This document shows positions 1 through 64,000 of a DNA stretch of 64,000 bases, piece after piece. Origin of the DNA: Hexactinellida sp. DTS-2022 (lineage: Eukaryota; Porifera; Hexactinellida); NCBI GenBank assembly GCA_028753945.1, contig JAPNXP010000003.1, positions 1-64,000 of the forward strand, written 5' to 3'. Within the stretch, counting starts at the first letter, position 1. Each line of letters opens with the position of its first letter. The position numbers and the translations under genes are program-made. Under the pieces are notes generated by a model that saw only the letters and a list, made by a program, of their open reading frames with translations, was not told the DNA's origin and ran no database searches.

Positions 1-3000
1 TGAAATATCGACTTTCTAAGCGTGTGTTAGGGTTGATTCAGAAAAAACTGTAATTTCTAATCGACTGTAATGGGCCATTGAGAAAACACTGCACTATATA
101 ACAGTCTATATGGATCAATGATAAAAGACACGACTATCTAAGCGTGTGTCATGGTTCATTGATAAAACACTGGACTAACTGATGTGTCTTGTATTTATCA
201 TTGATAAAACAGTGGACTGTCTATTTGTCTTGGATTGTTCATTGATAAAACACTAGACTAACTGATGTGTCCAGTATTTATCATGAATAAAACACTCGCC
301 ACTCTAAATTGTCATTTATGGAATGAGTCAGATGCTCGTCTTTCTAAGTGTCTAATATGAATAGGGGAGTAAAGCCGTCCATTTTTAAGTGTGTGGGAAT
401 GGTGGCCTGTGAAAAATCTCATGTTCTACGAGATTCCAGGTGTGTTATCGATGGTCATTTCAATTTTTTTAATTCGATTGAAAAGCCACTGCAATACAAT
501 GGTTTGTTTCAGTGCATTAGTAGTAAATAACTATGCTTATAAACTATAATTCTTATAAATAAAATGAAATATCGACTTTCTAAGCGTGTGTTAGGGTTGA
601 TTCAGAAAAAACTGTAATTTCTAATCGACTGTAATGGGCCATTGAGAAAACACTGCACTATATAACAGTCTATATGGATCAATGATAAAAGACACGACTA
701 TCTAAGCGTGTGTCATGGTTCATTGATAAAACACTGGACTAACTGATGTGTCTTGTATTTATCATTGATAAAACAGTGGACTGTCTATTTGTCTTGGATT
801 GTTCATTGATAAAACACTAGACTAACTGATGTGTCCAGTATTTATCATGAATAAAACACTCGCCACTCTAAATTGTCATTTATGGAATGAGTCAGATGCT
901 CGTCTTTCTAAGTGTCTAATATGAATAGGGGAGTAAAGCCGTCCATTTTTAAGTGTGTGGGAATGGTGGCCTGTGAAAAATCTCATGTTCTACGAGATTC
1001 CAGGTGTGTTATCGATGGTCATTTCAATTTTTTTAATTCGATTGAAAAGCCACTGCAATTCTATGGTTTGTTTCAGTGCATTAGTAGTAAATAACTATGC
1101 TTATAAACTATAATTCTTATAAATAAAATGAAATATCGACTTTCTAAGCGTGTGTTAGGGTTGATTCAGAAAAAACTGTAATTTCTAATCGACTGTAATG
1201 GGCCATTGAGAAAACACTGCACTATATAACAGTCTATATGGATCAATGATAAAAGACACGACTATCTAAGCGTGTGTCATGGTTCATTGATAAAACACTG
1301 GACTAACTGATGTGTCTTGTATTTATCATTGATAAAACAGTGGACTGTCTATTTGTCTTGGATTGTTCATTGATAAAACACTAGACTAACTGATGTGTCC
1401 AGTATTTATCATGAATAAAACACTCGCCACTCTAAATTGTCATTTATGGAATGAGTCAGATGCTCGTCTTTCTAAGTGTCTAATATGAATAGGGGAGTAA
1501 AGCCGTCCATTTTTAAGTGTGTGGGAATGGTGGCCTGTGAAAAATCTCATGTTCTACGAGATTCCAGGTGTGTTATCGATGGTCATTTCAATTTTTTTAA
1601 TTCGATTGAAAAGCCACTGCAATTCTATGGTTTGTTTCAGTGCATTAGTAGTAAATAACTATGCTTATAAACTATAATTCTTATAAATAAAATGAAATAT
1701 CGACTTTCTAAGCGTGTGTTAGGGTTGATTCAGAAAAAACTGTAATTTCTAATCGACTGTAATGGGCCATTGAGAAAACACTGCACTATATAACAGTCTA
1801 TATGGATCAATGATAAAAGACACGACTATCTAAGCGTGTGTCATGGTTCATTGATAAAACACTGGACTAACTGATGTGTCTTGTATTTATCATTGATAAA
1901 ACAGTGGACTGTCTATTTGTCTTGGATTGTTCATTGATAAAACACTAGACTAACTGATGTGTCCAGTATTTATCATGAATAAAACACTCGCCACTCTAAA
2001 TTGTCATTTATGGAATGAGTCAGATGCTCGTCTTTCTAAGTGTCTAATATGAATAGGGGAGTAAAGCCGTCCATTTTTAAGTGTGTGGGAATGGTGGCCT
2101 GTGAAAAATCTCATGTTCTACGAGATTCCAGGTGTGTTATCGATGGTCATTTCAATTTTTTTAATTCGATTGAAAAGCCACTGCAATACAATGGTTTGTT
2201 TCAGTGCATTAGTAGTAAATAACTATGCTTATAAACTATAATTCTTATAAATAAAATGAAATATCGACTTTCTAAGCGTGTGTTAGGGTTGATTCAGAAA
2301 AAACTGTAATTTCTAATCGACTGTAATGGGCCATTGAGAAAACACTGCACTATATAACAGTCTATATGGATCAATGATAAAAGACACGACTATCTAAGCG
2401 TGTGTCATGGTTCATTGATAAAACACTGGACTAACTGATGTGTCTTGTATTTATCATTGATAAAACAGTGGACTGTCTATTTGTCTTGGATTGTTCATTG
2501 ATAAAACACTAGACTAACTGATGTGTCCAGTATTTATCATGAATAAAACACTCGCCACTCTAAATTGTCATTTATGGAATGAGTCAGATGCTCGTCTTTC
2601 TAAGTGTCTAATATGAATAGGGGAGTAAAGCCGTCCATTTTTAAGTGTGTGGGAATGGTGGCCTGTGAAAAATCTCATGTTCTACGAGATTCCAGGTGTG
2701 TTATCGATGGTCATTTCAATTTTTTTAATTCGATTGAAAAGCCACTGCAATTCTATGGTTTGTTTCAGTGCATTAGTAGTAAATAACTATGCTTATAAAC
2801 TATAATTCTTATAAATAAAATGAAATATCGACTTTCTAAGCGTGTGTTAGGGTTGATTCAGAAAAAACTGTAATTTCTAATCGACTGTAATGGGCCATTG
2901 AGAAAACACTGCACTATATAACAGTCTATATGGATCAATGATAAAAGACACGACTATCTAAGCGTGTGTCATGGTTCATTGATAAAACACTGGACTAACT

Positions 3001-6000
3001 GATGTGTCTTGTATTTATCATTGATAAAACAGTGGACTGTCTATTTGTCTTGGATTGTTCATTGATAAAACACTAGACTAACTGATGTGTCCAGTATTTA
3101 TCATGAATAAAACACTCGCCACTCTAAATTGTCATTTATGGAATGAGTCAGATGCTCGTCTTTCTAAGTGTCTAATATGAATAGGGGAGTAAAGCCGTCC
3201 ATTTTTAAGTGTGTGGGAATGGTGGCCTGTGAAAAATCTCATGTTCTACGAGATTCCAGGTGTGTTATCGATGGTCATTTCAATTTTTTTAATTCGATTG
3301 AAAAGCCACTGCAATTCTATGGTTTGTTTCAGTGCATTAGTAGTAAATAACTATGCTTATAAACTATAATTCTTATAAATAAAATGAAATATCGACTTTC
3401 TAAGCGTGTGTTAGGGTTGATTCAGAAAAAACTGTAATTTCTAATCGACTGTAATGGGCCATTGAGAAAACACTGCACTATATAACAGTCTATATGGATC
3501 AATGATAAAAGACACGACTATCTAAGCGTGTGTCATGGTTCATTGATAAAACACTGGACTAACTGATGTGTCTTGTATTTATCATTGATAAAACAGTGGA
3601 CTGTCTATTTGTCTTGGATTGTTCATTGATAAAACACTAGACTAACTGATGTGTCCAGTATTTATCATGAATAAAACACTCGCCACTCTAAATTGTCATT
3701 TATGGAATGAGTCAGATGCTCGTCTTTCTAAGTGTCTAATATGAATAGGGGAGTAAAGCCGTCCATTTTTAAGTGTGTGGGAATGGTGGCCTGTGAAAAA
3801 TCTCATGTTCTACGAGATTCCAGGTGTGTTATCGATGGTCATTTCAATTTTTTTAATTCGATTGAAAAGCCACTGCAATTCTATGGTTTGTTTCAGTGCA
3901 TTAGTAGTAAATAACTATGCTTATAAACTATAATTCTTATAAATAAAATGAAATATCGACTTTCTAAGCGTGTGTTAGGGTTGATTCAGAAAAAACTGTA
4001 ATTTCTAATCGACTGTAATGGGCCATTGAGAAAACACTGCACTATATAACAGTCTATATGGATCAATGATAAAAGACACGACTATCTAAGCGTGTGTCAT
4101 GGTTCATTGATAAAACACTGGACTAACTGATGTGTCTTGTATTTATCATTGATAAAACAGTGGACTGTCTATTTGTCTTGGATTGTTCATTGATAAAACA
4201 CTAGACTAACTGATGTGTCCAGTATTTATCATGAATAAAACACTCGCCACTCTAAATTGTCATTTATGGAATGAGTCAGATGCTCGTCTTTCTAAGTGTC
4301 TAATATGAATAGGGGAGTAAAGCCGTCCATTTTTAAGTGTGTGGGAATGGTGGCCTGTGAAAAATCTCATGTTCTACGAGATTCCAGGTGTGTTATCGAT
4401 GGTCATTTCAATTTTTTTAATTCGATTGAAAAGCCACTGCAATACAATGGTTTGTTTCAGTGCATTAGTAGTAAATAACTATGCTTATAAACTATAATTC
4501 TTATAAATAAAATGAAATATCGACTTTCTAAGCGTGTGTTAGGGTTGATTCAGAAAAAACTGTAATTTCTAATCGACTGTAATGGGCCATTGAGAAAACA
4601 CTGCACTATATAACAGTCTATATGGATCAATGATAAAAGACACGACTATCTAAGCGTGTGTCATGGTTCATTGATAAAACACTGGACTAACTGATGTGTC
4701 TTGTATTTATCATTGATAAAACAGTGGACTGTCTATTTGTCTTGGATTGTTCATTGATAAAACACTAGACTAACTGATGTGTCCAGTATTTATCATGAAT
4801 AAAACACTCGCCACTCTAAATTGTCATTTATGGAATGAGTCAGATGCTCGTCTTTCTAAGTGTCTAATATGAATAGGGGAGTAAAGCCGTCCATTTTTAA
4901 GTGTGTGGGAATGGTGGCCTGTGAAAAATCTCATGTTCTACGAGATTCCAGGTGTGTTATCGATGGTCATTTCAATTTTTTTAATTCGATTGAAAAGCCA
5001 CTGCAATTCTATGGTTTGTTTCAGTGCATTAGTAGTAAATAACTATGCTTATAAACTATAATTCTTATAAATAAAATGAAATATCGACTTTCTAAGCGTG
5101 TGTTAGGGTTGATTCAGAAAAAACTGTAATTTCTAATCGACTGTAATGGGCCATTGAGAAAACACTGCACTATATAACAGTCTATATGGATCAATGATAA
5201 AAGACACGACTATCTAAGCGTGTGTCATGGTTCATTGATAAAACACTGGACTAACTGATGTGTCTTGTATTTATCATTGATAAAACAGTGGACTGTCTAT
5301 TTGTCTTGGATTGTTCATTGATAAAACACTAGACTAACTGATGTGTCCAGTATTTATCATGAATAAAACACTCGCCACTCTAAATTGTCATTTATGGAAT
5401 GAGTCAGATGCTCGTCTTTCTAAGTGTCTAATATGAATAGGGGAGTAAAGCCGTCCATTTTTAAGTGTGTGGGAATGGTGGCCTGTGAAAAATCTCATGT
5501 TCTACGAGATTCCAGGTGTGTTATCGATGGTCATTTCAATTTTTTTAATTCGATTGAAAAGCCACTGCAATTCTATGGTTTGTTTCAGTGCATTAGTAGT
5601 AAATAACTATGCTTATAAACTATAATTCTTATAAATAAAATGAAATATCGACTTTCTAAGCGTGTGTTAGGGTTGATTCAGAAAAAACTGTAATTTCTAA
5701 TCGACTGTAATGGGCCATTGAGAAAACACTGCACTATATAACAGTCTATATGGATCAATGATAAAAGACACGACTATCTAAGCGTGTGTCATGGTTCATT
5801 GATAAAACACTGGACTAACTGATGTGTCTTGTATTTATCATTGATAAAACAGTGGACTGTCTATTTGTCTTGGATTGTTCATTGATAAAACACTAGACTA
5901 ACTGATGTGTCCAGTATTTATCATGAATAAAACACTCGCCACTCTAAATTGTCATTTATGGAATGAGTCAGATGCTCGTCTTTCTAAGTGTCTAATATGA

Positions 6001-9000
6001 ATAGGGGAGTAAAGCCGTCCATTTTTAAGTGTGTGGGAATGGTGGCCTGTGAAAAATCTCATGTTCTACGAGATTCCAGGTGTGTTATCGATGGTCATTT
6101 CAATTTTTTTAATTCGATTGAAAAGCCACTGCAATTCTATGGTTTGTTTCAGTGCATTAGTAGTAAATAACTATGCTTATAAACTATAATTCTTATAAAT
6201 AAAATGAAATATCGACTTTCTAAGCGTGTGTTAGGGTTGATTCAGAAAAAACTGTAATTTCTAATCGACTGTAATGGGCCATTGAGAAAACACTGCACTA
6301 TATAACAGTCTATATGGATCAATGATAAAAGACACGACTATCTAAGCGTGTGTCATGGTTCATTGATAAAACACTGGACTAACTGATGTGTCTTGTATTT
6401 ATCATTGATAAAACAGTGGACTGTCTATTTGTCTTGGATTGTTCATTGATAAAACACTAGACTAACTGATGTGTCCAGTATTTATCATGAATAAAACACT
6501 CGCCACTCTAAATTGTCATTTATGGAATGAGTCAGATGCTCGTCTTTCTAAGTGTCTAATATGAATAGGGGAGTAAAGCCGTCCATTTTTAAGTGTGTGG
6601 GAATGGTGGCCTGTGAAAAATCTCATGTTCTACGAGATTCCAGGTGTGTTATCGATGGTCATTTCAATTTTTTTAATTCGATTGAAAAGCCACTGCAATA
6701 CAATGGTTTGTTTCAGTGCATTAGTAGTAAATAACTATGCTTATAAACTATAATTCTTATAAATAAAATGAAATATCGACTTTCTAAGCGTGTGTTAGGG
6801 TTGATTCAGAAAAAACTGTAATTTCTAATCGACTGTAATGGGCCATTGAGAAAACACTGCACTATATAACAGTCTATATGGATCAATGATAAAAGACACG
6901 ACTATCTAAGCGTGTGTCATGGTTCATTGATAAAACACTGGACTAACTGATGTGTCTTGTATTTATCATTGATAAAACAGTGGACTGTCTATTTGTCTTG
7001 GATTGTTCATTGATAAAACACTAGACTAACTGATGTGTCCAGTATTTATCATGAATAAAACACTCGCCACTCTAAATTGTCATTTATGGAATGAGTCAGA
7101 TGCTCGTCTTTCTAAGTGTCTAATATGAATAGGGGAGTAAAGCCGTCCATTTTTAAGTGTGTGGGAATGGTGGCCTGTGAAAAATCTCATGTTCTACGAG
7201 ATTCCAGGTGTGTTATCGATGGTCATTTCAATTTTTTTAATTCGATTGAAAAGCCACTGCAATTCTATGGTTTGTTTCAGTGCATTAGTAGTAAATAACT
7301 ATGCTTATAAACTATAATTCTTATAAATAAAATGAAATATCGACTTTCTAAGCGTGTGTTAGGGTTGATTCAGAAAAAACTGTAATTTCTAATCGACTGT
7401 AATGGGCCATTGAGAAAACACTGCACTATATAACAGTCTATATGGATCAATGATAAAAGACACGACTATCTAAGCGTGTGTCATGGTTCATTGATAAAAC
7501 ACTGGACTAACTGATGTGTCTTGTATTTATCATTGATAAAACAGTGGACTGTCTATTTGTCTTGGATTGTTCATTGATAAAACACTAGACTAACTGATGT
7601 GTCCAGTATTTATCATGAATAAAACACTCGCCACTCTAAATTGTCATTTATGGAATGAGTCAGATGCTCGTCTTTCTAAGTGTCTAATATGAATAGGGGA
7701 GTAAAGCCGTCCATTTTTAAGTGTGTGGGAATGGTGGCCTGTGAAAAATCTCATGTTCTACGAGATTCCAGGTGTGTTATCGATGGTCATTTCAATTTTT
7801 TTAATTCGATTGAAAAGCCACTGCAATTCTATGGTTTGTTTCAGTGCATTAGTAGTAAATAACTATGCTTATAAACTATAATTCTTATAAATAAAATGAA
7901 ATATCGACTTTCTAAGCGTGTGTTAGGGTTGATTCAGAAAAAACTGTAATTTCTAATCGACTGTAATGGGCCATTGAGAAAACACTGCACTATATAACAG
8001 TCTATATGGATCAATGATAAAAGACACGACTATCTAAGCGTGTGTCATGGTTCATTGATAAAACACTGGACTAACTGATGTGTCTTGTATTTATCATTGA
8101 TAAAACAGTGGACTGTCTATTTGTCTTGGATTGTTCATTGATAAAACACTAGACTAACTGATGTGTCCAGTATTTATCATGAATAAAACACTCGCCACTC
8201 TAAATTGTCATTTATGGAATGAGTCAGATGCTCGTCTTTCTAAGTGTCTAATATGAATAGGGGAGTAAAGCCGTCCATTTTTAAGTGTGTGGGAATGGTG
8301 GCCTGTGAAAAATCTCATGTTCTACGAGATTCCAGGTGTGTTATCGATGGTCATTTCAATTTTTTTAATTCGATTGAAAAGCCACTGCAATTCTATGGTT
8401 TGTTTCAGTGCATTAGTAGTAAATAACTATGCTTATAAACTATAATTCTTATAAATAAAATGAAATATCGACTTTCTAAGCGTGTGTTAGGGTTGATTCA
8501 GAAAAAACTGTAATTTCTAATCGACTGTAATGGGCCATTGAGAAAACACTGCACTATATAACAGTCTATATGGATCAATGATAAAAGACACGACTATCTA
8601 AGCGTGTGTCATGGTTCATTGATAAAACACTGGACTAACTGATGTGTCTTGTATTTATCATTGATAAAACAGTGGACTGTCTATTTGTCTTGGATTGTTC
8701 ATTGATAAAACACTAGACTAACTGATGTGTCCAGTATTTATCATGAATAAAACACTCGCCACTCTAAATTGTCATTTATGGAATGAGTCAGATGCTCGTC
8801 TTTCTAAGTGTCTAATATGAATAGGGGAGTAAAGCCGTCCATTTTTAAGTGTGTGGGAATGGTGGCCTGTGAAAAATCTCATGTTCTACGAGATTCCAGG
8901 TGTGTTATCGATGGTCATTTCAATTTTTTTAATTCGATTGAAAAGCCACTGCAATTCTATGGTTTGTTTCAGTGCATTAGTAGTAAATAACTATGCTTAT

Positions 9001-12000
9001 AAACTATAATTCTTATAAATAAAATGAAATATCGACTTTCTAAGCGTGTGTTAGGGTTGATTCAGAAAAAACTGTAATTTCTAATCGACTGTAATGGGCC
9101 ATTGAGAAAACACTGCACTATATAACAGTCTATATGGATCAATGATAAAAGACACGACTATCTAAGCGTGTGTCATGGTTCATTGATAAAACACTGGACT
9201 AACTGATGTGTCTTGTATTTATCATTGATAAAACAGTGGACTGTCTATTTGTCTTGGATTGTTCATTGATAAAACACTAGACTAACTGATGTGTCCAGTA
9301 TTTATCATGAATAAAACACTCGCCACTCTAAATTGTCATTTATGGAATGAGTCAGATGCTCGTCTTTCTAAGTGTCTAATATGAATAGGGGAGTAAAGCC
9401 GTCCATTTTTAAGTGTGTGGGAATGGTGGCCTGTGAAAAATCTCATGTTCTACGAGATTCCAGGTGTGTTATCGATGGTCATTTCAATTTTTTTAATTCG
9501 ATTGAAAAGCCACTGCAATTCTATGGTTTGTTTCAGTGCATTAGTAGTAAATAACTATGCTTATAAACTATAATTCTTATAAATAAAATGAAATATCGAC
9601 TTTCTAAGCGTGTGTTAGGGTTGATTCAGAAAAAACTGTAATTTCTAATCGACTGTAATGGGCCATTGAGAAAACACTGCACTATATAACAGTCTATATG
9701 GATCAATGATAAAAGACACGACTATCTAAGCGTGTGTCATGGTTCATTGATAAAACACTGGACTAACTGATGTGTCTTGTATTTATCATTGATAAAACAG
9801 TGGACTGTCTATTTGTCTTGGATTGTTCATTGATAAAACACTAGACTAACTGATGTGTCCAGTATTTATCATGAATAAAACACTCGCCACTCTAAATTGT
9901 CATTTATGGAATGAGTCAGATGCTCGTCTTTCTAAGTGTCTAATATGAATAGGGGAGTAAAGCCGTCCATTTTTAAGTGTGTGGGAATGGTGGCCTGTGA
10001 AAAATCTCATGTTCTACGAGATTCCAGGTGTGTTATCGATGGTCATTTCAATTTTTTTAATTCGATTGAAAAGCCACTGCAATTCTATGGTTTGTTTCAG
10101 TGCATTAGTAGTAAATAACTATGCTTATAAACTATAATTCTTATAAATAAAATGAAATATCGACTTTCTAAGCGTGTGTTAGGGTTGATTCAGAAAAAAC
10201 TGTAATTTCTAATCGACTGTAATGGGCCATTGAGAAAACACTGCACTATATAACAGTCTATATGGATCAATGATAAAAGACACGACTATCTAAGCGTGTG
10301 TCATGGTTCATTGATAAAACACTGGACTAACTGATGTGTCTTGTATTTATCATTGATAAAACAGTGGACTGTCTATTTGTCTTGGATTGTTCATTGATAA
10401 AACACTAGACTAACTGATGTGTCCAGTATTTATCATGAATAAAACACTCGCCACTCTAAATTGTCATTTATGGAATGAGTCAGATGCTCGTCTTTCTAAG
10501 TGTCTAATATGAATAGGGGAGTAAAGCCGTCCATTTTTAAGTGTGTGGGAATGGTGGCCTGTGAAAAATCTCATGTTCTACGAGATTCCAGGTGTGTTAT
10601 CGATGGTCATTTCAATTTTTTTAATTCGATTGAAAAGCCACTGCAATTCTATGGTTTGTTTCAGTGCATTAGTAGTAAATAACTATGCTTATAAACTATA
10701 ATTCTTATAAATAAAATGAAATATCGACTTTCTAAGCGTGTGTTAGGGTTGATTCAGAAAAAACTGTAATTTCTAATCGACTGTAATGGGCCATTGAGAA
10801 AACACTGCACTATATAACAGTCTATATGGATCAATGATAAAAGACACGACTATCTAAGCGTGTGTCATGGTTCATTGATAAAACACTGGACTAACTGATG
10901 TGTCTTGTATTTATCATTGATAAAACAGTGGACTGTCTATTTGTCTTGGATTGTTCATTGATAAAACACTAGACTAACTGATGTGTCCAGTATTTATCAT
11001 GAATAAAACACTCGCCACTCTAAATTGTCATTTATGGAATGAGTCAGATGCTCGTCTTTCTAAGTGTCTAATATGAATAGGGGAGTAAAGCCGTCCATTT
11101 TTAAGTGTGTGGGAATGGTGGCCTGTGAAAAATCTCATGTTCTACGAGATTCCAGGTGTGTTATCGATGGTCATTTCAATTTTTTTAATTCGATTGAAAA
11201 GCCACTGCAATTCTATGGTTTGTTTCAGTGCATTAGTAGTAAATAACTATGCTTATAAACTATAATTCTTATAAATAAAATGAAATATCGACTTTCTAAG
11301 CGTGTGTTAGGGTTGATTCAGAAAAAACTGTAATTTCTAATCGACTGTAATGGGCCATTGAGAAAACACTGCACTATATAACAGTCTATATGGATCAATG
11401 ATAAAAGACACGACTATCTAAGCGTGTGTCATGGTTCATTGATAAAACACTGGACTAACTGATGTGTCTTGTATTTATCATTGATAAAACAGTGGACTGT
11501 CTATTTGTCTTGGATTGTTCATTGATAAAACACTAGACTAACTGATGTGTCCAGTATTTATCATGAATAAAACACTCGCCACTCTAAATTGTCATTTATG
11601 GAATGAGTCAGATGCTCGTCTTTCTAAGTGTCTAATATGAATAGGGGAGTAAAGCCGTCCATTTTTAAGTGTGTGGGAATGGTGGCCTGTGAAAAATCTC
11701 ATGTTCTACGAGATTCCAGGTGTGTTATCGATGGTCATTTCAATTTTTTTAATTCGATTGAAAAGCCACTGCAATACAATGGTTTGTTTCAGTGCATTAG
11801 TAGTAAATAACTATGCTTATAAACTATAATTCTTATAAATAAAATGAAATATCGACTTTCTAAGCGTGTGTTAGGGTTGATTCAGAAAAAACTGTAATTT
11901 CTAATCGACTGTAATGGGCCATTGAGAAAACACTGCACTATATAACAGTCTATATGGATCAATGATAAAAGACACGACTATCTAAGCGTGTGTCATGGTT

Positions 12001-13038
12001 CATTGATAAAACACTGGACTAACTGATGTGTCTTGTATTTATCATTGATAAAACAGTGGACTGTCTATTTGTCTTGGATTGTTCATTGATAAAACACTAG
12101 ACTAACTGATGTGTCCAGTATTTATCATGAATAAAACACTCGCCACTCTAAATTGTCATTTATGGAATGAGTCAGATGCTCGTCTTTCTAAGTGTCTAAT
12201 ATGAATAGGGGAGTAAAGCCGTCCATTTTTAAGTGTGTGGGAATGGTGGCCTGTGAAAAATCTCATGTTCTACGAGATTCCAGGTGTGTTATCGATGGTC
12301 ATTTCAATTTTTTTAATTCGATTGAAAAGCCACTGCAATTCTATGGTTTGTTTCAGTGCATTAGTAGTAAATAACTATGCTTATAAACTATAATTCTTAT
12401 AAATAAAATGAAATATCGACTTTCTAAGCGTGTGTTAGGGTTGATTCAGAAAAAACTGTAATTTCTAATCGACTGTAATGGGCCATTGAGAAAACACTGC
12501 ACTATATAACAGTCTATATGGATCAATGATAAAAGACACGACTATCTAAGCGTGTGTCATGGTTCATTGATAAAACACTGGACTAACTGATGTGTCTTGT
12601 ATTTATCATTGATAAAACAGTGGACTGTCTATTTGTCTTGGATTGTTCATTGATAAAACACTAGACTAACTGATGTGTCCAGTATTTATCATGAATAAAA
12701 CACTCGCCACTCTAAATTGTCATTTATGGAATGAGTCAGATGCTCGTCTTTCTAAGTGTCTAATATGAATAGGGGAGTAAAGCCGTCCATTTTTAAGTGT
12801 GTGGGAATGGTGGCCTGTGAAAAATCTCATGTTCTACGAGATTCCAGGTGTGTTATCGATGGTCATTTCAATTGTTTGAATTCCATTGAAAAGGCCCTGC
12901 AATTCTATAGTTTGTTTCAGTGCATTAGCAGTAAATAACTATGCTTATAAACTATAATTTATATAAATAAAGTGAAATCTCGACCTTCTAAGCGTGAGTT
13001 AGGGTCTATTCAGAAAAAACTGGACTTTCTAATCTACT
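1..13038. repeat. 564-bp satellite, 23 complete units plus a partial 24th
   Basis: Near-identical units begin at 1, 565, 1129 and so on every 564 bases to 12409; a degenerate partial unit runs 12973-13038. The array starts at base 1, so it continues beyond the window. Inside each unit, degenerate sub-repeats 41-42 bp long recur (in unit 1 near 75, 115, 157, 198, 239, 281, 322, 363), with a core like TTGATAAAACACTGGACT. The commonest variable site is AATACAATGG versus AATTCTATGG (near 491 in unit 1): the first form occurs in units 1, 4, 8, 12 and 21. Each unit holds a 57-codon ATG frame from its base 357, which I take as incidental. Confidence 0.98.
12409..13038. repeat. Degenerating right edge of the 564-bp array
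   Basis: Unit 23 (12409-12972) matches the others until about 12873, then carries many substitutions. The following 66 bases are a clearly diverged unit start, which stops where a TAATATTAAACAGGT sequence typical of the mosaic repeat family begins. Array edges commonly escape homogenisation, so this looks like a true boundary. Confidence 0.85.
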
Positions 13039-13206
13039 AATATTAAACAGGTACAAAAATGTGGCCAAAAATTTGTAATCAAAAATCGTCACCCCAGGTG
13101 CACATCTGTAACCCATGAGACACCTGTCATGAAAATTTTAATTCTTAGTAATTATATCTCTGTACTGTGGAGACGATACGGACCAATAATATTAATATTA
13201 AAACTT

Positions 13207-13319
13207 CCAAAATTGCAGCCTGTGCCGACGCATGTTCCTTTGGTGGCACTATATTTTTTTGGTGGTTTATTGATAGTGCCTCCAAAGGAACATGCTGTCA
13301 GCACAGCTGCAATGTTGGA
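13207..13319 (+). repeat. Palindromic hairpin cassette 1
   Basis: Arms of about 47 bases around a loop near TTTTTTTGGTGGTTTATT. The arms mismatch in the outer third (left GCCTGTGCCGAC, right GTCAGCACAGC), so this copy is partly decayed. Confidence 0.9.
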
Positions 13320-14404
13320 TGTTTTTTTCGCCATGTCTTCATCACTATGGAGGTGTTAAATTATTTCTGAAAGGTGTTTCAAAAGGCAACGACCCTTAGT
13401 GAGTTGCAAGTTTCGTTTTTGCTCTCTTCATTTCAAAGATATTCAAGTTTCAGTGGAATATAATAAGTGATGAGTCAGCATTTTTTATGTGCGTGTTGGG
13501 TGATCACCCAACAGCAACCAACCCATTCGAAATATAGAATTCACAAAATTGTAAAAGCACATTTTTTTGACTATGTTATCATCACTTCAAGGTGCCAAGA
13601 CACATTTGTAGAGGTGTTATGTGGCATAAGGATCAATTGATAAATTTGAAATTTGTTTCTATCTTCTATAATCTCCGAGATTTATGATATTTAATTTATT
13701 AGTATAAATAATTCTTAATATTCTTTATAATTTTACACCAATTTCAATGTCAACTTACATTTATTAGTTAAATTATTTTTTCATAAATAATTAATTAATT
13801 AATTTGGCTATCAAATTTCAATTCCGCAAATCGAAAACCCCTAATAAACAAATTGGAAGCATCTATATAAGTCATAAACTGAATGAATTAATTATAATTA
13901 ATAACGTCAGTATATTAACAGTAGCAATAATATTCTCGCAGAAGTAAATATAATCACATAATCTGTCGTTGTTATGGAATGTAAAATCTTAGTTTTCAAT
14001 TAGAAAATAGAAGCCAACTCGATCTCACAAGTTGAATCAATAGAATTATTACAAGTTGAAACAATGGAATTAAATTTAACACTTTCAATTGAACTGAAGT
14101 GTTAGTAAACAAAGGGAATTTGCAACTCAATTGTGGCACAAACGAAACCCAATTAAAAAATTCGTGCACTGTGAAAAGGTGTAGAAATTAATTCTCTATC
14201 GAATGCATATAAATTGAATATTCGGGTACCATTTATTGTTCCTGTTTCAATATTAAACAGGTGCAAAAATGTGTCCATAAAAGTTTAATCAAAAATCGTG
14301 ACCCCAGGTGCACATCTGTAACCCATGAGACACATATCCTGAAAATTTGGCCTCTTAGTAAATAAAACTCTGTTCTGTGGAGAGGCTACGGATAAAATAT
14401 ACCA

Positions 14405-14515
14405 AGGAGGTAAGATTAGAACTGGGCCACTATACTATAGTATAGTCGGCACAGTAATAACCAAGGCAGTAAGATTAGAACTGGGCCACTATACTATAGT
14501 ATAGTCGGCACAGTA
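14405..14515 (+). repeat. Small palindromic cassettes, 2 copies
   Basis: Two tandem cassettes of the GGCAGTAAGATTAGAACT subtype, each centred on the perfect 18-bp palindrome ACTATACTATAGTATAGT and ending in GTCGGCACAGTA. They follow GGCTACGGA, the docking end of domain 1. Confidence 0.92.
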
Positions 14516-14754
14516 AAACTAACTAACTAACTAACCACACTCATTTGAATACCCGACAACTATACTACTAAAGATAGTATTCACTGTAAAAGAGATTTCT
14601 ACTCCGTAGATATTTATTAATTCAATAATACTCTTCAAAAAGTGCCTATTTGTTGCTAGCTTTTTTAGCAAATTCACAAAAAAGCGAATTAAACATCAAT
14701 AAACAACAACACCAAATGCTTTGGAGCAAGAAACTAGTTCACTTCCAGACTGAG

Positions 14755-15409
14755 GTAAGCAAATAAATGTAATGTTGTTTTTAATTGTTTAATCGACCAA
14801 TCAATAATCCCCCCCCCCCATTATATTTGGCGCCTTGAGCTATTATTTAATTGGCTCCCGAAGTAGTCTTAAAACAAATTGTTCTATAAATACACGGAAA
14901 CAAGTCTTAAATCAATCATGCAAAATACAATCACCAAAATGCAAACGCTAGCAGTTGAATCTGACAATGCTGAATCCGTTGAACTACTCAGTGAAAATCA
15001 TTCGGATATTACAGAATCTGATATTACTGAAACTGAATCCGTTGATCTCCAACTACTCAGTGAAAATCATTCGGATATTAGTGAATCTGAATCTGTTGGT
15101 CGTAAATTACCCAGCGAAAATTCATCCGAGCGCACGCAAAACAAACAAGCGTAAGAGGGGGAATGCAGCAACTGCTCTGCAGTTTAAAAAAATAAAATTA
15201 CTGCAAAATATAATTGATGTAAGTTCCCTTAAAATCACTTCTATTTTTAATAAATACAAGTAGTGTACTTTATATTATTCACCTTAGAATCCAGAAGCGA
15301 TGTTTCTTCTGAAAAACAACAAAATCAAGCTAAATATTAACTTATAATTTGGTGAGTTTTCTTTTTCATTTTATTCTTTTAAATCGATGTTTACATCTGT
15401 CTCTTTTAG
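14755..15409 (+). other. Intron-like segment shared with 37417-37724
   Basis: GAG|GTAAGC at the left and CTCTTTTAG at the right would make a 655-bp GT..AG intron. The segment at 37417-37724 begins GAG|GTAATA, ends CTCTTTTAG and shares blocks with this one (AAATGTAATGTT, CCAATCA, AAAATCACTTC, CCTTAGAA). The second locus follows a Helitron coding remnant, so both may be the same intron of a Helitron-family gene. The function is inferred; the sequence similarity is visible. Confidence 0.35.
14918..15154 (+). CDS. Hypothetical acidic Ser/Glu-rich repeat protein, 78 aa
   Basis: I do not recognise this frame. From the ATG at 14918 it encodes 78 residues rich in Ser, Glu, Asp and Asn, with three copies of a motif like LLSENHSDI-ES (residues about 22-31, 46-55, and a weaker LPSENSSE near 65-72). 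The repeated protein motif reflects a direct DNA duplication (CTACTCAGTGAAAATCATTC twice, 61-65 bp apart), so the frame may simply be carried by a duplicated segment. A TATAAATA sequence lies about 33 bases before the ATG. No signal peptide or membrane segment is visible. It lies entirely inside the intron-like segment, with no homologue elsewhere in the window. It may be non-coding. Confidence 0.2.
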   Translation: MQNTITKMQTLAVESDNAESVELLSENHSDITESDITETESVDLQLLSENHSDISESESVGRKLPSENSSERTQNKQA

Positions 15410-15412
15410 ATT

Positions 15413-15496
15413 CTCACACATCTATCTACTAATCTACTATCTATATATCATATATGTATCTATATCTATGTATCTATCTATGTATCTAGCAATAGC
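15413..15496. repeat. TCTA/ATCTAT microsatellite
   Basis: Irregular run of TCTA, TCTATG and ATATCTAT words, immediately before a Helitron-like left end. Confidence 0.85.
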
Positions 15497-15826
15497 TATA
15501 TATTAAACGCGATGGTTATTTGTCCGTCTGCACTTTGATTCGGAACTGTAATTATAAGGGATAATTATATAATTAAAATTTGGCAAGGAGATTTGGTTAT
15601 AAATTGAAGGAGCAGTTAAATTTTTAAGAATTATTTAAATATTAGTAATAATTGTCTCTTAAGCAGTTTTCGTTAATTTTTCGTTAATTTTTCGTTACAT
15701 TCCATAATATTGAATTTATTACAAACGGCATAACATCTGAAAGAGCATTTACTTTAATACAAGCGAGGGCCGCAGGCCCGAGTGCAAGTTGTAAGAACGC
15801 GGGTAGCGCGGAACACTATTTCAGTC
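15496..15826 (+). mobile_element. Helitron-like non-autonomous element (tentative)
   Basis: The left end CTATATATTAAACGCGATGG followed by TTATTTGTCCG resembles Helitron 5' ends. The right part (15729-15826), with GGGCCGCAGGCCCGAGTGCA and GCGGGTAGCGCGG, recurs in diverged form at 63004-63103. No clear CTRR end is seen, so the boundaries are approximate. Confidence 0.45.
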
Positions 15827-15912
15827 CACTTCAAAGTATATTCAATACAAATGATATTGTTTAATACTAATTCCTGATAAGATAATACATACTGCTTTAT
15901 ATACTTAGTTAA

Positions 15913-16592
15913 TCTATATTATTAAATCTCGATTGTTGTTTGTTTGTTTGTGTGTGTGTTTGTGTGTGTGTTTGTCCGGATTATATTAAAGTGATGGGGG
16001 AATAGAAACCGCAATTAATATTGGGATATAAACAAACTTTCAAATGTTATAATTGATAAACAAATTTTATAATAGGTAAACAAGTATGCCGAACACGAAA
16101 TTCGCGTTTATAAATTTCTCATATTAATATTTGTTGTTGTTGTTTACACAAAATAGGTAAACAAATTAATGAAAATTCAAAATCAACCTAGAAGTTAGCT
16201 TCCAACGGGTATTATAGGTAAACAAGTATGCTGATTTCGAATTTCGCATTTATAAATTTATAATATGAATATTTGTTGTTGTTGTTGACACAAATAAGTA
16301 AACAAATTAATGAAAATTCAAAATCAACCTAGAAGTTTGCTCTCAACCGGGATTATAGGTAAACAAGTATGCTGAACACGAATTTCACATTTATAAAATT
16401 CTAATATGAGTATTTGTTGTTGTTGTTGTTGTTTACACAAATAGGTAAACAAATTAATGAAAATGAAAATCATAACGTCCCTATCTACCATTTCCATGGT
16501 AGAAAATGTGAGGAGTAAGGCCGCACAGCGGCCGTTAACTTGAGGTGCGTAGCACCGATCTGTCGCAAAGCGACCGAGACCGAAGGGCTCGT
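15913..16592 (+). mobile_element. Helitron/HINE-like non-autonomous element E1
   Basis: Starts A|TCTATATTATTAAATCTCG, then a TTTG/TG microsatellite and GTCCGGATTATATTAAAG. The core has three units of a roughly 141-bp minisatellite (AGGTAAACAAGTATGC near 16078, 16217, 16358). The tail has GC-rich stem-loops (GGCCGCACAGCGGCC near 16520) and ends GACCGAGACCGAAGGGCTCGT. A microsatellite core and terminal stem-loops are known for HINE/DINE-type Helentron relatives; that classification is inference. The same structure is seen at 22265-23531. Confidence 0.65.
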
Positions 16593-16666
16593 ATTAAATA
16601 TATAAGTACGTACTAATCCACGTTATAACTGAGTATACTGTACAATATCTGTTCTCTAATTAACTA

Positions 16667-16821
16667 CAGTAGAACCTCGTTAGTAGGAACACGAAGGGAC
16701 CGTCAAATGTGTTCGCCTTATCCGGAATTTGTATTAACCGGTGTCATTTGTATTGAAAAGTCTTTGAAGGGGACTGAAAAAGTGTTTGTATTAATCGTGT
16801 TCGTATCAATGAGGTTCTACC
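16667..16821. mobile_element. pogo/Tigger-like MITE, left part, interrupted
   Basis: TA|CAGTAGAACCTCGTTAGT starts the element and ATGAGGTTCTAC ends this part, an inverted match; the internal sequence TTCGCCTTATCCGGAATTTG is also typical of pogo-like MITEs. The last bases and the flanking TA appear at about 18862-18864, beyond a 2-kb insertion, so this element was split at its right tip. Confidence 0.7.
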
Positions 16822-18853
16822 CAGGGAATGAAAGGTTCACGAACGAACTTATTGAACTTGAACTGAACGAACTGAACGCAGGGCTTTTAAGAAATTCACG
16901 GTGAACGAACTGAACGAACGCCAACGGTTTCCGAACGGCAATTGAACGAATTGAACGAATTGAACGAATTGAACGAATTGAACGGATTGAACGAACTGAA
17001 CTGAACGAACTAAACTGAATAAAGTGAAATTATAAATATAGATCCATTAAATATAATAGGTAACTGCTAAAGTGATAATTCCGGACATCTCTAGTGGACT
17101 GAATCTCTTAGATTAGGTTCTAGCTTCTTAACCTAAACTTAAGTAACAGCTTGGAGGATTGAACAGTCTATCATAAACAGATTAGTTCGACCCACTCACT
17201 GTACACTGAACGAACTGAACGAACTGAACGAACCAGGGTTTCATCCAGGCGTATGCGACGCGCCTGCAGGCGCGTAATTTCAAAAGGAAACTTTTCTAGG
17301 CGCGCGAAAATTGAGAGATGCTCCCATAGACGTAATACAAATTGAGCATTTTAGGCGCGTGTGAGCGAGCTCTAACATAATCTAGGCGCGCGGGAAATTT
17401 TGGCTGGATGAAAGCCTGGAACGAACTGAACGAACCGAGAGAACTTAACTGAACGGATTGAACGAACTGAACGAACCGAACGAACTTAACTGAACGGATT
17501 GAACGAACTGAACGAACCGAACGAACTTAATTGAATGGATTGAACGAACTGAACGAACTTAATTGAATGGATTGAACGAACGCGGGTTAGCCCGTGAACG
17601 AACTGAACGAACCGAACGAACCGAACGAACTTTATTGAACGAACCGAACGAACTGGAATGGATTGAACGAACGCGGGTTAGCCCGTGAACGAATGGATTG
17701 AACGAACGCGGGTAAGCCCGTGAACGAACTGAACGAACAGAACGAACATAATTGAATGGATTGAACGAACGCGGGTTAGCCCGTGAACGAATGGATTGAA
17801 CGAACTGGAATGGATTGAACGAACGCGGGTTAGCCCGTGAACGAACTGAACGAACCGAACGAACTTAACTAAACGGATTGAACGAACGCGGGTTAGCCCG
17901 TGAACGAATGGATTGAACGAACTGGAATGGATTGAACGAACGCGGGTTAACCCGTAAACGAATGGATTGAACGAACTGGAATGGATTGAACGAACTGGAA
18001 TGGATTGAACGAAAGCGGGTTATCCCGTGAACGAACTGAACGAACCGAACGAACTTAACTTTACGGATTGAACGAACTGAACGAACTTAATTGAATGGAT
18101 TGAACGAACGCGGGTTAGCCCGTGAACGAACTGGACGAACCGAACGAACTTAAATGAATGGATTGAACGAACGCGGGTTAGCCCGTGAACGAATGGATAG
18201 AACGAACTTTAATGGATTGAACGAACGCGGGTTAGCCCGTGAACGAACTGAACGAACCGAACGAACTTAATTGAATGGATTGAACGAACGCGGGTTAGCC
18301 CGTGAACGAATGGATTGAACGAACTGGAATGGATTGAACGAACGCGGGTTAGCCCGTGAACGAACTGAACGAACCGAACGAACTTAACTAAATGGATTGA
18401 ACGAACTGAACGAACTTAATTGAATGGATTGAACGAACGCGGGTTAGCCCGTGAACGAACTGAACGAACCGAACTAACTTAACTAAACGGATTTAACGAA
18501 CTGAACGAACTTAATTGAATGGATTGAACGAACGCGGGTTTGCCCGTGAACGAACTGGACGAACCGAACGAACTTAATTGAATGGATTGAACGAACGCGG
18601 GTTAGCCCGTGAACGAATGGATTGAACGAACTGGAATGGATTGAACTAACACGGGTTATCCCGTGAACGAACTGAACTAACCGAACGAACTTAATTGAAT
18701 GGATTGAACGAACGCGGGTTAGCCCATGAACGAACTGAACGAACGCTGGTGGAGCTGAAGTTAGGAGGTGAACTTGAACGAACTGAACGTGCGTCATTTT
18801 AAGATGAACTGAATTGCGTCAATTCTGTCCGTTCGTGAACCTTTCATTCCCTG
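16822..18853. mobile_element. hAT-like non-autonomous element filled with a GAACGAAC minisatellite
   Basis: Terminal inverted repeats are at least 24 bp and perfect: CAGGGAATGAAAGGTTCACG... at 16822 and its reverse complement ending at 18853. Flanking 8-bp duplications, GTTCTACC (16814-16821) and TTTCTACC (18854-18861), match at 7 of 8, the length expected for hAT elements. Almost the whole 2-kb interior is a degenerate minisatellite of GAACGAACTGAAC and GAACGAACGCGGGTTAGCCC words; the CGGGTTAGCCCG mini-palindrome recurs about 18 times from 17581 to 18725. The words resemble the inner part of the terminal repeat (TTCACGAACGAAC), so the interior probably grew from subterminal sequence. No transposase is present. 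Confidence 0.85.
17234..17418. mobile_element. 185-bp hAT-like MITE, copy 1
   Basis: Ends CAGGGTTTCATCCAGGC and GCCTGGATGAAAGCCTG, 17-bp inverted repeats with one mismatch, flanked by GAACGAAC on both sides (8-bp duplication, though the host is a GAACGAAC repeat). The interior is unusually GC-rich with several GGCGCGC blocks. It sits inside the minisatellite of the larger hAT-like element, so it is the younger insertion. Confidence 0.85.
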
Positions 18854-18861
18854 TTTCTACC

Positions 18862-20134
18862 GTATATTATAATATTACTTCGAAATATATTACTGCGTTT
18901 GCAAAATCAACTTTGAATCAATTATGTAGGAGAGGTGTCAGAAGACGGGCCAATCGGAAGCTCCGTTTTACAGCTGACAGCCACAGACAGACTTCGGAAC
19001 TAACGGGCAATACAGTTCCAGTTGTCAGCTGGCCAATCAGTTCGCTTTATTGTCTCCGAGACGGGAGTTGTGTTTACAAATCAGTGTTAGACCGAGAGAG
19101 CACTGCTATTTATACTTTCTCAGTGGTGGCTAGAGACCGTGTCCTGACCAATCAGCTGTCAGTCTCTGCTACAGTCTCTTTTTGCAGTTAGTGACGTAGA
19201 TGATACCCCGCCTAAATTCCAATATGGGAATGTTGTTACTAGCTTCCTGGCCAATCAAATGGTACCCTTGTTAATTAATAGGTAAGTTGTTTGTTTGTTT
19301 ATTTACAGTAAAACCTTCAGAAAGTGAACACCCTGGGACCAGCCAAAATGCTCACTTTTGAAAGGTGTTCACTTTTCATGATCTATGATAATTTGTGTCT
19401 AAAGTAATGGGAAATTTTGGGACCGAGAAAAAGTGTTCATAATTAGGAGTTGTTCATTTCATGAAGGTGTTAACTTTTGGAAGTTTACTGTAGTTACTTG
19501 TTTGTCTGTTTGTTTGTTTGTTCCGTCCAATCACATGTCAGTGTAGATATGAGTCTGCTCTCCGGTGATACTATAAATAGCTCTCTGATTGTTGAAGTGC
19601 CCGTTTAGAACAATCCCAATTCTTGAGTGGAATATTCGACACATTTCTAACAACTGTTAATTCCAACTTCGTCATTCGCTCCCTCCCAGTCAACCAATCA
19701 GATCTCAGAGTTCTGCTCTCGCCCGTGCAGCGGAGGATGGCGCCTTATTATCAGCTGATTCTCTATTCTCACAGCTGATTGGCCGGTTTCCCCCTGCAAA
19801 CATTCCAAACTGTGTATCCATGGTGATTGCACCAATATAATCAGTGTCCAATCAGATGACAGCTTCTTATATTTATGTTATAACGCTTACCAATCACCTT
19901 ATTATAGGAAATTAACGTTACGTGTTATTAATGCAATTTGTTCCAAATCATGTTAATTCAATGGAATTATTTTCTTGAATGTTAAGGTAGTTATAGATTT
20001 ATAATTTTATAATATATTCAATTAATCCTGGGAGTTTAAATATGTTCCTTTATATGCAACAAACTTTTCAAATCTGACAGAAACAAACATACTCTCTCCT
20101 TACGGGATAGAAAGTACAGAATCCATGGTTCAAA
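18862..20134. promoter_or_regulatory. CCAATCA-rich region, possible promoter-like sequence
   Basis: Low-repeat sequence with nine CCAAT-type words: CCAATCGG at 18950, CCAATCAG at 19033 and 19148, CCAATCAAAT at 19251, CCAATCACATGTCAG at 19527, CCAATCAGATCTCAG at 19694, inverted CAGCTGATTGG at 19772, CCAATCAGATGACAG at 19848, CCAATCACC at 19890. A CTATAAATAG box lies at 19571. Many copies carry a downstream half like TGTCAG or CAGCTG. No reading frame with recognisable similarity follows. The clustering is seen; a regulatory role is inferred. Confidence 0.35.
19306..19490. mobile_element. pogo/Tigger-like MITE, 185 bp
   Basis: TA|CAGTAAAACCTTCAG at the left and GGAAGTTTACTG|TA at the right give imperfect inverted ends with TA duplications. 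The internal AAAGTGAACACCCTGGGACC / GGGACCGAGAAAAAGTGTTC words are mutually inverted and typical of this MITE type. Confidence 0.8.
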
Positions 20135-20319
20135 CAGGGTTTCATCTAGGCGTATGCGACGCGCCTCCAGGCGCGTAATTTTGAAAGGAAACTTTTCTAG
20201 GCGCGCGAAACTCGAGACATGCTCCCATAGACGTAATACAAATTGAGCATTTTAGGCGCGTGTGAGCGAGCTCAAACTTAATCTAGGCGCGCGGGAAATA
20301 TTGCCTGGATGAAAGCCTG
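20135..20319. mobile_element. 185-bp hAT-like MITE, copy 2
   Basis: Same element as at 17234-17418, about 93-95% identical by eye. Ends CAGGGTTTCATCTAGGC and GCCTGGATGAAAGCCTG; flanking GTTCAAA(C) is repeated on both sides (7-8 bp). This copy lies in non-satellite DNA, which makes the target duplication more convincing. Confidence 0.88.
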
Positions 20320-20668
20320 GTTCAAACAGGGCGCCGAGGATGTACAGGGGTTAATCTTTCTCCCACAGGTTTCCCCTATTTATCCGTCGCGAGACAAACA
20401 TACAGGAGTTATGCTGAAATTAAGCTGGTTAAAAAGGTGTGAACTATTCCTCACAGGTTATTCATAGGTAGGTTCGGCACAGCCTGAATTTTAGATTTTT
20501 ATTATAATATTATAAATAACAGTACATCTTTAATAGTGTATATCCATGGTCATAATAATCAAACAACAAGGGGAATAAACCAGGGATTCTAATCCAATCC
20601 AATTCAATCGATCAAATATTGGGCAATCGATATCGAGATTTCAGCAATCGATACTTTTCCTTAACAAT
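20320..20668. other. Unassigned stretch with three ATCGAT words
   Basis: No gene or repeat recognised. CAATCGATCA (20605), CAATCGATATCGAG (20624) and CAATCGATACTT (20644) cluster within 50 bases. Confidence 0.4.
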
Positions 20669-20669
20669 C

Positions 20670-20730
20670 CAAAAGGCCGCTTTGCTGCCATACCCTGAGG
20701 TAAAACAGAATAGAGAAACGATTTATCTAG
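20670..20730 (-). mobile_element. Fragment of the Helitron-like tail
   Basis: On the minus strand it reads CTCTATTCTGTTTTACCTCA then GGGTATGGCAGCAAAGCGGCC, a near-identical match to 33755-33800. It is cut at the hAT-type end at 20733. Confidence 0.7.
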
Positions 20731-20732
20731 TT

Positions 20733-21958
20733 TAGGGTGACCAGATTATTTTCATCAAAACCCTGTACATTTCCATTTTTTTCTTAAAAAATCCTGGACA
20801 TTCCTGGACAGCATTGTTAAAATCCTGGACAAAATCCTGGACACTTTATAAATACATGAAAATTACTAAAACACAATAATGAATGCATTATATTTACTGA
20901 ATACTGTGTAATAATATCTAAACGAGCTTCTGCTGCATATATGTATTAACAACAGATGTAGTAAAGAGTGATATAAAGATAGATTAACTAACAATTGAAT
21001 ATATTATAAATAGTGTACGTATGTTTACTTCACTACAAAGTAACAATTAGATTTCGAAAAATAGATTTAGAAGTGGGCTACTATAACAGCTAATAATAAG
21101 TATTTTTGACATATTTTTCAGAAAGTGTGACTTTCTTAAGAAGCTCTTTGTTCTGTAAAATATGTTCATAAAATTCCATGCATGAGAAATCGAAATTACA
21201 TTTAATAAATAGCATTGACCTCAGGCAATCAATGCTGAGCCGCGCCTTATCGTCTGTCCAAATATTATTCATTAATGAGAATACTCTCTCTACAGCAGCT
21301 GATGTCCCTGGTAAGGACATAGAAAACTCAACAATTTTTTCGAGATATACAGACTCTAGTCCTTCATTCGTAAAAAAGTGAAATATTTCGACCCAACGAA
21401 GATCTGGCGTCAACTCAGAATTTTTCCAATTAATTAGTTTTTCTTGAGAAATATACTTCGAAAGAGTGTTAAATTCATCGAAAAGAGAATTATCATCAAT
21501 GGATATACTCTCGCCACTTTGTTGAACAATAAATACTAGAGAAGATTGTACTTGAGACCATAAAGGCTTGGTTTTTAACGAAAGCCATTGTAAAACTTCA
21601 ATTGTTCAAATGTCTTAATCCATTTGTTCAGGTATTTTACGGCATTGTCATAAAATTTGAGGGTATAATCCTCGAAATATTTACTAGAAATACCTTCTTC
21701 AACAGTGATTTTACTTAATAGTGATTTAACGAAAATAGGGAGGAATTTATATTCATATCTATTCTGCATCATGCCTTTAATATCTTTAAGTATATCGTAT
21801 ACGTCAAAAGCAGGGATCTTTTGATTTTCTGCGAGCAATAAACCTGAATGAAAAATTGATGCTTGATTATGGACAAATAAAAGCCAACATTCTGAATGAT
21901 GATTTGAAAAGAATGAGTACAACATGTCAGGACAATTGTCAAGAGATAGAAAAAAAAT
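20733..21958 (-). mobile_element. Truncated hAT transposon
   Basis: The right end of the element on the minus strand is TAGGGTGACCAGATTATTTT (20733 on plus), a hAT-type terminus, followed inward by repeated ATCCTGGACA words and then the transposase C-terminus. The other end is missing: the coding sequence runs into a hairpin-bearing piece of the mosaic family at about 21946, with no second terminal repeat in view. Confidence 0.75.
21090..21958 (-). pseudogene. hAT transposase, C-terminal two thirds, broken
   Basis: A hAT transposase moves its element by cut-and-paste in the nucleus. The 3' part (about 21590 down to 21090) contains the C-terminal dimerisation region: WVEIFHFF, then SLPGTSAAVERVFSLMNNIW, TDDKARLS and MLFIKCNFDFSC-EFY, which matches the family pattern (T-A-ER-FS, then LS, then K-N). 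The part at 21960-21590 (DNCPDMLYSFFSNHHSECW, then FHSGLLLAENQKIPAFDVY) looks like the end of the catalytic domain. The two parts lie in different frames, with one shift near 21590. The N-terminal zinc finger and first catalytic part are absent, lost where the hairpin repeat begins. The remainder is otherwise open, so decay is fairly recent. It cannot encode a working enzyme. Confidence 0.82.
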
Positions 21959-22192
21959 CCAAAATTGCAGCTGTGCCGATGCTTGTTCCTTTGGTGGCAC
22001 TATATTTTGGTGGTGTTTATTGATAGTGCCTCCAAAAGAACATGCTGTCTTCACAGCTGCAATTTTGGATTTTTTTTCGCCAAGTCATCAACGCCCAAGG
22101 TGTGAAGAACCATTTGTTAATTGGTCCGAGTCACAAGGAACGGTAGATAAATTTAAAGTTTGTTTCTATCATAAATCATCTTGAGTTTAATG
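21946..22192 (+). repeat. Mosaic family fragment interrupting the hAT element
   Basis: Contains a hairpin cassette and the short-type right flank (GCCAAGTCATCAACGCCCAA to TTGAGTTTAATGCC), then stops abruptly at a Helitron-like tail. This piece has no docking sequence, so it begins at the hairpin base. Confidence 0.85.
21959..22069 (+). repeat. Palindromic hairpin cassette 2
   Basis: Both arms lack one base relative to the main type (GCAGCTGTG left, CACAGCTGC right), so the outer stem stays paired; further in, GCCGATGC faces GCTGTCTTC and is mismatched. Confidence 0.88.
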
Positions 22193-22245
22193 CCACGAGT
22201 CCTTCGGTCTCGGTCGCTTCGCGACGGTTCGGCGCTTTACGCCTC
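22193..22245 (-). mobile_element. Helitron-like tail fragment
   Basis: Plus-strand ACGAGTCCTTCGGTCTCGGT then CGCTTCGCGAC is the reverse complement of the tail at 16570-16592. It directly joins the mosaic fragment on its left. Confidence 0.65.
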
Positions 22246-22264
22246 AATTGACGCAAGAAACAAA

Positions 22265-22289
22265 TCTATATTATTAAATCTCGATTGTT

Positions 22290-22344
<55 letters not shown>

Positions 22345-23531
22345 TTTGTTTGTTTGTCCGGATTGTATTAAAGTGATGGGGGAATAGAAACCGCAATTAA
22401 TATTGGGAAATAAACTAACTTTCAAATGTTATAATAGGTAAACAAAAGTTATAAGGGGTAAACAAGTATGCTGATTTCGAATTTCGCGTTTATAAATTTC
22501 TCATATTAATATTTGTTGTTGTTGTTTACACAAATAGGTAAACAAATTAATGAAATTCAAAATCAACCTAGAAGTTTGCTTTCAACGGGTATTATAGGTA
22601 AACAAGTATGCTGATTTCGAATTTCGCGTTTATAAATTTCTCATCTTAATATTTGTTGTTGTTGTTTACACAAAATAGGTAAACAAATTAATGAAATTCA
22701 AAATCAACCTAGAAGTTAGCTTCCAACGGGTATTATAGGTAAACAAGTATGCTGATTTCGAATTTCGCGTTTATAAATTTCTCATATTAATATTTGTTGT
22801 TGTTGTTTACATAAAATAGGTAAACAAATTAATGAAATTCAAAATCAACCTAGAAGTTTGCTTTCAACGGGTATTATAGGTAAACAAGTATGCCGAACAC
22901 GAATTTCGCGTTTATAAATTTCTCATATTAATATTTGTTGTTGTTGTTTACACAAAATAGGTAAACAAATTCATGAAAATTCAAAATCAACCTAGAAGTT
23001 AGCTTTCAACGAGTATTATACGTAAACAAGTATGCTGAACACAATTTTCGCGGTTAAAATTTTCTAATATGAATATTTGTTGTGTTGTTTACACAAAATA
23101 GGTAAACAAATTAATGAAAATTCAAAATCAACCTAGAAGTTAGCTTTCAACGGGTATTGTAGGTAAACAAGTATGCTGAATACGAATTTCGCGTTTAAAT
23201 TTTATAATATGAATATTTGTTGTTTTGTTTACACAAATAGGTAAACAAATTAATGAAAATTCAAAATCAACCTAGAAGTTAGCTTTCAACGGGTATTGTA
23301 GGTAAACAAGTATGCTGAACACGAATTTCGCATTTATAAAATTCTAATATGAGTATTTGTTGTTGTTGTTGTTTGCACAAATAGGTAAACAAATTAATGA
23401 AAATCAAAATCATAACGTCCCTATCTACCATTTCCATGGTAGAAATGTGAGGAGTAAGGCCGCACAGCGGCCGTTAACTTGAGGTGCGTAGCACCGATCT
23501 GTCGCAAAGCGACCGAGACCGAAGGGCTCGT
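22265..23531 (+). mobile_element. Helitron/HINE-like non-autonomous element E2
   Basis: Full-length relative of E1 with the same A|TCTATATTATTAAATCTCG start, a TG run (about 22288-22341), GTCCGGATTGTATTAAAG, seven units of the roughly 140-bp minisatellite (AACAAGTATGC near 22460, 22600, 22741, 22882, 23026, 23168, 23307) and the same stem-loop tail ending AAGGGCTCGT. The higher unit number than E1 (7 versus 3) shows the core expands and contracts. Confidence 0.7.
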
Positions 23532-23599
23532 CATTTAGAATTATACATCTCTGTGGTGTATTAAATATATTCCTCAAGAAGTCCCCCTAATAAAAATGC

Positions 23600-23820
23600 T
23601 ATACAATATAAATTTCAGTTGCACGATAAGAAAGCTCGAATCAAAATAATACTAAAAGAAAAACAGGCAATAGAATAGACAAATGATTGATTGGTTAAAT
23701 GAATTTATTTTCAATCAATCAAATTGGAGCCTCAGAAAATATTTCTATTATGCACAATCTATTTATACTAATTGATGAAATCTGCTAATCCATACTAACA
23801 AACCCTCGAATTTAATTGGC
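23600..23820. repeat. Shared 220-bp Helitron-associated segment
   Basis: Runs from GTTGCACGATAAGAAAGCTC to TAACAAACCCTCGAATTTAA. Near-identical copies lie at 35153-35370 (same direction) and 34140-34335 (inverted), and a short piece at 36370-36405. Those copies are inside Helitron-like elements, so this is probably a truncated one. Confidence 0.75.
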
Positions 23821-23983
23821 TAAGCCATAATTGGATTAAATAGGTGTTAAAATTATTTGATCATAGATCGTGACCCCAGGTGCACATCTGTAACCCATGA
23901 GACACATATCCTGAAAATTTGGGCTCTTAGTTAATTAAACTCTGTTCAGTAGAGAGGCTACGGACCAATAATAATAATAGAAA

Positions 23984-24098
23984 TCCAAAATTGCAGCTAT
24001 GCCAACGCATGTTCTTTTGGTGGCACTTTATTTTGTTGGTTGTTAATTGATAGTGCCTCCAAAGGAACATGCTGTCGGTACAGGGTGGATTTTTGGAT
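23984..24098 (+). repeat. Palindromic hairpin cassette 3
   Basis: Decayed copy: left GCAGCTATGCCAACGC, right GCTGTCGGTACAGGGTGG. It follows the older docking subtype (ATCTGTAACCCATGAGACAC). Confidence 0.85.
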
Positions 24099-24543
24099 TT
24101 TTTTTCGCCCAGTCATCAACGCCTCAAGGTGTCAAGAACCATTTGTTAATTGGTCCGAGTCACAAGGAACGGTATATAAATTTGAAGTTTGTTTCTATCA
24201 TAAATCATCTTGAGTTTAATGCCATTCATTCTTTACTTATTGATAATAAATTAAATTATTAGTTGTATATTTTAGCAATGTTATCCACGGTGAATGAGTT
24301 AAGTCAACAAATTCCTTACATTATATTATTTTATTTAATCCATTGTATATTAATACTACAATTAAATAGAAGCCAGCTGGAATTCATAAGTTAAATCAAT
24401 ATAATTATCGCAAGTTGAAACAATAGAGTAGGATTTAACAAGTTAAATCAATATGTTTATTACAAGTTGAAACAATGGAATTAAATTTCACAGTTTTAAT
24501 GAAACTGAAGTGTGAGTAAACAAAGAAATTTCAACCCCAATTT

Positions 24544-24650
24544 ATGGCAGAAATTAAACCCTTTTTTGAAGATCTTCTCCCATCAGACTCAGAATTTTAT
24601 GGTGATTCCAAATGTGAAATAAAATTTGGGGGTTTAGTAAAACCCCAGGT
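24544..24650 (+). pseudogene. 44-codon frame, fused by deletion
   Basis: Starts MAEIKPFFEDLLPSDSEFYG but the end of the frame and the following spacer are deleted, so it reads straight into the docking sequence at about 24642. It shows how precisely the docking block can be rejoined to upstream sequence. Confidence 0.6.
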
Positions 24651-24766
24651 GCAAATTAGACGGTCCCATCGCACCTACATGCAAAGTTTAAGCTCATCAA
24701 CTATAAAGCTCTGGCCAGGGCACCGTCTACGGAGAAAAAATAATAAAAATAATAAAAATAATAAAG

Positions 24767-24940
24767 GCAGTGATTCCAATACTGGGCCACTATACTATAG
24801 TATAGTCGGCACAGTAATAATATTGATGGCAGTAAGATTAGAACTGGGCCACTATACTATAGTATAGTCGGCACAGTAATAATAATATACCAAAGCACTA
24901 AGATTAGAACTGGGCCACTATACTATAGTATAGTCGGCAC
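24767..24940 (+). repeat. Small palindromic cassettes, 3 copies
   Basis: One GGCAGTGATTCCAATACT subtype followed by two AAGATTAGAACT subtypes, separated by TAATAATA spacers, directly before hairpin 4. Confidence 0.93.
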
Positions 24941-24961
24941 AGTAATAATATTAATAAAAAA

Positions 24962-25078
24962 ATACAAAATTGCAGCCTGTGCCGACGCATGTCCCTTTGG
25001 TGGCACTATATTTTGTTGGTGGTTTATTGATAGTGCCTCCAAAGGAACATGCTGTCGGCGCAGGCTGCAATTTTGTAT
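24962..25078 (+). repeat. Palindromic hairpin cassette 4
   Basis: Outer pair changed on both arms: ACAAAATTGC left and GCAATTTTGT right instead of CC..GG, so pairing is kept. Shares the variant GCATGTCCC with copy 9 at 30943, showing the two are duplicates. Confidence 0.93.
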
Positions 25079-25810
25079 TTTTTTTGGCCAAGTCATCAAC
25101 GCCCAAGGTGTGAAGAACCATTTGTTAATTGGTCGGAGTTACAAGGAACGGTAGATAAATTTGAAGTTTGTTTCTATCATAAACCATCAAGAGTTTAATG
25201 CCATTCATTCATTATGTATTCATAATAAATTATAGTATTAGTAATATATTTTAGCAATGTTATCCACGGTTGTTTGAGTTGAGTCAACAAATTCCTTATA
25301 TTATTATAATTTATTTAATCCATTGTATAGTAATACTAGAATTAAAAAGAAGCCAGCTGGAATTTATAAGTTGAATCAATTTAATTATCGCAAGTTAAAC
25401 AATAGTGAAAGATTTAACAAGTTAAATCAATATAATTATTAAAAGTTGAAACAATGGAATTAGATTTCACAGTTTTATTGAAATTGAAGTGTTGAGTAAA
25501 CAAAGGAATTTCAACCCCCATTTATGGCAGAAATTAAACCAATTTTAACAAATTCTCTTCTCCCATCAGACGCAAAATTTTAAGATGAATCTAAATATGA
25601 AATAAAATTTTGGGGTTTATTAAAACATATTTTGAGTTATGGACCAGACAAATTTTGAAAGGTGTTAAAGATGTGTCCAAAATTTGTTAATCAAAAATCG
25701 TAACCCCAGGTGCAAATTAGACGGTCCCATCGCACCTACATGACAAGTTTCAGCCCATCAACTATAAAGCTCTGGCCAGGGCACCGTCTACGGAGAAAAA
25801 AAAAAAAAAT

Positions 25811-25924
25811 CCAAAATTGCATCCTGTGCCGACGCATGTTCCTTGGGTGGCACTATATTTTGTTGGTGGTTTATTGATAGTGCCTCCAATGGAACATGCT
25901 GTCGGCACAGGATGCAATTTTGGA
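25811..25924 (+). repeat. Palindromic hairpin cassette 5
   Basis: Left arm GCATCCTGTG and right arm CACAGGATGC: both arms changed, pairing kept. Inverted partner at 57136-57246. Confidence 0.93.
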
Positions 25925-26456
25925 TTTTTTTTTCGCCAAGTCATCATCACTATAAAGGTGTTAAATCATTTCAAAAAGGTGTTACAGAAGGCATCGACCC
26001 TTAGAGTGGTGGAAGTTTCGTTTTAGTTCACTTCCTTTTAGCGATATTCAAGTTTGAGTAGAATATAACAACTGATGACTCAGCATTTTCTATGTGAGTG
26101 TTGGGTCATCACCCAACATGAACTAACCCATTTTTAATATCGAATTAACAAAATTGTAAAAACACATTTTTTTAACGATGTCATCATCACCTCAAGGTGT
26201 CAAGACCCACTTGTATAGGTGGCACGTGCCATAAGGACCAATTGATAAATTGAAAGTTTGTTTCTATCTTCTATGATCTCTGAGATTTATGATATTTAAT
26301 TAATTAGTATATATAATTATTAATATTATTTATAATTTAACACCAATTTCAATGTCAACTTATATTTATTAAGTTTAATTATTTTGTCATAAATAATAAA
26401 TAAATTAATTTGTCCATCAAATTTCAATTCCGCACACTCGATAACCCCTAAAAAAT

Positions 26457-26569
26457 CCAAAATTGCACCCTGTGCCGACGCATGTTCCTTTGGTGGCACT
26501 ATATTTTATTGGTTGGTTATTGATAGTGCCTCCAAAGGAGCATGCTGTCAGACAGGGTGCAATTTTGGA
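26457..26569 (+). repeat. Palindromic hairpin cassette 6
   Basis: Left GCACCCTGTG, right ACAGGGTGC: outer substitution matched on both arms, but the right arm has lost bases in GTCAGACAG. Joins directly to ATAACCCCTA of the preceding long unit, without a docking sequence. Confidence 0.92.
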
Positions 26570-26584
26570 TTTTTTTTCGCCCAG

Positions 26585-27390
26585 TCATCATCACTATGAA
26601 GGTGTTAAATTATTTCAGAAAGGTGTTTCAGAAGGCAACGACCCTTTAGAGTGGTGGAAGTTTCCATTCAGCTCACTTCATTAAAGAGATATTCTAGTTT
26701 CAGTAGAATATAATCTGTAATGACTCAGCATTTTTTAAGTGGGTGTTGGGTCATCAACCAACATTAACTAACCCATTTTAAATATCGAATTAACAAAATT
26801 GTAAAAACACATTTTTTTAACGATGTCATCATCACCTCAAGGTGTCAAGACCCACTTGTATAGGTGGCACGTGTCATAAGGACCAATTGATATATTGAAA
26901 GTTTGTTTCTATCTTCTATGATCTCTGAGATTTATGATATTTAATTAATTAGTATAAATAATTATTAATATTATTTATAATATGACACCAATTTCAATGT
27001 CAACATACAATTATTAAGTTCAATTATTTTGTCATAAATAATTAATTAATTAATTTATCTATCAAATTTCAATTCCGCACACTCGATAACCTCTAATATA
27101 CAAATTGGAAGCTTCTATATAAGTTAAATACAAACTGAATTATTTATAATTAATTACGTCAGTATATTAACAGTGCAATTATATTCTCGCAGAAGTAAAT
27201 ATAATCACATAATATGTCGTTGTTATGAAATATATAATCTTAATTTTCAATTGCAAATTAGAAGCCAGCTTGAATTCACAAGTTAAATCAATATAATTAT
27301 AGCAAGTTGAATCACTAGAGTAGGATTTAACAAGTTAAATCAATATAATTATTACAAGTTGAAACAATGGAATTAGATTTAACACTTTAC
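26585..27390. repeat. Near-identical duplication, copy A (partner 43367-44172)
   Basis: From ATCATCACTATGAAGGTG to ATTAGATTTAACACTTTACT the two segments differ at only a few sites by eye (for example CAAATTAG versus CAAAATAG near 27265), much less than other unit pairs. They are 16.8 kb apart, so a recent copying event links domains 2 and 3. Confidence 0.85.
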
Positions 27391-27433
27391 TGAAACTGAA
27401 GTGTGAGTAAACAAAGAAATTTAAGCCCCCATT

Positions 27434-27568
27434 TGTGGCAGAAATTAAACCCCTTATTGAAAGATTTCTTCTCCCATCAGACGCAGAATTTTACGGTGAA
27501 TCCAAATATGAAATAAAATTTGCGGGTTTAGTAAAACATATTTTGAGTTATGGACCAGACAAATTTTG
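27434..27568 (+). CDS. 44-codon repeat frame, GTG-start variant
   Basis: Open to TGA, but the ATG is GTG here (VAEIKPLIERFLLPSDAEFY at the start). Other differences: SKYEIKFAGLV. Possibly not translated. Confidence 0.25.
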
Positions 27569-27718
27569 AAAGGTGTTAAAGATGTGTCCAAAATTTGTTA
27601 ATAAAAAATCGTAACCCCAGGTGCAAATTAGACGGTCCCATCGCACCTACATGCCAAGTTTCAGCCCATCAACAATTAAGCTCTGGCCATTGCACCGTCT
27701 ACGGAGAAAAAAAAAAAA

Positions 27719-27826
27719 AATTGCAGCTGTGCCGACGCATGTTCCTTTGGTGGCACTATATTTTGTTGGTGGGTCATTGATAGTGCCTCCAAAAGAACAT
27801 GCTGTCAGCACATCTGCAATTTTGGA
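27719..27826 (+). repeat. Palindromic hairpin cassette 7
   Basis: Left GCAGCTGTGCCGAC, right GTCAGCACATCTGC: two unpaired changes. The base of the left arm is a pure A run from the docking end. Confidence 0.9.
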
Positions 27827-28271
27827 TTTTTTTTCGCCAAGTCATCAACGCCTCAAGGTGTCATGATCCATTTCTTAATTGATCCGAGCCACAAGGACGG
27901 GAGATAAATTTGAAGTTTGTTTCTATCATAAACCATCTTGAGTTTAATGCCATTCATTCATTATGTATTGATAATAAATTATATTATTAGTTATTTATTT
28001 TAGCAATGTTATCCATGGTTGGTTGAGTTGAGTCAACAAATTCCTTATATTATATTATTTAATTTAATCAATTGTATAGTAATACTAAAATTAAATAGAA
28101 GCCAGCTGGAATTTATAAGTTAAATCAATATAATTATCGCAAGTTGAATCACTAGAGTAGGATTTAACAAGTTAAATCAATATAATTATTACAAGTTGAA
28201 ACAATAGAATTAGATTTAACACTTTACTGAAATTGAAGTGTCAGTAAACAAAGAAATTTCAACCCCCATTT

Positions 28272-28406
28272 ATGGCAGAAATTGACCCCTTTATTGAAAA
28301 ATTTCTTCTCCCATCAGACGCAGAATTTTATGGCGAATCCAAATGTGAAATAAAATTTTGGGGTTTAGTAAAACATTTTTTGAGTTATGGACCAGACAAA
28401 TTTTGA
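28272..28406 (+). CDS. Recurring 44-codon reading frame (representative copy)
   Basis: ATG to TGA, 44 residues: begins MAEIDPFIEKFLLPSDAEFY, continues GESKCEIKFWGLVKHF and ends LSYGPDKF. I do not recognise it. The ATG has G at +4 (TTTATGG). The same frame is intact with an ATG at 29207, 30652, 31504, 32650, 40684, 42114, 44217, 49356, 50211 and, inverted, at 54670, 56105, 59537 and 60395 (start positions), and with GTG at 27434. It is interrupted in six others. The first 14 residues vary most; PSDAEFYGES, CEIKF and SYGPDKF are steady. It is soluble in composition, with no signal or membrane segment. Because the copies are young duplicates, conservation of the frame is weak evidence of function: it may be an accidental frame in a repeat. 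Confidence 0.3.
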   Translation: MAEIDPFIEKFLLPSDAEFYGESKCEIKFWGLVKHFLSYGPDKF

Positions 28407-28572
28407 AAGGTGTTAAAGATGTGTCAAGAATTTGTTAATACAAAATCGTAACCCCAGGTGCAAATTAGACGTCGACTCCGAATCTACATGCCAAGTTTCA
28501 GCCCTCTATGTATACAGGTGTGGCCAGGGCACCTGCTACGGAGAAATAATAATAATAATAAAAATAATAATA

Positions 28573-28702
28573 AAGGCAGTGATTCTAATACTGGGCCACT
28601 ATACTATAGTATAGTCGGCACAGTAAAAAATAATAAAAATAATAATAATAAAGGCAGTGATTCCAATACTGGGCCACTATACTATAGTATAGTCGGCACA
28701 GT
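28573..28702 (+). repeat. Small palindromic cassettes, 2 copies
   Basis: Two GGCAGTGATTC subtypes. No hairpin follows: the sequence continues as AATAAACAAATTGGAAGC, the middle of a long unit, so the array marks a junction. Confidence 0.92.
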
Positions 28703-29206
28703 AATAAACAAATTGGAAGCATCTATATAAGTCATATACTGACTGAATTAATTATAATTAATTACGTCAGTATATTAACAGTGCAATAATATTAACGCAG
28801 AAGTAAATATAATCACATAATCTGTCGTTGTTGTGGTATGTAAAATCTTAACGGTTCTATCATAAACCATCTTTAGTTTAATGCCATTCATTCATTACTT
28901 ATTGATAATAAATTAAATTATTAGTTATTTATTTTAGCAATGTTATCCACGGTGATTTGAGTTTAGTCAACAAATTCCTTATATCATTATATTTTATTTA
29001 ATCCATTGTATAGTAATACTACAATTAAATAGAAGCCAGCTGGAATTTATAAGTTGAATCAATATATTTATCTCAAGTTGAAACAATAGAGTAAGATTTA
29101 ACAAGTTAAATCAATATAATTATTACAAGTTGAAACAATAGAATTAGATTTAACACTTTTACTGAAATCGAAGTGCGAGTAAACAAAGAAATTTCAAACC
29201 CCATTT

Positions 29207-29341
29207 ATGGCAGAAATTAAACTTATTTTTGAAAATATTCCTCTCCCATCAGACGCAGAATTTTATGGTGAATCCAAATGTGAAATAAAATTTGGGGGTT
29301 TAGTAAAACATATTTTGAGTTATGGACCAGACAAATTTTGA
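29207..29341 (+). CDS. 44-codon repeat frame
   Basis: Start region MAEIKLIFENIPLPSDAEFY; otherwise as the representative copy. Identical to the inverted copy at 55971-56105. Confidence 0.3.
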   Translation: MAEIKLIFENIPLPSDAEFYGESKCEIKFGGLVKHILSYGPDKF

Positions 29342-29506
29342 AAGGTGTTAAAGATGTGTCAAAAATTCGTTAATCAAAAATCGTAACCCCAGGTGCAAAT
29401 TAGACGGTCCATACGCACCTACATGCCAAGTTTCAGCCTATCAACTATAAAGCTCAGGCCAGGGCACCGTCTACGGAGAAAAAATAAAAATAATAATAAT
29501 AAAAAT

Positions 29507-29620
29507 CCAAAATTGCAGCCTGTGCCGACGCATGTTCCTTTGGTGGCACTATATTTTGGTGGTGGTTTATTGATAGTGCCTCCATAGGAACATGCTGTCG
29601 GCGCAGGCTGCAATTTTGGA
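29507..29620 (+). repeat. Palindromic hairpin cassette 8
   Basis: Main type with GGCGCAGG on the right arm and an unpaired CCATAGG in the inner arm. Its inverted partner is cassette 22. Confidence 0.92.
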
Positions 29621-30651
29621 TTTTTTTTCCGCCATGTCATCATCACTATGAAGGTGTTAAATTATTTCAGAAAGGTGTTTCAGAAGGCAACGACCCTTAG
29701 AGTCGTGGAAGTTTCCATTTAGTTCATATAATTTTCGAGATATTCAAGTTTGAGTAGAATATAATAGCTGATGACTCAGCATTTTTTATGTGTGTGTTGG
29801 GTCATCACCCAACATCAACTAACCCATTTTAAATATCGAATTAACAAAATTGTAAAAATACATTTTTTTGACGATGTCATAATCACCTCAAGGTGTCAAG
29901 ACCCACTTGTATAGGTGGTACCTGGTCCTGGAATAAGGACCAATTGATAAATTGAAAGTTTTTTCTATCTTGTATCATCTCTGAGATTAATGAAATTAAT
30001 CTAATTAGTATAAATATTTAATTTATTTATTTATTATTTAACACCATTATTATATACAGCAAAATAAATTAAGTTCAATTATTTGCAATTATTATTAATT
30101 TAAATTGAATTTCACTATAATATTTGAATTCCACGCACTCGATAACCCCAATAATCTATTTGGAACCGTCTATAAGTTAAATACAAAATGAATTAATTAT
30201 AATTAATTAAGTCAGTCATTAATTGTGCAAGAATATTCTCGCCGAAATAAATATAATCACTTAATCTGTCGTTGTTGTGGAATGTAAAATCTTAACGGTT
30301 CTATCATAAACCATCTAGAGTTTAATGCCATTCATTCATTATGTATTGATAATAAATTATATTATTAGTTATTTATTTTAGCAATGTTATCCACGGTTAA
30401 GTTGAATTAAGTCAACAAATTCCTTATATTATAATATTTTATTTCATCCATTGTATAGTAATACTAGAATTAAATAGAAGCCAGCTGGAATTTATAAGTT
30501 AAATCAATATAATTATCGCAAGTTGAATCACTAGAGTAGGATTTAACAAGTTAAATCAATATAATTATTACAAGTTTAAACAATGGAATTAGATTTAACA
30601 GTTATACTGAAACTGAAGTGTGAGTAAACAAAGAAATTTCAACCCCCATTT

Positions 30652-30786
30652 ATGGCAGAAATAAAACTCTTTATTGAAAGTTTTCTTCTCCCATCAGACG
30701 CGGAATTTTATGGTGAATCCAAATGTGAAATAAAATTTGGGGGTTTAGTAAAACATATTTTGTGTTATGGACCAGACAAATTTTGA
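30652..30786 (+). CDS. 44-codon repeat frame
   Basis: MAEIKLFIESFLLPSDAEFY at the start and a Cys variant ILCYGPDKF at the end, shared with 49356 and 50211, which groups these three units. Confidence 0.3.
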   Translation: MAEIKLFIESFLLPSDAEFYGESKCEIKFGGLVKHILCYGPDKF

Positions 30787-30942
30787 AAGGTGTTAAAGAT
30801 GTGTCAAAAGTTTCTTAATCAAAAATCGTTACCCCAGGTGCAAATTAGACGGTCCCATCGCACCTACATGCAAAGTTTAAGCCCATCAACTATAAAGCTC
30901 TGGCCAGGGCACCGTCTACGGAGAAAAAATAATAATAAAAAA

Positions 30943-31058
30943 TACAAAATTGCAGCCTGTGCCGACGCATGTCCCTTTGGTGGCACTATATTTTGTTGGT
31001 GGTTTATTGATAGTGCCTCCAAAGGAACATGCTGTCGGCGCAGGCTGCAATTTTGTAT
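30943..31058 (+). repeat. Palindromic hairpin cassette 9
   Basis: Same ACAAAATT/AATTTTGT double-arm change and GCATGTCCC variant as cassette 4. Confidence 0.93.
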
Positions 31059-31503
31059 TTTTTTTAGCCAAGTCATCAACGCCCAAGGTGTGAAGAACCA
31101 TTTGTTAATTGGTCGGAGTTACAAGGAACGGTAGATAAATTTGAAGTTAGTTTCTATCATAAACCATCAAGAGTTTAATGCCATTCATTCATTATGTATT
31201 GATAATAAATTATATTATTAGTTATTTATTTTAGCAATGTTATCCATGGTTGGTTGAGTTGAGTCAACAAATTCCTTATATTATAATATTTTATTTAATC
31301 CATTGTATAGTAATACTAGAATTAAATAGAAGCCAGCTGGAATTTATAAGTTAAATCAATATAATTATCGCAAGTTGAATCACTAGAGTAGGATTTAACA
31401 AGTTAAATCAATATAATTATTACAAGTTTAAACAATGGAATTAGATTTCACAGCTTTACTGAAATTGAAGTGTGAGTAAACAAAGAAATTTCAACCCCCA
31501 TTT

Positions 31504-31638
31504 ATGGCAGAAATTGATCCCTTTATTGAAAAACTTCTTCTCCCATCAGACGCAGAATTTTATGGCGAATCCAAATGTGAAATAAAATTTGGGGGTTTAG
31601 TAAAACAATTTTTGAGTTATGGACCAGACAAATTTTGA
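31504..31638 (+). CDS. 44-codon repeat frame
   Basis: MAEIDPFIEKLLLPSDAEFY, with VKQFLSYGPDKF at the end. Confidence 0.3.
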   Translation: MAEIDPFIEKLLLPSDAEFYGESKCEIKFGGLVKQFLSYGPDKF

Positions 31639-31804
31639 AAGGTGTTAAAGATGTGTCAAAAATTTGTTAATAAAAAATCGTAACCCCAGGTGCAAATTAG
31701 ACGTCGACTTCGAATCTACATGCCAAGTTTCAGCCCTCTATGTATACAGGTGTGGCCAGGGCACCTGCTACGGAGAAATAATAATAATAATATAAATAAT
31801 AATA

Positions 31805-32080
31805 ATAAAGGCAGTGATTCCAATACTGGGCCACTATACTATAGTATAGTCGGCACAGTAAAAATAATAATAATAATAATAAAGGCAGTGATTCTAATAC
31901 TGGGCCACTATACTATAGTATAGTCGGCACAGTAATAATATAAATAAAGGCAGTGATTCCAATACTGGGCCACTATACTATAGTATAGTCGGCACAGTAA
32001 TAATAAAAAAATAATAAAAATAATAAAGGCAGTGATTCCAATACTGGGCCACTATACTATAGTATAGTCGGCACAGTAAT
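31805..32080 (+). repeat. Small palindromic cassettes, 4 copies
   Basis: Four GGCAGTGATTC subtypes with TAATAATAATA spacers of differing length, followed by hairpin 10. Confidence 0.94.
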
Positions 32081-32088
32081 AAAAAAAT

Positions 32089-32202
32089 CCAAAATTGCAG
32101 ACTGTGCCGACGCATGTTCCTTTGGTGGCACTATATTTTGTTGTTTGTTTATTGATAGTGCCTCCAAAGGAACATGCTGTCGGCACAGTCTGCAATTTTG
32201 GA
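32089..32202 (+). repeat. Palindromic hairpin cassette 10
   Basis: Left GCAGACTGTG, right CACAGTCTGC: matched change on both arms, so the whole outer stem is perfect. Confidence 0.94.
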
Positions 32203-32649
32203 TTTTTTTTCGCCCAGTCATCAACGCCTCAAGGTGTCAAAAACCATTTGTTTATTTGTCCGAGTCACAAGGAAAGGTAGATAAATTTGAAGTTTGTTTC
32301 TACCATAAACCATCTTTAGTTTACTGCCATTCATTCATTATATATTGTTAATAAATTATAGTATTAGTTATTTATTTTAGCAATGTTATCCACGGTTAAG
32401 TTGAATTAAGTCAACAAATTCCTTATATTATAATATTTTATTTAATCCATTGTTTAGTAATACTACAATTAAATAGAAGCCAGCTGGAATTTATAAGTTA
32501 AATCAATATAATTATCGCAAGTTGAATCACTAGAGTAGGATTTAAGAAGGTAAATCAATAAAATTATTACAAGTTGAAACAATGGAATTAGATTTCACAG
32601 TTTTACTGAAATTGAAGTGTGAGTAAACAAAGAAATTTCAACCCCATTT

Positions 32650-32784
32650 ATGGCAGAAATTGACACCTTTATTGAAATATTTTTTCTCCCATCAGACGCA
32701 GAATTTTATGGCGAATCTAAATGTGAAATAAAATTTGGGGGTTTAGTAAAACAATTTTTGAGTTATGGACCAGACAAAATTTGA
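32650..32784 (+). CDS. 44-codon repeat frame
   Basis: MAEIDTFIEIFFLPSDAEFY, ending SYGPDKI because of AAAATTTGA. Confidence 0.28.
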   Translation: MAEIDTFIEIFFLPSDAEFYGESKCEIKFGGLVKQFLSYGPDKI

Positions 32785-32945
32785 AAGGTGTTAAAGATGT
32801 GTCATAAATTTGTTAATAAAAAATTGTAACCCCAGGTGCAAATTAGACGCTCCCATCGCACCTACATGCCAAGTTTCAGCTCTCTATGTATAAAGGTGTG
32901 GCCAGGGCACCGTCTACGGAGAAAAAATAAAAATAATAATAATAA

Positions 32946-33203
32946 AGGCAGTGATTCCAATACTGGGCCACTATACTATAGTATAGTCGGCACAGTAAAA
33001 ATAATAAAGGCAGTGATTCCAATACTGGGCCACTATACTATAGTATAGTCGACACAGTAATAATATACCAAGGCAGTAAGATTAGAACTGGGCCACTATA
33101 CTATAGTATAGTCGGCACAGTAATAATATTAATAATAATAATATACCAATGCAATAAGATTAGAACTGGGCCACTATACTATAGTATAGTCGGCACAGTA
33201 ATA
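32946..33203 (+). repeat. Small palindromic cassettes, 4 copies, right edge of domain 2
   Basis: Two GGCAGTGATTC and two AAGATTAGAACT subtypes; the second has GTCGACACAG. The mosaic domain ends exactly after the last GTCGGCACAGTAATAA. Confidence 0.93.
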
Positions 33204-33350
33204 ACTCTTTAATGCAGGGTACAATCTTAAAACTCTTTGAATTGCAGGTAGAAGAGATAGCCACCTTGTCTTACTGTATCCGAATACCTTTTTATACGCT
33301 ATATCATTAATTAATTTGTACGTTCAATTCGTTCGTTCGTTCTTTCCTTC

Positions 33351-33388
33351 AACTAAATTGTATACACCTGCATGTATACAATTTAGTT
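33351..33388. repeat. Perfect inverted repeat, 16-bp arms
   Basis: AACTAAATTGTATACA and its reverse complement flank the six-base loop CCTGCA. It is unrelated to the two cassette families and lies 150 bases beyond the domain edge. Confidence 0.92.
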
Positions 33389-33438
33389 AGTTCTATTAAT
33401 GATTTATTAATAGCATACAGAAGTGCACAAGTTTTTAT

Positions 33439-33704
33439 ATACCGTATATACTCTAATAGTAGCCCCTATTCGAATAATCGCCTACCTCCAATAATAGCCC
33501 ACCCAAATTAGCAAATACAAATTTACTACCGGTACCCTGAGTAAATTTCTTTATGTAATATTAGTCGAGATACGATTATCAACCGAAAATACTAAATATA
33601 TTGTATCAACATGTGATATTCTCGAAAAATCACAAAAATTATTGGTCAGAAAATGGCCTAAAAAACAATAATCGCCTAGGCTACTATTCGAATAAATACG
33701 GTAT
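33439..33704. mobile_element. MITE with ATACCGTAT ends
   Basis: The left end ATACCGTATATACTCTAATA and the right end (reverse complement) ATACCGTATTTATTCGAATA are inverted repeats; AATAATCGCCTA lies inside both. About 265 bp; superfamily not certain. Confidence 0.7.
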
Positions 33705-33737
33705 TTAGATATGAATAAGTGTTTATATAAATTCCTA

Positions 33738-33908
33738 TTTGAACTAGATAAATATTTTCTCTATTCTGTTTTACCTCAGGGTATGGCAGCAAAGCGGCCG
33801 TTATTTGTATTACATAGTGTCTACCATGAACGAACTATTGTCGCGAATTGGCCTTTGTGAGAGAGTGATCCGTCGCAAAGCTACCGAGACCGATGTGCTC
33901 GTACTATT
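33738..33908 (+). mobile_element. Helitron-like tail
   Basis: CTCTATTCTGTTTTACCTCA, GCAGCAAAGCGGCCGTT and GAGAGAGTGATCCGTCGCAA then GACCGATGTGCTCGTACTA: the stem-loop tail of the Helitron-like family, without its own left end in place. TACTATTATATACACAAGGA follows, as after the tail at 62065. Confidence 0.6.
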
Positions 33909-33951
33909 ATATACACAAGGATGGGTGTGTGTGTATCTATCTATCTATCTA

Positions 33952-34335
33952 TCTCTTTATTAAAAGAGGAATTCTTGTGTGTTTGTGAGTGTGTGATGTG
34001 TGTGTGTGTGTTTGTCCAGAATTAATTGGAAAGACTACGAGTCCTAGAAAGCTGAATATTTGTATACAGGGGTAAATGTGTACTGCGACAACGATCTATT
34101 GTTTTTTGAAGAGAAATATTTGCATTTGAAGGTGAAAAAATATGCTAGCCAATTAAATTCGAGGGTTTGTTAGTATGGATTAGCAGATTTCATCAATTAG
34201 TATAAATAGATTGTGCATTATAGAAATATTTTCTGAGGCTCCAATTTGATTGTTTGAAAATATATTAATTTAACAAATCAATCCTTTGTCTATTCTATTG
34301 CCTATTTTTATTTTAGTATTATTTTGATTCGAGCT
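33952..34335 (+). mobile_element. Helitron-like element D, 5' portion
   Basis: Starts A|TCTCTTTATTAAAAGAGGAA, then TG/TTTG microsatellite, GTCCAGAATTAATTGGAAAG, ACTACGAGTCCTAGAAAGCT and the shared 220-bp segment in inverted orientation. It stops where another left-end sequence begins, so the 3' part is missing. Confidence 0.65.
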
Positions 34336-34410
34336 TTCGATTGTTGTGTGTGCGTGTGTGTGTTTTCCGGATTCTATTAAAGTGATGGGGGAAAAGAAAC
34401 CGCATTAATA
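34336..34410 (+). mobile_element. E1/E2-type Helitron-like left-end fragment
   Basis: GATTGTTGTGTGTGCG, TCCGGATTCTATTAAAGTGA and TGGGGGAAAAGAAACCGC match the left 100 bases of E1 and E2 but lack the terminal TCTATATTATT. Confidence 0.65.
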
Positions 34411-34968
34411 TATGACTACTATATTGCCCGTCGCTTTGCTGACGTAATATGGAAATATTTTCATGATACATTTGATATGGATATTATATAGCGGCCTATG
34501 TACAGATTACTGATAATTTATATATATCAGTCATTATAGCAAGCCCACCTTCAAAACCTCTTTGTATACTACATTTCGGGTGTATTTTACATTAGTCTCC
34601 CTATCTGAGCGATTTTCAGCTACGCGAACTTCAGGATCAAGCGTCTCCTTTTCTGATTATTTCTATTGGAGGCATTATCAGCTCGCGAACTTCGGGATTA
34701 AGGCGTGTTTTCTTTTCAACATTTGATTGCCCCATTAACGCATGGCACACATTTCCTTAGGTCTATGTGATATTTTCGATGAGTTGCCGGGTTTGTAAAA
34801 ACTTCCATTAAATATTTAACAAAATGATTTTTTTCCATATGTGGTATTTATTCAAAAAATGAATGTCAACAATGCATATTGAGAAATAAATATTAGTGGT
34901 TGAATTGGGCCAATCAAAATGCGATTTGAGATCGGTTGCGGACACACACACACACACAGACACTGCTC
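34411..34968. other. Unassigned, with a local duplication
   Basis: No gene recognised. GCGAACTTCAGGATCAAGCG (about 34626) and GCGAACTTCGGGATTAAGGC (about 34684) are a diverged 58-bp tandem duplication. On the minus strand 34850-34955 looks like another Helitron-type left end (TG run then TCCGCAACCGATCTC). Confidence 0.4.
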
Positions 34969-34969
34969 T

Positions 34970-35778
34970 ATTAATAGTACGAGCCCTTCTGTCTCGGTTG
35001 CTTAGCGACGGATCACTCTCTAACAAAAGTCGCTTCGCGACTGTTGTTCTTTCATGTTAGGCACTACGCGATACAATTAACGGCCGCTTCGCGGCCTTTC
35101 CCTCCCCAAAGCAATCACATTAATAATGAGTTTTAATAGCTCAATAAATTTCAGTTGCACGATAAGAAAGCTCGAATCAAAATAATACTAAAGAAAAACA
35201 GGCAATAGAATAGACAATTTATTGATTGGTTAAATGAATTTATTTTCAATCAATCAAATTCGAGCCTCAGAAAATATTTATATTATGCACAATCTATTTA
35301 TACTAATTGATGAAATCTGATAATTATATAATCCATACTAACAAACCCTCGAATTTAATTGGCTTAAACTGGATTATTAAATTTGCATTTTGCTATACCT
35401 GTGTTGGTACGATACACTATTTATGGTTGATTAGTGCAGGGACTAATTAATTAACTGTGTCACAATCAGAAGAAAAATGTGAATTCGTGAACTGCTATCA
35501 GGTGTAGAAATTTAGTGTACGTCTAATGCTTTGAATTTTCTACAGATCGGAGCAAAATTGGGAAGCTAGTACAAAATATCTGTTTTTCGCAACTGTGACG
35601 TCATAACCCCGTTATTTTGTTTCAAAAACCAATAGATCGTTGTCGCAGTACAAAATTACCCCTGCATGCCAATTTTCAGCTTTCTAGGACTCGTAGTCTT
35701 TTCAATTAATTCTGGACAAACACACAAACACACAAACAAACAAACACACAAACAACAATTCCTCTTTTTATATATAGA
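34970..35778 (-). mobile_element. Helitron-like non-autonomous element C
   Basis: On the minus strand it starts A|TCTATATATAAAAAGAGGAA at 35778, followed by TTTG repeats, GTCCAGAATTAATTGAAAAG, ACTACGAGTCCTAGAAAGCT, a 330-bp body also present at 53212-53530, the 220-bp shared segment, and the stem-loop tail (GGCCGCGAAGCGGCC, CGCGTAGTGCCTAA, GTCGCGAAGCGAC) ending AAGGGCTCGTACTATTA. The most complete copy of this subfamily in the window. Confidence 0.72.
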
Positions 35779-35785
35779 TAGATAT

Positions 35786-36172
35786 ATGTTATGTCGATTT
35801 TATCAAATGTTGATTTTACAAAATCAACATGTCGATTTTACAAAATCAACATGAATCAACGGAACTAAAACAAGTGTATGACTTTGGCTATATTACTCGG
35901 ATAAGCCTAGGTTTATTGCATTTTGTTCAGAATTCGCTTCATCCAAGTATATACCGACTTGTATGAAGAAAATTATTACCAAAATGAAATTTCTTTACTA
36001 GAATGAAACAATATTCTAGGGTGATTTTGCAAAATCAACTAATTAAAAATGTCGATTTTATAGAATCAACTATTTTACAAATTAAACTTAAGTTTCTATG
36101 TTGATTTAACAAAATCGACATTTTGGATGTTGATTTTGTAAAATCGACTATTTGACAAAATCGACATAACAT
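35786..36172. mobile_element. 387-bp palindromic element with internal GTYGATTTT palindromes
   Basis: Both ends read inward ATGTTATGTCGATTTT(A/G)TCAAAT then GATTTTACAAAATCAACAT (about 50-bp inverted repeats). About seven 20-bp palindromes like GTTGATTTTACAAAATCAAC lie in two clusters, 35790-35852 and 36020-36165. No target duplication is clear. A Helitron-like left end abuts it on each side. Confidence 0.7.
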
Positions 36173-37289
36173 CTTATATATTAATTCACAATGATTTTTT
36201 GTTTTTGTTTGTTTGTTTGTTTGTTTGTTCAGAATTGATTGAGGAACTGGTAAGAGCTACAGACTTGAAATTTGGCAGGGGGATAGGGAATACTGTATCT
36301 AGAAACAAGTTCTAATATCTGAGAAAAATATTCACATCTTCCCTTCCCTAAAGGTGACAAAACTTTTAGCCTATTAAATTCGAGGGTTTTCCAGTATGGA
36401 TTAGCAGCTATCATTCAATTCTTATAAAAGGATTTTAGTGTCTAGAATGCCTATATGAGACTGTGATTTAATTGGCTTAAAAAATGTGCACAAATAATAC
36501 TGGCCAATATATTTGACCAATGAATATTACACTACACTTTACAATTATTAATTCAATTATAAATAGTAGTTTCTTTTAGTAGGAATCTTTCTCACTTTCT
36601 TTTTCATTTTCATTTCCAACACTAACAAAAACCCGAACAAGCTTCATTATGCCCCGAATTACAAAACGCGGTCCTCGAAGCAATTCACGTTTACTAAAAA
36701 CGATGCATTGAGAATGATAATTTTGAGGACTAATGAAACATTGGAAGCTAATTGCGCTTATGATTATTTGCATTATGTACTTTTGTTCCCTTCAGGAGAT
36801 AATGGCTGGCATCTGAAAATCCCTCACAGCAGAGGGAAAGGAGATGTGACTGCATTGGAGTATTACTCTTCCCGTCTGATGGTGAGAAGTGATTTGAGCT
36901 ATCTACACATGTTTGGCAGACTCTTTCATCAGTACTTGGTGGATATGTTTGCTAAAGTGGAGCAACAGCGACTGAACTATATTAAGTGCAATCAGCAAAA
37001 GATTAGAGTAGATCTATACAGTGGCCTTGCTGATGCTATTTCTGCTGGCGATTCTAATCCTAGAGATTTGGGACGTAAAGTGATATTGCCTTCTTCCTTC
37101 ACAGGTAGTCTTCGACAAATGTTTGAGTTATACCAGGACAGTATGTCTATAGTCAGGAAATATGGTAAGCCAGACTTATTCATTACATTTACATGCAATC
37201 CTAAATGGGAGGAGATATCCTCTGCTCTTATAGGAAACCAAAAAGCGACTGATCGAAAACGTGTTTATTTGTTTTATATTTTCTTTTGA
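36172..37289 (+). mobile_element. Autonomous-type Helitron remnant
   Basis: A|TCTTATATATTAATTCACAA, a TTTG run, GTTCAGAATTGATTGAGGAA and CTTGAAATTTGGCAGG form a Helitron 5' end. A TATAAATAG box at 36558, the ATG at 36649 and a replication-initiator-type coding remnant follow. The helicase part and the 3' terminus are not found. Confidence 0.65.
36649..37289 (+). pseudogene. Helitron Rep/helicase protein, N-terminal domain only
   Basis: Helitron proteins join a rolling-circle initiator nuclease to a Pif1-type helicase. The stretch 36708-37240 translates to the Helitron N-terminal domain (family Helitron_like_N): YDYLHYVLLFPSGDNGW, YYSSRLMVRSD, RLFHQYLVDMFAKVEQQRL, ILPSSFTGSLRQMFELYQD, and KYGKPDLFITFTCNPKWEEI. 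The nuclease HUH and tyrosine motifs and the helicase, which would follow, are absent: after ATDR the frame runs into a short unrelated tail. An ATG at 36649 opens a separate 20-codon frame (MPRITKRGPRSNSRLLKTMH) that looks like a Helitron N-terminus, but it stops before this domain. A deletion has therefore joined the N-terminus near this domain out of frame. It is not functional. Confidence 0.88.
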
Positions 37290-37416
37290 GAAACTCACAC
37301 CTCACAAAGCGAAAAACACCCCATTATACCCACCTCTACGGACTGAACTAGATCAATATCTCCAAATCAACAGAAATATACGTAGAAGAAACAAACAAGA
37401 TCACTATAAGAAAGAG

Positions 37417-37724
37417 GTAATACATAAATGTAATGTTATTTCAACTTCGTTAACCTGCCCAATCAAATATTTAGTGCCTTGGCCCATTATTTTGCAGTTC
37501 CTGAGGGTGAACTACCTAAGTTGCCTCAAAATCACTTCAATATGTAATAATACAAATATTTTGTGCTTCAAAATATCCTTAGAACCGAGATGTCATGATG
37601 CTGATCAAGGATAATCAAATCAAATCAAATCAAATTAAATATCAAATTATATTTCCGTGAGTTTCCCATTTTTTAATTACCACTTATTTTGAATCAAATA
37701 ATTTTATATATCTACCTCTTTTAG
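37417..37724 (+). other. Intron-like segment following the Helitron remnant
   Basis: GAG|GTAATA ... CTCTTTTAG, 308 bp, similar in blocks to 14755-15409. A run of ATCAA words (37613-37640) lies inside. Confidence 0.33.
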
Positions 37725-38256
37725 ATCTACGTATAACCAACCATATCATTTCATCCCACTCCGTACAAGCCAGCTCATCCCATTCTCTACAGGTCAAATC
37801 ATTTATACGCACACACACATTTATATCAGTTGATTTCCTTTATCAAATCTATTAAACTATATGATCTATTAAACTAGTTTTTTATAATTTCATTTTTCCT
37901 TTTTTGACGCCATAGTTTGGACTTCACTTGGTCGCAAGTTCTTCCCATCACCGCCGCAATTTCGTTAAAATCCCCCTTTTTCTCTAGATTTAATTGAAGC
38001 AGTACTTCTTCCTCCTGAAGAGTCCAAATCCTTTTCTATAGAAAATAGAATAACAAGAAGAAGAACAAAAACAACAACAAGAAAACAACAAGAACAACAA
38101 TAATAATTACCAGTAATTACAATTGCGAAATTTGGAATCAGCACACATATTTGCATACTCTAACCGTTGGAAGCTATTCTTATTTTGAATATATATTTTC
38201 ATCAGTTGTTTCGTTATTCTTTAAAACCAACATTAAATATTATCATCAAAATGTGC
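37725..38256. other. Unassigned, low-complexity
   Basis: Repeated CATCCCA/CATCCCATT words near 37750-37790, a CTATAGAAAATAGAATAAC palindrome-like stretch at 38034, and an AACAAGAAGAAC-rich run (38048-38102). No gene recognised. Confidence 0.45.
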
Positions 38257-38490
38257 CCTTCAGTCTCGGTCTCTTACCATGAAACGGTGCAACTCATCTT
38301 AAATTAACGGGCGCTATGCGCCCTTACTCCTCACAAAATGATTCATTATATAAGCACTTAGTTATTTTTCATGGCTATGGAAATACCTTTTCATAAAAAT
38401 GTTTACATATTTTCTAAACAACAACAAATATCCACAATAGTAATTTGTAAATTCGAAATTCGGAATCAGCATACTTTCTTACTTATTCAA
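38257..38490 (-). mobile_element. Helitron/HINE-like element, 3' part (minus)
   Basis: On the minus strand: one minisatellite unit (AGTATGCTGATTCCGAATTT near 38480 to GTAAACATTT at 38398), then TGTGAGGAGTAAGGGCGC with stem GGGCGCATAGCGCCC (about 38310-38337) and GAGACCGAGACTGAAGGGCA at 38257. Same layout as E1 and E2 but with diverged stems. Confidence 0.6.
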
Positions 38491-38493
38491 CCA

Positions 38494-38522
38494 CTAGCGC
38501 GGTACCCGCGCTTCGCCGCGCA
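38494..38522 (-). mobile_element. Helitron 3' terminus (minus strand)
   Basis: The minus strand reads GCGCGGCGAAGCGCG, a stem-loop, then GGTACCGCG and CTAG|T: the canonical Helitron end (stem-loop, short spacer, CTRR, then T). The element's body would lie to the right; its 5' end was not identified. It is inserted within the minus-strand element at 38257-38490. Confidence 0.6.
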
Positions 38523-38681
38523 ATATAAAGTTTTGTTCAATATTTCCTCCAAATAAAATATATTTGCTGTTTTACAGGAACAATCAATTACAGTTTATTT
38601 CACAGTAAGTATTAGTGGCAGATAAACTAATCTCATTTAAGAGCTATCTGTACATCTCGTTGTTATAGTTGGATTCCTAGC

Positions 38682-38866
38682 ATAGGCGGATCCAGGGGGG
38701 GGTCCAGGGGGTCCGAACCCCCCCTTTTTTCTGGACTAATGAAATTATGCCTGTTAGAAATGCCTCTTCAGAAATTATTTCTGGAGTTTGTAAAATTAGA
38801 CCCCCCCTTTTTTCAAATCCTAAAATTAGACCCCCCCTTTTATCAAATCCTGCGACCGCCCCTGCC
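38682..38866. mobile_element. MITE with GGCGGATCCAGGGGG ends
   Basis: TAGGCGGATCCAGGGGG at the left and TGCGACCGCCCCTGCC at the right are imperfect inverted ends. Two copies of AAAATTAGACCCCCCCTTTT (about 38792, 38822) form a local duplication. CCTAG flanks both sides. Confidence 0.55.
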
Positions 38867-38935
38867 TAGTTGTTGATGCAGCAACTGCGGTATTAAAGTA
38901 ATGGGATGTCTCATGAGGAGTAATATGGATATAGG

Positions 38936-39633
38936 CAGTGATGTTTTGCCAATTTTAGAAGTAGGGGAACGGTCATGAAAATTTTATTAGGCTGTTCTCT
39001 GAGGAAAAACTTGAATAATTTAGTTCCTTATACCTAGTAATTAATAGATATACATAACTTGATAATATTTCTTGCCATTCATTCTGATTAAGCACATAAA
39101 CAATGTCTCGTTATTGTAATTCCTTACATAAAAGTGTACATGGATTCCTCATACGAGCAATTTCAGCGTTCGAGAAATTTCTGGGTTGTCCATTAATTTT
39201 GGCTAATATACATGAGGAAATTGGAGCCTCGTACAGGGATATGACTAAAATAGATTTGTAGGTATGGCAAATTGGCAATGGTCATGGTATTTATATATAC
39301 CGTCACAAAATTTAGCGCTAGCTAGTTTGTATTATGTAGGTGATCTGAATTGTCTGGTTAACAATTAAAGATACTAATATTTTTTAAACTAATCTATTTC
39401 ATTCTTGTTAAGTATGTTATTAACAAATCCTCGTTGAGCCCGTGATTGAAGGTCTCGTCTGATTAAAGAAGAAATCAATCAACACGTCAACAAACAGTTA
39501 TACAACTGAGTGATCTATTAGGAGGAACGCCGTTCCCTCCGGGCTTGAATTTTCTCATGGGGGAATGTCGTTTCCCCAGCAAAAATAGCGGGAGAACGGC
39601 GTTCCCCCGCGTTCCCCCTGGAAAACATCACTG
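38936..39633. mobile_element. Possible hAT-like non-autonomous element
   Basis: CAGTGATGTTTTGCC at the left and GGAAAACATCACTG at the right are inverted, flanked by ATATAGG and GTATAGG. The right 120 bases hold nested palindromes (GAACGCCGTTCC, GAACGGCGTTCC). It lies within the Helitron-like N-terminal coding remnant to its right. Confidence 0.5.
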
Positions 39634-39648
39634 GTATAGGCGTAACAC

Positions 39649-39795
39649 TAGAATTGTTGCGGTAGATACCCTTATTTTTTCGAGGCGCAGTACTCTCTCC
39701 TTCACGGTTTCGTTCTCTCTCTTGAGTCGCTTTCTTGCTGAATTGCACCTTTGTTTGTAATCGTTGGACACACGCGAACGTTTTTTAAGCGGTAT
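39649..39795 (-). pseudogene. Helitron-type N-terminal coding fragment
   Basis: The minus strand from 39795 reads IPLKKRSRVSNDYKQ, then NSARKRLKRENETVKERVLR and LEKIRVSTA. The ENET-(x)3-R-x2-RL-(x)3-R pattern is typical of the basic N-terminus of Helitron proteins. The ATG of the related copy at 63737 is ATA here, and an in-frame stop lies just upstream. The frame is cut by the element ending at 39633. Assignment to Helitrons is inference from the pattern. Confidence 0.5.
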
Positions 39796-39801
39796 TTATG
39801 T

Positions 39802-40116
39802 AATGATGTGCATTATAACGGAAGTGTTTATGACGAATGTGTAATATGACGGATGTTAAAATTAATGTAGATCAGTTGTATTTATATCACCTGGGGGCCG
39901 ATTATGAGACCATTGACAACTCAATGGAAGCTGAAATTTTATTGGTTAAAAATATTACTGCTCCAGGGATATTTAATTGTTGTCTTCTTTGATACACAAT
40001 TGATTCATTTAATTAGACCAATAAAAACTCTGAAATCTGATTGGTCATAGTCAGTAGATAGTGGTTTGAAAATAAGCATACGTATGTTAAGTTGCAAAAT
40101 ATGTATTATATAGACT
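39802..40116. other. Unassigned
   Basis: No gene or repeat recognised. Contains ATTGGTTAAA, GACCAATAAA and CTGATTGGTC words in mixed orientation. Ends abruptly at the base of a hairpin cassette. Confidence 0.4.
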
Positions 40117-40122
40117 TAAAAA

Positions 40123-40237
40123 TCCAAAATTGCAGCCTGTGCCGAAGCATGTTCCTTTAGTGGCACTATATTTTGTTGTTGGTTTATTGATAGTGCCTCC
40201 AAAGGAACATGCTGTCGGCGCAGGCTGCAATTTTGGA
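40123..40237 (+). repeat. Palindromic hairpin cassette 11
   Basis: Left GACGAAGCATG in place of GACGCATG's neighbourhood (GCCGAAGCATG), right GTCGGCGCAGG. Marks the left edge of domain 3. Confidence 0.9.
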
Positions 40238-40683
40238 TTTTTTTTCGCCAAGTCATCAACGCCAAAGGTGTGAAGAACCATTTGTTAATTGGTCGGAGTG
40301 ACAAGGAACGGTAGATAAATTTGAAGTTTGTTTCTATCATAAACCATCTAGAGTTTAATACCATTCATTCATTATGTATTGATAATAAAATATTTTATTA
40401 GTTAATTATTTTAGCAATGTTATCCACGGTTGGTTGAGTTGAGTCAACAAATTCCTTATATTATATTATTTAATTTAATCTATTGTATAATAATACTACA
40501 ATTAAATAGAAGCCAGCTGGAATTTATAAGTTGAATCAATTTAATTATCGCAAGTTGAAACAATAGTGAAAGATTTAACAAGTTAAATCAATATAATTAT
40601 TACAAGTTGAAACAATGGAATTAGATTTCACAGTTTTATTGAAATTGAAGTGTGAGTAAACAAAGAAATTTCAAGCCCCATTT

Positions 40684-40818
40684 ATGGCAGAAATTAAACC
40701 CTTTATTGAAAGTTTTCTTCTCCCATCATACGCAAAATATTATGGTGAATCCAAATATGAAATAAAAATTGGGGGTTTAGTAAAACATTATTTGAGTTAT
40801 GGACCAGACAAATTTTGA
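40684..40818 (+). CDS. 44-codon repeat frame
   Basis: MAEIKPFIESFLLPSYAKYY, SKYEIKIGGLVKHYLSYG: the most diverged intact copy on the plus strand. Confidence 0.28.
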   Translation: MAEIKPFIESFLLPSYAKYYGESKYEIKIGGLVKHYLSYGPDKF

Positions 40819-40968
40819 AAGGTTTTAAAGGTGTGTCCAAAATTTGTTAATCAAAAATCGTAACCCCAGGTGCAAATTAGACGGTCCCATCGCACCTACA
40901 TGCCAAGTTTCAGAACATCAACAATTAAGTTCTGGCCAGGGCACCGTCTACGGAGAAAAAGAAAAAAT

Positions 40969-41082
40969 CCAAAATTGCAGCCTGTGCCGACGCATGTTCC
41001 TTGGGGGGGCACTATATTTTGGTTGTGGTTTATTGATAGTGCCTCCAAAGGAACATGCTGTCGGCACAAGCTGCAATTTTGG
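40969..41082 (+). repeat. Palindromic hairpin cassette 12
   Basis: Inner left arm CCTTGGGGGGGC and right arm CACAAGCTGC carry unpaired changes. Confidence 0.9.
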
Positions 41083-42113
41083 ATTTTTTTCGCCATGTCA
41101 TCATAACTATGAAGGTGTTAAATTATTTCAAAAAGGTGTTACAGAAGGCAACGACCCTTATTGAGATGTAAGTTTCGTTTTTGATCACTTCATTTCAAAG
41201 ATATTCAAGTTTCAGTAGAATATAATAGCTGATGACTCAGCATTTTTTATGTGAGTGTTGGGTCATTACCCAACATCAACTAACCCATTTTAAATATCGA
41301 ATTAACAAAATTGTAAAAACACATTTTTTTGACGATGTCATAATCACCTCAAGGTGTCAGGACTCAGGACCCACTTGTATAGGTGGCACGTGCCATAAGG
41401 ACCAATTGATAAATTGAAAGTTTGTTTCTATCTTGAATCATCTCTGAAATTAATGAAATTTAGGTAATTAGTATAAATATTTAAATAATTTATAATTATT
41501 TAACACCATTATTATATACAGCAAAATAAATTAAGTTCAATTATTTGCAATTATTATTAATTTAAATTGAATTTCACTATAAAATTTGAATTCTAAGTAT
41601 TCGATAACCCCAATAATCCAATTGGAACCGTCTATAAGTTAAATACAAAAGGAATTAATTATAATTAATTACGTCAGTACATTAATTGTGCAAGAATATT
41701 CTCGCCGAAATAAATATAATCACTTAATCTGTCGTAGTTGTGGAATGTAAAATCTTAACAGTTCTATCATAAACCATATTGAGTTTAATGCCATTCATTC
41801 ATTATGTATTGATAATAAGTTATATTATTTGTTATTTATTTTAGCAATGTTATCCATGGTTGGTTGAGTTGAGTCAACAAATTCCTTATATTATATTATT
41901 TTATTCAATCCATTGTATAGTAATACTACAATTAAATAGAAGCCAGCTGGAATTTATAAGTTAAATCAATATAATTATCGCAAGTTGAATCACTAGAGTT
42001 TGATTTAAAAAGTTAAATCAATATAATTATTACAAGTTGAAACAATAGAATTAGATCTAACACTTTTACTGAAATTGAAGTGTGAGTAAACAAAGAAATT
42101 TCAAATCCCATTT

Positions 42114-42248
42114 ATGGCAGAAATTAAACATATTTTTAAAAATATTCTTCTCCCATCAGACGCAGAATTTTATGGTGAATCCAAATGTGAAATAAAATTT
42201 GGGGGTTTAGTAAAACATATTTTGAGTTATGGACCAAACAAATTTTGA
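42114..42248 (+). CDS. 44-codon repeat frame
   Basis: MAEIKHIFKNILLPSDAEFY, ending SYGPNKF. Confidence 0.28.
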   Translation: MAEIKHIFKNILLPSDAEFYGESKCEIKFGGLVKHILSYGPNKF

Positions 42249-42396
42249 AAGGTGTTAAAGATGTGTCAAAAATTTGTCAATAAAAAATTGTAACCCCAGG
42301 TGCAAATCAGACGTCGACTCCGAACCAACATTCCAAGTTTTAGCCCTCTATGTATATAGGTGTGGCCAGGGCACCTGCTACGGAGAAATAAAAAAA

Positions 42397-42503
42397 AATT
42401 GCAGTTGTGCCGACGCATGTTCCTTTGGTGGCACTATACTTTTGTGTTGTTTATTGATAGTGCCTCCAAAGGAACATGCTGTCGGCGCAGGCTGCAATTT
42501 TGG
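42397..42503 (+). repeat. Palindromic hairpin cassette 13
   Basis: Left GCAGTTGTGCCGAC lacks one base relative to right GTCGGCGCAGGCTGC; loop shortened (TTTTGTGTTGTTTATT). Confidence 0.9.
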
Positions 42504-43235
42504 ATTTTTTTTAACCAAGTCATCAACGTCCAAGGTGTGAAGAAGCATTTGTTATTTGGTCCGAGTCACAAGGAACGGTAGATAAATTTGAAGTTTGTTT
42601 CTATCATAAACCATCTAGAGTTTAATGCCATTCATACATTATGTTTTGATAATAAATTATATTAATAGTTATTTATTTAAGCAATGTTATCCACGGTTGG
42701 TTGAGTTGAGTCAACAAATTCCTTATATTATATTATTTTATTTAATCCATTGTATAGTAATACTACAATTAAATAGAAGCCAGCTGGAATTTATAAGTTA
42801 AATCAATTTAATTATTGCAAGTTGAAACAATAGAGTATGATTTAACAAGTTAAATCAATATAATTATTACAAGTTGAAACAATGGAGTTAGATTTCACAG
42901 TTTTACAGTAATTGAAGTGTGAGTAAACAAAGAAATTTCAACCCCTATTTATGGCAGAAATTAAACCCTTTATTGAAAGTTTTCTTCTCCCATCAGACGC
43001 AGAATTTATGGTGAATCCAAATATTAAATAAAATTTTGGGGTTTATAAAACATATTTTGAGTTATGGACCAGACAAATTTTGAAAGGTGTTAAAGATGTG
43101 TCAAAAATTTGTTAATCAAAAATCGTAACCCCAGGTGCAAATTAGACGGTCCCATCGCACCTACATGCCAAGTTTCAGCCCATCAACTATAAAGCTCAGG
43201 CCAGGGCACCGTCTACGGAGAAAAAAAAAAAATAT

Positions 43236-43349
43236 CCAAAATTGCAGCCTGTGCCGACGCATGATCCTTTGGTGGCACTATATTTTGTTGTTGGTTTATT
43301 GATAGTGCCTCCAAAGGAACATGCTGTCGGCACAGGCTGCAATTTTGGA
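43236..43349 (+). repeat. Palindromic hairpin cassette 14
   Basis: Main type, nearly perfect; GCATGATCC on the left is unpaired with GGAACATGC. Confidence 0.92.
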
Positions 43350-43366
43350 TTTTTTTTTTCGCCATG

Positions 43367-44172
43367 TCATCATCACTATGAAGGTGTTAAATTATTTCAG
43401 AAAGGTGTTTCAGAAGGCAACGACCCTTTAGAGTGGTGGAAGTTTCCATTCAGCTCACTTCATTAAAGAGATATTTAAGTTTCAGTAGAATATAATCTGT
43501 AATGACTCAGCATTTTTTAAGTGGGTGTTGGGTCATCAACCAACATTAACTAACCCATTTTAAATATCGAATTAACAAAATTGTAAAAACACATTTTTTT
43601 AACGATGTCATCATCACCTCAAGGTGTCAAGACCCACTTGTATAGGTGGCACGTGTCATAAGGACCAATTGATATATTGAAAGTTTGTTTCTATCTTCTA
43701 TGATCTCTGAGATTTATGATATTTAATTAATTAGTATAAATAATTATTAATATTATTTATAATATGACACCAATTTCAATGTCAACATACAATTATTAAG
43801 TTCAATTATTTTGTCATAAATAATTAATTAATTAATTTATCTATCAAATTTCAATTCCGCACACTCGATAACCTCTAATATACAAATTGGAAGCTTCTAT
43901 ATAAGTTAAATACAAACTGAATTATTTATAATTAATTACGTCAGTATATTAACAGTGCAGTTATATTCTCGCAGAAGTAAATATAATCACATAATATGTC
44001 GTTGTTATGAAATATATAATCTTAATTTTCAATTGCAAAATAGAAGCCAGCTTGAATTCACAAGTTAAATCAATATAATTATAGCAAGTTGAATCACTAG
44101 AGTAGGATTTAACAAGTTAAATCAATATAATTATTACAAGTTGAAACAATGGAATTAGATTTAACACTTTAC
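43367..44172. repeat. Near-identical duplication, copy B (partner 26585-27390)
   Basis: Begins within a different unit context from copy A: the hairpins just before the two copies differ (cassettes 6 and 14), so the copied tract starts at or just after the hairpin. Confidence 0.85.
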
Positions 44173-44216
44173 TGAAATTGAAGTGTGAGTAAACAAAGAA
44201 ATTTCAACCCCCATTT

Positions 44217-44351
44217 ATGGCAGAAATTGACCCCTTTATTGGAAAATTTATTCTCCCATCAGACGCAGAATTTTATGGCGAATCCAAATATGAAATAAAA
44301 TTTGGGGGTTTAGTAAAACATATTTTGAGTTATGGACCAGACAAATTTTGA
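44217..44351 (+). CDS. 44-codon repeat frame
   Basis: MAEIDPFIGKFILPSDAEFY, SKYEIKFGGLVKHILSYG. Confidence 0.28.
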   Translation: MAEIDPFIGKFILPSDAEFYGESKYEIKFGGLVKHILSYGPDKF

Positions 44352-44512
44352 AAGGTGTTAAAGATGTGTCCAAAATTTGTTAATCAAAAATCGTAACCCC
44401 AGGTGCAAATTAGACGGTCCCATCGCACCTACATGCAAAGTTTAAGCCCATCAACTATAAAGCTCTGGCCAGGGCACCGTGTACGGAGAAAAAATAATAA
44501 AAATAAAAATAA

Positions 44513-44696
44513 AGGCAGTGATTCTAATACTGGGCCACTATACTATAGTATAGTCGGCACAGTAATAATAATAATAAAGGCAGTGATTCCAATACTGGGC
44601 CACTATACTATAGTATAGTCGGCACAGTAATAATAAAAATAAAGGCAGTAAGATTAGAACTGGGCCACTATACTATAGTATAGTCGGCACAGTAAA
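44513..44696 (+). repeat. Small palindromic cassettes, 3 copies
   Basis: Two GGCAGTGATTC and one AAGATTAGAACT subtype, ending directly at hairpin 15. Confidence 0.94.
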
Positions 44697-44699
44697 AAT

Positions 44700-44813
44700 C
44701 CAAAATTGCAGTCTGTGCCGACGCATGTTCCTTTGGTGGCACTATATTTTGGTGGTGATTTATTGATAGTGCCTCCAATGGAACATGCTGTCGGTGCAGG
44801 CTGCAATTTTGGA
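44700..44813 (+). repeat. Palindromic hairpin cassette 15
   Basis: Left GCAGTCTGTG, right TGCAGGCTGC: one arm changed only. Older-type unit follows. Confidence 0.9.
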
Positions 44814-45900
44814 TTATTTTTTCGCCATGTCATCATCACTATGAAGGTGTTAAATTATTTCAAAAAGGTGTTTCAAATGGCAAAGACCTTTAGTGAGTTG
44901 GAAGTTTCGTTTTGGCTCACTTCATTTCAAAGATATTCAAGTTTCAGTAGAATATAATAAGTGATGAGTCAGCATTTTTTATGTGAGTGTTGGGTGATCA
45001 CCCAACATCAACCAACCCATTCGAAGTATAGAATTCACAAAATTGTAAAACACATTTTTTTGACGATGTCATCATCACTTCAAGGTGTCAAGACCCATTT
45101 GTTGAGGTGTTATGTGGCATAAGGATCAATTGATAAATAGGAAGTTTGTTTCTATCTTATTTGATTTCTGAGATAAATGAAATTTAGGTAATTTGTATAA
45201 ATATGTAATTAATTTATTAATTATTTACACCATTATTATGTCCAGCAAAATAAATGAAGTTCAATTATTTGCAATTATTATTAATTTAAATTTACTTTCA
45301 CTTCATATTTGAATTCAGCGCACTCGATAACCCCAATAATCTATTTGGAACCAACTTTATACGTTAAACACAGAGCGAATTAATTAGAATTAAATATGTC
45401 ATGTATCCATTGTGCAATAATATTCTAAGCAGAAGTAAATATAATCACATAATCTGTCGTTGTTATGAAATATATAATCTTAGTTTTCAATTGGAAAATA
45501 GAAGCCTACTCGATCTAACAAGTTGAATCAATATAATTATCACAAGTTGAAACAATAGAATTAGATTTAACTCTTTCATTTGAACTGAAGTGTTAGTAAA
45601 CAAAGGGAATTTGCAACTCAATTGTGGCACAAACGAAGCCCAATTTAAAATTCGTGCACTGTGAAAAGGTGTAGAATTAAATTCTCTATCGAATGCATAT
45701 AATTTGAATATTCGCGCACAATTTATTGTTCATTTTCTAATAATAAACAGGTGTAAAAATGTGTCCAAAAATTTTTAATCAAAAATCGTGACCCCAGGTG
45801 CACATCTGTAACCCATGAGACACATATCCTGAAATTTTGGCTTCTTAGTTAATTAAACTCTGTTCAGTGGATGATCTACGGAAGAATAATAATAAAAAAT

Positions 45901-46012
45901 CCAAAATTGCAGCTGTGCCGACGCATGTTCCTTTGGTGGCACTATATTTTGATGGTGTTTTATTGATAGTGCCTCCAAAGGAACATTCTGTCGGCACAGC
46001 TGCAATTTTGGA
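45901..46012 (+). repeat. Palindromic hairpin cassette 16
   Basis: One base lost from each arm (GCAGCTGTG left, CACAGCTGC right), leaving a perfect outer stem. Inner right arm ATTCTGTC is unpaired. Confidence 0.93.
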
Positions 46013-47112
46013 TTTTTTTTCGCAATGTCATCATCACTATGAAGGTGTTAAATTATTTCAGAAAAGTGTTTCAAAGGCAACGACCCTTAGTGAGTTGGAA
46101 GTTTCGTTTTAGCTCACTTCATTTGAGAGATATTCAAGTTTCAGTAGAATATAATATGTGCTGAGTCAGCATTTTTTAGGTGCCGTTTGGGTATTCACCC
46201 AACTCCTACCAACCCATGCGAATTATTTAATTCACAAAATTGTAAAAATACAATTTTTTGACGATGTCATCATCACCTCAAAGTGTCAAGACCCACTTGT
46301 ATAGGTGGTACCTGGCATAAGGACCAATTGATAAATTGAAATTTTGTTTCTATCTTATATCATTTCTGAGATTAATGAAATTTAGATAATTAATATAAAT
46401 ATTTATATATTCTATTAATAATTTAACACCAATATTATGTACATCAAAATATATTAAGTTCAATTATTTGCAATAATTATTAATTGAAATTGAAATTCAC
46501 TTTCATATTTGAATTCAGCGCACTCGATAACCCCAATAATCTATTTGGAACCATCTCTATAAGTTAGTCACAGAACGAATTAATTTGAATTAAATATATA
46601 ATGTATCCATTGTGCAAGAATATTCAAAGCAGAAGTAAATATAATCACATAATCAGTCGTTGTTATGAAATATATAATCTTAGTTTTCAATTGGAAAATA
46701 GTAGCCTACTCGATCTCACAAGTTGAATCAATATAATAATCACAAGTTGAAACAATAGAATTAGATTTAACACTTTCAATTGAACTGAAGTGTTAGTAAA
46801 CAAAGGAATTTGCAAGTCAATTGTGGAACAAACGAAGCCCAATTTAAAAATTCGTGCACTGTGAAAAGGTGTAGAATTAAATTCTCTATCTAATGCATAT
46901 AAATTAAATATTCGCGCACTATTTATTGTTCTTTTTCTAATATTAAACAGGTGCAAAATTGTGGCCAAAAAATTGTAATCTAAAATCGTGACCCCAGGTG
47001 CACATCTGTAACCCACGAGACACATATCCTGAAATTTTGGGTTCTTAGTTAATTAAACTCTGTTCAGTGGATGAGCTACGGAAGGATAATAATAATAATA
47101 ATAATAAAAAAT

Positions 47113-47224
47113 CCAAAGTTGCAGCTGTGCCGACGCATGTTCCTTTGGTGGCACTATATTTTGGAGGTGTTTTATTGATAGTGCCTCCAAAGGAACATCT
47201 GTCGGCACAGGCTGCAATTTTGGA
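47113..47224 (+). repeat. Palindromic hairpin cassette 17
   Basis: Left CCAAAGTTGCAGCTGTG, right CACAGGCTGCAATTTTGG, and AACATCTGTC lacks a base: uncompensated decay. Confidence 0.88.
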
Positions 47225-47672
47225 TTTTTTTCGACAAGTCATCAACTCCCAAGGTGTGAAGAACCATTTGTAAATTGATTGTTGTCAAAGGAACGGTAGA
47301 TAAATTTTAAGTTTGTTTCTATCATAAACCATCTTGAGTTTAATGCCATTCATTCATTATGTATTGATAATAAATTATATTATTAGGTATTTATTTTAGC
47401 AATGTTATCTACGGTGATTTGAGTTTAGTCAACAAATTCCTTATATTATTATATTTTATTTAATCCATTGTATAGTAATACTACAATTAAATAGAAGCCA
47501 GCTGGAATTTATAATTTGAATCAATTTAATTATCGCAAGTTGAAACAGTAGTGAAATATTTAACAAGTAAAATCAATATAATTATTACAAGTTGAAACAA
47601 TGGAATTAGAATTCACAGTTTTATTGAAATTGAAGTGTTGAGTAAACAAAGGAATTTCAACTCCCATTTATG

Positions 47673-47770
47673 GCAGAAATTAAACCCTTTATTGAAAAAT
47701 TTCTTCTCCCAACAGACACAGAATTTTATGGTGAATCTAAATATGAAATAAAATTTTGGGGTTTATAAAA
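47673..47770 (+). pseudogene. 44-codon frame, interrupted
   Basis: MAEIKPFIEKFLLPTDTEFY then a TAA replaces the Val codon after KFWGL. Confidence 0.5.
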
Positions 47771-47965
47771 ACATATTTTAAGTTATGGACCAGACAAATT
47801 TTGAAAGGTGTTAAAGATGTGTCCAAAATTTGTTAATCAAAAATCGTAACCCCAGGTGCAAATTAGACGTCGACTCCGAACCTACATGCCAAGTTTCAGC
47901 CCATCAACTAGCAACTATAAAGCACTGGCCAGGGCACCGTCTACGGAGAAAAAATAATAATAAAA

Positions 47966-48072
47966 ATTGCAGATGTGCCGACGCATGTTCCTCTGGTGGC
48001 ACTATATTTTGTTGGTGGGTTACTGATAGTGCCTCCAAAAGAACATGCTGTCAGCACATCTGCAATTTTGGA
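47966..48072 (+). repeat. Palindromic hairpin cassette 18
   Basis: Left GCAGATGTGCCGAC, right GTCAGCACATCTGC: GATG/CATC matched on both arms. Confidence 0.92.
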
Positions 48073-48801
48073 TTTTTTTTCGCCAAGTCATCAACGCCTC
48101 AAGGTGTCATGATCCATTTGTTAATTGATCCGAGCCACAAGGAACGGTAGATAAATTTGAAGTTTGTTTCTATCATAAACCATCTTGAGTTTAATTCATT
48201 CATTCATTATGTATTGATAATAAATTATATTATTTTATAATTTTTTTAGCAATGTTATCCACGGTTGGTTGAGTTGAGTCAACAAATTCCTTATATTATA
48301 TTATTATATATATATAATCCATTGTATAGTAATACTACAATTAAATAGAAGCCAGCTGGAATTTATAAGTTAAATCAATATATTTATCGCAAGTTGAAAC
48401 AATAGAATAAGATTTAACAAGTCAAATCAATATAATTATTACAAGTTGAAACAATAGAATTAGATTTAACACTTTCAATGGAACTGAAGTGTTAGTAAAG
48501 AAATGAAACTTGCAACTCTATTGTGGCACTAACGAAACCCAATTTAAAAATTCGTGCACTGTGAAAAGGTGTAGAATTTAATTCTCTATCCGTACATGTA
48601 AATTTTATCAAGCTCAATATTAATTATTTCATGTTATGAGCTATAATTAGCTTAAATAGGTGTTGAAATCATTTGATAAAAAATCGTAACCCCAGGTGCA
48701 AATTAGACGGTCACTCCGCAACTACATGCCAAATTTCAGCCCTCAATGTATACAGGTGTGGCCAGAGCACCTGCTACGGAGAAATAATAATAAAAGAAAA
48801 T

Positions 48802-48914
48802 CCAAAATTGCACCCTGTGCCGACGCATGTTCCTTTGGTGGCACTATATTTTGTTGGTTGTTTATTGATAGTGCCTCCAAAGGAACATGCTGTCGGCGCA
48901 GGCTGCAATTTTGG
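48802..48914 (+). repeat. Palindromic hairpin cassette 19
   Basis: Left GCACCCTGTG, right GCAGGCTGC: changed on one arm only. Identical to cassette 20. Confidence 0.92.
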
Positions 48915-49355
48915 ATTTTTTTACGCCAAGTCATCAACGCCCAAGGTGTGAAGAAGCATTTGTTAATTGGTCTGAGTCACAAGGAACGGTAGATAAATTT
49001 GAAGTTTGTTTCTATCTTAAACCATCTTGAGTTTGATGCCATTCATTCATTATGTATTGATAATAAATTATATTATTAGTTATTTATCTTAGCATTGTTA
49101 TCCACGGTTGAGTTGAATTAAGTCAACAAATTCCTTATATTATATTATTTTATTTAATCCATTGTATGGTAAATTAAATAGAAGCCAGCTGCAATTTATA
49201 AGTTAAGTCAATTTAATTATCGCAAGTTGAATCAATAGAGTAAGATTTAACAAGTTAAATCAATATAATTATTACAAGTTGAAACAATGGAATTAGATTT
49301 AACAGTTATACTGAAACTGAAGTGTGAGTAAACAAAGAAATTTCAACCCCCATTT

Positions 49356-49490
49356 ATGGCAGAAATAAAAGTCTTTATTGAAAGTTTTCTTCTCCCATCA
49401 GACGCGGAATCTTATGGTGAATCCAAATGTGAAATAAAATTTGGGGGTTTAGTAAAACATATTTTGTGTTATGGACCAGACAAATTTTGA
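49356..49490 (+). CDS. 44-codon repeat frame
   Basis: MAEIKVFIESFLLPSDAESY, ILCYGPDKF. Confidence 0.28.
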   Translation: MAEIKVFIESFLLPSDAESYGESKCEIKFGGLVKHILCYGPDKF

Positions 49491-49656
49491 AAGGTGTCAA
49501 AGATGTGTCAAAAATTTCTTAATCAAAAATCGTTACCCCAGGTGCAAATTAGACGGTCCCATCGCACCTACATGCAAAGTTTAAGCCCATCAACTATAAA
49601 GCTCTGGCCAGGGCACCGTCTACGGAAAAAAAATAATAAAAAAAATAAGAAAAAAT

Positions 49657-49770
49657 CCAAAATTGCACCCTGTGCCGACGCATGTTCCTTTGGTGGCACT
49701 ATATTTTGTTGGTTGTTTATTGATAGTGCCTCCAAAGGAACATGCTGTCGGCGCAGGCTGCAATTTTGGA
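49657..49770 (+). repeat. Palindromic hairpin cassette 20
   Basis: Tandem duplicate of cassette 19 with the same one-arm change. Confidence 0.92.
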
Positions 49771-50210
49771 TTTTTTTACGCCAAGTCATCAACGCCCAAG
49801 GTGTGAAGAAGCATTTGTTAATTGGTCTGAGTCACAAGGAACGGTAGATAAATTTGAAGTTTGTTTCTATCTTAAACCATCTTGAGTTTGATGCCATTCA
49901 TTCATTATGTATTGATAATAAATTATATTATTAGTTATTTATATTAGCATTGTTATCCACGGTGAGTTGAATTAAGTCAACAAATTCCTTATATTATATT
50001 ATATTATTTAATCCATTGTATGGTAAATTAAATAGAAGCCAGCTGCAATTTATAAGTTAAATCAATTTAATTATCGCAAGTTGAATCAATAGAGTAAGAT
50101 TTAACAAGTTAAATAAATATAATTATTACAAGTTGAAACAATGGAATTAGAATTCACAGTTTTATTGAAATTGAAGTGTTGAGTAAACAAAGAAATTTCA
50201 ACCCCCATTT

Positions 50211-50345
50211 ATGGCAGAAATAAAACTCTTTATTGAAAGTTTTCTTCTCCCATCAGACGCAGAATCTTATGGTGAATCCAAATGTGAAATAAGATTTGGG
50301 GGTTTAGTAAAACATATTTTGTGTTATGGACCAGACAAATTTTGA
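50211..50345 (+). CDS. 44-codon repeat frame
   Basis: MAEIKLFIESFLLPSDAESY, CEIRFGGLVKHILCYG. Confidence 0.28.
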   Translation: MAEIKLFIESFLLPSDAESYGESKCEIRFGGLVKHILCYGPDKF

Positions 50346-50501
50346 AAGGTGTTAAAGATGTGTCAAAAATTTGTTAATCAAAAATCGTAACCCCAGGTGC
50401 AAATTAGACGGTCCCATCGCACCTACATGCCAAGTTTCAGCCCATCAACTATGAAGCTCAGGCCAGGGCACCGTCTACGGAGAAAAAAAAAAAAAAAAAA
50501 A

Positions 50502-50610
50502 AATTGCAGCCTGTGCCGACGCATGTTCCTTTGGTGGCACTATATTTTGTTGGTGGTTTATAGATAGTGCCTCCAAAGGAACATGCTGTCGGCGCAGGCT
50601 GCAATTTTGG
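50502..50610 (+). repeat. Palindromic hairpin cassette 21
   Basis: Preceded by a run of about 22 A residues that merges with the docking end, so the CC of the outer pair is lost on the left arm only. Confidence 0.9.
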
Positions 50611-51267
50611 ATTTTTTTCGCCAAGTCATCAACGCCCAAGGTGTGAAGAACCATTTGTTAATTGGTCGGAGTCACAAGGAACGGTAGATAAATTTGAATT
50701 TAGTTTCTATCTTAAACCATCTTGAGTTTAATGCCATTCATTCATTATGTATTGATAATAAATTATATTATTAGTTAATTTTTTTAGCAATGTTATCCAC
50801 GGTTGAGTTGAATTAAGTCAACAAATTCCTTATATTATATTATTATATTTAATCCATTGTATAGTAATACTATAATTAAATAGAAGCCAGCTGGAATTTA
50901 TAAGTTAAATCAATTTAATTATCGCGAGTTGAATCAATAGAGTAAGATTTAACAGTTTTACTGAATCTGAAGTGTGAGGAAACACAGGAGATTGGCACCC
51001 CAATTATGGCGCAAACCTAGGCTAAGTTGAACATTTGCGAATTGCCAAAAGGTGTAGAATTTAATTCTCTATCCGTATATGTAAAATTCATCAAGCTAAC
51101 TATTAATTATTTAATGCTATGAGCCATAATTAGTTTAAATAGGTGTTAATTATTTGATCAAAAATCGTAACCCCAGGTGCGAATTTGACGTTCACTCCGC
51201 AACTGCATGCCAAATTTCAGCCCTTAATGTATACAGGTGTGGCCAGGGCACCTGCTACGGAGAAATA

Positions 51268-52523
51268 ATAAAGGCAGTGATTCCAATACTGGGCCACTAT
51301 ACTATAGTATAGTCGGCACAGTAATAATAAAGGCAGTGATTCTAATACTGGGCCACTATACTATAGTATAGTCGGCACAGTAATAATAATAAAGGCAGTG
51401 ATTCCAATACTGGGCCACTATACTATAGTATAGACGGCACAGTAAAAATAAAGGCAGTGATTCCAATACTGGTCCACTATACTATAGTATAGTCGGCACA
51501 GTAATAACCAAGGCAGTAAGATTAGAACTGGGCCACTATACTATAGTATAGTCGGCACAGTAATAATAACCAAGGCAGTAAGATTAGAACTGGGCCACTA
51601 TACTATAGTATAGTCGGCACAGTAATAATAACCAAGGCACTAAGATTAGAACTGGGCCACTATACTGTAGTATAGTCGGCACAGTAATAAAGCCAGTGAT
51701 TCTAATACTGGGCCACTATACTATAGTATAGTCGGCACAGTAAAATAATATTAAAGGCAGTAAGATTAGAACTGGGCCACTATACTATAGTATAGTCGGC
51801 ACAGTAAAAAAAATAATAATATTAAAGGCAGTAAGATTAGAACTGGGCCACTATACTATAGTATAGTCGGCACAGTAAAAATAATAATAAAGGCAGTGAT
51901 TCCAATACTGGGCCACTATGCTATAGTATAGTCGGCACAGTTAAAATAATAATAAAGGCAGTGATTCCAATACTGGGCCACTATACTATAGTATAGTCGG
52001 CACAGTAATAAAGGCAGTGAGATTAGAACTGGGCCACTATACTATAGTATAGTCGGCACAGTAATAATAACTTACCAAAGCACTAAGACCAATACTGGGC
52101 CACTATACTATAGTATAGTCGGCACAGTAAAAAAAATAATAATATTAAAGGCAGTAAGATTAGAACTGGGCCACTATACTATAGTATAGTCGGCACAGTA
52201 AAAATAATAATAAAGGCAGTGATTCCAATACTGGGACACTATGCTATAGTATAGTCGGCACAGTTAAAATAATAATAAAGGCAGTGATTCCAATACTGGG
52301 CCACTATACTATAGTATAGTCGGCACAGTAATAAAGGCAGTGAGATTAGAACTGGGCCACTATACTATAGTATAGTCGGCACAGTAATAATAACTTACCA
52401 AAGCACTAAGACCAATACTGGGCCACTATACTATAGTATAGTCGGCACAGTAATAATAACTTACCAAAGCACTAAGACCAATGCTGGGCCACTATACTAT
52501 AGTATTGTCGGCACAGTAATAAG
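51268..52523 (+). repeat. Array of 20 small palindromic cassettes
   Basis: Twenty cassettes of the three subtypes (GGCAGTGATTCCAATACT, GGCAGTAAGATTAGAACT, CAAAGCACTAAGACCAATAC) at 56-70-bp spacing with TAA-type spacers. A block of five recurs with a 323-bp period: the rare variant CACTATGCTATAG and the GCACAGTTAAAAT variant appear at 51913-51945 and again at 52236-52268. It follows docking sequence GGGCACCTGCTACGGAG directly, with no hairpin, and forms the right edge of domain 3. Confidence 0.95.
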
Positions 52524-53211
52524 TTAACCTGTGGCTAGTGTATTACACACACTACTTAACGGCGGAAGCTAACGCGCGCTTAAATTCATTCTGGGTTGTG
52601 ATTCGTTAATGTCATCTGTTTGGGAAATGATGTGTTATGTATGTTATTCTCATTACTTATTAGTTATTAATTATTAGTTAATAATATATGATATTGGCCC
52701 AATAATTCTTAATTAAGGTATGCTCATTTCAGCTCCATTAAAATGTTAGCTTGTTAGCTCAAATAAATTGTAACACGTGGCTGATAAATTATACGCAATT
52801 ATTTATTTCAGTGTATTGTATTGCAAAGTAATTTACTTAGCCTGGGATTTAATCTCTGCATAATAATGGTTAAATCCAGGGTTGTAAATATTTGATTTAA
52901 TTGATAGTACGTAATAATAAACAAAATCAATCTAATAATTAGACAGATCCTAAATCCTTGATGAATCAACTAATTAATTTCATAATTTCAGTATAGGTTA
53001 GAAACTACGTAATTCCATTCATTGTCTTATTCATAGGAAGCCAATATAGGTGTAATAAATAAACAAAGAGAAGTTAACTACTCGAGTGCATTCTTGTTAA
53101 CCAAACAAATCAGATCACCCACATAGTGCTAAGAATAATATGATACATTTTAACTAATAACTTTCGTTAATCACTCTTACTTGAATTGTTTGCAATAGAA
53201 CACAGTCGAAA
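52524..53211. other. Unassigned spacer
   Basis: No gene, hairpin or cassette recognised. AT-rich, with TATTAGTTATTAATTATTAG near 52659. Confidence 0.5.
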
Positions 53212-53575
53212 ATCGATTTTGCACTTTGCTATACCTGTGTTGGTACGATACACTATTTATGGTTGATTAGTGTAGGGACTAATTAATTAACTGTGTCACA
53301 ATCAGAAGAAAAAATGGGAATTCGTAAACTGCTATCAGGTGTAGAAATTTAGTGTACGTCTAATGCTTTGAATTTTCTACAGATCGGAGCAAAATTGGGA
53401 AGCTAGTACAAAATATCTGTTTTTCGAAACTGTGACGTCATAATCCCGTTATTTTGTTTCAAAAACCAAGAGATGGTTGTCGCAGTACAAAATTATCCCT
53501 GTATACACATTTTCAGATTTCTGGGACTCGTAGTCTTTCCAATCAATTACGGACAAACATCCACACACACACACA
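53212..53575 (-). mobile_element. Helitron-like element C fragment (minus)
   Basis: Close match (about 95% by eye) to 35390-35715: TTGCTATACCTGTGTTGGTA, GCTATCAGGTGTAGAAATTT, GATCGGAGCAAAATTGGG, GGACTCGTAGTCTTTCCAAT. Its left end has decayed to a plain CA run and its tail is missing. Confidence 0.72.
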
Positions 53576-53581
53576 CACACA

Positions 53582-53670
53582 CGAGTAAGGCCGCGTAGCG
53601 GCCGTTAACTTGAAATGCTTAGCACCGATCTGTCGCAAAGCGACCGAGACCGAAGGGCTCGTAGTATATA
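53582..53670 (+). mobile_element. Helitron-like tail
   Basis: GAGTAAGGCCGCGTAGCGGC, GTTAACTTGAAATGCTTAGC, CGCAAAGCGACCGAGACCGA, GGGCTCGTAGTA: matches the E1/E2 tail. Immediately followed by a TG run and another left-end-like sequence. Confidence 0.65.
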
Positions 53671-53673
53671 AAG

Positions 53674-53883
<210 letters not shown>

Positions 53884-54147
53884 TTGTGTGCCCTCACATC
53901 TCCTATGAGAGTTCTCAACAGATCTGAACCAAATTTTGTAGGTCACTTAGGGTGTATCCAACTACCCAGAATAAGGAGTTTTTAAGAGATATCTACATTT
54001 CTCGAGGAGTTAACTCGAAATTATGATTTTGCCACCTTTTCATACAATTCTATGGGAATTATCAAAGATTATAGTGCTGCTAGAAAAACAATTCAAATTC
54101 TTAATCTATGGTTTTGGTATATGAGAAATCCGAATATGATATTTTTA
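53884..54147 (+). mobile_element. Possible Helitron-like left-end body
   Basis: After TAIL-TG run, CTATGAGAGTTCTCAACAG then ATCTGAACCAAATTTTGTAG has the layout of Helitron heads elsewhere in the window (microsatellite, then a short conserved word, then AAATTTGG-like word), but the words themselves differ. Cut at 54147 by the inverted mosaic domain. Confidence 0.35.
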
Positions 54148-54387
54148 CTGTGCCTACTATACAATAGTATAGTGGCCCAGTTCTAATCTCACTGCCTTTA
54201 TTACTGTGCCGACTATACTATAGTATAGTGGACCAGTATTGGAATCACTGCCTTTATTATTACTGTGCCGACTATACTATAGTATAGTGGCCCAGTATTG
54301 GAATCACTGCCTTTATTTATATTATTACTGTGCCGACTATACTATAGTATAGTGGCCCAGTATTAGAATCACTGCCTTTATTTATAT
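54148..54387 (-). repeat. Small palindromic cassettes, 4 copies
   Basis: First copy has TACTGTGCCTACTATACAAT, a two-base variant; the others are typical. Inner edge of domain 4. Confidence 0.93.
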
Positions 54388-54535
54388 TATTATTATTTCT
54401 CCGTAGCAGGTGCCCTGGCCACACCTGTATACATAGAGGGCTGAAACTTGGCATGTAGATTCGGAGTCGACGTCTAATTTGCACCTGGGGTTACGATTTT
54501 GTATTAACAAATTTTTGACACATCTTTAACACCTT

Positions 54536-54670
54536 TCAAAATTTGTCTGGTCCATAACTCAAAAAATGTTTTACTAAACCCCAAAATTTTATTTCACATT
54601 TGGATTCGCCATAAAATTTTGCGTCTGATGGGAGAAGAAATTTTTCAATAAAGGGGTCAATTTCTGCCAT
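54536..54670 (-). CDS. 44-codon repeat frame
   Basis: Same as the representative copy at 28272 except AKFYGES, consistent with their being duplicates. Confidence 0.28.
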   Translation of the reverse strand: MAEIDPFIEKFLLPSDAKFYGESKCEIKFWGLVKHFLSYGPDKF

Positions 54671-55692
54671 AAATGGGGGTTGAAATTTCTTTGTTTACTG
54701 ACACTTCAATTTCAGTAAAGTGTTAAATCTAATTCTATTGTTTCAACTTGTAATAATTATATTGATTTAACTTGTTAAATCCTACTCTAGTGATTCAACT
54801 TGCGATAATTATATTGATTTAACTTATAAATTCCAGCTGGCTTCTATTTAATTTTAGTATTACTATACAATTGATTAAATAAAATAATATAATATAAGGA
54901 ATTTGTTGACTCAACTCAACCAACCATGGATAACATTGCTAAAATAAATAACTAATAATATAATTTATTATCAATACATAATGAATGAATGGCATTAAAC
55001 TAAAGATGGTTTATGATAGAACCGTTAAGATTTTACATTCCACAACAACGACAGATTAAGTGATTATATTTATTTCGGCGAGAATATTCTTGCACAATTA
55101 ATGACTGACTTAATTAATTATAATTAATTCATTTTGTATTTAACTTATAGACGGTTCCAAATAGATTATTGGGGTTATCGAGTGCGTGGAATTCAAATAT
55201 TATAGTGAAATTCAATTTAAATTAATAATAATTGCAAATAATTGAACTTAATTTATTTTGCTGTATATAATAATGGTGTTAAATAATAAATAAATAAATT
55301 AAATATTTATACTAACTAGATAAATTTCATTAATCTCAGAGATGATACAAGAAAGAAACAAACTTTCAATTTATCAATTGGTCCTTATGCCACGTAACAC
55401 CTCTACAAATGGGTTTTGACACCTTGAGGTGATGATGACATCGTCAAAAAAATGTGTTTTTACAATTTTGCTAATTCGATATTTAAAATGGGTTAGTTGA
55501 TGTTGGGTGATGACCCAACACACACATAAAAAATGCTGAGTCATCAGCTATTATATTCTACTCAAACTTGAATATCTCTAAAATTATATGAACTAAATGG
55601 AAACTTCCACCACTCTAAGGGTCGATGCCTTCTGTAACACCTTTTTGAAATAATTTAACACCTTCATAGTGATGATGACATGGCGAAAAAAA

Positions 55693-55807
55693 TCCAAAAT
55701 TGCAGCCTGCGCCGACAGAATGTTCTTTTGGAGGCACTATAAATAAACAACCAACAAAATGTAGTGCCACCAAAGGAACATGCGTCGGCACAGGCTGCAA
55801 TTTTGGA
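55693..55807 (-). repeat. Palindromic hairpin cassette 22
   Basis: Inverted partner of cassette 8 with an inner-arm change (CAGAATGTTC). Confidence 0.9.
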
Positions 55808-55970
55808 TTTTATTATTTTTATTTTTATTTTTTCTACGTAGACGGTGCCCTGGCCTGAGCTTTATAGTTGATAGGCTGAAACTTGGCATGTAGGTGCGTA
55901 TGGACCGTCTAATTTGCACCTGGGGTTACGATTTTTGATTAACGAATTTTTGACACATCTTTAACACCTT

Positions 55971-56105
55971 TCAAAATTTGTCTGGTCCATAACTCAAAAT
56001 ATGTTTTACTAAACCCCCAAATTTTATTTCACATTTGGATTCACCATAAAATTCTGCGTCTGATGGGAGAGGAATATTTTCAAAAATAAGTTTAATTTCT
56101 GCCAT
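55971..56105 (-). CDS. 44-codon repeat frame
   Basis: Identical to 29207-29341 in the parts compared. Confidence 0.28.
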   Translation of the reverse strand: MAEIKLIFENIPLPSDAEFYGESKCEIKFGGLVKHILSYGPDKF

Positions 56106-57135
56106 AAATGGGGTTTGAAATTTCTTTGTTTACTCGCACTTCGATTTCAGTAAAAGTGTTAAATCTAATTCTATTGTTTCAACTTGTAATAATTATATTG
56201 ATTTAACTTGTTAAATCTTACTCTATTGTTTCAACTTGAGATAAATATATTGATTCAACTTATAAATTCCAGCTGGCTTCTATTTAATTGTAGTATTACT
56301 ATACAATGGATTAAATAAAATATAATGATATAAGGAATTTGTTGACTAAACTCAAATCACCGTGGATAACATTGCTAAAATAAATAACTAATAATTTAAT
56401 TTATTATCAATAAGTAATGAATGAATGGCATTAAACTAAAGATGGTTTATGATAGAACCGTTAAGATTTTACATACCACAACAACGACAGATTATGTGAT
56501 TATATTTACTTCTGCGTTAATATTATTGCACTGTTAATATACTGACGTAATTAATTATAATTAATTCAGTCAGTATATGACTTATATAGATGCTTCCAAT
56601 TTGTTTATTAGGGGTTATCGAGTGTGCGGAATTGAAATTTGATGGACAAATTAATTTATTTATTATTTATGACAAAATAATTAAACTTAATATATATAAG
56701 TTGACATTGAAATTGGTGTTAAATTATAAATAATATTAATAATTATATATACTAATTAATTAAATATCATAAATCTCAGAGATCATAGAAGATAGAAACA
56801 AACTTTCAATTTATCAATTGGTCCTTATGGCACGTGCCACCTATACAAGTGGGTCTTGACACCTTGAGGTGATGATGACATCGTTAAAAAAATGTGTTTT
56901 TACAATTTTGTTAATTCGATATTAAAAATGGGTTAGTTCATGTTGGGTGATGACCCAACACTCACATAGAAAATGCTGAGTCATCAGTTGTTATATTCTA
57001 CTCAAACTTGAATATCGCTAAAAGGAAGTGAACTAAAACGAAACTTCCACCACTCTAAGGGTCGATGCCTTCTGTAACACCTTTTTGAAATGATTTAACA
57101 CCTTTATAGTGATGATGACTTGGCGAAAAAAAAAT

Positions 57136-57246
57136 CCAAAATTGCATCCTGTGCCGACAGCATGTTCCATTGGAGGCACTATCAATAAACCACCAACAAA
57201 ATATAGTGCCACCCAAGGAACATGCGTCGGCACAGGATCCAATTTT
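57136..57246 (-). repeat. Palindromic hairpin cassette 23
   Basis: Partner of cassette 5 (GCATCC type). The outer end reads GGATCCAATTTTTT and runs straight into a small cassette at 57252. Confidence 0.9.
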
Positions 57247-57251
57247 TTTTT

Positions 57252-57372
57252 ACTGTGCCGACTATACTATAGTATAGTGGCCCAGTTCTAATCTTACTGC
57301 CTTGGTTATTATTACTGTGCCGACTATACTATAGTATAGTGGCCCAGTATTGGAATCACTGCCTTTATTATT
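57252..57372 (-). repeat. Small palindromic cassettes, 2 copies
   Basis: AAGATTAGAACT and GGCAGTGATTC subtypes between hairpin 23 and a docking end. Confidence 0.93.
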
Positions 57373-58157
57373 TATATTTATATTTTTCTCCGTAGACTGT
57401 GCCCTGGCCAGAGCTTTATAGTTGATGGGCTGAAACTTGGCATGTAGGTGCGTATGGACCGTCTAATTTGCACCTGGGGTTACGATTTTTGACTACCACG
57501 TTTTGGACACATTTTTAACACCTTTCAAAATTTGTCTGGTCCATTACTCAAAAAATGTTTTACTAAACCACCAAATTATATTTCACTTTTGGATTCATCA
57601 TAAAATTCTACGTCTGATGGGAGAAGAAACTTTTCAATAAAGGGGTCAATTTCTGCCATAAATGGGGGTTGAAATTTCTTTGTTTACTCACACTTCAATT
57701 TCAGTAAAGTGTTAAATCTAATTCTATTGTTTCAACTTGTAATAATTATATTGATTTAACTTGTTAAATCCTACTCTAGTGATTCAACTTGCGATAATTA
57801 TATTGATTTAACTTGTTAAATCTTACTCTATTGATTCAACTCGCGATAATTATATTGATTTAACTTATAAATTCCACCTGGCTTCTATTTAATTGTAGTA
57901 TTACTATACAATGGATTAAATTAAATTAATTTATATAATGAATTTGTTGACTAAACTCAAATCACCGTGGATAACATTGCTAAAATAAATAACCAATAAT
58001 ATAATTTATTATCAATACATAATGAATGAATGGCATTAAACTCTAGATAGTTTATGATAGAAACAAACTTAAAATTCAACAATCGTTTCTTGTGACTCCG
58101 ACCACTTAACAAATGGTTCTTCACACCTTGGGCGTTGATGACTTGGTGAAAAAAAAT

Positions 58158-58268
58158 CCAAAATTGCAGCCTGCGCCGACAGCATGTTCCTTTGGAGGCA
58201 CTATCAATAAACCACCAACAAAATATAGTGCCACCAAAGGAACATGCGTCGGCACAGGCTGCAAATTT
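58158..58268 (-). repeat. Palindromic hairpin cassette 24
   Basis: The outer end GCTGCAAATTTTACTGTGCC passes directly into a small cassette, so the hairpin base and cassette are joined with a few bases lost. Confidence 0.9.
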
Positions 58269-58400
58269 TACTGTGCCGACTATACTATAGTATAGTGGCC
58301 CAGTTCTAATCTTACTGCCTTTATTTTATTTTTATTATTTTTACTGTGCCGACTATACTATAGTATAGTGGCCCAGTTCTAATCTTACTGCCTTTATTTT
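58267..58400 (-). repeat. Small palindromic cassettes, 2 copies
   Basis: Two AAGATTAGAACT subtypes separated by TTTATTTTTATTATTTTT, abutting hairpin 24. Confidence 0.93.
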
Positions 58401-59140
58401 TATTTTTATTATTTTTATTTCTCCGTAGCAGGTGCCCTGGCCACACCTATATACATAGAGGGCTGAAACTTGGCATGAAGGTTCGGAGTCGACGTCTAAT
58501 TTGCAGCTGGGGTTACGATTTTTGATTAACAAATTTTGGACACATCTTTAACACCTTTCAAAATTTGTCTGGTCCATAACTCAAAATATGGTTTAATAAA
58601 CCCCAAAATTTTATTTCATATTTAGATTCATCTTAAAATTCTGCGTCTGATGGGGGAAGTCAATTTGTTAAAATTGGTTTAATTTCTGCCATAAATGGGG
58701 GCTGAAATTTCTTTGTTTACTCAACACTTCAATTTCAATAAAACTGTTAAATCTAATTCTATTGTTTCAACTTGTAATGATTATATTGATTTAACTTGTT
58801 AAATCTTACTCTATTGTTTCAACTTACGATAAATATATTGATTCAACTTATAAATTCCAGCTGGCTTCTATTTAATTGTAGTATTACTATACAATGGATT
58901 AAATTTAATAATATAATATAAGGAATTTGTTGACTTAATTCAACTCAACCGTGGATAACATTGCTAAAATAAATTACTAATAATATAATTTATCATCAAT
59001 ACATAATGGATTAATGGCATTAAACTCTAGATGGTTTATGATAGAAACAAACTTCAAATTCAACAATCGTTCCTTATGACTCCAACCAAATAACAAATGG
59101 TTCTTGACACCTTGGGCGTTGATGACTTGGCGAAAAAAAT

Positions 59141-59254
59141 CCAAAATTGCAGCTTGTGCCGACAGCATCTTCCTTTGGAGGCACTATCAATAAACAACCA
59201 ACAAAATATAGTGCCACCAAAGGAACATGCGTCGGCACAGGCTGCAATTTTGGA
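59141..59254 (-). repeat. Palindromic hairpin cassette 25
   Basis: Inner arm ACAGCATCTTCC carries an unpaired change; the outer arm has GCAGCTTGTG against CACAGGCTGC. Confidence 0.88.
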
Positions 59255-59402
59255 ATTTTTTATTTCTCCGTAGCAGGTGCCCTGGCCACACCATTATACA
59301 TTGAGGGCTGAAACTTGGCATGTAGATGCGGAGTGCCCTTCTAATTTGCACCTGGGGTTACGATTTTTGATTAACCAATTTTGGACACATTTTTGACACC
59401 TT

Positions 59403-59537
59403 TCAAAATTTGTCTGGTCCATGACTAAATAAATGATTTACTAAACCCCAAAATTTTATTTCATTTTTGGATTCATCATAAGATTCTGCGTCTGATGGGT
59501 GAAGAAAACTTTCAATAAATGGTTTAATTTCTGCCAT
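59403..59537 (-). CDS. 44-codon repeat frame
   Basis: MAEIKPFIESFLHPSDAESY, SKNEIKFWGLVNHLFSHG: diverged but open. Confidence 0.28.
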   Translation of the reverse strand: MAEIKPFIESFLHPSDAESYDESKNEIKFWGLVNHLFSHGPDKF

Positions 59538-59988
59538 AAATGGGGGTTGAAATTTCTTTGTATACTCAACACTTCAATTTCAATAAAACTGTGTAATCTA
59601 ATTCCATTGTTTCAACTTGTAATAATTATATTGATTTATCTTGTTAAATCTTTCACTATTGTTTCAACTTGCGATAATTAAATTGATTCAACTTATAAAT
59701 TCCAGCTGGCTTCTATTTAATTATAGTATTACTATGCAATGGATTAAATAAAATACAATAATAGTATAAGAAATTTGTTGACTAAACTCAAATCACCGTG
59801 GATAACATTGCTAAAATAACTAACTAATAATATAATTTATTATCAATACATAATGAATGAATGGCATTAAACTCTAGATGGTTTATGATAGAAACAAACT
59901 TCAAATTTATCTACCGTTCCTTGTGACTCGGACCAAATAACAAATGCTTCTTCACACCTTGGGCGTTGATGACTTGGCTTAAAAAAAT

Positions 59989-60102
59989 CCAAAATTGCAG
60001 CCTGCGCCGACAGCATGTTCCTTTGGCGGCACTATCAATAAACAACCAACAAAATATAGTGCCACCAAAGGAACATGCGTCGGCGCAGGCTGCAATTTTG
60101 GA
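59989..60102 (-). repeat. Palindromic hairpin cassette 26
   Basis: Both outer arms read GCAGCCTGCGCC / GGCGCAGGCTGC, so the CGCC variant is present on both arms (elsewhere usually on one). Confidence 0.92.
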
Positions 60103-60260
60103 TTTTTTTTATTATTATTATTTCTCCGTAGCAGGTGCCCTGGCCACACCTGTATACATAGAGGGCTGAAACTTGGCATGTAGATTCGGAGTCGACGTCT
60201 AATTTGCACCTGGGGTTACGATTTTTGATTAAGAAATTTTTGACACATCTTTAACACCTT

Positions 60261-60395
60261 TCAAATTTTGTCTGGTCCATAACTCAAAAGTTGTTTTACT
60301 AAACCCCCGAATTTTATTTCACATTTGGATTCGCCATAAAATTCTGCGTCTGATGGGTGAAGAAAATTTTCAATAATGGGTTTAATTTCTGCCAT
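60261..60395 (-). CDS. 44-codon repeat frame
   Basis: MAEIKPIIENFLHPSDAEFY, VKQLLSYGPDKI. Confidence 0.28.
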   Translation of the reverse strand: MAEIKPIIENFLHPSDAEFYGESKCEIKFGGLVKQLLSYGPDKI

Positions 60396-60842
60396 AAATG
60401 GGGCTTGAAATTTCTTTGTTTACTCACACTTCAATTTCAGTAAAACTGTGAAATCTAATTCCATTGTTTCAACTTGTACTAATTATATTGATTTAACTTG
60501 TTAAATCTTTCACTATTCTTTCAACTTGCGATAATTAAATTGATTCAACTTATAAATTCCAGCTGGCTTCTATTTAATTTTAGTATTACTATACAATGGA
60601 TTAAATATAATATAATAATAAAAGGAATTTGTTGACTTAATTCAACTCAACCGTGGATAACATTGCTAAAATAAATTACTAATAATATAATTTATTATCA
60701 ATACATAATGGATTAATGGCATTAAACTCTAGATGGTTTATGATAGAAACAAACTTCAAATTTATCTACCGTTCCTTGTGACTCGGACCAATTAACAAAT
60801 GCTTCTTCACACCTTAGGCGTTGATGAATTGGCGAAAAAAAA

Positions 60843-60953
60843 TCCAAAATTGCAGCCTGCGCCGACAGCATATTCCTTTGGAGGCACTATCAATAAACAA
60901 CCAACAAAATATAGTGCCACCAAAGGAACAAACGTCGGCACAGGCTGCAATTT
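60843..60953 (-). repeat. Palindromic hairpin cassette 27
   Basis: Inner arms ACAGCATATTCC and GGAACAAACGTC are unpaired; the outer end runs into a small cassette at 60957. Confidence 0.9.
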
Positions 60954-60956
60954 CTT

Positions 60957-61076
60957 TTACTGTGCCGACTATACTATAGTATAGTGGCCCAGTTCTAATC
61001 TTACTGCCTTTAATATTATTACTGTGCCGACTATACTATAGTATAGTGGCCCAGTATTGGAATCACTGCCTTTATT
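60957..61076 (-). repeat. Small palindromic cassettes, 2 copies
   Basis: One of each main subtype. Confidence 0.93.
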
Positions 61077-61796
61077 GTATATTATTAGTTTTTCTCCGTA
61101 GACGGTGCCCTGGGCACATCTTTATACATTGAGGGCCGAAACTTGGCATGCAGGTGCGGAGTGACCGTCTAATTTGCACCTGGGGTTACGATTTTTGATC
61201 AGATACTTTTGTCACCTATTTAAGCTAATTATGGCTCATACCATAAAAAAATGAATAGTGAACTTGATAAAATTTACATATTGGGATATATAATTAATTC
61301 TACACCTTGTCACAGTGCAGGAATTTTCAAATTGGGCTTCGTTTGTGCCACAATTGACTTGAAAATTCTCTTTGTTTACTCGCACTTAAGTTTCAGTAAA
61401 CTGTGAAATCTACTTCCATTGTTTCAACTTGTAATAATTTTATTGATTTAACTTGTAAATCTTACTCTATTGTTTCAACTTGCGATAATTATATTGGTTT
61501 AACTTATAAATTCCAGCTGGCTTCTATTTAATTATAGTATTACTATACATTGGATTAAATTAAATAATTTAATATTAGGAACTTGTTGACCCAACTCAAC
61601 CAACCGTGGATAACATAGCTAAAAATAAATAACTAATAATATAATTTATTATCAATACATAATGAATGAATGGCATTAAACTCAAGATGGTTTATGATAG
61701 AAACCAACTTCAAATTTATCTACCGTTCCTTGTCTCTCCGACCAATTAACAAATGGTTCTTCACACCTTTGGCGTTGATGACTTGGCGAAAAAAAT

Positions 61797-61910
61797 CCAA
61801 AAATGCAGCCTGCGCCGACAGCATGTTCCTTTGGAGGCACTATCAATAAACCAACAAAAAAATATAGTGCCACCAAAGGAACATGCGTCGGCACAGGCTG
61901 CAATTTTGGA
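61797..61910 (-). repeat. Palindromic hairpin cassette 28
   Basis: CCAAAAATGCAGCC has an unpaired outer base. Last cassette before the domain ends near 61935. Confidence 0.9.
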
Positions 61911-61945
61911 TTTTTTATTATTAATATTACTTTCTTTTAGAGGAG

Positions 61946-62075
61946 GGAAAGGCCGCGAAGCGGCCTTTAATTGCATCGCGTAGTGCCTAATACGAACGAA
62001 CAAAGGTCGCGAAGCGACCTTTGTGAGAGAGTGATCCGTCGCGAAGCGACCGAGACCGAAGGGCTCGTACTATTA
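61946..62075 (+). mobile_element. Helitron-like tail, best-preserved stem-loops
   Basis: Three perfect stems: GGCCGCGAAGCGGCC, AAAGGTCGCGAAGCGACCTT and GTCGCGAAGCGAC, then CGAGACCGAAGGGCTCGTAC. Followed by TATTAAAACACAAGGCTGGG and a TG/TA run, then ACGAGTTGATTGAAGAAAGT, a Helitron-head-like layout. Confidence 0.7.
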
Positions 62076-62199
62076 AAACACAAGGCTGGGTGTATATATG
62101 TGTGTATATATATATTTGTTTGTATGTTACGAGTTGATTGAAGAAAGTGGACGGTTTCCAATTCTGATTTTTGGCATATCGGAGTAACTTTTGGCACCC

Positions 62200-63003
62200 A
62201 TCAACAAGTTGAGGTTTCCCACCAGTTTGCCAATATGCTTACTCATTATCGCATGATGACGTAATCACTAAAATTTCACATTGTTAATTTCTACTATTTA
62301 GGCCTATTTACGCTTTATAATTATCCCAACTGCGTGATATTTACTTGGTATTTGGAACCCCCGATATATTACAACACGATCAGGGAAGAGAGTTTATGAG
62401 TCATGTAAGTTGTTGCTAGGTTTCTAGAGATTAGTCTCAAACATAGTAATATCATTTGATTGATTAAATATGAAGGTATGTATATTAAAATTAAATAATA
62501 ATTGTGTAATTGAAACTTGAAAAGGGAATGTAGTCGTTGAAACAGTAAGAAAGAAAGAACAAAAATAACCCATTTCATTTGATTAAGAAATATTTTCACC
62601 GAGATACGCAGGTATGTACTAGTTGAAAATTAAATTTCTTTGCTATATATGTTACTACTGTTTTCAATAGAAAAAACGAAAATTTTGTATGCTTTTAGCA
62701 TATTTGACTTACATGTCTATTTGATATATATGTATATTTGTATACTTTTAACATATTGACTTGCATGTCTATACAACGCTCGTTTGTAAATAGGATTACG
62801 GACAGTTAAAATAATTCTTGTAAGTTTTGCATAATATAATCAACCTGTGTATGAGGCCTTCGAACCTTACACAACGCTTCCAAGGAGGAGATGGCTTACG
62901 AATCCGAGAGACCGTACATTTCATTACAAAATGGCAAAAGACTTGAGGTAGGGAGGGGGAAGTATTATTTCATTAATTTACTTTCCTTTCCATAGTAACC
63001 GGA
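62200..63003. other. Unassigned, with one local duplication
   Basis: No gene recognised. GTATGCTTTTAGCATATTTG ... ACATGTCTAT (62690) and GTATACTTTTAACATATTG ... GCATGTCTAT (62740) are a 49-bp tandem duplication. Confidence 0.45.
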
Positions 63004-63103
63004 ATAACATTGAGAAGGTATTTTCATTTAATACAAGCTAGGAACGCTGGCCCAAGTGCGAGTTGTAAGAAAATGCATAGCGCGGACGAGCAGCTTTCAG
63101 TTA
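63004..63103 (+). mobile_element. Diverged copy of the 15729-15826 Helitron-like 3' block
   Basis: TTTAATACAAGCTAGGAACG, GTGCGAGTTGTAAGAA and TAGCGCGGACGAGCAG align with the block at 15.7 kb; the stem GGGCCGCAGGCCC has decayed here. Confidence 0.5.
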
Positions 63104-63230
63104 GTTTGTTTGTTTGTTAGTTTTTTTGTTTGTCCACATGGGGTTTGTATTAAATGATATACCACATTTAGATCAAAATATGAACAAAGTAAATTCATTA
63201 AATTGAATATTCAATTGAGATCGAAATTAT

Positions 63231-63611
63231 TAAAACTTGATTGTTGTGTGTCAGTGTGTGTTTGTAAATATGTGCGTTTGTTTGTTTGTTTGTTTGTTTG
63301 TTCTTCTGTTTGTTTGTCCAGATTCTATTAAAGAGATGGAAGAAAAGAAACAGCATTTATAATTGAGATAGAGTCTAACTTCAAAATGTTTTAATAGGTA
63401 AAGAAGTATGTTGATTTCGAATTTTGAATTTATATACATTTCTAATATGGCATATATATTGTTGATATTTTCCCGAAAATAATTTAATGAACCTTCAAAA
63501 TGAACTTAGAGGCTAGCTTCCAATGGGTATTATAGCTATGCTGACTAGGAATTTCGCAATTATTGATTTACTAGCCGAAAAACCGCCCTCCGGGCGGCAT
63601 TTTTCTGCTAG
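63231..63611 (+). mobile_element. Helitron element E3 with canonical 3' end
   Basis: The left part (TTGATTGTTGTGTGTCAGTG, TTTG run, GTCCAGATTCTATTAAAG) and a single minisatellite unit match E1/E2. The right end is a long stem, CCGCCCTCCGGGCGG with flanking GCCGAAAAA/TTTTTCTGC, then CTAG|T at 63608-63612: a canonical Helitron 3' terminus. This ties the E1/E2 family to Helitrons. Confidence 0.68.
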
Positions 63612-63647
63612 TTTACTATGCTTTACTACGCTTTGTATTTGGTGGTA

Positions 63648-63737
63648 AGTTTCATTTTCACGTTTTAATCGCTTTCTCGCTGTATTGGGCGTTTGTTTAC
63701 AATCATTACCAACACGCGAACGTTTTTTAAGTGGCAT
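63648..63737 (-). pseudogene. Helitron-type N-terminal coding fragment with ATG
   Basis: The minus strand from 63737 reads MPLKKRSRVGNDCKQTPN, then TARKRLKRENET. It matches the fragment at 39795 at 23 of 30 residues while about ten shared residues use a different codon. The element ending at 63611 interrupts it after about 42 codons; the open frame then reads on into that element's end. Confidence 0.5.
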
Positions 63738-63818
63738 ACGTAATAGTTGATAACAGGTTTGGATTTTGTATGTAAATTATGACTGAAGTTGGCAAAATAT
63801 GTCAACCCGATCTATATA

Positions 63819-63995
63819 TAGTCAGGTTCTTTTATGATAAACATTCAAGGGACCATAAATTGTGCATAATAGAGAGACTTCATAATAAGCGAACTCAACT
63901 TAGTACAAACCCTATGTAAGTTGTTAAATTGGGACCATAAGGCTTGTTCATAATAAAGCAGACGAAATCTTGTTCATAATAAGCAGACCTGACTG
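63819..63995. mobile_element. pogo/Tigger-like MITE
   Basis: TAGTCAGGTTCTTTTATGAT at the left and ATAAGCAGACCTGACTG at the right are inverted; GGGACCATAAATTGTGCATA and ATTGGGACCATAAGGCTTGT are typical internal words. Flanked by TA on the left and ATA on the right. Confidence 0.65.
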
Positions 63996-64000
63996 ATAGC

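What the first reader, a model, noticed from the sequence alone, without database searches (positions are those of the whole stretch)
23821..61935. Two unrelated-looking palindromic cassettes share one docking site and one sequence word
In the mosaic family the sequence after CTACGGAG is variable: none, 2-20 small cassettes, a 113-bp hairpin, or cassettes followed by a hairpin. Both cassettes contain CTGTGCCGAC, and in both the palindrome is imperfect in the same way: one extra unpaired base beside that word (hairpin GAC-GCATG versus GACAGCATG; small cassette GGCC-ACTATAC versus GCCGACTATAC). Shared word, shared bulge and shared docking position suggest a common ancestor or a common mechanism that adds and expands palindromes at one place. 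I know of no described element with this two-cassette plug-in layout, but I cannot search.
Basis: partly seen in the sequence, partly recalled or inferred. Interest (0 to 1): 0.87.

Follow-up and report, generated by a model that had tools for sequence, protein, structure and literature searches.

The report
Helentron ends mistaken for docked cassettes
The two palindromes are the left and right ends of one family of rolling-circle jumping genes (Helentrons), and the long rows of small palindromes look like old left ends stranded when newer copies landed inside older ones.

Summary
The pattern is real: CTACGGAG occurs 22 times (0.37 expected), CTGTGCCGAC 73 times (0.00 expected), and the genome holds 5,289 exact small-cassette cores. 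But nothing docks. On the other strand it is a Helentron or its non-autonomous HINE form: 5'-[C: small palindrome, (ATT)n]-[T: CTCCGTAG...]-body-[S]-[H: 113-bp hairpin]-3'. Copies coding a 1,700-aa Rep-helicase-endonuclease share these ends. H is the 3' end, fused to a body start in 105 of 106 readable copies. C is the 5' end: in sampled loci T almost never meets host DNA. The shared word is the inverted repeat typical of Helentrons. Six empty sites at two loci show insertion into a T6 run without duplication beyond T. Cassette rows are best explained by self-insertion: newcomers land in the (ATT)n between an older element's C and T. The T-proximal cassette type follows body family (p=6e-9), the distal type does not; bracket-like pairing holds in 33 of 40 cases (20 by shuffle). 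Self-insertion giving several 5' ends was already proposed for Fusarium Helitrons; rows of up to 20 are the new degree.

The parts
14402..14514 (-). C row, 2 units (5' terminal modules); strand given in Helentron sense throughout
24763..24943 (-). C row, 3 units
28572..28702 (-). C row, 2 units; next to a body that lacks its H
31807..32077 (-). C row, 4 units
32944..33199 (-). C row, 4 units; outer 5' end of the array 21955-33199
44511..44693 (-). C row, 3 units
51270..52517 (-). C row, 20 units; outer 5' end of the array 40120-52517; contains a 323-bp higher-order repeat
54147..54379 (+). C row, 4 units; outer 5' end of the array 54147-61913
57252..57366 (+). C row, 2 units
58270..58394 (+). 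C row, 2 units
60959..61073 (+). C row, 2 units
13206..13320 (-). H, 3' terminal hairpin
21955..22071 (-). H
23981..24099 (-). H
24960..25079 (-). H
25807..25926 (-). H
26453..26571 (-). H
27717..27828 (-). H
29503..29622 (-). H
30940..31059 (-). H
32085..32204 (-). H; folded as example, -57 kcal/mol
40120..40239 (-). H; outer 3' end of array
40965..41085 (-). H
42395..42506 (-). H
43234..43351 (-). H
44696..44815 (-). H
45897..46014 (-). H
47109..47226 (-). H
47963..48074 (-). H
48798..48917 (-). H
49653..49772 (-). H
50500..50613 (-). H
55691..55810 (+). H
57133..57246 (+). H
58155..58268 (+). H
59138..59257 (+). H
59986..60105 (+). H
60841..60953 (+). H
61794..61913 (+). H; outer 3' end of array
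13085..13171 (-). T2 module
14295..14392 (-). T2
23867..23964 (-). T2
24659..24735 (-). T1 ('docking site')
25720..25796 (-). T1
27631..27707 (-). T1
28463..28544 (-). T3
29403..29479 (-). T1
30848..30924 (-). T1
31695..31776 (-). T3
32841..32922 (-). T3
40880..40956 (-). T1
42305..42386 (-). T3
43145..43221 (-). T1
44413..44489 (-). T1
45785..45886 (-). T2
46985..47084 (-). T2
47877..47949 (-). T1
48701..48782 (-). T3
49552..49626 (-). T1
50407..50483 (-). T1
51182..51263 (-). T3
54398..54479 (+). T3
55833..55909 (+). T1
57387..57463 (+). T1
58420..58501 (+). T3
59265..59346 (+). T3
60123..60204 (+). T3
61093..61174 (+). T3

Best explanation
The cassettes and hairpin are the two termini of a Helentron (Helitron2-type rolling-circle transposon with an endonuclease) and its coding-free HINE derivatives, read on the opposite strand. 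Element in its own sense: 5'-ACTGTGCCGAC (5' subTIR) - short inverted repeat closing a hairpin - spacer - (ATT)n microsatellite [= C] - CTCCGTAG... [= T, the 'docking site'] - body - S - 113-bp terminal hairpin containing GTCGGCACAG (3' subTIR) - GGATTT-3' [= H]. It inserts within T-runs without a target duplication beyond T. SHOWN: shared ends with autonomous copies, boundaries, empty sites. INFERRED: movement by the Rep-Hel-EN protein. INFERRED, with statistical support: because each element offers its own T-rich (ATT)n tract between C and T, later elements insert there in the same orientation. This strands the old C upstream (rows of C) and the old T directly behind the newcomer's hairpin (C-less T). 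The result is head-to-tail arrays whose C rows read like nested brackets. Composite copies with several C units may then move as one, making the count grow (not shown here).
For: Stretches A and B hold an open frame of 1,707 and 1,700 codons between a T module and S-H. The frame of A matches Helitron_like_N, PIF1 and UvrD_C_2 helicase domains and a C-terminal Exo_endo_phos endonuclease. Of 10 more autonomous copies, of which only the expected end regions were read, 5 show C then T at the 5' side (L100 with 14 C), 3 H then T, 2 nothing; at the 3' side 4 show S-H, 1 S alone, 5 nothing. By hand, L106 has T1 3,377 bp before its Rep match, the same distance as B; L107 is 99.6% identical to B over S1-H. 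H follows S in 105 of 106 readable copies. 5' side of T: C 62, H 60, neither 2, of 124 assessed. Outer C ends have two or more T before them in 38 of 39. Empty sites: 2 read for L036 and 4 for L037, all six with A6 at the site. Proximal C subtype against body family 38:9 and 0:16, p=5.6e-9; distal 18:18 and 6:6, p=1.0. Bracket pairing 33 of 40, shuffle mean 20.0, p=2e-4; shuffled within each locus 25.8, p=8e-4. Neighbouring elements are no more alike than other pairs (median 88.8% and 88.5%), against concatemers.
Against: There are 159 C units not next to a T but only 68 C-less T, so nesting within the stretches read does not give all rows; a 323-bp higher-order repeat in the 20-unit row shows local duplication too. 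7 of 40 bracket pairs mismatch; 28 C-less T had no C left in the stretch and were dropped. The bracket idea came from looking at the window, A and B; the arrays fetched afterwards, L121-L124, match 12 of 13 but have no T2 among the 13, so they test it weakly, and L120 gave no testable pair. Loci were chosen by C or H words, so an end lacking both would be missed; in 5 of the 13 hairpin-chosen loci no T of the same element lay in the stretch. One C sits alone inside an element (A:13758), and 3 of 41 clusters lie beside unrelated DNA. The subTIR match is 10 bp (literature 11-15) and H is far longer than described 3' palindromes. No activity was tested.
Confidence: 0.87

Rival explanations
1. Rolling-circle read-through: arrays are concatemers made when the 3' hairpin fails to stop replication, and C rows are slippage products.
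For: [quoted passage not shown] a passage of the Helraiser paper cites head-to-tail junctions and tandem arrays.
Against: Adjacent elements should be near-identical; 1 of 56 adjacent pairs is (>=97% over >=95% length), against 34 of 2,222 other pairs (which include the repeated blocks of L122), and 5 of 65 elements have their best match next door. Proximal and distal C subtypes behave differently.
Confidence: 0.08
2. C rows grow mainly by unequal exchange or slippage of an existing C unit, independent of insertion.
For: 323-bp higher-order repeat in the 20-unit row; 159 C units not next to T against 68 C-less T.
Against: Would not strand T modules behind H (60 of 124) nor make distal C types independent of body family while pairing with downstream T.
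Confidence: 0.25
3. C is a separate miniature element of about 60 bp that inserts by itself into T-rich tracts.
For: Solo C in the T-run at A:13758 inside an element, with no T or H attached; C also beside other sequences (L003, L062, L074, L079).
Against: The host boundary is C in whole elements that end in H (L036, L037, L039); proximal C type is tied to body family.
Confidence: 0.12
4. A SINE-like retroposon with an (AAT)n tail inserted by target-primed reverse transcription.
For: AAT-rich stretch after CTACGGAG, A-run targets, some truncated copies.
Against: Both ends shared with Rep-helicase elements; of the 30 best RT loci fetched, only L025 showed the hairpin word, in an adjacent element; empty sites at two loci without duplication beyond the A-run.
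Confidence: 0.02

Closest known systems
HINE / DINE-1 (non-autonomous Helentrons; Thomas 2014, PMC4067079: passages, one section)
   Same: subTIRs at both ends, palindrome at 3' end, microsatellite or tandem repeats, T-rich insertion without target modification, endonuclease-bearing Rep/helicase partner
   Different: 3' hairpin about 113 bp instead of 5-10 bp and holding the 3' subTIR; 5' module repeated up to 20 times
Multiple 5' termini in Fusarium Helitron2 elements (PMC5148889: passages; its tables not seen)
   [quoted passage not shown] 7); hairpins at both ends in FoHeli1 and FoHeli2; asymmetric terminal inverted repeats
   Different: The examples in the passages seen are repeated once or in small combinations, and no fungal endonuclease domain was found there; here rows reach 20 and nesting is tested statistically
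Cg_HINE of Pacific oyster (PMC7492417: abstract and outline, one section)
   Same: 5' subTIR + complementary IR + microsatellite, 3' subTIR + palindrome
   Different: Their repeated unit is central satellite-like DNA, not the 5' end

Membership tests
Helentron/HINE | Partner ORF with Rep and helicase domains | tested here: met
   PF14214, PF05970, PF13538 in the L053 frame; at least 151 PF14214 matches in the genome
Helentron/HINE | Endonuclease domain C-terminal to the helicase | tested here: met
   PF14529 at 1330-1432 and PF03372 at 1247-1429 of 1707 aa, one copy tested
Helentron/HINE | Non-autonomous copies share both ends with the partner | tested here: met
Helentron/HINE | subTIRs at both ends | tested here: met
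   CTGTGCCGAC one base from the 5' end, GTCGGCACAG 17 bases from the 3' end; 10 bp, shorter than the 11-bp rule for naming a family in PMC4067079
Helentron/HINE | 5' inverted repeat next to the subTIR, then microsatellite | tested here: met
   GTGGCCCAGT closes a 35-nt hairpin (-8 kcal/mol, z -4.1), then (ATT)n
Helentron/HINE | Palindrome near the 3' end | tested here: met
   H, -57 kcal/mol, z -19.3; longer than described
Helentron/HINE | Insertion in T-rich DNA, no target duplication | tested here: met
   two loci with six empty sites read; duplication within the T-run cannot be excluded
Helentron/HINE | Rolling-circle movement | not testable with these tools
   needs an assay
Canonical Helitron (Helitron1) | 5' TC, 3' CTRR, insertion between A and T | tested here: not met
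   ends are ACTG...GGATTT in T-runs
SINE / non-LTR retroposon | Target duplications and RT partner with same 3' end | tested here: not met
   no duplication beyond the A-run at two loci; no shared end in the 30 loci fetched of the 150 scored RT matches

The most novel reading that the evidence does not exclude
A self-insertion ratchet: each Helentron carries in its own 5' end the T-rich target for the next, so arrays record their insertion order as nested brackets, and composites with many 5' start signals move on as units. In its boldest form the 60-bp 5' module alone can be mobilised, its own hairpin serving as the stop signal, which would make it among the smallest rolling-circle elements.
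Probability: 0.3. Interest if true: 0.6.

Novelty: new variant of a known kind. Interest (0 to 1): 0.4.

Why it matters
It removes an apparent new 'plug-in' element and replaces it with a known class, so the repeats can be annotated correctly. It also gives an unusually rich natural data set for the self-insertion model of multiple Helitron ends proposed from fungal copies: insertion order can be read from the cassette row and checked against the bodies downstream. Whether several 5' ends help an element to start transposition becomes a testable question.

Tried and rejected
A SINE or target-primed model was held first because of the AAT tails and truncated copies; it fell when both ends were found on Rep-helicase elements. 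A replitron or IS200/605-like single-strand element was considered from recall for the bulged hairpins; one paper search was made and no replitron protein was sought, because the Helentron protein turned up first. Rfam, searched on window 23800-62000 only, gave 21 weak microRNA-precursor matches, all below gathering score, as hairpins do. Concatemers were tested and disfavoured. Reading the brackets in queue order instead of stack order gave no significant link (p=0.15). The base-for-base identity of the two bulges was rejected. The organism was not identified.

Rows dropped: the loci L064-L066 and L087-L090 (they overlap the longer arrays L121, L123 and L124) and L122 beyond base 5700 (near-copies of the first block) were left out; 28 C-less T without a C in the stretch were left out of the 40; C units of unreadable subtype ('?') were left out of the tables, 9 of 133 T matches (6 without a matched 5' edge, 3 at an edge) were not assessed. 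The first counts mixed strands in the window, because the palindromes match both ways, and are not used for the window (cleaned from then on). Scripts (time limit; missing file) gave no result and were redone.
Full report
What is there. Mapping with local alignments gives, in the window, 28 hairpins (H), 29 modules ending in CTACGGA or a close variant (T, three types) and 11 rows of small cassettes (C) with 2 to 20 units.

Genome-wide. Counts are 5,289 exact cassette cores, 4,718 hairpin words with up to two mismatches and 1,715 exact copies of one T variant, with reversed-pattern controls at 0. The 100 cassette places that one search lists at the start of C1 form, grouped by eye, 41 clusters, all read: 35 of 41 abut T by automatic match; three more abut a related CTCCGT/ATCCGT-type end by eye (L003 and L062 belong to another body family, L073 is interrupted); three (L061, L074, L079) abut unrelated DNA.

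The hairpin is not docked. In the cleaned sample 105 of 106 hairpins with readable flank are fused to a body start S. On their outer side, of 107, 57 meet T, 26 C, 1 S, 2 lie at an edge and 21 have no mapped module within 80 bases. Most of these 21 are host DNA, but at least three are not: L122 was cut there before a C, and L078 and window 26453 continue into body sequence. So H is one end of the element, and 'H after CTACGGAG' is the junction of two neighbours.

The cassette is the other end. Isolated copies L036, L037 and L039 run from host T-run to C, then T, body, H and host T-run. Of 124 T modules assessed, 62 have C beside them, 60 have H and 2 have neither: in this sample host DNA is met by C and hardly ever by T. 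In 5 of the 13 hairpin-chosen loci no T of the same element lay in the stretch, so they do not speak to this. Of 39 outer C ends 38 have two or more T before them.

Empty sites. Joining the flanks of L036 found two places 99% identical across the joint and one at 86%; the flanks of L037 found 16 places matched across the joint, from 97% down to 87%. The two and four whose site I read carry A6. L037 has A6 and A3 on the two sides of its insert against A6 in the empty site, so three A (T in Helentron sense) come with the element, with neither loss nor duplication beyond the run. L036 has A8 and A5, seven more than its empty site, in line with the variable terminal T number reported for HINEs (PMC4067079, passages and the target-site section).

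The partner. Helitron_like_N matches at least 151 places. Two regions with long frames were read in full. In B an open frame of 1,700 codons lies between T and S-H; in A one of 1,707, although A has a further T fragment before its H and may include a later insertion. The A protein has Rep, PIF1/UvrD-type helicase and a C-terminal endonuclease, the domain order of Helentrons. For ten more autonomous copies I read only the expected end regions: at the 5' side 5 of 10 show C then T, 3 H then T, 2 nothing; at the 3' side 4 of 10 show S-H, 1 S alone and 5 nothing. Missing ends may lie outside the stretches.

Shared word. In Helentron sense the 5' end starts A-CTGTGCCGAC and the 3' hairpin ends GTCGGCACAG-GCTGCAATTTTGGATTT. 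These fit the subterminal inverted repeats that, with a 5' inverted repeat, a microsatellite and a 3' palindrome, mark HINEs (PMC4067079 and PMC7492417). The bulges are real but at different bases.

Why rows of cassettes. C units fall into subtypes by the spacer after the palindrome. The unit next to T follows the body family: T1/T3 with type a against others 38 to 9, T2 0 to 16 (p=5.6e-9; 37:8 and 0:15). The outermost unit does not (18:18 and 6:6, p=1.0). If a newcomer inserts in the (ATT)n between C and T of an older element, the old C is left upstream and the old T behind the newcomer's H; the k-th C counted outward should then match the k-th T downstream. It does in 33 of 40 testable cases, against 20.0 when the types of C units not next to T are shuffled over all loci (p=2e-4) and 25.8 when shuffled within each locus (p=8e-4). 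The idea was formed on the window, A and B, so the test is not independent; the arrays fetched afterwards, L121-L124, match 12 of 13 but none of the 13 is T2, and L120 gave no testable pair. B illustrates it: its C row is type a then c, followed by T2-body-H and then the autonomous T1 element, as if a c-T2 element had landed inside the 5' end of an a-T1 autonomous copy. Neighbouring elements are no more similar than other pairs (median 88.8% of 56 and 88.5% of 2,222), which speaks against concatemers. Nesting does not explain all: 159 C units not next to T face 68 C-less T, a 323-bp repeat inside the 20-unit row shows local duplication, and one solo C sits in a T-run at A:13758.

Relation to print. 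Multiple 5' termini with one 3' end, and self-insertion as their cause, were proposed for Fusarium Helitron2 elements (PMC5148889, passages). Searches on Helentron arrays, nested insertion and multiple termini showed me no paper with 5' rows of this size, but I saw only the best-listed titles, abstract starts and the named passages, and the library holds open-licence papers only. A passage of the Helraiser paper (PMC5876387) cites circles, head-to-tail junctions and tandem arrays for canonical Helitrons.

Verdict. The identity of both palindromes as Helentron ends is close to certain; nested self-insertion as the main source of cassette rows is likely, not proven; the kind is known and the degree is new.

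Noticed in passing
window 1-12704: Tandem array of a 564-bp unit at the very start of contig C12, itself built of 41-42-bp repeats; probably subtelomeric satellite.
   Followed up: no
window 36708-37289: 193-aa ORF matching Helitron_like_N (E 2e-38) between two HINE arrays.
   Followed up: partly
G000 genome: Among PF14214 matches, long open frames cluster at about 220 bits and at about 104 bits, suggesting two Helitron lineages; the lower one holds the Helentrons described. L055 of the other group has C units upstream of its ORF, in the opposite sense.
   Followed up: partly
A:13758-13810 (within C11:1345300-1360600): A single C unit alone in a T-run inside an element, without T or H.
   Followed up: partly
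L003, L062: A different body family (CTCCGTGTCGCCTCC...) carries the same C at its end: ends shared between families.
   Followed up: no
L122 (C1:5016000-5025900): A block of several elements of about 3.9 kb is repeated in tandem with near-identical spacing, so larger segmental duplication also occurs.
   Followed up: no
window 17419-18744 and 16072-16472, 22457-23412: GAACGAAC-type repeat field and two 141-bp tandem repeat arrays.
   Followed up: no
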